Below are positions 1 through 45,854 of a stretch of DNA of 45,854 nt, one piece after another. The position numbers and the translations under genes were made by a program. Each line of letters opens with the position of its first letter. The first letter of the stretch is position 1. The notes beneath the pieces were generated by a model that saw nothing but the letters and a program-made list of their open reading frames with translations, made no database searches and had not been told where the DNA came from. Source of the stretch: Deltaproteobacteria bacterium GWC2_42_11 (GTDB lineage: Bacteria; Desulfobacterota; GWC2-55-46; UBA9637; GWC2-42-11); assembly GCA_001797495.1 (NCBI GenBank), contig MGPS01000006.1:6057-51910 (forward strand), given 5' to 3'.

Positions 1-2
1 TA

Positions 3-269
3 TTCAAAAAGATGGTGAACGACAGGTTTACAATAGACTTTATGCACAGGGGGCTTGAAAACTTTATCGGCGAGATAGACCGCTCATTTAACAGAATAAC
101 ATCGGGTATTATTATCTCATCGCTTATTTTAGGTTCGTCGCTTGTTATGACATTAGGGGCTGGTCCAACGATATTTGGTCTGCCATTTTTTGGCATATTA
201 GGTTTTGTTTTAGCCTCTGTACTTGGTTTGTGGCTGGGTATCGTGATATTGAAATCAGGTAAGTTTTAG
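3..269 (+). CDS. ubiB: ABC1 kinase family protein (UbiB-like), C-terminal end, truncated by window start
   Basis: Frame is open to the window edge; C-terminal motif NRITSGIIISSLILGSSLVMTL...GLPFFGILGFVLASVLGLWLGIVIL is typical of the UbiB/ABC1 C-terminal TM pair. Confidence 0.8.
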   Translation, partial: FKKMVNDRFTIDFMHRGLENFIGEIDRSFNRITSGIIISSLILGSSLVMTLGAGPTIFGLPFFGILGFVLASVLGLWLGIVILKSGKF

Positions 270-270
270 T

Positions 271-1179
271 ATGAAGATTATAAAAAGCGGAAGAAGGATA
301 AAGTCATCTGTCCTTACGTTGGGCAATTTTGACGGTGTTCACCTGGGGCATCAGCAGATACTTAAAAAGGTCAGAACGCGGGCAAATATGTGCGGATGCC
401 CTTCCATAGTTTATACATTTGAACCTCACCCTGTAAAGGTCGTTGCACCCGAGAGGAGCCTTCCACTTATAACTACATTTGACGACAAGATAGAACTGCT
501 GAGCTCGTTTGATATTGATTTTCTGGTGTGTGCTGATTTTACAAGGGAGTTTGCAAGCCAGCACCCGGGGGAGTTTGTGAAGAACGAATTGCTGCTGCGG
601 CTTGGCGTTAAAGAGGTATGGGTTGGACATGATTATTTGTTTGGCAGGGGTAAGGAAGGGACAGTCGATTATTTAAAGGAACTTGGTAAAGAATTTAACT
701 TTAAAGCAGGTGTTATCCCTGCGTTCAAAAAGGGAGGAGGTATTGTAAGCAGTTCAAGGATAAGGGGGCTGATTTTAAACGGTGATGTTAAAAAGGCATC
801 GGCTTTGCTCGGGTGGGTGTTTTCAATATCCGGGAAGGTCATAAAGGGGAGAAACCGCGGTAAAGAGATTGGCTTCCCAACAGCGAACATATATACGTTG
901 AATGAACTGATACCCGGAAGGGGTGTATATGCTGCCTATTGCAGAGTAAAAGGCAAAATACTTCCTGCTGTTGTCAGCATAGGCGCCAACCCTACATTCG
1001 GAGATATTGATTCTGTAAATATAGAGGCGCATGTAATTGATTTTAACGGCAATCTCTACGGGAAGAACCTGCGGATACATTTTGTGAAAAGGATAAGGGA
1101 CGAAATTAAATTTAAAAACCCTGATAAACTTGTATCGCAGATAAAAATGGATATTAAAAAGGCAAGAGGTCTTTTATGA
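271..1179 (+). CDS. ribF: Bifunctional riboflavin kinase/FAD synthetase
   Basis: LGNFDGVHLGHQ nucleotidyltransferase motif; GRNRGKEIGFPTANI riboflavin kinase motif. Confidence 0.95.
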   Translation: MKIIKSGRRIKSSVLTLGNFDGVHLGHQQILKKVRTRANMCGCPSIVYTFEPHPVKVVAPERSLPLITTFDDKIELLSSFDIDFLVCADFTREFASQHPGEFVKNELLLRLGVKEVWVGHDYLFGRGKEGTVDYLKELGKEFNFKAGVIPAFKKGGGIVSSSRIRGLILNGDVKKASALLGWVFSISGKVIKGRNRGKEIGFPTANIYTLNELIPGRGVYAAYCRVKGKILPAVVSIGANPTFGDIDSVNIEAHVIDFNGNLYGKNLRIHFVKRIRDEIKFKNPDKLVSQIKMDIKKARGLL

Positions 1180-2030
1180 ATATCAGCGGGACTACAAGGG
1201 TGCTTGGCATATTTGGCTGTCCTGTAAGCCATACGCTTTCGCCGCTTATGCACAATACAGCAATAGAGGCACTGGGACTGGATATGGTTTACATGCCGTT
1301 TGAGGTTAAGCCTGATAACCTTGCAGATGCTGTCAATGCAATAAGGGCATTAAATATTGTCGGCGTGAATATTACCATACCGCATAAAAAAAGTATTATC
1401 CCATTCCTTGATGAAATTTCCAACGATGCGAAACTTATAGGTGCTGTGAATACAATAGTCAACAGGAAGGGGAAACTTATAGGACACAATACAGACGGCG
1501 GCGGCTACATAAAATCTTTGGGGAGCGAACTCGGTTTTAATGTGAAGGGTAAAAATGTTTTGATACTCGGCGCCGGCGGTGCAGCAAGGGCAATTGCAGC
1601 CGGGATTGCAAAGGGGGGTGCATGCAGGATTGTCATTGCAAACAGAACAGTGGAAAGAGGTATGTCTCTTGCAGATGGATTCAGGTCGCTTTTCAGGGAT
1701 GTAGAAATTATTGCAACAGGCATTAAAGAGAAAAGTCTTATGAGGTATGTCCCTGATGCTGACCTCATCGTAAACACGACATCTGCGGGCATGAATGATA
1801 AGGGGGGGGTAAAGGTTCCTTTAAAAGCCGTTTCAACGAATGCAGTTGTATCAGATATAATCTACAAACCGCGTATTACAAAATTTCTCAGAAATGCCGA
1901 TAAACTCGGTATAAGGACGCACAGCGGTCTGGGGATGCTCGTTGAACAGGGAGCGCTCAGTTTTAAACTCTGGACAGGATATGACATGCCAAAGGATATA
2001 GTCTATAAAAAACTTGCCCGGAAAAGATAA
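1176..2030 (+). CDS. aroE: Shikimate dehydrogenase
   Basis: GCPVSHTLSPLMHN, NITIPHK, NTDGGGY, GAGGAARAI motifs. Confidence 0.95.
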   Translation: MNISGTTRVLGIFGCPVSHTLSPLMHNTAIEALGLDMVYMPFEVKPDNLADAVNAIRALNIVGVNITIPHKKSIIPFLDEISNDAKLIGAVNTIVNRKGKLIGHNTDGGGYIKSLGSELGFNVKGKNVLILGAGGAARAIAAGIAKGGACRIVIANRTVERGMSLADGFRSLFRDVEIIATGIKEKSLMRYVPDADLIVNTTSAGMNDKGGVKVPLKAVSTNAVVSDIIYKPRITKFLRNADKLGIRTHSGLGMLVEQGALSFKLWTGYDMPKDIVYKKLARKR

Positions 2031-2060
2031 TTGGTGTAAACTTGGGTTTATAAAACGCTC

Positions 2061-2077
2061 ATGAGCCTTTAGTTCAT
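2061..2077. other. Small hairpin ATGAGC-CTTTA-GTTCAT (one G:T pair)
   Basis: Inverted repeat read directly; similar to hairpin at 45792-45806. Confidence 0.55.
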
Positions 2078-2109
2078 AAATGAGATGGGCGGAAATCTTA
2101 TTAGCGTTT

Positions 2110-2176
2110 GCGGTTGCCTGCCCCGCTTGCAAACATTTTTCTCTCTTAACGGTTTGCCAGCGGGGTGGGCAACCGC
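2110..2176. repeat. Palindromic MITE-like element, copy A
   Basis: 25-nt arms GCGGTTGCCTGCCCCGCTTGCAAAC / GGTTTGCCAGCGGGGTGGGCAACCGC; shares TGCAAACATTTTTCTCTCTTAA and CGGTTTGCC with 29078-29179. Confidence 0.85.
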
Positions 2177-2192
2177 AGAAAGGTACTCTTAA

Positions 2193-2852
2193 GTGGAAAA
2201 AACATGGGTTGAAAAGACAGGTTATGGGTTACAGGTTATAGGTTATGTGTTATTAGTAATAGGTTGCGGATTTTTCCTATCATCTATCACCCATCACCCA
2301 TCGCCTGCTTTTGCAGACATATATTCATATACTGACGACAGGGGTGTAATACATTTTTCCAATGTCCCCACATCCAATAACAACTGGCGTGTCAAGATAA
2401 AAGAGGAGCATTTTGATTCAAGGAAACTTTCGCTTGGAGGGCACGACAAACTTATATATAAGGCTGCAGAAATCCACGGTATTGACCCCCTTCTGATCAA
2501 GGCTATAATAAGGGCAGAATCAGATTTTGACCCTTCTATAGTTTCTAATAAGGGTGCAGTGGGGCTTATGCAACTTATGCCAGGCACAGCAGGTGATATG
2601 GGTGTTGACAATGCATTTGACCCTGTACAGAATATAGACGGCGGTGTAAGGTATCTGAAAAAACTTATCGGGATGTATAAATCAAACCTGCTCCTTGTGC
2701 TTGCAGCGTATAATGCAGGCGAGGGGGCTGTCCGGAAATATAAAGGTATTCCGCCGTACAGGGAAACACAGGACTATGTCAGAAAGGTTTTACAGCATTT
2801 TAAGGCATACAAGAATGCAGAAAATACATCGCTTAAAGTGGCAAACAGATAA
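2193..2852 (+). CDS. Lytic transglycosylase (SLT domain) with N-terminal DUF4124-like region and signal peptide
   Basis: AFADIYSYTDDRGVIHFSNVP (DUF4124-like); IKAIIRAESDFDPSIVSNKGAVGLMQLMPGTA...LAAYNAGEGAV SLT motifs. Confidence 0.9.
   Translation: MEKTWVEKTGYGLQVIGYVLLVIGCGFFLSSITHHPSPAFADIYSYTDDRGVIHFSNVPTSNNNWRVKIKEEHFDSRKLSLGGHDKLIYKAAEIHGIDPLLIKAIIRAESDFDPSIVSNKGAVGLMQLMPGTAGDMGVDNAFDPVQNIDGGVRYLKKLIGMYKSNLLLVLAAYNAGEGAVRKYKGIPPYRETQDYVRKVLQHFKAYKNAENTSLKVANR
2220..2303. repeat. Heptad array, 12 in-phase 7-mers, inside lytic transglycosylase signal peptide
   Basis: GGTTATG GGTTACA GGTTATA GGTTATG TGTTATT AGTAATA GGTTGCG GATTTTT CCTATCA TCTATCA CCCATCA CCCATCG. Confidence 0.9.
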
Positions 2853-2873
2853 CTACGGTTACCCTCTACAGAG

Positions 2874-3431
2874 ATGTCAAAAGACATATGGAACATACCA
2901 AACATCCTTTCCCTTTCAAGGATTGCAGCAGCGCCATTACTTATAATCCTGCTCATAAACCCCGGTAAATACTCAAGCATACTTGCTGCTGTTATATTCA
3001 GCATTGCGGCGCTTACAGACTGGCTTGACGGTTATCTGGCAAGACGGATGAATATTTCAACTGTGCTGGGTAAATTTCTGGACCCCCTTGCGGATAAAGT
3101 GCTTATAATAACATCTCTCATAATGCTGATATCTGCAGGAAGGGCGCCTGCGTGGATGGTAAGTCTTATTGTGGGGAGGGAGATTGCTGTTACAGGGCTT
3201 CGGGCAATCGTGGCAAAAGAAGGTATTACTATCGCAGCGAGCAGTCTTGGGAAGCACAAGACAACATTCCAGATAGCAGCGGTAATTGCACTCATTATAC
3301 ACTACCCTTTTTTTAATATTGATTTTCACGCAGTAGGCTTAATACTGATATGGATTGCACTTGTCTTTACATTATGGTCGGGGGTTGACTATTTTGTGAG
3401 GTTCTTGAAGACAATAGAAACTGCCAAATGA
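2874..3431 (+). CDS. pgsA: CDP-diacylglycerol--glycerol-3-phosphate 3-phosphatidyltransferase
   Basis: WNIPNILSLSRI; ALTDWLDGYLARR...LGKFLDPLADK CDP-alcohol phosphatidyltransferase motif. Confidence 0.95.
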   Translation: MSKDIWNIPNILSLSRIAAAPLLIILLINPGKYSSILAAVIFSIAALTDWLDGYLARRMNISTVLGKFLDPLADKVLIITSLIMLISAGRAPAWMVSLIVGREIAVTGLRAIVAKEGITIAASSLGKHKTTFQIAAVIALIIHYPFFNIDFHAVGLILIWIALVFTLWSGVDYFVRFLKTIETAK

Positions 3432-3440
3432 CAACACCTT

Positions 3441-3468
3441 CAAAACTCTAAACTCATAACTCAAAACT
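3441..3468. repeat. Heptad array (4 units)
   Basis: CAAAACT CTAAACT CATAACT CAAAACT between convergent genes. Confidence 0.8.
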
Positions 3469-3473
3469 GATTT

Positions 3474-3986
3474 TCAGTGGCGCCCCTTTTGCGTTACCAT
3501 CTTTCTTGCTGTTGTGGCAAGAACGTTTGATACATTTTTGCTTTTGGACAGTTTCTGGAGGTCCTTTTCTACGAGATGACCAAGAAGTTTAAGTGCAATG
3601 CCAAGAGGTGTTTTCGGGTTTTCAACCAGTCCGAGTTTGATACTGTAATTCCTTGTCCACTCCTTGTTGTTCGCAATTATGCGGAGTATCTCGTCAGAGA
3701 TATTTCTTGAATTAATAACCTTAAGTATTTCATCCTCTCCGATCCTTGGGTTTTTTATAACAGCAATTGCAACGAGTTTGTTTGAGTCTTTTATCAGGAC
3801 TTCCCTTGCCTGTTTATTCCCGAGGGTCGCAAGTTTTATCTTTTCTGCAACAGACATTTCCTGTACCCTGCTGTACAGACCTGATGTCTCGGGTTTCTGT
3901 GCACCTTCCCCCTTTTCTTCCACGAGGTCTTTATCAAACCCCGCTATCTCTTCTGGATTTACAGTTGTTATATCCTCATCAGGCAT
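3474..3986 (-). CDS. Conserved hypothetical protein, helical HEAT/LRV-like
   Basis: Start placed at MPDEDITTVNPEE (ORF upstream part is repeat-derived); helical repeats such as AIAVIKNPRIGEDEILKVINSRNISDEILRIIANN. Confidence 0.65.
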   Translation of the reverse strand: MPDEDITTVNPEEIAGFDKDLVEEKGEGAQKPETSGLYSRVQEMSVAEKIKLATLGNKQAREVLIKDSNKLVAIAVIKNPRIGEDEILKVINSRNISDEILRIIANNKEWTRNYSIKLGLVENPKTPLGIALKLLGHLVEKDLQKLSKSKNVSNVLATTARKMVTQKGRH

Positions 3987-4034
3987 AATAAACCTCCGAT
4001 ATGGGTTACCCAAAAAAATGCAGTTGCATTTTTT

Positions 4035-4076
4035 GGCAGTTGACAATTGGCAACTGCAAACTGCCAATTACAAACT
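4035..4076. repeat. Heptad array (6 units) with in-phase sense switch
   Basis: GGCAGTT GACAATT GGCAACT GCAAACT GCCAATT ACAAACT. Confidence 0.85.
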
Positions 4077-4092
4077 TTAACAATCAGGTTTT

Positions 4093-6186
4093 TTATTTTT
4101 TCTCATGTGCATCCCGTGCTGCCTTCGCTGCATTTATTATCTTCTGTGCCAGATGTGTCGGCACCTCCTCGTAGTGTGAAAAGTCCATTGTGAACATCCC
4201 TCTGTCCCCTGTCATGCTTTTTAAATCAGAGGCATAACTAAGCATCTCTGACATGGGCGCTGCTGCCTTTATTGCATGGCTGTTTGCCTTTGGTTCAACG
4301 CCGTGGATCTTGCCACGCCTGGAGTTCAGGTCACCGATAGCATCTCCAAGGTTTTCATCAGGCACAGTTATCTCCATAGACATGATAGGCTCTAACAATA
4401 CAGGATGCCCCATTTCCATACCTTTTTTAAAAGCCATTGACCCTGCTATCTTGAAAGCCATTTCAGATGAATCAACAGAGTGGTATGAACCATCGTACAG
4501 AGATGCCCTGACATCAACAACAGGATAGCCTGCGACGACGCCTGCGTGCATTGCTTCTACAATACCCTTTTCTACGGCAGGTATGTACTGCCGCGGTATA
4601 ACCCCCCCTACAATATTGTCTGCAAACTCAAACCCTTTGCCGCGTGGAAGCGGTGACAGTTCAATCCATGCATCGCCGTATTGTCCCCTGCCGCCCGACT
4701 GCTTCTTATATCTGCCCTGAACCTTTACAGAAGAGCGGACGGTTTCTTTGTATGGCACCTTCGGGGTCTGCAGGACCACATCAACACCGTATTTCCTTCT
4801 CAGTCTTTCTACAGCAATTTCGAGATGTGTCTGCCCCACGCCAGAGAGGATAAACTCTTTTGTTTCATCGCCCCTTGTGAACTTTAACGTTGTATCCTCG
4901 TCCATAAGTCTTATTATAGCAGGGTGAAGTTTGTCTTCGTCGGATTTTGTTTTAGGCGCTATTGCGTATGAAAGAACTGCATTAACAGCAGGTATGCCGG
5001 GGAATACCACAGGATGCCCCTCATCGCACAGGGTGTCGCCGGTGGATGTTTCTTTAAATTTACTTACAGCCACAATATCACCTGCACCGGCTATACTTAC
5101 CTCTTTAAGTTTTTTACCCATAACCAGATACAGGTGGCTTATCTTTTCCTTTGTATTTTTAGTGGAATTAAGAATGCTAGAGTCAGATTTAATCTTGCCT
5201 GAATATATGCGGAAGATGCTGAGTTTCCCTGTAAATGGGTCAATGGTTGTTTTGAATACAAACGCTGAGAACGGTTCTTCAAAGGAAGGATGTCTTTCGA
5301 CCTCCTCACCTGTTACAGGATTTTTACCCTTTATTACACCGCGCACAACACCCTTTTCCAGCGGTGAGGGGAGGCAGAGGTCTATCATGTCCATGAGAGG
5401 CTGTACGCCGATGTTTTTAAATGCAGAGCCGCAGAGTACAGGCACAAATCTTCTGGAGAGGGCGCCCTCCTTCAGACCCGTTTTAATTTCATCTATTGTA
5501 AGTTCTTCTCCGTTTAAATACTTTTCTGTAAAAGCGTCATCTGTTTCAGCGATTGCCTCAATCATATGCTCACGCATGCTTTTTGCCTCTGCCATGAGTT
5601 CGCCTGGTATCTCTTTTATTTCATAATTTCCTGACAAATCATTTTTATATACCAGCGCCTTCATCTGAAGGAGGTCTATAACCCCTTTAAAATCCTCGCT
5701 GCTCCCTATGGGTAGCTGCACAGGCACGCCTTTTACATTAAGCACCTTTTCCATATCATCAACAGCCCTTATGAAGTTTGCAAATTCCTTATCCATCTTG
5801 TTTACAAATGCAATCCTTGAGACAGCGTATTCGTTTGCAAACCTCCAGACCTCCTCTGTCTGCACCTTTACACCCGAGATTGCAGAGAGTATGACAACAG
5901 CGCCGCCTACTACTGTAAGGCAGTTTTCTGTTTCGGGTATAAAATTAGAATAACCGGGTGTATCAATAATATTCACAGAATATTTGTCCCATTCATAGTG
6001 ATGGACTTTTGCAGACAGGGTTATCTTTCTTTTAATCTCCTCAGGCTCAAAATCAAGCATTGATGAACCGTCATCTACTCTGCCTAATTTATCAGTTGCC
6101 TTTGCATTGAAGAGTACTGCCTCTGCAAGGGTTGTCTTGCCTGCACCGCTGTGTGCGATGATTGCAACATTTCTTTTTTTATCCAT
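4093..6186 (-). CDS. Elongation factor G-like protein (EF-G type II-like GTPase)
   Basis: Start at MDKKRNVAIIAHSGAGKTTLAEAVLF; DTPGYSNF G3, NKMD G4 motifs; EF-G domains IV/V (GGRGQYGDAWIELSPL, EPIMSMEITVPDENLGDAIGDLNSRRG). Confidence 0.9.
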   Translation of the reverse strand: MDKKRNVAIIAHSGAGKTTLAEAVLFNAKATDKLGRVDDGSSMLDFEPEEIKRKITLSAKVHHYEWDKYSVNIIDTPGYSNFIPETENCLTVVGGAVVILSAISGVKVQTEEVWRFANEYAVSRIAFVNKMDKEFANFIRAVDDMEKVLNVKGVPVQLPIGSSEDFKGVIDLLQMKALVYKNDLSGNYEIKEIPGELMAEAKSMREHMIEAIAETDDAFTEKYLNGEELTIDEIKTGLKEGALSRRFVPVLCGSAFKNIGVQPLMDMIDLCLPSPLEKGVVRGVIKGKNPVTGEEVERHPSFEEPFSAFVFKTTIDPFTGKLSIFRIYSGKIKSDSSILNSTKNTKEKISHLYLVMGKKLKEVSIAGAGDIVAVSKFKETSTGDTLCDEGHPVVFPGIPAVNAVLSYAIAPKTKSDEDKLHPAIIRLMDEDTTLKFTRGDETKEFILSGVGQTHLEIAVERLRRKYGVDVVLQTPKVPYKETVRSSVKVQGRYKKQSGGRGQYGDAWIELSPLPRGKGFEFADNIVGGVIPRQYIPAVEKGIVEAMHAGVVAGYPVVDVRASLYDGSYHSVDSSEMAFKIAGSMAFKKGMEMGHPVLLEPIMSMEITVPDENLGDAIGDLNSRRGKIHGVEPKANSHAIKAAAPMSEMLSYASDLKSMTGDRGMFTMDFSHYEEVPTHLAQKIINAAKAARDAHEKK

Positions 6187-6216
6187 CAGGACTTCCATAC
6201 ACACCTCCTGTGTAGT

Positions 6217-6702
6217 TTATAGTTCAGATTCCTCCCTTTTCTTCCTGCCTAAAATATTCGGTATTATTCGTCTGAACAATATGCCGATGTATTTGTTTAT
6301 AGGGTTTGACCTTGCCATGAACGGGATTATAGGTTTTGCCCTTATACCCATCTTTTCAAGTTCTTTTTTGATCCCCTCGTTTTTTTTGTCTATCCTTAAC
6401 CCTTTCCTGAATGTGTTTATGGCGCTCTGTTTCTTCCCTGCCTTTACAAATGCCTTTCCAAGGTTAAGGTAATATTCGCTCCTGAAAAACTCTGTCCTTA
6501 TGGCACGGGTGCAGAGTTCAAGACCTGTTTCAATATCTTCCGTGTAAAGTGCGATACAGAGTCCGTAATATGAAATATATCTTGCAGTATTGCTGTTGGA
6601 TTCATAAGCCTTTCTGAAAGCCTCAAACGCATCAGGAATGTTATCTTTTGCAAGAAAAGAGAGTCCGTTCTTAAAGTGTTCCTCGGCAGTGTCCATTCCC
6701 AT
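6217..6702 (-). CDS. TPR repeat protein
   Basis: TPR-like repeats (AEEHFKNGLSFLAKDNIPDAFEAFRKAYES; SEYYLNLGKAFVKAGKKQSAINTFRKGLRID). Confidence 0.75.
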   Translation of the reverse strand: MGMDTAEEHFKNGLSFLAKDNIPDAFEAFRKAYESNSNTARYISYYGLCIALYTEDIETGLELCTRAIRTEFFRSEYYLNLGKAFVKAGKKQSAINTFRKGLRIDKKNEGIKKELEKMGIRAKPIIPFMARSNPINKYIGILFRRIIPNILGRKKREESEL

Positions 6703-6706
6703 CTGT

Positions 6707-7471
6707 TCACAGATTCCTTTCGTAAATAAGTAAGAGCCCTTTTAGTGTGAGAGATTCATCCACCTCATCTATGCTGCTGCTTTCAGGCGCTATAATATTC
6801 GCAAAGCCGCCTGTCCCGACAACATAAGGGTTTGTCCCGACCTCGTGCTTCATCTTATGGACTACTCCATCTACCAGTCCGACATAACCATAGAAGATGC
6901 CTGACTGCATGCTGTCAATAGTATTTTTCCCGACCAGTTTTTTTGGTTTTGTTATCTCAACCCTGGGGAGTTTTGCAGTTCTCTGGAAGAGTGCATCGCA
7001 GGATATCCCTATCCCGGGCGCTATCGCACCACCCATATATTCTCCTTTTGGTGATATGTAGTCAAAAGTTGTCGCTGTTCCGAAGTCAACTACAATGATT
7101 GCTTTTTTATAAGTCTCATACGCTGCTACTGCATTGACAATCCTGTCTGCACCAACTTCTTTAGGATTGTCCGTCATAACAGGCATTCCTGTTTTTATGC
7201 CTGGGCCCACAATAACAGGTTTATGTCCGAAATATCTTTCTGACATTTCAACGAATGTATCAATGAGCGGTGGGACAACACAGGAGATTATAATGCCTTT
7301 TATATCAGGTGGTCTGATACCAGCAAAATTAAAAAGGTCAGTCATCACAATGCCGTATTCATCTGCGGTCCGTCCTTTCTTTGTGCTGATGCACCAGTGC
7401 CTGATCAAGTCTCTCCTGTCATAAACACCGACCACAATGCTTGTGTTGCCTATATCAATAACAAGGACCAT
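6707..7471 (-). CDS. coaX: Type III pantothenate kinase
   Basis: [58 protein letters not shown]. Confidence 0.95.
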
Positions 7472-7509
7472 TTTTTATGGAAATAATATCACTCTCTAAT
7501 ATTTATTCA

Positions 7510-7537
7510 AGTCCTAAATTAACAGTCCTAAATTAAC
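7510..7537. repeat. Perfect 14-bp tandem duplication (2 x 7 nt)
   Basis: AGTCCTAAATTAAC AGTCCTAAATTAAC. Confidence 0.8.
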
Positions 7538-7581
7538 AGAACCTCCGATAATTTTTACATTCAAAAAAGTTTAAAAATTTC

Positions 7582-7611
7582 TTGACAAATAATTGTAAAG
7601 GGGAATATAGT
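7582..7611 (+). promoter_or_regulatory. Sigma70-like promoter upstream of mraZ
   Basis: TTGACA (7582-7587), 18 bp, TATAGT (7606-7611). Confidence 0.6.
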
Positions 7612-7620
7612 TTAGGCACA

Positions 7621-7650
7621 GTGGTATAAAGTGGTATAAGGTGGTATAAA
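7621..7650 (+). promoter_or_regulatory. Putative MraZ operator: three direct repeats GTGGTATAA(A/G) at 10-bp spacing
   Basis: GTGGTATAAA GTGGTATAAG GTGGTATAAA directly upstream of mraZ; resembles described MraZ-binding repeats (GTGGG-type units with 5-nt spacers). Confidence 0.75.
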
Positions 7651-7681
7651 TGTTAGATAGGGTGGGATGGAGGTGCTAAAA

Positions 7682-8122
7682 ATGTTTAAGGGCAGGTTTG
7701 AGCATACCATTGATAAGAAGGGAAGAATAAGTGTGCCTTCAAGGTTCAGAGAGATATTGAAGGATAAATACGACGATAGGCTTATTATTACTAACTTTGA
7801 TGGCTGTCTTGTAGCATATCCGTTCCTTGAATGGGAAATATTTGAGCAGAAGGCAGCGAACCTGTCCATGCTGAAAAAAGAGGCTACCCAGTTTTTGAGA
7901 TTTTTTTATTCAGGCGCTGCTGAATGTGCAATAGATAAACTCGGGAGGATAGTCATTCCACAGGTATTAAGGGATTATGCAAAACTGGATAAGGATGTTG
8001 TAATGGTCGGTGCGTTGAAAAGGATTGAGATATGGAGCAAGTCCAGATGGGATGCAGTCATAGCAAGATCGCAGGAGAATTTTGATGAGATAAGCAGTGT
8101 GCTGGCAAGCATGGGTCTTTAG
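7682..8122 (+). CDS. mraZ: Transcriptional regulator MraZ
   Basis: MFKGRFEHTIDKKGRISVPSRFRE and second SpoVT/AbrB half CAIDKLGRIVIPQVLRDYA; GGAGGTG RBS upstream. Confidence 0.95.
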   Translation: MFKGRFEHTIDKKGRISVPSRFREILKDKYDDRLIITNFDGCLVAYPFLEWEIFEQKAANLSMLKKEATQFLRFFYSGAAECAIDKLGRIVIPQVLRDYAKLDKDVVMVGALKRIEIWSKSRWDAVIARSQENFDEISSVLASMGL

Positions 8123-9058
8123 ATGGGTTTCAAACACACTCCTGTAATGCCAGATGAAGTCGTTTATTTTCTGAAGTGTGAGTCAGGAGGTTTATACATT
8201 GATGGGACACTGGGAGGCGGCGGGCATACAGCAAGGATACTGGAAGCAGCAGAACCTGATGGCAGGGTTATAGGTATTGACCATGATGAGGATGCAATAA
8301 ATGAGGCAAGAGAGAATTTAAAAAACTATATCTCACGGGTAACAACAGTAAAAGGAAATTTTGCAGACATAAAGGGCATACTCGGAGAAATGGGCATAAC
8401 AGGTGTCAACGGGATAGTCCTTGACCTTGGCGTATCTTCTTATCATCTTGAAAAACCTGAAAGGGGTTTCAGTTTCAGGTTTGAGGGGCCTCTTGATATG
8501 AGGATGGACAGGAGTAAAGACAGGACAGCAAGGGAAATAGTAAATAAACTCCGTGAGAAGGAACTTGCGGATATTTTCAGACAGTATGGGGAAGAGAGAT
8601 GGGCGAATAAGATAGCGAAGGCGATTGTGAAAAGGAGGAAGGTTGGTCAGATTACTACTACAACAGAACTTGCTGACATTGTATGTTCTTCAATTCCTGC
8701 AAGATACCATCCAAGGGATATACATCCTGCCACACGGACATTTCAGGCACTCCGTATAGTTGTAAATGATGAACTCAGAAATCTTGAGAGGGCAATAGAC
8801 GATGGTGTCCATCTGATTAAAAGCGGGGGGAGGTTTGTTGTCATTTCATTCCATTCACTTGAAGATAGGGTGGTAAAAGAGAGGTTCAGGGCACTGGAAA
8901 GGGGCTGCATCTGTCCGCTCGATTTCCCTGAATGCAGGTGTGGTAAAAAACCTGTTTTAAGGATTATTACAAAAAAGCCTGTTATACCTTCACCCTCGGA
9001 GATCATGAGTAACCCGAGGGCAAGGAGCGCAAAGATGAGGGCTGCTGAGAGGATATAG
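8123..9058 (+). CDS. rsmH: 16S rRNA (cytosine(1402)-N(4))-methyltransferase
   Basis: HTPVMPDEVVYFL, DGTLGGGGHT, GFSFRFEGPLDMRMD, SFHSLEDRVVK. Confidence 0.96.
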   Translation: MGFKHTPVMPDEVVYFLKCESGGLYIDGTLGGGGHTARILEAAEPDGRVIGIDHDEDAINEARENLKNYISRVTTVKGNFADIKGILGEMGITGVNGIVLDLGVSSYHLEKPERGFSFRFEGPLDMRMDRSKDRTAREIVNKLREKELADIFRQYGEERWANKIAKAIVKRRKVGQITTTTELADIVCSSIPARYHPRDIHPATRTFQALRIVVNDELRNLERAIDDGVHLIKSGGRFVVISFHSLEDRVVKERFRALERGCICPLDFPECRCGKKPVLRIITKKPVIPSPSEIMSNPRARSAKMRAAERI

Positions 9059-9063
9059 CAGGT

Positions 9064-9135
9064 GAGTTAATGGGTTGAAGAGTTAAAGAGTTAAGGAATT
9101 AAACCCTCAACTCCTAAACCCCTGAACTCTACAAC
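9064..9135. repeat. Octad array (9 in-phase 8-mers) with sense switch
   Basis: GAGTTAAT GGGTTGAA GAGTTAAA GAGTTAAG GAATTAAA CCCTCAAC TCCTAAAC CCCTGAAC TCTACAAC. Confidence 0.85.
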
Positions 9136-9145
9136 TGGAGTTGAC

Positions 9146-9490
9146 ATGCAGGCTGTGCTGAAAAAGAATTCATTTACAGGAATACTGAGCCACCAGAGGA
9201 TAAAGGAAAGGCGCGATTTTAAAGACCCCGGCTTTTTATTCTCTGCAATTGCAGTGGTCACGGTAGTAGTGATGGTTATATTATTTTACCTGTGGAGCAG
9301 ACTTCTGACAGTAAGTATTGGTTATGAAATATCAAGGGCTGAAAGGGAAAGAATGGAATTCGCAAGGGAAACGGAGAGGTTAAAATTAGAGGTAGAGACG
9401 CTTAAGTCTCCGTCGAGGATAGAGGAGATAGCAAAAGGGGAACTTGGACTTATATATCCGCGTCAGGAACAGATTATAAAGGTAAGATGA
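9146..9490 (+). CDS. ftsL: Cell division protein FtsL
   Basis: Small single-TM protein with coiled coil in dcw position between rsmH and ftsI; SPSRIEEIAKGELGL. Confidence 0.85.
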   Translation: MQAVLKKNSFTGILSHQRIKERRDFKDPGFLFSAIAVVTVVVMVILFYLWSRLLTVSIGYEISRAERERMEFARETERLKLEVETLKSPSRIEEIAKGELGLIYPRQEQIIKVR

Positions 9491-11490
9491 AAGAATCCAA
9501 TATATGGCTTAAGTTTCGTATATTTACCGTCCTCATGCTGTTTTTTGCAGCGTTCATGGTTGTTTTTGTACGTGCATTTCAACTTCAGGTTGTGGAACGG
9601 GAGAAACTTAGAACTATTGCATCAAGGCAGTATTTTAAAGAGGTTACGCTTGTTCCTAAACGGGGCGCAATATTTGACAGGAATATGAAAGAACTGGCTG
9701 TTTCCACAGACGCGGTTTCTGTTTATGCACAACCTGAACGTATAGAAAATCCGAGAGAGGTTGTTAATGTCCTTGCCCCTGCTATCCCGATGGACAGAAG
9801 GGAGTTAATGGAAAAGATAAACAGGAACAGGCAGTTTGTGTGGATAAAGAGGAAGGTTGATTTCCATGCTGCAGAAAGACTTAAGGGTTTAAACCTGGAT
9901 GGGATAGGTGTTTTGACGGAAAATAAAAGATTTTATCCTAACCTGCAGCTCGCAAGCCATGTTATTGGTTTTGCAGGAATTGACTCAAACGGGCTTGAGG
10001 GGGTGGAGCGCAGGTTTGATGATTACCTGAAGGGGAATGCTTACAGGATAGTAGATGAACGGGATGCACATGGTGAGGCGATAATAAAGAATAACATTGA
10101 CAGGGATGCTGCAGCGAGAGGCATGGATATTGTCCTGACGATTGATAAGGTCATCCAGTTTATAACAGAGAAGGAACTGAACAGGGCTGTTGCATCAACA
10201 AGGGCAAAAGGAGGGGTGGCAATAGTTATGGACCCCAGGACAGGCGAAGTCCTTGCAATGGCAGTCTCCCCGGTATTCAACCCCAATTTGTTCTGGGAAT
10301 ACAGTCCCCGCTTCTGGAGGAATACAGGGGTTGCAGATGTATTTGAGCCAGGCTCAACATTCAAGTCTTTTCTTTTGTCAGCAGTTTTTGAAGAAGGTAT
10401 TGCTGCACCAACTGACAGGTTTTTTTGTGAAGATGGTGTGTACAGGGTTGGTGACAGAACAATTCACGATGCCCATAATAAAAGATACGGCTGGCTGACT
10501 GTTACAGACATAATAAGACATTCCAGCAATATAGGCGCAGTAAAGATCGGCGAAAAACTGGGGAAGGAGAAGTTCTACAGATACCTTAAGGAGTTTGGTT
10601 TTGGCTCAAAGACAGAGATAGATATGCCGGGTGAAGCGTCAGGTAATATGCCGCATGTTAAAAAATGGTCAAAGGTAACGCTTGGCACAATATCTTTCGG
10701 TCAGGGGGTGTCTGTTACAGGTATGCAACTTGTTACTGCATTTTCTGCTATCGCAAACAAGGGATATTTAATGAAACCGATTGTTGTCAAAAGTGTTATT
10801 GACAGGGATGGTAAGGTTGCAAAGGAATTTAATCCCGAAGTCAGAAGACGTGTTATAAGCGAAGAAACAGCGGTGAAGGTTACAGAGGTTTTAAAAGAGG
10901 TTATAAAAGAAGGCGGGTCCGGTGTAAAAGCAGCGGTAGACGGTTTTGAGGTTGCCGGCAAGACAGGAACAGCGCAAAAGCCTGACCTTTCAGCAGGCGG
11001 ATATTCAGAGGGGAGGTATATAAGTTCATTTATCGGTTTTGTCCCGGCTGATAACCCGAGAATCACTATCCTTGTTCTGATTGATGAGCCACGTGGTGAG
11101 TTTTACGGTGGTCAGGTTGCAGCACCTGTATTCAGAGAGATTGCAAGACAGAGCCTCCCGTATCTTGGTGTTTATGTGAATGGGAGAGTAGTTAAAGCAA
11201 GCAGCCTTATCCCCGGTATCGAGTATGAGGCAGACTCTGCAAAGATTGCCCCTGCAGTAGTAAGCAGGGGTATTAAGCAGGGAGATGAGATAGTCGATGA
11301 CCATTCTTCTGGCGGAAACGCATATATAATGCCTGATCTGGCAGGCAAGACTGTAAGACAGGTATTGAAGATATCAAGGGAGATACCGCTGGAGGTAAGG
11401 GTTGTGGGGAGCGGGAGGGCATTTCATCAGGACCCAATGTCGGGTGTGAGAATTATCCCAGGTGCTGTCTGTGAGGTGTGGTTCAGGTAA
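9487..11490 (+). CDS. ftsI: Peptidoglycan D,D-transpeptidase FtsI (PBP3-like) with C-terminal PASTA domain
   Basis: PKRGAIFDRN; EPGSTFKSF; HSSNIG; AGKTGTAQKP; PASTA-like MPDLAGKTVRQVLKI. Confidence 0.95.
   Translation: MKESNIWLKFRIFTVLMLFFAAFMVVFVRAFQLQVVEREKLRTIASRQYFKEVTLVPKRGAIFDRNMKELAVSTDAVSVYAQPERIENPREVVNVLAPAIPMDRRELMEKINRNRQFVWIKRKVDFHAAERLKGLNLDGIGVLTENKRFYPNLQLASHVIGFAGIDSNGLEGVERRFDDYLKGNAYRIVDERDAHGEAIIKNNIDRDAAARGMDIVLTIDKVIQFITEKELNRAVASTRAKGGVAIVMDPRTGEVLAMAVSPVFNPNLFWEYSPRFWRNTGVADVFEPGSTFKSFLLSAVFEEGIAAPTDRFFCEDGVYRVGDRTIHDAHNKRYGWLTVTDIIRHSSNIGAVKIGEKLGKEKFYRYLKEFGFGSKTEIDMPGEASGNMPHVKKWSKVTLGTISFGQGVSVTGMQLVTAFSAIANKGYLMKPIVVKSVIDRDGKVAKEFNPEVRRRVISEETAVKVTEVLKEVIKEGGSGVKAAVDGFEVAGKTGTAQKPDLSAGGYSEGRYISSFIGFVPADNPRITILVLIDEPRGEFYGGQVAAPVFREIARQSLPYLGVYVNGRVVKASSLIPGIEYEADSAKIAPAVVSRGIKQGDEIVDDHSSGGNAYIMPDLAGKTVRQVLKISREIPLEVRVVGSGRAFHQDPMSGVRIIPGAVCEVWFR
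11246..11283. repeat. In-frame palindromic repeat (CCCCTGC...GCAGGGG), copy in ftsI
   Basis: TTGCCCCTGCAGTAGTAAGCAGGGGTATTAAGCAGGGA; last 27 nt identical to 23481-23507 in ftsQ. Confidence 0.9.
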
Positions 11491-11491
11491 T

Positions 11492-13042
11492 ATGAAGTTG
11501 AAGGAGTTAATAGGTGTCCTGCCTTCAGGGCAGATGTTGAATACGCTGAAGGGATGGGAAATGGAGGTGGATATCAAAGGTATTGCATATGATTCCAGAG
11601 AGGTGAAGGATGGATATCTGTTTGCTGCACTCCATGGCAGGGATACAAACGGCCGTCGTTTTATCCCCGACGCGGTAAGAAATGGCGCTGCTGCAATCCT
11701 GGCAGAGGAAATGGGCAGCGGCACCACCATACCGCAGGTCATTGTTACTGATGCAAGAGAGTCTATGGCGAAACTTGCATGCAGGTTTTTTGGAGACCCT
11801 TCAAAGGAACTTGTCCTTATAGGTGTTACAGGTACGAACGGGAAGACAACAACAACATATCTTATTGAGTCAATACTTAGGCAGGCAGGGTTTAAGCCGG
11901 GTGTCATAGGCACAATAAACTACAGGTATATAAATATGGTATTTGATGCGCCGCATACAACCCCTGAAGCGCCTGACCTGCAGAAGATATTAAGAGATAT
12001 GGCTTCAAGCGGAGTAACGCACTGCATAATGGAAGTTTCATCACATGCCCTTTCGCAGAAGAGGGTTGATGGGTGTAATTTCTTGTGCGGCATATTTACA
12101 AACCTTACACAGGAACACCTTGATTACCACGGCACCATGGGAGATTATTTCAGGAGCAAGGCAAGACTGTTTGAAGAATTTCTCCCGTATTCAGAAGGCA
12201 GTTCGTTTGCTGTAATAAACATTGATGATGATTGGGGGGGGGGTATCAAAAGGGATGTATCTGTACACACGATAGAATACAGTCTGCATAAGGGGGCTGA
12301 TGTATATCCTGATGATGTAAAATTTTCAGACAGTGGTATTGATGCCGTGCTTTCAACACCGATGGGCAGGATGCATATCTCGTCAGTGTTGCTTGGGCAA
12401 TACAACCTCCAGAATATAATGGCTGCAGCATGTGCGGGGATAGGTCTTGGAATAAGTATAGATATTATTAAGAAGGGGGTTGCAAGCCTCAATCGTGTAC
12501 CGGGAAGAGTAGAAAGGATATCGTCAAAACCTGGATTCCATGCAGTTGTTGATTATGCACACACAGGTGATGCCCTTTTTAGGCTGCTCACCACAATAAG
12601 GAATCTGGCAAAGGCAAGGGTTATAACAGTATTTGGCTGCGGTGGAAACAGGGACAGAGGAAAAAGACCGATTATGGGTGAGGTTGCGGCAAGGCTGAGC
12701 GATATTGTAATCATTACATCCGATAATCCGAGAAACGAAGACCCGCTTGAGATTATCAGGGAAATAGAAAAAGGGATAAAAACAGGGGTCAAAAAGGTTT
12801 CAATTGAAGAATTTGCTCAGCACTCAGCACTCAACACTCAACACTGTTTTTATGCAGTAATCCCTGATAGGAGAGAGGCTATTGAAAAGGCTGTAAACAT
12901 TGCAAGGAAAGACGACTTTGTCGTTATTGCAGGCAAAGGGCATGAGAAGTGCCAGATTACAGGGGATAGTAAAATACTATTTGATGATGTTGAAGAGGTG
13001 AAGAGGGCGATCCGTGCCATGGAGCAGAAATGTTTAAACTGA
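11492..13042 (+). CDS. murE: UDP-N-acetylmuramoyl-tripeptide synthetase family ligase MurE
   Basis: [54 protein letters not shown]. Confidence 0.96.
   Translation: MKLKELIGVLPSGQMLNTLKGWEMEVDIKGIAYDSREVKDGYLFAALHGRDTNGRRFIPDAVRNGAAAILAEEMGSGTTIPQVIVTDARESMAKLACRFFGDPSKELVLIGVTGTNGKTTTTYLIESILRQAGFKPGVIGTINYRYINMVFDAPHTTPEAPDLQKILRDMASSGVTHCIMEVSSHALSQKRVDGCNFLCGIFTNLTQEHLDYHGTMGDYFRSKARLFEEFLPYSEGSSFAVINIDDDWGGGIKRDVSVHTIEYSLHKGADVYPDDVKFSDSGIDAVLSTPMGRMHISSVLLGQYNLQNIMAAACAGIGLGISIDIIKKGVASLNRVPGRVERISSKPGFHAVVDYAHTGDALFRLLTTIRNLAKARVITVFGCGGNRDRGKRPIMGEVAARLSDIVIITSDNPRNEDPLEIIREIEKGIKTGVKKVSIEEFAQHSALNTQHCFYAVIPDRREAIEKAVNIARKDDFVVIAGKGHEKCQITGDSKILFDDVEEVKRAIRAMEQKCLN
12818..12845. repeat. 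Heptad array (4 units) in frame in murE
   Basis: CAGCACT CAGCACT CAACACT CAACACT, encoding QHSALNTQH. Confidence 0.9.
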
Positions 13043-14451
13043 CAATAAAAGAGGTTGTAAGTGCGGTTAAAGGTAGTCTTATCGCAGGTGATGAGAATAT
13101 TGAGATAAGAGGTGTTTCAACTGACTCAAGGACAATAAAACCGGGTGAGATATTCTTTGCACTTACCGGTCCAAATTTTGACGGCAACAGGTTTGCAGGG
13201 GCTGCGTTAAAAAAAGGCGCTTCTGCCATTGTTGTAAACGCACCTCTGCAATTACCCGGAATACCGGAGGGGCAGCCTGTCCCTGCATGTTTTAAGCAGG
13301 GAGCGGTAGTTTATACAGATGATGTGCTTGAAGCACTTGGAAGACTTGCAAGGTACTGGCGGATTATGTATCCCCTGCCTCTCATTGCAGTCAGCGGCAG
13401 CTGCGGCAAGACTACTACAAAGGAGATGATAGCGTCAATACTGAGAGTGTCGCGCACAATCATTAAGACAGAGGGCAACATGAATAATCTTATAGGCATG
13501 CCCCTTACACTGCTGGGGCTGGACAAAAGGCATAATGCGGCAGTTGTTGAACTCGGCATAAGTGAAAGGGGTGAAATGACAAGACTTGTAAATATATGCA
13601 TGCCAGATGTTTCGGTGCTTACAAATATATGTGAGGCACACCTTAAAACCCTTAAAAATATTGAAGGGGTGGCATACGCAAAGGGTGAAATATTTTCAGG
13701 ACTCAAACCTGACGGCATTGCTGTAGTAAACATTGATGACCCGTGGATTGTAAAGATTACCGAACCTGTGAAGCAGAAAAAGATTACCTTCAGCCTGGAA
13801 ACTGATGCAGTTGTATCCCTTAAAGGGTACTCAAAAAGGGACGGGATAGTGGATGCGCAATTCAGGGTGAGAGGAAGGGATATAAAGGCAGGGATTGTTG
13901 GAGAAGGGCTCCATAACCTTTCAAACGTCGCCTGTGCTATCGCAGCAAGTCTGGCAGTAGGCGCTGAAGAGGAAGATATAGTCAGGGGTCTTGGAGACTT
14001 CAAGCCTCTGCACGGCAGGATGGAGGTTATAAGACTCAATAATAGTGTTACAGTAATAGATGATACATATAATGCAAACCCGGCATCTGTTGAATCTTCT
14101 CTGAGAAGCCTTGCTGACATGAAGGGAAGGAGGATAGCAGTACTGGGTGATATGCTTGAACTCGGAGATGCATCCAGGGACAGGCATAAGAACATAGGCA
14201 GGATAGCAGGGAGGCTGGGACTGGACATTTTATTTGCAGTTGGTGAGTTCAGCAGGGACATTACTGATGGTGCTGTTGAAGTCGGGATGGGGTGTAATTC
14301 TATCATGGCTGTAAGTAACAAGTCAGATGCCGTAGAGGGCATTAAAGATATAATCAGCAGCGGGGATATTCTGCTTGTAAAGGGTTCAAGGGCTGCAGGT
14401 ATGGAAGATGTCGTTGAGAAACTGGTGATGATGGCAGGAGGGAGGATATAG
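13030..14451 (+). CDS. murF: UDP-N-acetylmuramoyl-tripeptide--D-alanyl-D-alanine ligase
   Basis: [46 protein letters not shown]. Confidence 0.96.
13276..13302. repeat. In-frame palindromic repeat, copy in murF
   Basis: CCTGTCCCTGCATGTTTTAAGCAGGGA (stem TCCCTGC/GCAGGGA). Confidence 0.75.
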
Positions 14452-14452
14452 A

Positions 14453-15526
14453 ATGCTGTATCATCTGTTATATCCATTGCATACATATCATACGGTCTTT
14501 AATGTATTCCAGTATATTACATTCAGGACTATATATGCGGTTATCACCGCCCTTGTCTTGAGTTTTATTTTAGGCCCTTACATTATAAGAAAACTTTCTC
14601 TTATGCAGATTGGACAGGTCATAAGAAAGGACGGCCCCCCGAATCATATAAGCAAAGAAGGCACGCCGACAATGGGGGGAACGCTGATAATCTTTGCGGT
14701 TGTAATCCCGACGCTGTTGTGGGCAAACCTTACAAATCTTTATGTCTGGCTGCTTATAATTATAACACTTGGTTTTGGGGCAATAGGATTTATTGATGAT
14801 TATATAAAATTGGTTAAAAAGAACAGCGAAGGTCTCTGGCCGAGATATAAGTTGTTATGGCAGTTTTTTATAGCGTTAATAGTTGCAGTATTTCTGTATA
14901 TGAGCGGTTTTGACACCAATATCTCAGTCCCTTTTTTCAAGGATGTAAAGATTGACCTTGGTTTCCTCTATGTGCCGTTTGTTATGCTCGTAATAGTCGG
15001 GGCATCAAATGCAGTCAATCTTACTGACGGGCTGGACGGGCTTGCCATAGGTCCTGTAATGATAGCCTCTGCAACATACATGCTTTTTGCATATCTGTCG
15101 GGTCATGTAAAGATAGCAAACTATTTGCAAATATTATATGTGCCGAGAAGCGGGGAACTGACAATATTTGCAGGTGCAATGGTCGGCGCGAGTCTTGGCT
15201 TTCTCTGGTTCAATACATATCCTGCACAGGTATTTATGGGTGATGTTGGTTCACTGGCGCTTGGCGGGGCGCTGGGCACACTGGCGGTTATTACAAAGCA
15301 TGAGATACTCCTTATGCTTGTCGGCGGGATATTCGTTGTTGAGGCACTCTCAGTTATATTTCAGGTAAGTTCATATAAGATGAGCGGTAAAAGGATTTTT
15401 AAGATGGCGCCAATACACCACCACTTTGAACTAAAGGGCTGGCCTGAGCCCAGGATAATTGTGAGGTTCTGGATTATTTCAATAATACTTTCACTCATAG
15501 CAATAAGTACACTCAAACTGAGATGA
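14453..15526 (+). CDS. mraY: Phospho-N-acetylmuramoyl-pentapeptide-transferase
   Basis: [44 protein letters not shown]. Confidence 0.97.
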
Positions 15527-16929
15527 ATGAGACGCAAAAAACTAAAAGCGAAAAACGAAATGACCTGAAAGGCAAACGGGTTCTTATTGTAGGTTTTGCG
15601 TGCACAGGGCTTTCAATAGTAAGGTTTTTAAAAAAGAAAGGCGCAATCGTTACCGTAACGGACTCAAAACCAATAGGTCAGTTGAAGGGCATACAGGAGG
15701 TTATGGGTGACCCTGCTCGGCGGGGTGAAGGCATCAGGGTTGAAGCAGGCGGACATCCGAAAGAGATTTTTATGGATGCAGATCTTATAGTTATGAGTCC
15801 GGGTGTGCCTATGACCATAGAGCCTGTAAATGAAGCAAGAAAGGCAGGCATAGATATTATGAGCGAGATAGAACTCGCATACAGTTTTATAGATGCGCCA
15901 ATCATTGCTGTAACAGGCACAAACGGGAAGACCACTACAACAGCGCTTCTTGGAAGGGTTTTGCGGGATGCCGGCAAGTCTCTTTTTGTAGGCGGGAACA
16001 TAGGCACGCCGCTTATTGAGTATGCCATGGGAGATGAGAGTTATGACTATGCAGTCGCAGAGGTCAGTAGTTTCCAGTTAGAGGGGATAAGGAGGTTCAG
16101 GCCATTTATATCTGTACTGCTTAATATTACGGAAGACCATATGGACAGGTATAGAGACTTTAAGGAATATGCGGAGGCAAAATTTAATATCTTCAGAAAT
16201 CAGGGTGAAGGGGATATCGCGGTTGTGAATATAGATGACCCTGCTATAAGGGAATGGATTAAAGACAACGGGGCAGGGTTTAAGGCAAGGGTTATCCCGT
16301 TTAGCAGCAGGAAGATGCTTTCAAGGGGTGTGTATTTTACAGGGAAAGAGATTGTATATTCGAAAAACGGTTCCAGTGCAGTTTATCCAACAGCCGAATT
16401 TAAATTAAAGGGCATACATAATATAGAAAACATAATGGCTGTAATAGCAGTTGCAAAGGAGTGCGGGATTGACGACAACAATATCCTGAATAGTGTGAAT
16501 AATTTCAGCGCCCTCCCGCACAGGGTGGAGTTTGTAAGGGAGTTAGACGGTGTTTTATACTACGACGATTCAAAGGGGACGAACATAGGTGCGCTGCAGA
16601 AGAGCCTTGCAGGGTTTGAACCGCCCATCATACTTATAGCAGGCGGTAAGGACAAGGGTGGTGATTACAAGGTATTAAGGGACTTAGTAAAGGAAAAGGT
16701 AAAACTCCTGATTTTGATAGGTGAGGCAAGGGACAAAATGAAGTCTGCACTTGGCGGCTGCACAGAGCCCCTGATCGCTTCATCAATGGAAGATGCTGTC
16801 AGGGAGGCATACGAAAATGCAGAGAAAGGGGACATTGTATTGCTTTCGCCCGCATGTTCCAGTTTTGATATGTTTCGGGATTACAAAGAAAGAGGCGATG
16901 TTTTCAGGAGATTGGTTGAGGCGCTGTAA
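15523..16929 (+). CDS. murD: UDP-N-acetylmuramoyl-L-alanine--D-glutamate ligase
   Basis: [63 protein letters not shown]. Confidence 0.96.
15531..15565. repeat. Degenerate heptad array at murD 5' end
   Basis: GACGCAA AAAACTA AAAGCGA AAAACGA AATGACC, encoding [12 protein letters not shown]. Confidence 0.55.
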
Positions 16930-16949
16930 ATATAGGTAGAGGCATAGGT

Positions 16950-17012
16950 ATAGTAGGTTGTGTCAATCTTAAGCGGACACAACAGATGGATGCGCTTCAC
17001 CAATCCTACTAT
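16950..17012. repeat. Nested inverted repeat upstream of ftsW
   Basis: ATAGTAGG (16950-16957) ... CCTACTAT (17005-17012), enclosing GTTGTGTC/GACACAAC (16957-16964/16976-16983). Confidence 0.75.
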
Positions 17013-17013
17013 G

Positions 17014-17055
17014 CTCAAGACCCCAGACTCAAGTCTTAAGTCTTATGTCTGGTTC
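17014..17055. repeat. Heptad array (6 units) upstream of ftsW
   Basis: CTCAAGA CCCCAGA CTCAAGT CTTAAGT CTTATGT CTGGTTC. Confidence 0.75.
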
Positions 17056-17060
17056 TAAAC

Positions 17061-18161
17061 ATGATAAAGGCACGGGAGATAGATAAACTTTTAATAATTT
17101 CAACGCTTCTTTTATTCGCCACAGGGGTTTTGATGACCTATTCGACCACATATATCATGGCAATAAAAAGATATGGCGACGGGTATTTCTTTATGAAAAA
17201 GCACCTCTGGTCCGGCATTATTGCTTTGACGATGTTTATGATCTCAATGCGGGTTCCGTACCAGACTTACAGGAGGTTTGTATACCCTCTCCTTATATTG
17301 AGCGTAATCATGCTCATCCTTGTTCTCATGCCCGGCATAGGGCATACAGTCGGCGGTGCAAGGCGGTGGTTGAAGATAGGTTCTTTTACATTTCAGCCGT
17401 CAGAGTTTGCAAAACTCTCTGTGATTATATACCTTGCATACTCCCTTTCTAAAAAAAAGGAGAAGGTAAAAATATTTTCAATAGGTTTTCTGCCTCATAT
17501 CGTTGTCACAGGCGCCGTAATGCTTCTGGTGCTGATGGAGAGAGACTTCGGGACAACAATGTCACTTGGCGCGATAGCACTGATTATGATGTTTGCTGCA
17601 GGTGTCAGGATAAGCCACATTATGTCCATTTTTGCGGCAGCAATACCCTTTGTATATATCATTGTTACAAAGAAGGGCTACATGATGGATAGGATAATGG
17701 TTTTTCTGAACCCATGGGAAGACCCTGCAGGCAAGGGTTTTCAGATAATACAGTCTTTCCTTGCATTTGGTGCGGGCGGGGTATGGGGTACCGGTCTCGG
17801 AGAGGGTAAACAGAAACTCTTTTATCTGCCTGAGGCACATACAGACTTTATCTTTTCTGTTATAGGCGAGGAACTGGGACTTATAGGAATCGGCGCCATA
17901 ATATTCCTGTATCTTGTTTTCCTCATTTCAGGAATAAGGATTTCATTAAGGGCGCCAGACCTGTACGGTACTTATCTCGCAATAGGCCTGACGCTCCTTG
18001 TTTCTCTTCAGGCGGTTGTCAATATGGCTGTTGTAACAGGACTCCTGCCAACAAAGGGGTTGACGCTGCCCTTTATCAGTTACGGGGGGACATCCCTCCT
18101 TGTAAATATGATAGGTGTAGGGATGCTTCTGAATATTTATATAAAAGGTCAGGAGACTTAA
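17061..18161 (+). CDS. ftsW: Peptidoglycan glycosyltransferase FtsW
   Basis: SEDS family: GGARRWLKIGSFTFQPSEFAKLS; GLGEGKQKLFYLPEAHTDFIFSVIGEELG; LPFISYGGTSLL. Confidence 0.96.
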   Translation: MIKAREIDKLLIISTLLLFATGVLMTYSTTYIMAIKRYGDGYFFMKKHLWSGIIALTMFMISMRVPYQTYRRFVYPLLILSVIMLILVLMPGIGHTVGGARRWLKIGSFTFQPSEFAKLSVIIYLAYSLSKKKEKVKIFSIGFLPHIVVTGAVMLLVLMERDFGTTMSLGAIALIMMFAAGVRISHIMSIFAAAIPFVYIIVTKKGYMMDRIMVFLNPWEDPAGKGFQIIQSFLAFGAGGVWGTGLGEGKQKLFYLPEAHTDFIFSVIGEELGLIGIGAIIFLYLVFLISGIRISLRAPDLYGTYLAIGLTLLVSLQAVVNMAVVTGLLPTKGLTLPFISYGGTSLLVNMIGVGMLLNIYIKGQET

Positions 18162-19244
18162 TTGAGGGTAATACTTGCGTGTGGAGGCACTGGGGGGCAT
18201 TTGTTCCCTGCAATTGCCCTGGCAGAGGCATTAAGGGATAAAGATGAAAAGTGCAGCATATTGTTTATAGGAAGCAAGAAGGGGCTGGAAGAGAAGGTAT
18301 TATCCAGATATGGTTTTCCGCTCAGGACACTTGAGGTCTATGGAATAAAGGGGAAGGGTATATTTGATAAATCGTTCTCTTTTTTAAAGGCAGGTCTGGC
18401 GACAATAAGTTCAGTGGGGATGATAAGGGAGTTCAAGCCTGATTTTGTGATAGGCACAGGCGGTTACTCTTCAGGACCAGTTGTAATTGCAGCGAAGGTT
18501 ATGGGGATAAGGACAGCAATACTTGAGCAGAACACACTACCAGGTGCAACAAACAGGTTCCTTGGCAAATATGTTGACAGAGTATTCCTTGCCTTCCCTG
18601 AGACCGTCAGATTTTTCAGGACTGAAAAGGTCGTGGTCGCAGGAAACCCTGTCAGAAAGGAGATACGAGAAATCTCAAAACTCAAAACTCAAAACTCAGA
18701 ACGCAAAACTATTCTTGTATTCGGCGGAAGTCAGGGGGCAAAGGCTATAAATTCAATATTTCTGGACTCGCTTAATTATCTTAAAGACAGGTTTGATTTG
18801 CACATTATACACCAGACAGGCGAAGAGGATTATGAAAGGGTAATGGAGGTATATGATAAATTTCAAATTTCAAATTTCAAATTTCAAATTTTTAGATTCA
18901 TTGATGATATGGCAGGGGCATACAGTAAGGCTGATATAGTTATATGCAGAAGCGGAGCAACAAGCATTGCAGAGATTACAGCAATAGGTAAGGTGTCCAT
19001 ACTCATACCTTACCCGTATGCGTCAGATAACCACCAGGAGGTTAATGCGAGGTATTTGTCAGATAAAGGCGCTGCAATAATGTTGAGACAGGAAGATATA
19101 AAAGGAGAAAAACTTGCAGAGGTCATTATAAGGCTCTATGAAAGTAAAAATGAATTACAGGAGATAGGAGAAAGGGCTTTGAAACTCGGCAATCTAAATG
19201 CAGGGAGTATTATAGCAGAAGAGATTTATGCATTAGGCAGTTAA
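18162..19244 (+). CDS. murG: UDP-N-acetylglucosamine--N-acetylmuramyl-(pentapeptide) pyrophosphoryl-undecaprenol N-acetylglucosamine transferase
   Basis: ACGGTGGHLFPAIALAEAL; GTGGYSSGPVVIAA; EQNTLPGATNR; FGGSQGA; RSGATSIAEITA; TTG start. Confidence 0.96.
   Translation: MRVILACGGTGGHLFPAIALAEALRDKDEKCSILFIGSKKGLEEKVLSRYGFPLRTLEVYGIKGKGIFDKSFSFLKAGLATISSVGMIREFKPDFVIGTGGYSSGPVVIAAKVMGIRTAILEQNTLPGATNRFLGKYVDRVFLAFPETVRFFRTEKVVVAGNPVRKEIREISKLKTQNSERKTILVFGGSQGAKAINSIFLDSLNYLKDRFDLHIIHQTGEEDYERVMEVYDKFQISNFKFQIFRFIDDMAGAYSKADIVICRSGATSIAEITAIGKVSILIPYPYASDNHQEVNARYLSDKGAAIMLRQEDIKGEKLAEVIIRLYESKNELQEIGERALKLGNLNAGSIIAEEIYALGS
18670..18711. repeat. Heptad array (6 units) in frame in murG
   Basis: AAATCTC AAAACTC AAAACTC AAAACTC AGAACGC AAAACTA, encoding ISKLKTQNSERKT. 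Confidence 0.92.
18858..18892. repeat. Heptad array (5 units) in frame in murG
   Basis: AAATTTC x4 + AAATTTT, encoding KFQISNFKFQIF. Confidence 0.92.
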
Positions 19245-19288
19245 GAGTTTCGGGTTTAGAGTTAACTCAAGACTAGAGACTGAGAATA
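19240..19288. repeat. Heptad array (7 units) across murG stop / murC leader
   Basis: GTTAAGA GTTTCGG GTTTAGA GTTAACT CAAGACT AGAGACT GAGAATA. Confidence 0.8.
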
Positions 19289-19291
19289 AGG

Positions 19292-20707
19292 ATGTATAAA
19301 GGGAAGATAAAACATATACACTTTGTCGGCATAGGCGGGATAGGGATGAGCGGGATTGCCGAGGTGCTCATAAACCTTGGTTACAGGGTTACAGGTTCGG
19401 ATATGAAGATATCTGAAGCAACGAAGAGGCTTGAGAGACTCGGCGCTGTCATACATATATCGCACAGGGGGAAAAATATAAACGGCGCTGATGTAGTTGT
19501 CTATTCATCTGCTGTGAAGGAAGATAACCCTGAGATAGAGGCAGCACACGAGATGACAGTACCTGTTATACCGCGGGCAGAGATGTTGGCAGAACTTATG
19601 CGCATGAAATACGGGATAGCGATTGCCGGCACACACGGCAAGACAACTACCACATCTATTATAGCAACAATACTGGGCAGTTCAGGGATGGATCCGACAG
19701 TTGTTATAGGCGGAAGGCTGAACAGCATAGGGACAAATGCGAGGCTTGGCAAAGGCGAATTCCTTGTTGCAGAGGCTGATGAGAGTGACGGTACATTTTT
19801 GAAACTATCTCCCACAATTGCAGTTGTTACAAACATTGATCCTGAGCATATGGATTATTATAAAGACATGGATGAGGTAAAAAATGCATATCTCTCTTTT
19901 ATAAACAAGGTTCCGTTTTATGGCTGCTGTGTCCTGTGCCTTGACCATCCGAATGTTCAGGCACTCATATCCAGGGTGGAGAGGAAACATATTACCTATG
20001 GACTGACTGCGCAGGCAGACTGTCATGCAAGGGGTATAGAATTTAAAGGGATGGAGACATCCTTTGAGGTATGGAACAGGCATGAATCTCTCGGGAGGGT
20101 TACAATACGGATACCCGGTATTCACAATATTTACAACTCACTTGCAGCAATTGCTGTGGCAATTGAACTGGGACTTAATTTTGAAGATGTAAAGAATGCA
20201 TTGGCTGGTTTCAGCGGAGTAGAACGGAGGTTCCAGATAAAAGGTATTGTCAATAACATAACAGTTGTTGACGATTACGGGCATCACCCTGCTGAAATAA
20301 GGGCGACACTTAAGGCTGCAAAGGACGGGTGGGGGAAGAGGATTGTCGCTCTATTCCAGCCTCACAGGTATACACGGACAAAAGACCTGTATGAGGACTT
20401 CCTTTCTGCATTTTATGATGCGGATGTCCTGATACTTACAGACATATATCCTGCCGGTGAAGAAAAGATTGAAGGCGTTTCAAGCGAGGCGCTGTTTCAT
20501 GGAATCAAGGGGTATGGGCACAGGGATGTTACATATATACCTGATAAGAAGGATGTGCCTGCACATCTCGCAAAGATAGTTAGGTCAGGCGATATGGTCA
20601 TTATAATGGGTGCAGGTGATATATGGCAGACAGGGGAGGAGATATTAAAGCAGATGGGACAAAAGGCAGGGGTCATGGGTCAATTGTTAAATAGTTTTAA
20701 GTTGTGA
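19292..20707 (+). CDS. murC: UDP-N-acetylmuramate--L-alanine ligase
   Basis: [62 protein letters not shown]. Confidence 0.97.
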
Positions 20708-20755
20708 GTTATGAGTTGAAAACTAAAAACCAAAAACTAAAAACTCAAAACTGTT
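20693..20755. repeat. Heptad array (9 units) spanning the murC stop / murB start
   Basis: AGTTTTA AGTTGTG AGTTATG AGTTGAA AACTAAA AACCAAA AACTAAA AACTCAA AACTGTT. Confidence 0.92.
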
Positions 20756-21660
20756 TCCCTTTTCCCAGATTCAAGGGACGTATACTCTTTGATGTCCCGA
20801 TGAAGGACTATACATCCTTTAGGATAGGCGGACCTGCGGATGTTATGGTATTCCCAAAGGGCGAGGATGATTTAAGGGAGATACTATCATTTGTGCAACT
20901 AAAGGATTTCCCTGTTTTATTTATAGGCAGCGGCACTAATCTCCTTGTAAGGGATGGAGGGATAAGAGGTGTTGTAATAAACCTCTCAGATGGGTTTAGG
21001 GATATGCAGTGGAAAGGTGAAGACGAGGTTACAGCAGGTGCAGGGGTCAAACTTTCTGAGATTGTAAACGAATGCAGGAAAAGGGGACTTGCAGGACTTG
21101 AATTTGCTGTTCAGATACCGGGCACAATCGGCGGCGCGGTAGTAATGAACACAGGTGCATACGGCAAAGAGATAAAGGATGTTGTTACAGGCATTGATTT
21201 GATGGACATGAAGGGGAATAAGGAGTTCATTAATAAGGACGGCATGAGGTTTTTATACAGGGGGTGCATACTGCCGTCAAACCATATAATTACAAGTGTG
21301 CATCTAAAGTTTAAAAGAGATGATACTAGAGATATAGAGAGACGAATAAAAGAATTCAAAAAGAAAAGGGGTGAGACCCAGTCTGTGTGTTATCCAAGTG
21401 CAGGGAGCATATTTAAAAACCCTAACCATGAAGGATGGAATAACGGTGTGTCTGCAGGCAAACTCATAGATGAGGCAGGATTGAAGGGCACAAGGATAGG
21501 CGGCGCTATGGTATCGGATGTACATGCCAATTATATAGTAAACCTTGGCAGCGCTAAAGCAGCAGATGTGATTACGTTGCTTGGTATTATCAGGGATAAG
21601 GTGCTTAAAGAAAAGGGCGTCATGTTGGAGGAAGAGATAAAGATTGTGGGGGAGGACTAG
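20704..21660 (+). CDS. murB: UDP-N-acetylmuramate dehydrogenase
   Basis: [68 protein letters not shown]. Confidence 0.96.
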
Positions 21661-22627
21661 AAAAATTACAAATTACAAATTACGAATTTCAAATTTAAAG
21701 AAAAGGCGCATAGGTGTGCTGATGGGGGGCATGTCCTCTGAAAGGGAGGTGTCTATCCGTTCAGGCACCGCTGTATATAATGCGCTTATAGAGAATGGAT
21801 ACAAGGCAATACCTATAGATGTCGGCAGAGATATAGCAAGGATTATTGAAAAGAAAAAGATTGATGCTGTGTTTATTGCACTTCACGGCAGGTATGGCGA
21901 GGATGGTACAATACAGGGACTTCTTAAGATGATGGGGATACCTTATACAGGTTCGGGTGTGCTTGCGAGTGCTCTTGCCTTTGATAAGGCAGCAGCAAAA
22001 GAGATTTTCTGTTTTCATAATATACCAACCTCTGAATTTACAGTAGTAAGGGGTAAAGAGAGAGTAAAGGATGTCCTCCCGCTGCTTCCTGTTGTTGTGA
22101 AACCTGCGAGAGAGGGTTCAACAATAGGCGTCACAGTAGTAAAGAATAAAAGGTTATTGAAAAAGGCAGTAGATATAGCAAGAAGGTTTGACAGCAAGGT
22201 TGTTATAGAGAGATTTATTGCAGGAAGAGAACTTACTGTGAGTGTCCTGAATGGGAAGCCTTTACCTGTTATAGAGATAAGACCCAAGAAGGGACTGTAC
22301 GACTACAGGTCAAAATATACAAAGGGTATGACCGAATACATTTTACCTGCCTGCCTTAATAAGAAACTGGAGGAGAAGATAAAGGTGATAGCGATAGAGA
22401 CGTATAATTCCATAGGGTGCAGTGGCGCAGCAAGGGTTGATGTGATGCTTGATTGCAATGATAAGCCTTACGTGCTTGAAGTGAATACAATTCCGGGCAT
22501 GACAGAGTTGAGTCTTTTACCAAAGGCTGCAGATTTTGCAGGCATAAGTTTCCCTCAACTTGTTGAGTATATGCTTATTGACGGGATAAGATGGAGAGAA
22601 ACCTCTGGGCGCGGGCAATATGATTAG
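21644..22627 (+). CDS. ddl: D-alanine--D-alanine ligase
   Basis: RRIGVLMGGMSSEREVSIRSG; ALHGRYGEDG; PYTGSGVLASALAFDK; EVNTIPGMTELSLLPKAA; start uncertain. Confidence 0.95.
   Translation: MWGRTRKITNYKLRISNLKKRRIGVLMGGMSSEREVSIRSGTAVYNALIENGYKAIPIDVGRDIARIIEKKKIDAVFIALHGRYGEDGTIQGLLKMMGIPYTGSGVLASALAFDKAAAKEIFCFHNIPTSEFTVVRGKERVKDVLPLLPVVVKPAREGSTIGVTVVKNKRLLKKAVDIARRFDSKVVIERFIAGRELTVSVLNGKPLPVIEIRPKKGLYDYRSKYTKGMTEYILPACLNKKLEEKIKVIAIETYNSIGCSGAARVDVMLDCNDKPYVLEVNTIPGMTELSLLPKAADFAGISFPQLVEYMLIDGIRWRETSGRGQYD
21663..21697. repeat. Heptad array (5 units) in ddl 5' end
   Basis: AAATTAC AAATTAC AAATTAC GAATTTC AAATTTA. Confidence 0.9.
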
Positions 22628-23549
22628 AAAAAAGAAAGCAAAAAACTTTAAGAGGAGGGAGCCGCTTATACGGAGGGTAAAAAAAGTTCTATCTTCGCAG
22701 AGGGTTAGAGGGGTGTTAAAGACAGGGCTTGGTACCATATCTGTTATAGTAATATTTGCAGCAGGGAGGTTTTTTTATAACGAGTTATTAAATGCCCCGT
22801 TTCTGCAGATTAAAGAGGTGAACATAAATGGTGTTATGCGTGTTTCAAAAGGTGAAGTACTGGAACTTATGGGCATTACTCCAGGTGATAACATTATAGC
22901 AGTTGATGCAGACGAAATAAGGGAAAGGGTTGAGAGACACCCGTGGATTAAAACAGTGAAGGTGGGCAGGAGGATGCCTGACAAGATATTGGTTGAGATA
23001 AAGGAGAGGGTACCGTTTGCGATTATAAACCTGGATGCACTCTATCTTATAGATGACGGCGGTTCGGTCTTTAAAAGGGTTTCAATAGAGGATGATGTTG
23101 ACCTCCCTGTTATATCAGCAGGTATCTCAAAAGATGAACTGGAAGGTGATGAGGAGGTATCAAAACTTGTTATTGGTGCGATTGACCTCATAAGCCTTAT
23201 ATCAGGGAAGATATATTTTAGTATAGACCGGTTATCAGAGATAAAGATTGACCCTGTTTATGGTCTGACACTCTATATAATGGACAGCGGTACAAGGATT
23301 GAGATTGGGCATAATAACTTTGAAGAGAAACTTAACAGGCTTGACAGGGTAATCAATGAATTGGGGAATAACACTCAAGCAGTGGAAACGATTGACCTGA
23401 ATTATGGGGAGAGGGTTGTTGTAAGACTGCATCAAGTTAAAAATGGTATTAAACTTGCCCCTGCAGAGCCTGCCCAAGCGGTAGTAAGCAGGGGTATTAA
23501 GCAGGGAAAGAAAGGGGGTGATGAGAGATGGGTAAGAGGGACAATCTGA
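22620..23549 (+). CDS. ftsQ: Cell division protein FtsQ (POTRA domain)
   Basis: FLQIKEVNINGVMRVSKGEVLELMGI POTRA; HPWIKTVKVGRRMPDKILVEIKERVPFAII; dcw position. Confidence 0.93.
   Translation: MIRKKKAKNFKRREPLIRRVKKVLSSQRVRGVLKTGLGTISVIVIFAAGRFFYNELLNAPFLQIKEVNINGVMRVSKGEVLELMGITPGDNIIAVDADEIRERVERHPWIKTVKVGRRMPDKILVEIKERVPFAIINLDALYLIDDGGSVFKRVSIEDDVDLPVISAGISKDELEGDEEVSKLVIGAIDLISLISGKIYFSIDRLSEIKIDPVYGLTLYIMDSGTRIEIGHNNFEEKLNRLDRVINELGNNTQAVETIDLNYGERVVVRLHQVKNGIKLAPAEPAQAVVSRGIKQGKKGGDERWVRGTI
23455..23507. repeat. In-frame palindromic repeat, copy in ftsQ C-terminus
   Basis: TTGCCCCTGCA + 15 nt + GTAGTAAGCAGGGGTATTAAGCAGGGA. Confidence 0.9.
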
Positions 23550-24763
23550 TAGTAGGACTTGATATAGGCACCACAAAGATATGTGTTATTGTGGGTGAGT
23601 TAAAGGAAGACGGGGGTATTGAGATTATCGGTATAGGGAGCCATCCTTCAAGGGGTTTAAGGAAAGGTGTTGTTGTAAATATTGAAACTACAGTGCAGTC
23701 CATCAAGAGGGCTGTGGAAGAGGCTGAACTTATGGCAGGCTGCGAGATAAACACAGTATATACAGGTATAGCAGGGGGGCATATAAAAGGGTTTAACAGC
23801 CATGGTGTTATAGCAGTCAAGGATAAGGAGGTAACAAATTCAGACATAGCACGGGTCATAGAGGCAGCACAGGCTGTTGTAATCCCAACTGACAGGGAAG
23901 TTATACATATACTCCCCCAGGAATACATAATAGACGAACAGGACGGCATACTAGAGCCGCTCGGGATGAGCGGTGTAAGGCTTGAAGTCAAGGTGCATAT
24001 AGTTACTGCTGCTGTTACATCTGCACAGAATATTATAAAGAGCGCAAACAAGGCAGGACTTGATGTTGCTGATATAGTATTGCAGCAGATAGCTAGCAGC
24101 GAGGCTGTGCTGAGTCAGGATGAAAAAGACCTTGGTGTCGCACTTATTGATGTGGGCGGCGGGACTACAGATATTGCCATATATCATAACGGCACAATAA
24201 AGCATACAGCAGTAATATCTCTCGGGGGGAATCAGGTCACAGGTGATATCGCAGTAGGCCTCCGTACACCATCCAGCGAGGCTGAGAAGATAAAGAAGAA
24301 GTACGGTTGTGCCATGGTGTCCATGGTCCAGAAGGACGATATGATAGATGTGCCGAGTGTGGGCGGACGGAACCCGAGGACTGTATCAAGGCAAATACTT
24401 GCAGAGGTAATAGAGCCGAGGATAGAGGAACTTTTTCAACTCGTAAATACAGAGATAGGTAATTCGGGTTATGACAATATAGTAGCCTCAGGTATCGTGC
24501 TTACAGGCGGGACAGCCGCACTGGACGGTGTGGCTGAACTTGGAGAGCAGGTTTTTAACATGCCTGTAAGGAGGGGGCTGCCTGAAGGCATTGGCGGGCT
24601 TGTGGATGTTGTGAAGAGTCCGATGTATTCAACAGGTGTCGGGCTTGTCCTTTATGGGAAAAAACGCTTAATGCAAACACCAAATAAATTTGGAAGGGGG
24701 GATAAAAACACATTTAACAAATTGTTTTCCAGGATGAAGGAATGGACGAGAGAGTTCTTTTAA
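23528..24763 (+). CDS. ftsA: Cell division protein FtsA
   Basis: IVGLDIGTTKICVIVGE; LPQEYIIDEQDGILEPLGMSGVRLE; LIDVGGGTTDIAIY; VLTGGTAALDGV. Confidence 0.97.
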   Translation: MGKRDNLIVGLDIGTTKICVIVGELKEDGGIEIIGIGSHPSRGLRKGVVVNIETTVQSIKRAVEEAELMAGCEINTVYTGIAGGHIKGFNSHGVIAVKDKEVTNSDIARVIEAAQAVVIPTDREVIHILPQEYIIDEQDGILEPLGMSGVRLEVKVHIVTAAVTSAQNIIKSANKAGLDVADIVLQQIASSEAVLSQDEKDLGVALIDVGGGTTDIAIYHNGTIKHTAVISLGGNQVTGDIAVGLRTPSSEAEKIKKKYGCAMVSMVQKDDMIDVPSVGGRNPRTVSRQILAEVIEPRIEELFQLVNTEIGNSGYDNIVASGIVLTGGTAALDGVAELGEQVFNMPVRRGLPEGIGGLVDVVKSPMYSTGVGLVLYGKKRLMQTPNKFGRGDKNTFNKLFSRMKEWTREFF

Positions 24764-24764
24764 A

Positions 24765-24827
24765 GAATTGAAAATTGCAAATTGAAGATTGGAAATTTTA
24801 AAATTTACAATTTCCATTTTACAATTC
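24765..24827. repeat. Heptad array (9 units) in the ftsA-ftsZ intergenic region
   Basis: GAATTGA AAATTGC AAATTGA AGATTGG AAATTTT AAAATTT ACAATTT CCATTTT ACAATTC, followed by hairpin CTCGC-AAA-GCGAG (24827-24839). Confidence 0.92.
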
Positions 24828-24856
24828 TCGCAAAGCGAGTAAAAAAGGAGGTGTCT

Positions 24857-26035
24857 ATGTTCCAGTTAGAAGAGGGTTTTAACAAAAGGGCTGTAATAAA
24901 GGTTATAGGGATTGGTGGTGCAGGAGGAAATGCGGTTAATACTATGATAGATGCAGAACTTGAGGGCGTTGAGTTTGTAGCAGCAAATACTGATGCGCAG
25001 GCGCTTTCTGTATCAAAGGCGCCTGTGAAGATTCAACTCGGCAGCCAGTTGACAAGGGGTCTTGGTGCAGGTGCAAGACCTGATATTGGAAGAAATGCAA
25101 CAATTGAGAGCAGGGACAGGTTAAGAGAGGTTCTAGAAGGGGCTGACATGGTATTTATAACAGCAGGTATGGGTAAAGGGACAGGAACAGGCGGTTCACC
25201 TGTGGTTGCAGAGATTGCCAAAGAGATTGGGGCACTGACTGTTGCAGTTGTGACCAAACCCTTTGTGCATGAAGGAAGGCAGAGATTAAGGTTTGCAGAT
25301 GAGGGTTTGAAGGAACTGAAGGACAGGGTTGATACTGTTATCACTATCCCTAATGAAAGGCTCCTTTCTGTATCAAACAAGAACACTTCTTTGCAGGAGG
25401 CATTTAAAAGGGCGGACGAGGTGCTCTATCAGGCTGTAAGGGGGATATCGGATGTTATAACTGTCCACGGACTTCAGAATGTTGATTTTGCCGATGTCAG
25501 GACGATAATGGCAGAGATGGGGCTTGCGCTTATGGGATCAGGTACTGCCGGCGGTGAGAACAGGGCAGTTGAGGCTGCCAGGAAGGCTATATCCAACCCG
25601 CTGCTCGAAAATATATCAATAAGCGGTGCAAAAGGTGTGCTGATAAATATTACCGGTTCTTCAGATATGTCGCTGCACGAAATAAAGGAGGCGTCGTCAC
25701 TTATATATGAGGAATCTCACGAGGATGCCAATATTATCTGCGGCGCTGTAATAGATGAGGACCTGGGTGATGAAATAAGGGTTACAGTGATTGCAACAGG
25801 TTTTGGTAAAGAGTGCGGCAGCAATAAAGAGCGCATAAAGAGACCTGTTCTTGTGGAACCCGCCACAATAACGGAAATGGAGGTTCCTGCGATTGTAAGG
25901 AAGAAGATAGAATCTGTGAAGAGGTTTGAACATAACAGCGTCGAGAGCCAGAAGCAGAACAGGGGAGGCGGTTTTAACATGGCAGCAGACGATGTTTATG
26001 ATGTACCGACATTCATAAGAAGACAGGCTGATTAA
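24857..26035 (+). CDS. ftsZ: Cell division protein FtsZ
   Basis: GIGGAGGNAVNTMID; AGMGKGTGTGGSPVVA; C-terminal DVPTFIRRQAD; AAAGGAGGTGTCT RBS then ATG at 24857. Confidence 0.98.
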   Translation: MFQLEEGFNKRAVIKVIGIGGAGGNAVNTMIDAELEGVEFVAANTDAQALSVSKAPVKIQLGSQLTRGLGAGARPDIGRNATIESRDRLREVLEGADMVFITAGMGKGTGTGGSPVVAEIAKEIGALTVAVVTKPFVHEGRQRLRFADEGLKELKDRVDTVITIPNERLLSVSNKNTSLQEAFKRADEVLYQAVRGISDVITVHGLQNVDFADVRTIMAEMGLALMGSGTAGGENRAVEAARKAISNPLLENISISGAKGVLINITGSSDMSLHEIKEASSLIYEESHEDANIICGAVIDEDLGDEIRVTVIATGFGKECGSNKERIKRPVLVEPATITEMEVPAIVRKKIESVKRFEHNSVESQKQNRGGGFNMAADDVYDVPTFIRRQAD

Positions 26036-26067
26036 TTTTCCAGTGAATAGAAATTGCAGGGGAGCAT

Positions 26068-27762
26068 ATTTTACCTTTTAAAAACCTGAAGAAAAGGGGG
26101 GAGATACTCCTCTCCAGAGAAAAAGGGACTATTTTTAAGCCATGGGGCAACAGGTTAAAGGTTGCGCTTGTCTACCCTAATACCTATAATGTCGGCATAT
26201 GCAACCTCGGATTTCAGACAATATATGAGAGGCTGAACAGCCTTGATTATGTTGTATGTGAAAGGGTATTTCTGCCTGATGCGAATATATCAGTTTCTTC
26301 CCTTGAATCTGCAAGACCTTTACAAGATTTTGATGTCCTTGCATTTTCCATATCTTTTGAACAGGACTATCTGAATATCTTAAAAACACTTGAACTTGCC
26401 AGGATTCCATTCCTCTCCTCGCACAGAGGGGGGAATAATCCATTACTTATAGCAGGGGGCGCTGCTATATTCCTGAACCCCGAACCTATTGCGGACTTCT
26501 TTGATGCCTTTGTAATAGGTGAAGGGGAAGATGTAATATCGGAACTCTTTGGTATTATAAGAACCTGTAAATGGGGTCACACAGACAGGTTGGAACTAAA
26601 AAAAGAACTTTCATCAATTGAAGGTGTTTATATACCTGCCTTTTACAATATTACCTATTGTCCTGATAACAGGATAGACAAAGTCATACCGCTTTATAAT
26701 GCACCTGAAAAGGTAAAAAAGAGGAGGGTGGAGGATATTAACAAATATCCTATCCACTCGGTTATTACTACACCTTATTCTGAGTTTAGAAATACTGAAC
26801 TTATAGAGGTCAGCAGGGGGTGCGGCAAGGGCTGCAGGTTCTGTGCAGCAGGGTTTATCTATCTCCCTCCGCGCGAGAGGAGTAAAGAAGTTATTATGGA
26901 TTCTGTAATAAAAGGGATAGATAAGACAGGGAAGGTCGGACTGGTAGGCGCTGCTGTATCAGAATACAGCGGACTTAAGGATGTATGCAGACAGGTTATT
27001 GACATTGGTGGTGAGGCTACCCTTTCGTCACTCAGACTTGATGTTATAGATAAGGAATGTCTTTTACTCCTGAAAGGCAGCGGGTACAAGACAATAACCC
27101 TTGCACCTGAGGCAGGTTCTGACAGGTTGAGGGATGTTATAAACAAGTGCATTTCTGATGAAGAGATTTTTAATGCAGCGTCTTTAATATCAGAGGCAGG
27201 AATGAATAAGGTAAAACTATATTTTATGATAGGACTGCCGACCGAGTCGGATTACGATATAGAAGCGATTGTCTTGCTGGTTAAAAAAATAAGGGGTATT
27301 ATAAAAAAAGGTGAGATAACTTTAAAGGTGAACCCCTTTATCCCAAAGCCGTGGACGCCGTTTCAGTGGTCTCCATACGCTGGTATTGGTGTTTTGCAGA
27401 AAAGACTTAAAATAGTAAAGAGAGGTCTTGCAATTATTAAGGGTATTAGGGTAAATTTTCTTTCACCGCGCGAAGGGTATGCACAAACATACCTTTCAAT
27501 GGGTGACAGACGGTTGAGGGATACACTGATAACAGCACATTACAAGGGGTGGAGAGAGGCTTTCAGAAAGGCAGAACCTCTGCCTGATTTTTTTGTGAAC
27601 AGGGAGAAAAGGTTTGAAGAGGTGCTGCCCTGGGATTTCATTGACCACGGCATAAAAAAGAGGTATCTTTGGGATGAATACCAGCGGGCGTTGAAAGACA
27701 TTACAACACCGCCGTGCAATGTGGGAAGATGCACAAGGTGCGGGGTGTGTTTGATGATGTAG
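26068..27762 (+). CDS. B12-binding-type radical SAM protein (TIGR03960-like), apparent non-canonical start
   Basis: Frame open from stop at 26044; [61 protein letters not shown] (CxxxCxxC), [11 protein letters not shown]; no in-frame ATG/GTG/TTG before 26590. Confidence 0.85.
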
Positions 27763-27770
27763 GGGGTTAT

Positions 27771-29036
27771 ATGGATATAAAAACGTTAGTGTCTGATATT
27801 GCAAAGGCAAGCCGTTTTGCCTCGCTGGAACTAGCCAGAGTAGATACTGGGGTAAAGAATAAAGCGCTTATCAGGATGGCTGCCGCACTCTTAGAAAATG
27901 CGGATTCAATAAAAGATGCTAACAAGAAAGATATTGCAAATGCACGGGATAAAGGCATGTCAAAGGCTATGGTTGACAGGCTCACAGTGACAGACAAGGT
28001 CTTGAAAACAATGGCTGACGGTATAAAGGAGGTCGCCATTTTGCCCGACCCTGTCGGCGAGATTACACGGATGTGGAGGAGACCAAATAGCCTCCTTGTG
28101 GGGAAGATGCGGATACCACTGGGCGTTATAGGCATCATCTACGAGGCAAGGCCTAATGTCACTGCTGATGCAGCGGCGCTCTGCCTCAAGTCAGGCAATG
28201 CCGTGATACTTCGGGGCGGAAGTGAGGCTATAAACTCAAATCTTGCAATCGCAAAGGTGCTGCAGGATGCCTGCAGAGAGGCGGGTATCCCTGATGCTGC
28301 GATTCAGGTGGTGCCGATAACAGAGAGGGATGCAGTTCTTGAAATGCTGAAACTGGATGAATATATTGACCTTATTATCCCCAGAGGCGGTGAGGGGCTT
28401 ATAAGATTTGTTGTTAATAATTCCAGGATACCTGTTATAAAGCATTATAAAGGGGTATGCCACATATTCGTTGATGAAAGTGCTGACATGGAAATGGCTG
28501 AAAAGGTTTGTTTTAATGCAAAGGTACAGAGACCCGGGGTCTGCAATGCAATGGAGACACTTCTTGTTCATAAAAATATAGCAAAGGAATTTTTACCACG
28601 GATGGGTAAGATGTATCAGGAGGCGGGTGTCGAACTTCGCGGGTGTGAAGATACTGTAAAGATTCTTCCATATGCAAAACCAGCGGCAGAGAATGACTGG
28701 TATGCAGAATATCTTGACCTTGTTCTGGCTGTAAAGGTTGCAGGAGATGTTGACGATGCGATAAATCACATTGCAAAATACGGCTCTCTGCATACAGAAT
28801 CTATAATTACAAGGGATTATAACAATGCACAGAGGTTCCTGAGGGAGGTAAATTCGTCAACTGTACTTGTTAATGCCTCAACAAGGTTTTCCGATGGTTT
28901 CCAACTCGGACTTGGCGCTGAGATAGGCATATCGACTACCAAGATACATGCATTTGGTCCAATGGGGCTTGAAGAACTTACAACGCAGAAATTTATTATC
29001 TACGGCGACGGACAGATAAGAGAGGAAACCACATGA
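27771..29036 (+). CDS. proA: Glutamate-5-semialdehyde dehydrogenase (gamma-glutamyl phosphate reductase)
   Basis: [82 protein letters not shown]. Confidence 0.97.
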
Positions 29037-29077
29037 GCCTTATTTCACAAAGGGGGATAAAAATCTTGTTGGCATTT

Positions 29078-29179
29078 GGGGCTGCCTGCCCCGCCTGCAA
29101 ACATTTTTCTCTCTTAAGAGAGAAAAATCCTCATAAAAGCCTCCCACACAAACGGTTTGCCGACAGGGCAGGCAGCCCC
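29078..29179. repeat. Palindromic MITE-like element, copy B
   Basis: Arms GGGGCTGCCTGCCCCGCCTGCAAAC / GGTTTGCCGACAGGGCAGGCAGCCCC, inner perfect 26-bp palindrome ATTTTTCTCTCTTAAGAGAGAAAAAT (29103-29128). Confidence 0.9.
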
Positions 29180-29204
29180 AAAAGGGCATTTTCGGAGTAA
29201 TGCA

Positions 29205-30875
29205 TTGGTTACCCACGATGTCATAATCATAGGTGCAGGTCTTGCGGGGATGCGCGCTGCTGTTGAAGCAGCAAGGCATGGCTTGAATGTAGTCATCGTG
29301 AGCAAGGTGCACCCTGTCAGGAGCCATTCTGTTGCAGCACAGGGGGGCATAAATGCGGCAATAGGTGAGGACGACTCATGGAAATCGCATGCATTTGATA
29401 CTGTAAAGGGGAGCGATTATCTCGGAGACCAGGACGCAATAGAAATTATGTGCGAGGAGGCGCCAAAAGACATCCTTGAACTTGACTCAATGGGCGCCAT
29501 ATTCAGCAGGGGCGAAGACGGCAGGATTGCACAGAGGCCTTTTGGAGGCGCAGGTTTTCCGCGGACATGTTTTGCAGCAGACAGGACAGGTCATGCACTT
29601 CTTCATGTTCTTTATGAACAGGTTATAAAACACGGCATAGGTATTTATGAGGAATGGTTTGTGCTTTCTATTGTTGTTGAGGATAATGAATGCCGCGGCA
29701 TTATTGCCATGAATATCCATACAGGGCAGATCCACAGACTTCAGGCAAAATCCGTTATCCTTGCAGCAGGCGGTTACGGGAGGGTCTATAAGAATTCAAC
29801 AAACGCTCTCATAAATACAGGGGATGGCATGAAACTCGCACTTGATGCAGGAGCGCCTCTTATGGACATGGAGTTTGTCCAGTTCCATCCAACAACCCTG
29901 AAGACAACAGGTATCCTTGTAACTGAAGGTGCAAGGGGTGAAGGCGGTTATCTGATAAATTCACTTGGTGAAAGGTTTATGTCAAAATATGCCCCTAATG
30001 CCCTTGAACTTGCAAGCCGCGATGTTGTATCAAGGGCAGAGCAAAAAGAGATTGAAGAAGGAAGAGGCATGGACGGCTGCGTCCTCCTTGATTTAAGACA
30101 CCTCGGCAGAGGAAAGATAGATGAGAGACTTCCCCAGATAAGAAGCCTTGCTGTGGATTTCGAAGGTGTTGACCCTGTAAAAGAGCCTATCCCCATAAAG
30201 CCCGGCGCCCACTATTCAATGGGCGGCATAAAGACAGATATAGACGGCATGACAGAGGTAGAAGGACTATTTGCAGCAGGTGAATGTGCGTGTGTGAGCG
30301 TCCATGGCGCAAACAGACTTGGCGGCAATTCACTCCTTGAGGCTATTGTCTGCGGGAGGAGGGCAGGACATACTGCATCAGTATATGCTGTGGAAAGCAA
30401 ACTCCCTGTTTTCCCTGACCGTGCTTTAAAAGAGGCTGCACATTCAGTCTCTGTAATAATGAACAGGGCAACAGGAGAGAGGGCTTCTAAAATAAGGGAT
30501 GAACTTGCAGAGACCATGATAAAAAATGTCGGCGTATTCAGGACAAAAGAAAGACTCACTACAGCACTTGATAAATTAAAAGAATTAAGAAGGCGGTATA
30601 AAAGTGTTTATATTGAGGATAAAAGCGATGTCTTCAATACAGAACTTATTGAGACCATTGAACTGGGTAGTTTACTTGCCATCGCAGAATGCATAATAAA
30701 GGGCGCAATGAACAGGACAGAAAGCAGGGGAGCACATTACAGGCTTGACTTTCCTGAAAGGGATGATACCAACTGGCTTAAACACACCATGTTTTGTAAA
30801 GATGGCGATGAAATAAAAATTGATTATAAGGATGTTGTGGTTACAAAATACAAGCCGATGGAGAGGAAGTATTGA
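29205..30875 (+). CDS. sdhA: Succinate dehydrogenase/fumarate reductase flavoprotein subunit
   Basis: [74 protein letters not shown] start at 29205 with upstream GGAG. Confidence 0.93.
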
Positions 30876-30937
30876 TGTCTCACAATGGGATATAAAATCC
30901 CTCGCCTTTCAGGCGAAAACTTCAGTATAATAAATGG

Positions 30938-31048
30938 GTGGAACATTATCGTACAACCTCACATAGTCGGTTTGACATAAAGTTACACTTTGTATGGGTT
31001 CCCAAGTATAAGATAACAAAAGAAACAAAAGGGGACAGATTTATTTAA
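30938..31048 (+). pseudogene. tnpA: IS200/IS605 family transposase (TnpA) N-terminal fragment
   Basis: VEHYRTTSHSRFDIKLHFVWVPKYKITK resembles IS200 TnpA N-terminus; stops after 36 codons; rest of the Y1 transposase absent. Confidence 0.75.
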
Positions 31049-31067
31049 TATATCCCTAAATTTTCGC

Positions 31068-31119
31068 TTCAGGTTACAAACCCCGTTAGAGAATTTTCTC
31101 TAGACGGGACAAACCTGAA
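31068..31119. repeat. Compound hairpin
   Basis: TTCAGGTT...AACCTGAA enclosing CCCGT-TAGAGAA-TT-TTCTCTA-g-ACGGG. Confidence 0.85.
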
Positions 31120-31153
31120 CCAGCAGAAGTTTATAGAGAACCGTAGTTAATTT

Positions 31154-32155
31154 ATGAAGATTAAACTTAAAATCTCCCGATACGACCCAATGGGCAGCAG
31201 CGGATATGAACCGTTTCTGCAGGCATATGATGTAAATATCAGCGCTGGCACAACAGTTCTGGATGCCCTGCATAAGATAAAGGACGAACAGGACGGCACG
31301 CTCTCTTTCAGGCGGTCATGCAGGAGCGCTATATGCGGCTCATGCGCCGTGAAGATAAACGGCACACCGAAACTTGCCTGTAAGACACAGGTTATCCCTG
31401 AATTTGAAAAACACTCTACAGTTATCATTGAATCCCTTTCAAGCCTGCCTGTAATAAAAGACCTTGTTGTTGACTTTGATGCCTTCTGGCATAAGATACA
31501 TAAAATTGAACCTTACCTCAACCCGAAAGAAGATGATAAAGACCTGAAGGATAAAGACGGCTGGTGGATAATAAAAAAAGAAGACGCGCTTAAGACAGAT
31601 GATGCAAGCAACTGCATAGCTTGCGGCTGCTGTTATTCTTCATGCAATACGATGGATGCTGACAGGGAATTTTTAGGTCCTGCTGCACTGACAAAGGCAT
31701 GGAGGTTTATCGGTGATATACGGGAAGGCAAAACCAGGCGGCTGTCAAAGATAAGCGATGAACATGGGATATGGTCATGCTCCAGGTGCATTGAATGTAC
31801 AGAGGTCTGTCCGAAGGATGTAAGACCATTAACTGCCATAGAGAATCTCAGGTCAGAGGCAATAAAAAAGGGAATAACAGACAACGCAGGTGTGCGGCAT
31901 GTGGAGGCAATGGTTGATTCTGTGCGTAAGACAGGGAAACTGGATGAGGCGGCAATGACATTCAGGACACTGGGATTTATGCGTTCTATTGGCATGATAC
32001 CGCTCGGGCTTAAGATGGAACTGCACGGTAAAATGCCGCTTCCAAGCCTGTTTGGAACAATAGAAGGGATTGATGAGGTCAAAAAGATTTACGATGAGAT
32101 AGAAAAAGAAAACTTGTCCCTGCATGCAATAAACAGGGAAAGGGAAGAGAAATGA
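31154..32155 (+). CDS. sdhB: Succinate dehydrogenase/fumarate reductase iron-sulfur subunit
   Basis: RRSCRSAICGSCAVKINGTPKLAC 2Fe-2S; CIACGCCYSSC and CSRCIECTEVCPKDV ferredoxin clusters. Confidence 0.93.
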   Translation: MKIKLKISRYDPMGSSGYEPFLQAYDVNISAGTTVLDALHKIKDEQDGTLSFRRSCRSAICGSCAVKINGTPKLACKTQVIPEFEKHSTVIIESLSSLPVIKDLVVDFDAFWHKIHKIEPYLNPKEDDKDLKDKDGWWIIKKEDALKTDDASNCIACGCCYSSCNTMDADREFLGPAALTKAWRFIGDIREGKTRRLSKISDEHGIWSCSRCIECTEVCPKDVRPLTAIENLRSEAIKKGITDNAGVRHVEAMVDSVRKTGKLDEAAMTFRTLGFMRSIGMIPLGLKMELHGKMPLPSLFGTIEGIDEVKKIYDEIEKENLSLHAINREREEK

Positions 32156-33027
32156 GATACGCATACTATCCTGGCTGTGCATCGCAGGTCATAACAAAGG
32201 AATACAGCACAACAACAAAGAAGGTTTGTCAAATACTCGGCATCGGGCTTGAGGAAATGAAGGATGCAAACTGCTGCGGTGCAGGTCTTATGACAGACTA
32301 TAACTATGAACTCTCCCTTGCCCTGAATGCAAGGATATTTGCACAGGCTGAGAAGATGAGCCTTGATATAATAACGATATGCTCAACATGTTTTATGGTC
32401 ATGTCCAGGGCGAATAGGGATTTAAAAGAAAAACCTGAACTCCTCGAGAAAATAAACAATGTGCTTAAAAAGGCAGGTCTGAGATACAGCGGGAATGTCA
32501 GGGTCAAACATTTCCTATTCGCACTTATTGAGGACTACGGACTTAAAAAACTAAAAAAGATGGTTAAAAAGCCTCTGAAAGATATGAAGGTGGCGCCTTA
32601 TTACGGTTGTCATATTTTAAGGCCATCTTATGCAGAAGGCTTTGACGATCCTGAAAAACCATCGTCTCTTGAAAGATTGATTGAGGCACTGGGTGCTGAT
32701 GTCACACATAATGAAGGCAAGACAAAATGCTGCGGGTTCCAGATAGTCCTTGTAACACAGACAACTGCAGTTGACATGATAGGTAAACGTCTTAAAGAGG
32801 CAAAGGACAGCGGTGCGCAGTGCATTGTGAGCCCTTGCCCGCTCTGCCACATAAGCCTTGATTCATATCAGGGGGAGGCTGAAAAGAGGACACATCAAAA
32901 ATTAGGAGTGCCTGTGCTCCATCTCTCACAACTGGTTGGTCTTGCACTCGGCATATCTGCAAATGAACTTGAATTTTCAAGACATCTGGTCTCACCAGAG
33001 GCTGTGATAATGAGGTTCAGCGACTAA
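32152..33027 (+). CDS. sdhE: SdhE/HdrB-like CCG-domain subunit of succinate dehydrogenase/fumarate reductase
   Basis: Two CCG motifs (DANCCGAGLMTD; TKCCGFQIVLV) with CPLCHISLD; overlaps sdhB by 4 nt. Confidence 0.85.
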   Translation: MRYAYYPGCASQVITKEYSTTTKKVCQILGIGLEEMKDANCCGAGLMTDYNYELSLALNARIFAQAEKMSLDIITICSTCFMVMSRANRDLKEKPELLEKINNVLKKAGLRYSGNVRVKHFLFALIEDYGLKKLKKMVKKPLKDMKVAPYYGCHILRPSYAEGFDDPEKPSSLERLIEALGADVTHNEGKTKCCGFQIVLVTQTTAVDMIGKRLKEAKDSGAQCIVSPCPLCHISLDSYQGEAEKRTHQKLGVPVLHLSQLVGLALGISANELEFSRHLVSPEAVIMRFSD

Positions 33028-33032
33028 TACTA

Positions 33033-33157
33033 ATGCGAACGCAATAAATGTCTTTATACTGCGTTGGAGTCCTCGGAAAATCCTCAACATACTCAAAAGT
33101 ATGCCTGCGGTTTTCCTCGTTGTCCGCCTTGTCTAAAGCCATTTCTTGTGTTCGCAT
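33033..33157. repeat. Long imperfect inverted repeat (~125 bp)
   Basis: ATGCGAAC (33033-33040) ... GTTCGCAT (33150-33157), apical hairpin CATACT-CAAA-AGTATG (33088-33103), arms share CAA(T/G)AAATG(T/G)CTTTA. Confidence 0.8.
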
Positions 33158-33188
33158 GATGTCAATTTGTTTAATGCGTTTGTACTAG

Positions 33189-33265
33189 GTAGTTGGCAGT
33201 AGGCAATTGACAGTTGGCAGTAGGTATTTGGCAGTTGTGCAAACTGCCAACTGCAAACTGCAAAC
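33189..33265. repeat. Heptad array (11 in-phase units) with sense switch
   Basis: GTAGTTG GCAGTAG GCAATTG ACAGTTG GCAGTAG GTATTTG GCAGTTG TGCAAAC TGCCAAC TGCAAAC TGCAAAC. Confidence 0.95.
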
Positions 33266-33273
33266 TGGAAGCA

Positions 33274-34785
33274 TCACGATACCTCATATTGTTCCTGATG
33301 GAAGTTGCTGACCGTTTTAATAAACACCTTTTTCTTAAACCTCTGCTCCAGTTCTTCCACGACCTTTGATTCATCACTGTATAAGAGGCCTGCGATTACA
33401 GGGTTGACATACACATATATCTTCCTTCTGCGTATCCGCGGGAGTTCTTTAACAAGTTCCCTGTATATTGCCATTATAGTTGTTATGCCTGATTTTATGA
33501 TGCCGCTCCCTTCACAATAATGACAGGGTTTGCAGAGTACCTTTGACAGATTATCCCTAACGCGCTTCCTTGTCATTTCAACAAGCCCGAGTTCAGAAAC
33601 TTTGAGTATATTTGTCCTTGCCCTATCACCTTTTAATGCCTCTTTAAGTGCATTATAAACCTTTTCGCGGTGAGCCTCTTTTTCCATATCTATAAAGTCA
33701 ACGACGATTATACCGCCTATGTTTCTGAGCCTCAGTTGATATACAACCTCCTTTACAGCCTCAAGATTTGTCTTTAATACAGTTTCTTCAGGGGTCTTTT
33801 TGCCAACATATTTCCCTGTATTCACATCTATTGCAGTAAGAGCCTCTGCCTGGTCTATGATTATGTAGCCGCCTGATTTAAGCCACACCTTCCTTTCAAG
33901 TGCTGCTGAAATTTCGACCTCAATGCCCCGTGAATCAAATAAAGGTTCAACACCATCATAGAATTCCACATACGGTTTCAGATAAGGGAGGAAGTCTTCT
34001 ACAAATCTCAAAGCCCTTTTGTATTCTTCTTCGGAGTCTATAATAAGTTTGTCTATATCTGATGTGAACTGGTCTCGTATTGTCCTCATGGTTATATCAA
34101 GGTCATGATACAGTGGCGCAGGCGCTGAAGTCTTTCCCTTACGTCTCAGGATATCGTCCCAGAGTTTTACAAGATATTCCATATCTCTTCTTATATCCTG
34201 TTCCTTCATTCCATCGCATGCAGTCCTTATTATAAAGCCGCAGTCAGGCGGCTTTAAATTCAATACAATATCCTTAAGCCTCTTCCTCTCCTTTTCATTG
34301 GATATCCTCCTTGATACGCCTATGCGGTTATCAGTTGGCATAAGGACCAACTGCCGTCCTGGGAGAGATATATGAGATGTTATCCTTGCGCCCTTTTCAC
34401 CAATCGGTTCCTTTGCGATCTGGACAAGTATCTCCTGCCCTTCCTTAATTATATCCTGAATCGGGGTTTTCCTTGCAGTCTTAAGTCTTGCACCTGTGTC
34501 AGGTTCTTCTTCTTCCGATGATTTTATGAATTCGTCAAAGTCCTCAAGTCCGTGGTACACATCTGCTGCATGGAGGAAGGCTGTCCGTTCGAGGCCCATA
34601 TTAACAAATGCAGCCTGTATACCTGGCAGTACCTTTTCCACCCTCCCTTTATAGATATTCCCGACAATGCTCCTGTCCTTTGCCCGTTCAACATAAAATT
34701 CCACAAGTCTTCCTGACTCAAGGAGAGCGACCCTTGTTTCAAACGGGTTATAGTTTATGAGTATCTCGTTTTTGTTTCTCGGCAT
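33274..34785 (-). CDS. rng: Ribonuclease G/E family endoribonuclease
   Basis: ILINYNPFETRVALLESGRLVEFYVER; GNIYKGRVEKVLPGIQAAFVNMG; TAIDVNTGKYVGK; GIIVVDFIDME; CHYCEGSG. Confidence 0.95.
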   Translation of the reverse strand: MPRNKNEILINYNPFETRVALLESGRLVEFYVERAKDRSIVGNIYKGRVEKVLPGIQAAFVNMGLERTAFLHAADVYHGLEDFDEFIKSSEEEEPDTGARLKTARKTPIQDIIKEGQEILVQIAKEPIGEKGARITSHISLPGRQLVLMPTDNRIGVSRRISNEKERKRLKDIVLNLKPPDCGFIIRTACDGMKEQDIRRDMEYLVKLWDDILRRKGKTSAPAPLYHDLDITMRTIRDQFTSDIDKLIIDSEEEYKRALRFVEDFLPYLKPYVEFYDGVEPLFDSRGIEVEISAALERKVWLKSGGYIIIDQAEALTAIDVNTGKYVGKKTPEETVLKTNLEAVKEVVYQLRLRNIGGIIVVDFIDMEKEAHREKVYNALKEALKGDRARTNILKVSELGLVEMTRKRVRDNLSKVLCKPCHYCEGSGIIKSGITTIMAIYRELVKELPRIRRRKIYVYVNPVIAGLLYSDESKVVEELEQRFKKKVFIKTVSNFHQEQYEVS

Positions 34786-34789
34786 AGCG

Positions 34790-37339
34790 CTATCCTATCT
34801 TCAGAATTTTAAGACCTGATGCTGCATCCTTTGATATACTGAACACATGACTTATAACCTCTTGAGGTTTTGCGCTCCCCTTTTCTCCTGCTGCAATAGT
34901 CAACTGAATCACGGGCAATGTTTCCTCTGTAAATCCCCCACCCTTAAATAATTTAATATCTTTTACGAGCGCCCTGATGTCAACCTCCCTTTCTCTATCC
35001 CCACGCTGCTGGTGTATCACAGCCCTGTCTCTTTTCATGAAAGATTCAATAGCGCCCTCGCATGCATGTACTGTCAAACCAGCATCCTTTATAAACGCAA
35101 GATATATATTTTCTTCTGTCTTACTTAAAGAACGAGGATGTTTCAATGGTATTTCTATGGTGTCAATTATTTTTATACCATGCGGGAGTTCTTCGTGCAA
35201 CTTTATCTTTACATCTTCAGGTTTAATATATCTATCCATTTCAATATCAACCTGCTCTGCCAGACTCTCTATGCCAACAGACAGAGGGCTTAAGAAGACA
35301 ATCCCAGGAAGGGGATGGAACCCTTTTGAATATTTTATCGGCAGACCTGCCCGCCTGATTGCCCTTGAGAATACTGAAATAAGTTCAAGGTGACCAAGGT
35401 ATTTCATATTATCTGTCTTGGAGAATTTGAGTCGTATCTTAGAAGATAAAGAGTTTCGGGTTTCGGGTTTAGAGTTTCGGGTTTCGGGTCTCGAAACCAG
35501 AGACTTGATTGCTGGGACAGGTTTAATTGCCTTAAAATCGCACACACCGCATGCACTGCATCTATCTGTTCCCTGCTTAATACCTGCTGGGACAGGCTTA
35601 CAGTCAGGTGTTTCCTTGCCTGAAAGAGAAAACATATATTCGCTTACAAGAAAGTCTTTTTCAACACCTGTATCAAGATGGTCCCATGGAAATAGTTCTT
35701 TGAAATCCCGCGCCCGTGTATAAGAGTCTATACTTACATTGTGCTTTTCAAATGCCATCTCCCAGAGTCCAAATTTGAATTCCTCACCCCAGCCGTCAAA
35801 ACGGCATCCTGCCTCGAATGCAGTCTTTATAACAGGTGCAAGTCTTCTGTCCCCCCTTGAGAACACGCCCTCCATAAGGCTCATACTGGCGTCATGCCAT
35901 TTGAATTCAAGTCTCCTTTTTTTTAACTCCTTCCGCAGAAATGCCTGTCTTTCCCTGCATTCAGATACTGTAATCTGTTTTTCCCACTGAAACGGTGTGT
36001 GAGGCTTTGGTATGAATGTAGAGACAGCAACATTTACCTGAGGTCTGAAACCAAGTCCTTTCCCTGTCTTGAGAACCCTTTCTGATAATTCCACAATCGC
36101 CTTAACATCATCTATGGTTTCTGTTGGAAGTCCTATCATATAGTAGAGTTTTATTGAACGCCAGCCCATCTCAAATATAAACTCTACTGCCTTTATAAGG
36201 TTATCTTCGCTTGTGAATTTATTTATTACACACCGGAGCCTTTCTGTGCCTGCCTCAGGTGCAAGTGTAAATCCTGTTTTTCGTACCCTTTTTATCTCTG
36301 CTGCGAGTTCTGGCGTAAGGGTACCGACGCGTAAAGATGGAAGTGATACAGCGACTTTTTTTTCATATAATTTACCCATCAATTCAAGCATCAGATAATC
36401 CATGCAGGAATAATCACCGGCGCTTAATGATAGAAGTGAGACTTCGTCATAGCCTGTGTTCTTTAGCCCCTCTTCAACAATTTTCAGGATATTTTCAGGG
36501 GTACGTTCCCTTGAAGGTCTGTAGATAATCCCTGCCTGACAGAACCTGCATCCCCTTGTGCATCCCCTTGTTATCTCTACTGCGAACCTGTCATGGATTG
36601 TCTTTGTAAAAGGCACAACAGGTTTAACAGGCAGAGGTGTATTGTTTAAATCAGGTATTATGTTTTTTTTTATTTTGTTATAACCCTGAATAAGAGGTCT
36701 TATATTGCTGAATGTCCCGTTGCTGTTATATTCGGGCTCAAAGAACAAAGGCACATAAACACCTTCAATTTGAGCAAGACTCTCAAGCAGGGACACTTTC
36801 CTTTCCCCTTTCCCCTTCCACTCAATGACAGTATCTGAAATTTTCAGGACAACCTCTTCACCATCACCGAGCACAAATGCATCAAAGAAATCTGCTACTG
36901 GTTCGGGATTAAATACTACAGGACCGCCGCCTATTACAACAGGGAATCTTTTATCCCTGTCCTTTGAATAAAGGGGTATGCCGCCCAGTTCAAGCATATT
37001 CAGGATATTTGTGTAAGAGAGTTCATACTGGAGCGAAAAGCCCAGTATGTCCAGATTATTTAAAGGAATATTTGATTCAAGTGTTGAAAGAGGGATATTT
37101 TTAGAGCGGAGCATCCTCTCCATATCTGCCCATGGCGCATAGACCCTTTCGCAGGCAATATCAGGATGGGCATTTAAAATCTGATAGAGTATCTGTATGC
37201 CGAGATGGCTCATCCCAACATCGTAAACATCAGGGAAGGCGAGGCAGAATTTTAATTTAACCTTTGATAAGTCCTTTTTTTGAGAATTTATCTCACATCC
37301 GATATATCGGGATGGTCTTGAAATATTACCCAACCGCAT
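34790..37339 (-). CDS. TIGR03960 family B12-binding radical SAM protein with C-terminal DUF2344 (TIGR03936) domain
   Basis: CLAFPDVYDVGMSHLGIQILY; EITRGCTRGCRFCQAGIIYRP; LAPEAGTERLR; C-terminal LRFSKTDNMKYLGHLELISVFSRAIRRAGLPIKYSKGFHP. Confidence 0.93.
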   Translation of the reverse strand: MRLGNISRPSRYIGCEINSQKKDLSKVKLKFCLAFPDVYDVGMSHLGIQILYQILNAHPDIACERVYAPWADMERMLRSKNIPLSTLESNIPLNNLDILGFSLQYELSYTNILNMLELGGIPLYSKDRDKRFPVVIGGGPVVFNPEPVADFFDAFVLGDGEEVVLKISDTVIEWKGKGERKVSLLESLAQIEGVYVPLFFEPEYNSNGTFSNIRPLIQGYNKIKKNIIPDLNNTPLPVKPVVPFTKTIHDRFAVEITRGCTRGCRFCQAGIIYRPSRERTPENILKIVEEGLKNTGYDEVSLLSLSAGDYSCMDYLMLELMGKLYEKKVAVSLPSLRVGTLTPELAAEIKRVRKTGFTLAPEAGTERLRCVINKFTSEDNLIKAVEFIFEMGWRSIKLYYMIGLPTETIDDVKAIVELSERVLKTGKGLGFRPQVNVAVSTFIPKPHTPFQWEKQITVSECRERQAFLRKELKKRRLEFKWHDASMSLMEGVFSRGDRRLAPVIKTAFEAGCRFDGWGEEFKFGLWEMAFEKHNVSIDSYTRARDFKELFPWDHLDTGVEKDFLVSEYMFSLSGKETPDCKPVPAGIKQGTDRCSACGVCDFKAIKPVPAIKSLVSRPETRNSKPETRNSLSSKIRLKFSKTDNMKYLGHLELISVFSRAIRRAGLPIKYSKGFHPLPGIVFLSPLSVGIESLAEQVDIEMDRYIKPEDVKIKLHEELPHGIKIIDTIEIPLKHPRSLSKTEENIYLAFIKDAGLTVHACEGAIESFMKRDRAVIHQQRGDREREVDIRALVKDIKLFKGGGFTEETLPVIQLTIAAGEKGSAKPQEVISHVFSISKDAASGLKILKIG
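35451..35506. repeat. Heptad array (8 units) in frame in radical SAM linker (minus-strand gene)
   Basis: GAGTTTC GGGTTTC GGGTTTA GAGTTTC GGGTTTC GGGTCTC GAAACCA GAGACTT; encodes SLVSRPETRNSKPETRNSL. Confidence 0.93.
35569..35596. repeat. In-frame palindromic repeat, copy in radical SAM linker
   Basis: Minus strand CCTGTCCCAGCAGGTATTAAGCAGGGA. Confidence 0.8.
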
Positions 37340-38723
37340 TGTAGTCTCTCACCCTGAATCCAACGCCGATTTCATCTTCTGCCAGTCTGCGGCATGCCTC
37401 AATGTCTAAACCCGGCACTGCCACAACTGTAGCAGCCACCTTTGGGATAAACTTCTTTGCCTCTTTTAAAAACCAGAGTATTGCAGGGAATGCCCTGTCG
37501 CCGAATGGAGTTTTGACAAGTTTCTGATAGACTTCTGAATTTGGTGCATTCATGCTGACTGAGATTACATCCACGAACATAAGTTCAGGGAGGACATTCT
37601 TCCCATGTACAAGGTTTGCAATGCCGTCTGTATCTATCCTTATTTTACAGCCCATTTTTTTGAGCAGCAGCCCGACCTCTTTCACAACATTAAGCCTTAT
37701 GAGCGGTTCACCGAAACCGCAGAAGACTATTTCATCATATTTTAATGGTTCGCTTCGCAAGACCTCATTAAGAACCTCCTGAGATGTAGGCTCTTCCCCA
37801 AGTTTCAGATAATGCCCCTTGACAGTATAATCATCAAATTTTGCGCAGAATGTGCAAACATTCGTGCATCGGTTTGTGATGTTCAGGTAAAGGGAATTCC
37901 TTATGGGGTAAATAATCTTTGTTTCCTGTTTATCTTGTATCCTGAATATCTTCTTTGCATTAAGTGTGGTTATTCGTGCAACATCGTTGTATGAAAGTCC
38001 TTTGAGTTCTGCGATTCTCTTTGCAACAAACTCAACAAACGCAGGTTCGTTCCTCTTACCCCTGTGCGGCTCTGGTGCAAGGTAAGGACAATCTGTTTCA
38101 ACAAGCATCATCTCAACAGGAACCTTTTTGACAACTTCATGGATATTTACTGCCTTTGGGAAGGTAACAACACCTGTAAAAGAGAGGTGCATGCCCATAT
38201 CAAGGCATTTTTTTGCCATTTCATAACTTCCTGAAAAGCAGTGAAGCACACCGCCGATATCCCTTACATTCTCTTTCTGCATTATATCGAGGGTATCGTT
38301 CTGTGCTTCCCTGCTGTGGATTATAAGGGGGAGTTTTAATTCCCTTGCAATGTTTATCTGCTTTACAAAGAGATTTTTCTGAATGTCTTTCGGAGAGTGT
38401 TCGTAGTGGTAATCAAGCCCTGTCTCGCCTATTGCTGCAACGTCGCATTTTATGGCGGTTTCCCTGAGGATATTTAGTGAATCCTCTGAAACGTCCTTTG
38501 CATCGTGCGGATGGATACCAAAGGCAGGACGGATAAAATCATATTTGACAGAAAGTCCAACCGCCCTTTCTAAATCATTCTTATCCCGAAGGCAGCCCAC
38601 TGTAATGATATATTCAATGCCTGCCTCTTTTGCCCTTTTGATTACCTCGTCCCTGTCTTTATCATACCTCTCATCATCAAGGTGCGCGTGTGTATCTATT
38701 AAAATGGTTTTTTTATCTGTCAC
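37326..38723 (-). CDS. TatD family hydrolase fused to a radical SAM domain (TatD-linked rSAM type)
   Basis: N-terminal IDTHAHLDDERYDKDRD, GETGLDYHYEHSPK, VETDCPYLAPEPHRGKRNEP (TatD); C-terminal LYLNITNRCTNVCTFCAKF (CxxxCxxC), FCGFGEPLIRL. Confidence 0.9.
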   Translation of the reverse strand: MTDKKTILIDTHAHLDDERYDKDRDEVIKRAKEAGIEYIITVGCLRDKNDLERAVGLSVKYDFIRPAFGIHPHDAKDVSEDSLNILRETAIKCDVAAIGETGLDYHYEHSPKDIQKNLFVKQINIARELKLPLIIHSREAQNDTLDIMQKENVRDIGGVLHCFSGSYEMAKKCLDMGMHLSFTGVVTFPKAVNIHEVVKKVPVEMMLVETDCPYLAPEPHRGKRNEPAFVEFVAKRIAELKGLSYNDVARITTLNAKKIFRIQDKQETKIIYPIRNSLYLNITNRCTNVCTFCAKFDDYTVKGHYLKLGEEPTSQEVLNEVLRSEPLKYDEIVFCGFGEPLIRLNVVKEVGLLLKKMGCKIRIDTDGIANLVHGKNVLPELMFVDVISVSMNAPNSEVYQKLVKTPFGDRAFPAILWFLKEAKKFIPKVAATVVAVPGLDIEACRRLAEDEIGVGFRVRDYNAVG

Positions 38724-39157
38724 TAATTACTCTTACCCTCCATTTCCTCCATCACGTTAAGCGTGACCATATCAATTTCTGTAGCAGTCCATATGCCGTC
38801 AGGCTTTATAAGCCTTTGGCAAATGATTTTATAATGTGTCATCCTTTTATCCTGTGCTGTAACTACAGCCTCTTTCCCATTTTCTGATAAGAGTTTTAAA
38901 TCGTTTATGGTTACATTAACCCCTTCATTTACAAGCGCTGCGTGTGCAGCATCAACTGCATTTTTTCTCCAGACATGATAACCGTTTTCAACAGCCTCCT
39001 GAAGCCTTCTCTCATTATCCATTGAGATAACAGGTTTGAAGACCTTGACTGCACCATTATTTTTTGACCGTGCATTTGCCTCTTCATGCCTTGTGCACGC
39101 AGAAATATAAAAAAGACCTAAAACCAAAAATGCGATGCTTACCCTTGTCCTTTTTAT
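38723..39157 (-). CDS. Putative lipoprotein; start uncertain
   Basis: FIKRTRVSIAFLVLGLFYISAC signal/lipobox-like; ORF track start at 39226 lies inside metG. Confidence 0.6.
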   Translation of the reverse strand: MKRTRVSIAFLVLGLFYISACTRHEEANARSKNNGAVKVFKPVISMDNERRLQEAVENGYHVWRKNAVDAAHAALVNEGVNVTINDLKLLSENGKEAVVTAQDKRMTHYKIICQRLIKPDGIWTATEIDMVTLNVMEEMEGKSN

Positions 39158-40692
39158 AAACCCTCCACCTTTGGGAAGAGTATCTCTCCCCTTGTCAATT
39201 TTATCCCTCCGTGCAGACCGCCCCATTTAACCTCTTCCGAAAAAGTTAAGTTTGAAAAACATTTTTCAATGCCGAGTTGTTTCCATATCTTCTCTGCTGT
39301 CTGCGGCATAAAGGAATGTAATATTATACCAATAACCCTTAATATTTCCAATACATTGTACAGTACCTGTATCAGCCTTTCTCTCTTGCCGGCATCCCTT
39401 GCAAGTGTCCATGGCGCCATTTCATCAACATACTTGTTTGTGCGGGACAATACAGTCCAGACAGATGTAAGTGCCCTGCTGAATGCAAGTTCGTCCATTG
39501 CCGCTTCAAAATTCTTTACAGATTCCTCCAGAACATTCCTTAAAGAATCGTCCTGTGGGTTCCATGTATCAGGTTTTATAATATCTCCGTCAAGATATTT
39601 TACGACCATTGCAGTTGTCCGCGAGAGAAGGTTGCCCAAATCATTTGCGAGATCTCCATTTATCCTATTTATAAGCGCTGTTTTCGAGAAATCGCCGTCA
39701 AGACCAAAAGGCACCTCCCGCAGCAAAAAATATCTGAACTGGTCAACACCATATCTTTCTATTACCTCATTTGGGTCAACTACATTGCCTAAAGATTTAC
39801 TCATCTTCTGCCCGTCGACTGTCCACCACCCGTGTGCAAAGACCTTTTTGGGCAGAGGCAAATCAGCGGATAAAAGAAATGTAGGCCAGTAAACGGTATG
39901 GAACCTCAGAATATCCTTACCTACAAGATGGAGGTCAGCAGGACAGAACTTGTTGAATTTATCCATATCATCAGGATAACCTATTGCTGTGAGGTAATTT
40001 ATAAGCGCATCGAACCAGACATATATCACATGCTTCGGGTCATCCGGGACAGGTATGCCCCATGAAAAAGATGTCCTGCTTATTGATAAGTCTCGCAGCC
40101 CCTCTTTTATAAAATTAACTACCTCGTTCCTTTTTGCATCGGGCTGGATAAAATCAGGGTTAGCCTCGATGTGTCTTAAAAGTGCGTCCTGATACCCTGA
40201 CATCCTGAAAAAGTAACTTATCTCTTTTATCTTCTCTACAGATCTCTTGCAGTCAGGGCATTTCCCTTCGATTAACTGCTTTTCCGGGAAAAAAGACTCG
40301 CATGGTGTGCAGTACCAGTCTTCATATTCACCAAGATAAATATCCCCTTTTGCCTTTATCTTTTCCCATATATAATTTACAGCCTTTTTATGTGTATCTT
40401 CTGTTGTCCTTATAAATGCGTCATTTGATATGTTGAGTTTCTGCCAAAGGTTTTTAAACCTCCCCACCACACTATCTGCAAGTTCTATTGGCTTTAAGCC
40501 CGCTGACCTGGCGCTCTTTTCAACCTTCTGCCCGTGTTCATCAGTGCCAGTCAGGAAATATACATCATAACCTTTCAGCCTCTTATGCCTTGCGATACAA
40601 TCCGCTGCTATAGTTGTATAGGCATGTCCTATATGCGGGACATCGTTTACATAATAAATTGGTGTTGTCACATAGAATGACTTGGCTGGCAT
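39154..40692 (-). CDS. metG: Methionyl-tRNA synthetase
   Basis: YYVNDVPHIGHAYTTIAAD; LTGTDEHGQKV; KMSKSLGNVVDP; Zn-binding CTPCESFF...CPDCKR. Confidence 0.97.
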   Translation of the reverse strand: MPAKSFYVTTPIYYVNDVPHIGHAYTTIAADCIARHKRLKGYDVYFLTGTDEHGQKVEKSARSAGLKPIELADSVVGRFKNLWQKLNISNDAFIRTTEDTHKKAVNYIWEKIKAKGDIYLGEYEDWYCTPCESFFPEKQLIEGKCPDCKRSVEKIKEISYFFRMSGYQDALLRHIEANPDFIQPDAKRNEVVNFIKEGLRDLSISRTSFSWGIPVPDDPKHVIYVWFDALINYLTAIGYPDDMDKFNKFCPADLHLVGKDILRFHTVYWPTFLLSADLPLPKKVFAHGWWTVDGQKMSKSLGNVVDPNEVIERYGVDQFRYFLLREVPFGLDGDFSKTALINRINGDLANDLGNLLSRTTAMVVKYLDGDIIKPDTWNPQDDSLRNVLEESVKNFEAAMDELAFSRALTSVWTVLSRTNKYVDEMAPWTLARDAGKRERLIQVLYNVLEILRVIGIILHSFMPQTAEKIWKQLGIEKCFSNLTFSEEVKWGGLHGGIKLTRGEILFPKVEGL

Positions 40693-40707
40693 CTTATTTA
40701 TTTATCC

Positions 40708-41421
40708 CTATGCTGGCGATGGAAGGTTTCCCGTATAATTATTCTGGTGGCAGCACACATTATGCCGCGGCGGGTTGTCTGCATCGCTGTCTGCCTCGTA
40801 TGAAAGGCAGCACATGAGTCTGCCGCATACCCCTGATATCTTCGCAGGGTTAAGGTTTATATTCTGCTCTTTAGCCATCTTAACAGTTACGGTTTCAAAC
40901 TCTGTAAGGAATGATGAGCAGCAGAGTTCTCTCCCGCACGGACCTATGCCGCCGAGTATTTTCGTTTCATCCCTTACACCGACCTGCCGCATCTCAATTC
41001 GGGTATGAAATTCATTTGCCAGATCTTTTACAAGTTCCCTGAAATCAACCCTGTTTTCTGATATGAAAGAAAATATTGCCTTACTCGTGTCAAACAGGTA
41101 TTCAACCCCAATCAGTTTCATCTCAAGGTTATATTTTTTAACCTTTTCAAGGCATATATTGAAAGCCTCCATTTCCTTTTCTTTATTGAATTCGAGCCGC
41201 TCGATATCGTTTTCATCAGTCCTGCGGATAACCTTTTTAAGCCCTTCTTTGTACGTTGATTCATCTTTATCAACAGGACCGTATGCAACCCAGCCCAGGC
41301 CAAGTCCCCGCTCTGTTTCAACAACAACCATGTCCCCGAACTTCAATTCAAGGTTGTTGGACAGAAAGTCATATACCTTACATGCCTTTTTAAACCTGAC
41401 ACCAACTACACTTATCATCAT
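40708..41421 (-). CDS. ricT: PSP1 C-terminal domain/RicT-like protein
   Basis: VDFRELVKDLANEFHTRIEMRQVGVRDETKILGGIGPCGRELCCSSFL...GRLMCCLSYE; start at GGAGGATATGATG. Confidence 0.93.
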   Translation of the reverse strand: MMISVVGVRFKKACKVYDFLSNNLELKFGDMVVVETERGLGLGWVAYGPVDKDESTYKEGLKKVIRRTDENDIERLEFNKEKEMEAFNICLEKVKKYNLEMKLIGVEYLFDTSKAIFSFISENRVDFRELVKDLANEFHTRIEMRQVGVRDETKILGGIGPCGRELCCSSFLTEFETVTVKMAKEQNINLNPAKISGVCGRLMCCLSYEADSDADNPPRHNVCCHQNNYTGNLPSPA

Positions 41422-41483
41422 ATCCTCCACTGACCGTAAAATAGCGATTAAAAACCTCGCCATTTTACAAACTGGGCTCCTAA

Positions 41484-41524
41484 AGGGACAGGCAACTTTT
41501 TTACAAAAAAAGTAGCCTGTCCCT
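41484..41524. repeat. Long hairpin with one mismatch
   Basis: AGGGACAGGCAACTTTTTT / AAAAAAGTAGCCTGTCCCT. Confidence 0.9.
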
Positions 41525-41607
41525 CTCGGTGAACATACGGCTCGTCTCAAAAATTGTCCGCTGTCTCGTCTGGCAGCCAACTTGCAGGTTTCCCCAAAAA
41601 TCAATGT

Positions 41608-42630
41608 CTATTTTTGGGACTGACTTAACAGTTTCATAAACAGGTTGTCCATAGTAAGTTGTTTATTCGCATACCGCGGCGGTGCAATATCTTTTTGCGC
41701 CTCTATAATTGCGGTAAAGCCAGTGAAGACCTTCTCGAATGAAAAAACCTGTGCATGTTTTTTTATAAAAGGGAGCATATCAAGGTTTATTACCATATCC
41801 CCCATGCCTTTTAAGTACAGGGCTATATCCCTGTACCATATTTTCAGGAATTCAAGGGCATCTCCAATATCTTCTTCCTTTGAAACCTCTTCTGCAAATC
41901 TGAGTATATCATCCCCATTTTTAATAGACAACCTTTCAAATCTTTCTATGAGTTGTTTTCTGCCATTTAGCGTCCATTCCCTGTCCATCCCGAGCGCTGT
42001 TCCGATACTCCCGCTGCTCAGTGAAGCAATGATATCAGCATCTCCACTGCTGATGTTCAGCCTGTCAGATATATATTGTGAAATAATGTCCTTCCTTACA
42101 GGTCTGAAGTTTATCCTGCGGCACCTGGAAAGGACAGTAGGGATAAGGCTTGTATAATGCGCGCTTATTAGTATTATAACAGAATTAAGGGGAGGTTCTT
42201 CAAGTGTTTTTAAAAGTTTATTCTGCGCAAATCTGTTCATCTTGTCAGCGCCATCAATTATAGAGACCTTTTTGTTCCCCTTATCAGAACTGTATCCGAG
42301 TCTTTGCTGGATATAGGTTATATCCTCTTCCCTTATTGTGCCGCTGACATGGTCAACTGCACCGCCTTTATATTCAGGTTCCTTGGGTTCAATCAGAAAG
42401 ACATCAACAAATAATGAGTTGTCTATTGCAAGACAATCCGGACATTCATCGCAGAAATCACCGCTTAATCTGTTGCAGTTAAGAGCCTTTGCAAATGCGA
42501 CGGCAGTCGTCCTCTTGCCAACACCTGACGGCCCTGCGAAAATAAAAGCATGAGGAACCCTATTGTTCAGGATACCCCTCTTTAATACCTCTATTTCCCT
42601 TTCATGGCCGATTATGTCTGCAAATGGCAT
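41608..42630 (-). CDS. holB: DNA polymerase III subunit delta'
   Basis: NNRVPHAFIFAGPSGVGKRTTAVAFAKALNC; CDECPDC; IDGADKMNRFAQNKLLKTLEEPP; SRCRRINF. Confidence 0.93.
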   Translation of the reverse strand: MPFADIIGHEREIEVLKRGILNNRVPHAFIFAGPSGVGKRTTAVAFAKALNCNRLSGDFCDECPDCLAIDNSLFVDVFLIEPKEPEYKGGAVDHVSGTIREEDITYIQQRLGYSSDKGNKKVSIIDGADKMNRFAQNKLLKTLEEPPLNSVIILISAHYTSLIPTVLSRCRRINFRPVRKDIISQYISDRLNISSGDADIIASLSSGSIGTALGMDREWTLNGRKQLIERFERLSIKNGDDILRFAEEVSKEEDIGDALEFLKIWYRDIALYLKGMGDMVINLDMLPFIKKHAQVFSFEKVFTGFTAIIEAQKDIAPPRYANKQLTMDNLFMKLLSQSQK

Positions 42631-42640
42631 AAGAGAAGTT

Positions 42641-43291
42641 TTATCCTTTAGCAGTTTCTAATTTCTTTGCAACTATTCCGCATATCTCCCTGTGGATACT
42701 GTCTATATCCCTGTCCCCGTCTACGACCTTTATCCTTTCTGGTTCTTTTTCAGCCATCTTTAAATAACCTTCTCTTACCTGCTTATGGAACTCAATCCCC
42801 TCTCTTTCAAACCTGTCTTCTCTTTCCGTTGTCTTAATGTTGTTTATCCTTGCCCATGCCCTTTTGAGACCAACCTCGGGTTTCAGGTCAATAGCGAATG
42901 TCAGATCAGGTGTTATACCCTGTGAAGCAAGGCTGTTTATCCTGTGTACAGATTCAAGGTCAAGCCCCTTGCCATAACCCTGATATGCAGTAGTAGAATC
43001 GATGTATCTGTCGCATATTACTATCCTTCCGTGCTCAAGGGCGGGCTTAATAATCTCTTTAACTATCTGTGCCCTGCATGCCTCGTACAGGAATATCTCT
43101 GTCCATGAGGTAATATTTTCTGAATTGCTGTTTAATAATATCTGTCTTATCTTTTCACCTAGTTCTGTGCCGCCGGGTTCTCTTGTTGTAATCACCTTAT
43201 AGCCCTTTGCTTCAAGATACCCCTTCAGTAACACGACCTGTGTTGTCTTCCCGCACCCCTCAATCCCTTCAAATGTGATAAAAATACCCAT
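42641..43291 (-). CDS. tmk: Thymidylate kinase
   Basis: MGIFITFEGIEGCGKTTQ; TREPGGTELGEKIR; CDRYIDSTTAYQGYG. Confidence 0.96.
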   Translation of the reverse strand: MGIFITFEGIEGCGKTTQVVLLKGYLEAKGYKVITTREPGGTELGEKIRQILLNSNSENITSWTEIFLYEACRAQIVKEIIKPALEHGRIVICDRYIDSTTAYQGYGKGLDLESVHRINSLASQGITPDLTFAIDLKPEVGLKRAWARINNIKTTEREDRFEREGIEFHKQVREGYLKMAEKEPERIKVVDGDRDIDSIHREICGIVAKKLETAKG

Positions 43292-43370
43292 AGTTGCCCC
43301 TTATACACTTTTTTAAAATGCTACAGGAAATAGGTCGTCAAGGCAAGGGATTTTAAAACTGTTCAACTGA

Positions 43371-43400
43371 TTGACAATAATATTATTCCTATGCTAGATT
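43371..43400 (+). promoter_or_regulatory. Candidate sigma70-like promoter upstream of trkH
   Basis: TTGACA (43371-43376), 18 bp, TAGATT (43395-43400). Confidence 0.4.
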
Positions 43401-43424
43401 ATCCAAATCTTTAAAGGCTTTTCT

Positions 43425-44768
43425 ATGAAGTTCAACCTTTCCCCATCGCAGATAATAGCACTTGGGTTTCTTGGCATAATATTGTTCGGCACAGTCATAC
43501 TCCTGCTGCCCGTATCATCTGCCGCAAAAAGCGGCATATCCATAGTAGATGCAATATTTACCTCCACATCAGCAGTCTGCGTTACAGGGCTCGTCGTACT
43601 TGATACACCGAATGATCTTTCTCTATTTGGTCAGGCAGCAGTCCTTTTCCTTATCCAACTGGGAGGGCTCGGCTATATGACATCTGCCACCATACTTTCA
43701 ATAGTCGTGGGCAAGAAGGTAGGGTTGAAGGAGAGACTGGTATTACAGGAGGCTTTGAATGTTTTAAGTGTTGAGGGGCTTATAAGGTTTACAAAAGGGG
43801 TTTTGAAGGTTACAATATTATTTGAATCCATAGGTGCGGTCATTCTCTCAATCAGGTTTGCCGCTGATATGGAACCAGGCAGGGCAGTATATTTCGGGAT
43901 ATTCCATGCAGTATCTGCCTTTAACAATGCAGGTTTTTCCCTCTTTTCCAACAATCTGATTGATTACAGGGGCGACATTGTTGTAAATATTGTCATTACC
44001 ACCCTTATCATAACCGGTGGCATCGGTTTTCTGGTCATAAGTGATATTTATAAGTATATGCAGAGGAGCGTCCTGAGGGTCTCCACGCATACAAAGATGG
44101 CAATCCTGTTTACAGTAGTCCTTATAGTATCGGGGACAATATTTATTCTCTCATTTGAATACTTTAATCCGAACACCCTCTATCCTGAGTCCATGAAGAC
44201 TAAACTGCTGACAGCATACTTCCAGTCAGTGACATCCCGCACAGCAGGTTTTAATACACTTGATATCAGTATGATGCAGAGTTCCACCCTGCTCTTATTT
44301 ATAATGCTTATGTTCATAGGCGCCTCGCCCGGCGGCACAGGTGGAGGGATAAAGACAACGACCTTTGGCATAATGATGGTGGCACTCTGGTCATCTGTCA
44401 GGGGCAATACAGATGTAGTTGTTTTTGAAAGGAGGCTCTCTCATGAAGCAGTGGCAAGGGCATATCTGATAGCAGCAATGGGCGTTATTGTTATTACAGT
44501 GGCAACACTCCTGCTGCTTGTTGAGGAAAAGGCAAATTACCTGCATACACTGTTTGAGGCAGCCTCTGCATTTGGCACTGTAGGACTTTCTGTCGGAGAC
44601 AGCGGGGTCAGGAGTCTCTCGGCGCTCTTCAGCGACATGGGGAAACTTACTATAGCCTTTACAATGTATATCGGAAGGATTGGACCGCTTACAATGGGTA
44701 TGGCAGTTGTAAAAAGGGCAGGAGCAGTAAATGTCAGATACCCTGAGGGGAAGGTTCTTATAGGTTAA
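43425..44768 (+). CDS. trkH: TrkH/KtrB family potassium uptake protein
   Basis: STSAVCVTGLVVLDT; AVSAFNNAGFSL; SVTSRTAGFNTLD; GASPGGTGGGIKTTT. Confidence 0.95.
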   Translation: MKFNLSPSQIIALGFLGIILFGTVILLLPVSSAAKSGISIVDAIFTSTSAVCVTGLVVLDTPNDLSLFGQAAVLFLIQLGGLGYMTSATILSIVVGKKVGLKERLVLQEALNVLSVEGLIRFTKGVLKVTILFESIGAVILSIRFAADMEPGRAVYFGIFHAVSAFNNAGFSLFSNNLIDYRGDIVVNIVITTLIITGGIGFLVISDIYKYMQRSVLRVSTHTKMAILFTVVLIVSGTIFILSFEYFNPNTLYPESMKTKLLTAYFQSVTSRTAGFNTLDISMMQSSTLLLFIMLMFIGASPGGTGGGIKTTTFGIMMVALWSSVRGNTDVVVFERRLSHEAVARAYLIAAMGVIVITVATLLLLVEEKANYLHTLFEAASAFGTVGLSVGDSGVRSLSALFSDMGKLTIAFTMYIGRIGPLTMGMAVVKRAGAVNVRYPEGKVLIG

Positions 44769-44782
44769 AACAGGAGGTGGTT

Positions 44783-45469
44783 ATGAGAAAGTTTGCAGTC
44801 ATAGGGCTCGGCAGGTTCGGTTACGGTGTTGCAAAGACACTTACAGAAAAGGGCTGTGAAGTCCTTGCAATAGACAGTGATGAGGAAAAGGTAAAGGATG
44901 TGAGCAATTTTGTGACACATGCTGTACAACTGGATGCAACAGATGAAGATGCACTACACCATGTCGGCATCCAGTATGTTGATGTCGCTGTTGTGAGTAT
45001 AGGCGAGAATATAGAGGCAAGTATACTGATAGTAATGACACTTAAGGAGATGGGGGTAAAGGAGGTTGTTGCAAAGGCTGTAACACCTATACATGGTAAG
45101 GTTCTGAGGAACATCGGTGTCAGCAAGGTTGTCTTTCCGGAAAGGGATATGGCTATAAAGATTGCCAACAGTCTCGCTGTACCCAATATACTTGAACAAA
45201 TAGAACTATCCTCTGAATACAGCATTATAGAAACAACAGTGCCTGAAAATATTGCCGGCAGGACTTTAATAGAGAGCGGAATAAGGGATAGATTTGGTGT
45301 AAATGTCATTGCCGTAAAGAAAAGGGTCCCTACGATAACAGAATCAGGCGAGCCTGATTTCGTTGAAGAATGGAATGTGTCGCCGATGCCTGAGGATAGG
45401 CTTGAAGAAGGGGATGTCCTTGTGCTGTTGGGTCCGAACGAAGGTTTGAATAAGTTAAAAAAGGGGTAA
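44783..45469 (+). CDS. ktrA: TrkA/KtrA family potassium channel regulatory protein (RCK)
   Basis: FAVIGLGRFGYGVAKTLTEKGCEVLAIDSDE RCK-N; TrkA-C-like C-terminus; GGAGG RBS before ATG 44783. Confidence 0.94.
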   Translation: MRKFAVIGLGRFGYGVAKTLTEKGCEVLAIDSDEEKVKDVSNFVTHAVQLDATDEDALHHVGIQYVDVAVVSIGENIEASILIVMTLKEMGVKEVVAKAVTPIHGKVLRNIGVSKVVFPERDMAIKIANSLAVPNILEQIELSSEYSIIETTVPENIAGRTLIESGIRDRFGVNVIAVKKRVPTITESGEPDFVEEWNVSPMPEDRLEEGDVLVLLGPNEGLNKLKKG

Positions 45470-45472
45470 TCT

Positions 45473-45775
45473 ATGGTTAAGAAGGAAGAGAACGACTTTA
45501 ATCAGAAGCAGGCTGACAGGAAGGCAAAGGTAAAAGACCTTATAGAGATGGGGGAGTTTTATTTTATAAACCAGAAATGGGATAATGCCATTGAGGTTCT
45601 GGGCAAGGCGCAGAAGATGGAGCCGAACAACCCTGATGTGTATTATAACCTTGGCATTGTTTACGAGATGAAGAACTATCTGGAAGAGGCAAAGCATATG
45701 TTTGAAAAGGCGCTCAAGATAAAACCCGACCATGAGTGTTCAAAAAAACATCTCAATAAACTCGTCGGCACATAG
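45473..45775 (+). CDS. TPR repeat protein
   Basis: NAIEVLGKAQKMEPNNPDVYYNLGIVYEMKNYLEEAKHMFEKALKIKPDH. Confidence 0.85.
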   Translation: MVKKEENDFNQKQADRKAKVKDLIEMGEFYFINQKWDNAIEVLGKAQKMEPNNPDVYYNLGIVYEMKNYLEEAKHMFEKALKIKPDHECSKKHLNKLVGT

Positions 45776-45789
45776 TAAAACCAAACCCA

Positions 45790-45829
45790 CGTGAGCCTTT
45801 GGCTCACCACGTTAAGCGGGACTCACAAA
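45790..45829. repeat. Hairpin-containing repeat, related to the region upstream of copy B
   Basis: ACGTGAGCC-TTT-GGCTCACCACGT hairpin, then CACAAAGGGGGAT shared with 29046-29058. Confidence 0.6.
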
Positions 45830-45834
45830 GGGGG

Positions 45835-45854
45835 ATGAAGTATTTATGGCTGGC
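45835..45854 (+). CDS. Possible start of a downstream gene, truncated by window end
   Basis: GGGGG followed by ATGAAGTATTTATGGCTGGC (MKYLWL...). Confidence 0.3.

Follow-up and report, generated by a model that had tools for sequence, protein, structure and literature searches.

What generates and maintains short arrays of 7-nt units, with many different units in one genome, inside and between essential bacterial genes? The question is raised by a 45,854-nt stretch of Deltaproteobacteria bacterium GWC2_42_11 (hereafter the window), where the original prediction, made from the letters alone, listed 16 such loci and proposed a locus-specific process that writes or expands the units. From comparison with related genomes, we give about one chance in two to the reading that tracts of ~33 nt, unselected for coding content, are kept rewritten by copying at a 7-nt (less often 8-nt) offset wherever this is tolerated.

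A lag-autocorrelation scan of the window found 12 lag-7 segments with scores of at least 12, totalling 435 nt, compared to a mean of 0.02 and a maximum of 1 in dinucleotide-shuffled windows. At a score of at least 9, there were 17 lag-7 segments versus 0.30 in the shuffles. Lags other than 7 gave 0-2 segments each, multiples of 7 excepted. For the window's genome we used a sample of 957 of its 1751 kb, taken in stretches, and a stricter cut-off (≥ 15 rather than ≥ 12), at which lag 7 produced 79 segments, lag 8 produced 6, and the remaining basic lags 0-3. There was no diffuse lag-7 signal in DNA outside the arrays, so the period-7 process does not act on DNA at large. The arrays of the window are as follows, with lag-7 scores unless stated and z for RNA folding:

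2220..2305, + strand: GGTTATG/AGGTTAT array, 23-nt loop and ATCACCC anti-array at the upstream end of the SLT (lytic transglycosylase) ORF; scores 14.5 and 14.5; z -2.88
3440..3468, + strand: AAAACTC-like array between the convergent pgsA and hyp197 ORFs; score 12
4033..4076, + strand: TTGGCAGTTGAC/AACTGCAAACTGCCAA short period-7 palindrome at the hyp197 start; score 10.5; z -2.52
9063..9138, + strand: GAGTTAAA period-8 version with degenerate anti-array at the rsmH-ftsL junction; lag-8 score 14.5; z -1.22, not significant
12816..12845, + strand: CTCAGCA/CTCAACA array within murE; score 20.5
15531..15565, + strand: weak AAAAACG array at the murD N-terminus; score 9.5; TRF 34
17018..17050, + strand: AAGTCTT/AGACTC array at the murD-ftsW junction; score 13.5
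18670..18709, + strand: AAAACTC array at murG residues ~170-183; score 23
18858..18891, + strand: perfect AAATTTC x4.9 array in murG; score 27
20693..20752, + strand: AGTTGTG array and AAAACTA anti-array at the murC-murB junction; scores 10.5 and 19.5; z -2.91
21663..21699, + strand: single-arm AAATTAC array between the murB stop and the conserved ddl start; score 20
24766..24826, + strand: AATTGAA array/TTTACAA anti-array hairpin at the ftsA-ftsZ junction; score 21.5; z -2.84
33182..33270, + strand: AGTTGGC array and TGCAAAC anti-array hairpin between convergent g32 and rng; scores 11.5 and 18.5; z -3.72, with 0 of 200 shuffles folding equally well
35453..35493, - strand: array, CCGAAAC on the coding strand, within the radical-SAM/DUF2344 gene; score 21.5
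36800..36817, - strand: small CCTTTCC array in the radical-SAM/DUF2344 gene, not among the loci first listed; score 11

The predicted excess over shuffled sequence is borne out, and 13 of the 16 listed loci have period 7. It is clear at 2220-2303, 3441-3468, 12818-12845, 17014-17055, 18670-18711, 18858-18892, 20693-20755, 21663-21697, 24765-24827, 33189-33265 and 35451-35506, and weaker at 4035-4076 (score 9.0 within these limits) and 15531-15565. A further locus, 9064-9135, has period 8 (score 14.0) without period 7, just as described. The other two drop out: 7510-7537 is a 14-mer present twice with no period-7 signal (lag-7 score 1), and 19240-19288 lies within noise at a lag-7 score of merely 5.0.

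Placement in core genes and at junctions also agrees with the original prediction: in the genome sample, 47 arrays were ORF-internal, 46 intergenic and 28 at ORF starts, classes that are approximate for starts because ORF calls were mechanical. There were 80 distinct 7-mers among 125 arrays, which bears out that each locus has its own unit and that the period, rather than a copied sequence, is common to them. Composition of the purine-rich strand (A 0.39, G 0.27, T 0.22, C 0.12) fits the proposed A+T-biased AACT/AGTT vocabulary only loosely, and sharing of units between lineages was about that expected from random draws. The length of ORF-internal arrays was narrow, at 32.8 ± 4.5 nt, and did not follow a decaying distribution.

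Heptamers are the commonest intergenic tandem repeats in many prokaryotes, for no known reason (SPADE survey, PMC6344855), an excess also found in a 2007 survey cited in PMC4692102. The arrays resemble this excess in the dominance of period 7 among short tandem repeats and in having no known function; the excess has been described mainly for intergenic DNA, whereas the arrays also occur in genes. They are tandem 7-nt units like heptanucleotide SSRs or STRRs, but those have one or a few fixed units per genome and mainly intergenic placement. The GGGAATC repeats of Xanthomonas and GGGGA(T/C)T repeats of Nostoc share the period, and Xanthomonas has 70-75 convergent inverted array pairs, two species having 83% of their repeat positions in common (PMC4692102). 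However, these have a single unit per genome, are of the G-quadruplex type, reach 14-26 copies and, in Xanthomonas, are seldom in genes (7-11%) (PMC4692102). TAACTGA repeats of Beggiatoaceae are similar in period, copy number (2-6) and junction placement, but use one unit in forward orientation directly before start codons, with near-variants rarely repeated (PMC4679880). Geobacter metallireducens, which historically was also classed as deltaproteobacterial, has 49 copies of a GGGACCG x4 element, likewise four tandem heptamers in genic and intergenic DNA, although these form a BLAST-detectable sequence family and units here differ per site (PMC2700814).

Across ten related species, arrays occupy matching positions of murD, murE, murF, murG, aroC, proS, purL and hisIE, with different units. 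The murE site (window 12816..12845) has CCACATC, AAATCGG, AAATCCG or AACTCCG arrays in G009, G004, G007 and G008. At the murG linker (18670..18709), which lies between two Pfam domains (3-142 and 183-335), relatives have AAAGGCG, AAGTCAA, CAGAAGT or the 8-mer GAAACGGA; at the second murG site (18858..18891), G001 has AAAACTC x2.7, which breaks the frame in that contig, and G002 has the 8-mer AAGGGTTC. The HisIE array, at residues ~138-147, falls between HisI (34-141) and HisE (152 onward). At junctions, hairpin arrays with other units occur between murC and murB in G004, G006 and G008, 7 of 8 relatives compared have arrays of other units between murB and ddl, and the ftsA-ftsZ hairpin is near-identical in G001. 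Small hairpin inserts, CCCTGC..TAAGCAGGG, were also seen in permissive linkers of G003 murG, G010 murD and G007 proS. Judged from these alignments, the array sites are old and positionally conserved. Aligning orthologues, as had been suggested, revealed both unit turnover at fixed sites and arrayless orthologues in outgroups.

Copies within an array were similar (unit distance 0.56/7) and arrays of different species divergent (2.90/7); for murD alone, the distances were 1.02 and 2.54. Register was nevertheless retained, with an in-register distance of 3.36 versus 4.72 ± 0.12 for random registers (0 of 2000 randomisations as low, P ≤ 0.0005). As far as sequence comparison indicates, this combination is concerted evolution at fixed length. 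The idea that every site has a new unit must be amended for comparisons across species, where the units at one site are usually register-matched descendants of a single ancestral array, and some arrays have been swapped between species with short flanks. Where different species have identical arrays, these tend to sit in short patches of raised identity, of ~100 nt in the clearest cases: purL of G001 and G009 (different families) and aroC of G004 and G009 (different genera), in which the patches are near-identical. Flank identity excess was +7.3 versus -0.4 points (P = 0.00014, pairs non-independent), but the identity of flanks in same-array pairs was not raised everywhere, as at one of two aroC sites in G009/G008 (80.3 versus 82.4).

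Inside genes, net length differences between species clustered at 0, 3 and 6 nt. Among same-unit pairs, 38 of 56 had zero difference and none a 21-nt step; among different-unit pairs, 93 of 148 differed by 0, 3 or 6 nt and three by 21 or 42 nt, species pairs in length and unit comparisons being not mutually independent. All 8 array species, as well as 5 of the 10 outgroups, have a murD region of exactly 54 nt. At aroC, site 2 measures 69 nt both in the arrayless outgroup og16 and in seven species whose arrays use four different units, and site 1 is 66 nt in G003, G004, G008 and the arrayless og11, og15 and og16. Net gains occur at several sites, including purL (+12 to +24 nt) and hisIE (+9 to +21), and the murG linker is variable. 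A process acting locus by locus, as predicted, is supported; expansion is not, in-gene length being nearly fixed and 21-nt steps almost absent.

Ordinary SSR slippage, in which arrays arise and turn over by gain or loss of 7-nt units and selection later restores frame and loop length, is rather unlikely on this evidence. SSR variation is accepted to result from slippage, which could account for the frame-breaking copy-number allele in murG of G001 and for net gains at purL, hisIE and murE. Array density in the murE-ftsZ region is also highest in the sister genomes G004 and G008, both without a match to MutS_V; the window's genome has MutS_V and G011, of another order, has no match, making this a lead only. 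Yet a 7-nt step is a frameshift in essential genes, the expected viable 21-nt step is almost absent, several sites match arrayless outgroups in length, and array lengths are narrowly distributed rather than decaying. Phase-variable loci change copy number by unit steps, of which the between-species comparison of same-unit arrays gave none of 21 nt, and lie in surface or variable genes rather than in murD, murE, murG, proS, purL, aroC and hisIE. Rickettsia palindromic elements, which are insertions with a common sequence, lie in frame in housekeeping genes as the arrays do, but the arrays mostly overwrite (0-6 nt net, larger at a few sites) where those elements insert.

Assembly artefact in metagenome bins is hardly credible. 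The compared genomes of the order are all drafts (70 to 280 contigs) and one murG allele is frameshifted, but independently assembled genomes agree on sites and lengths with frames intact, and the arrays are shorter than reads.

Intergenic arrays often form array/anti-array hairpins with mutually matching arms, which is what had been described as in-phase sense switching. Arms of a junction pair matched their own partner better than swapped arms (10.7 versus 5.1), and 88 of 92 adjacent array pairs had equal period. Five of six window examples folded better than shuffles as RNA (z -2.5 to -3.7), and an array precedes ddl in nearly all species compared. Together with the Beggiatoaceae repeats before start codons (PMC4679880), these observations favour selected RNA- or DNA-level elements, with sequence free and period fixed for translation insulation, transcript stability or spacing-based protein binding. 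We consider such selection quite unlikely given that most in-gene arrays have a single arm and neither of the two tested folds, that array presence varies erratically between species at any one junction, and that Rfam has no match within the window.

Insertion and decay of miniature mobile elements of the REP or RPE kind at permissive sites is improbable. Other small hairpin inserts occupy the same linkers, and all ten relatives searched, at family and order level, have Y1 transposase genes. Unlike REP palindromes, however, the arrays share no sequence, their arm complementarity being locus-specific, and involve little net insertion. No writing machinery was found in the window's genome, rated 100% complete, among the Y1 transposases and reverse transcriptases searched. 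RVT_1 had no match there or in G001, unlike in diversity-generating retroelements, and matched sporadically among other relatives. Both enzymes are rejected as the machinery for lack of a match in the window's genome.

Offset copying at tolerant sites best fits a comparison yielding old sites, homogenised copies, concerted unit drift, mostly fixed register, nearly fixed length and occasional patch exchange. Homogenisation would follow from transient template misalignment by one unit, in which a strand slips 7 nt, copies and slips back, so that a base change spreads along the units while total length stays the same; repair of a looped heteroduplex may be an alternative route. If the misalignment spanned a fold-back, anti-array arms matching their partners would arise at junctions. 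Purifying selection, acting on frame and on loop length, would leave arrays only in linkers, loops, termini or junctions and eliminate alleles with net 7-nt changes, after which units could move from species to species by short-tract recombination. The scheme calls for no dedicated enzyme, and any function of the arrays themselves is probably slight or absent. The switch from period 7 to 8 at a few loci, as in murG of G004 versus G008, is not produced by concerted drift alone. That a polymerase or repair pathway actively copies each unit over its neighbour, continually renewing periodic tracts in tolerant DNA of essential genes without changing length, is a tentative proposal well short of even odds. 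A literature search on short-patch illegitimate recombination gave nothing on topic, and in the literature searched we found no description of what the alignments suggest here, namely that units inside genes turn over at fixed sites without change of length and with their register conserved.

Because these period-7 arrays lie in essential genes, constraints on frame and length reveal their mode of evolution, and concerted unit change at mostly stable register and length separates copying-over from gain and loss. A known but unexplained heptamer excess thereby becomes testable in an uncultured deltaproteobacterium-like lineage. Linker peptides from arrays should be taken, as a warning, for read-outs of DNA mutation rather than protein function; the peptides that the original prediction named from related lineages were mere three-frame read-outs of the DNA unit, unconserved between species. 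If true, rewriting at a 7-nt offset would add a way of mutating that differs from indel slippage, and it may lie behind the heptamer excess of prokaryotes in general.

The original prediction held that about 15 loci in the window are built of tandem 7-nt units and one of 8-nt units. In a lag scan (match +1, mismatch -1.5), lag 7 gave 12 segments scoring at least 12 in the window compared with 0.02 per dinucleotide shuffle (60 shuffles), so the predicted excess over a shuffled control was borne out. At the other lags, multiples of 7 excepted, there were 0-2 segments each. Thirteen listed loci have period 7, two of them weakly, and 9064-9135 has period 8. The remaining two fell away: 7510-7537 lacks period 7, being a duplicated 14-mer, and the score of 19240-19288 was no higher than noise. 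Across 957 kb of the 1.75-Mb genome, 79 segments scored at least 15 at lag 7, 6 at lag 8, and 0-3 at other basic lags. No lag-7 excess was left after arrays were masked; the signal is limited to arrays.

The window consists of the division and cell wall (dcw) cluster and flanking housekeeping genes. The dcw gene order, in which ftsL is identified by position, is:
mraZ, rsmH, ftsL, ftsI, murE, murF, mraY, murD, ftsW, murG, murC, murB, ddl, ftsQ, ftsA, ftsZ

The 125 arrays in this genome represent 80 distinct 7-mers, and unit sets of different lineages overlap about as much as random draws would. Near-perfect period-7 arrays have a median length of 31 nt (quartiles 25-33); for internal arrays, the mean is 32.8 ± 4.5 nt. 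Array positions are repeated at the same places in ten relatives. The unit in the murG interdomain linker is AAAACTC in the window and AAAGGCG, AAGTCAA, CAGAAGT, or the 8-mer GAAACGGA elsewhere, while murD carries AAATCTC, AACTCTC, AACTCAA, AATTCAA, or AATTCGA depending on the species. There are three array sites in aroC, with several units at each, and proS, purL, and hisIE likewise have different units at the same site. In HisIE, the array separates the HisI domain from the HisE domain. In one relative (G001, contig C44), the murG frame is broken exactly at the second array, with 2.7 copies versus ~4.9 in the window, which could be a genuine copy-number allele or a mistake in the assembly.

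Judged by FtsW, the closest genomes with a name are MAGs from groundwater that bear the label Deltaproteobacteria. Among FtsW-centred loci, both families of the window's order are array-dense, other orders of the class have no or few arrays, and arrays are seen again in groundwater MAGs of Nitrospinota and in a small number of others, where the murG linker is also array-bearing in three loci (L014, L019, and L021). CAGAAGT x3 is present in 34 of 395 genomes of the phylum, across many families, and the trait is therefore patchy and wide. One of the phylum's genomes (G285) has 133 matches to CAGAAGT x3; a single heptamer unit is very abundant there, unlike in the window's genome.

Units differ by 0.56 of 7 nt inside an array versus 2.90 of 7 between species in homologous register. 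For different-unit pairs, the in-register distance was 3.36 compared with 4.72 ± 0.12 when each array's register was randomized, and none of 2000 randomizations was as low as 3.36 (murD only: 1.02 versus 2.54). These within-array and between-species distances, taken with the conserved register, point to one ancestral array per site, from which most arrays there appear to descend through joint change of their copies. Exceptions resembling replacement are present in aroC.

The main rival explanation is ordinary slippage with strong filtering. Growth by slippage predicts 21-nt steps, contrary to the in-frame length changes found. The murD anchor-to-anchor length is 54 nt in all 8 array species and 5 of 10 outgroups, and aroC site 2 is 69 nt in seven species (four units) and in an arrayless outgroup (og16). 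Across all sites, 38 of the 56 same-unit pairs had equal lengths and none differed by 21 nt, and different-unit pairs were 0, 3, or 6 nt apart in 93 of 148, pairs in both counts sharing ancestry and not being independent. Length was gained at purL, hisIE, murE, and some murG sites; length neutrality is therefore the main mode, and does not hold at every site.

Identical arrays in purL (G001 and G009) and aroC (G004 and G009) lie within ~100 nt of near-identity, with the remaining gene at background; the species that share these arrays belong to different families (purL) or genera (aroC). Relative to the remaining gene, identity of the 60-nt flanks was +7.3 points in 11 same-array pairs versus -0.4 in 182 different-array pairs. 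Short near-identity and raised flank identity suggest that arrays are carried between species by short-tract recombination. Separately, murF of G005 and G010 is 97% identical and adjoining genes 73-85%, which is recombination of gene size between genera.

Both members had a common period in 88 of 92 adjacent array pairs, and arm complementarity of period-7 pairs was 10.7 to their own partner versus 5.1 to swapped partners. Five of six window hairpins folded better than their shuffled versions, with z between -2.5 and -3.7; for the remaining one, of period 8, z was -1.2. Array pairs at junctions often take up the entire stretch between a stop codon and the following start, and it is possible that hairpins of this class are functional. 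In-gene arrays mostly have one arm, and neither of two tested folded. The motif GGAGCGAAGCG(A/G) occurs after anti-arrays (the inverted arms) and ahead of start codons, e.g., murF-mraY, in junctions of six relatives (G001, G003, G004, G006, G007, and G009), as well as within aroC of the window's genome, and looks like another repeated element.

A second dispersed element, an in-frame hairpin of ~20-26 nt, shares linkers with arrays and is sometimes within a period-7 array. Its copies in the window are:
11250, plus strand, CCCTGC..TAAGCAGGG hairpin
13281, plus strand, CCCTGC..TAAGCAGGG hairpin

Others occur in G003 murG, G010 murD, G007 proS, murE, murF, and hisIE. In all, the element was counted 9 times over 957 kb in the window's genome and 7 times over 507 kb in f2 relatives. 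A third small type, CCCCCTTTGAAAAAGGGGGA-type insertions (G010 murD, G009 mraY-murD, and G003 aroC), occupies loops or junctions also used by arrays.

Neither reverse transcriptase nor Y1 transposase had a match in the window's genome, and MutS is present. MutS_V, found in nearly all relatives, had no match in G004, G008, or G011 (another order). Array density in the murE-ftsZ region was highest in G004 and G008 (8.2 and 6.7 per 10 kb at a score of at least 15; others 2.0-5.5). A link between the two is only a lead, and the loss in G004 and G008 counts as one event because they are sisters.

An intergenic heptamer excess in prokaryotes has been published without explanation (PMC6344855, PMC4692102). 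For Xanthomonas, paired heptamer arrays in inverted orientation have been described (PMC4692102), as have heptamers of a single unit for Beggiatoaceae and Geobacter. Within an open-access library, we came across no description of in-gene, length-neutral arrays with diverse units that evolve in concert. Comparison among genomes shows old sites, conserved register, near-constant length, homogenization, matched arms, and occasional exchange. The mechanism inferred for this is misalignment of the template by one unit, followed by return, which would pass changes from one unit to the next.
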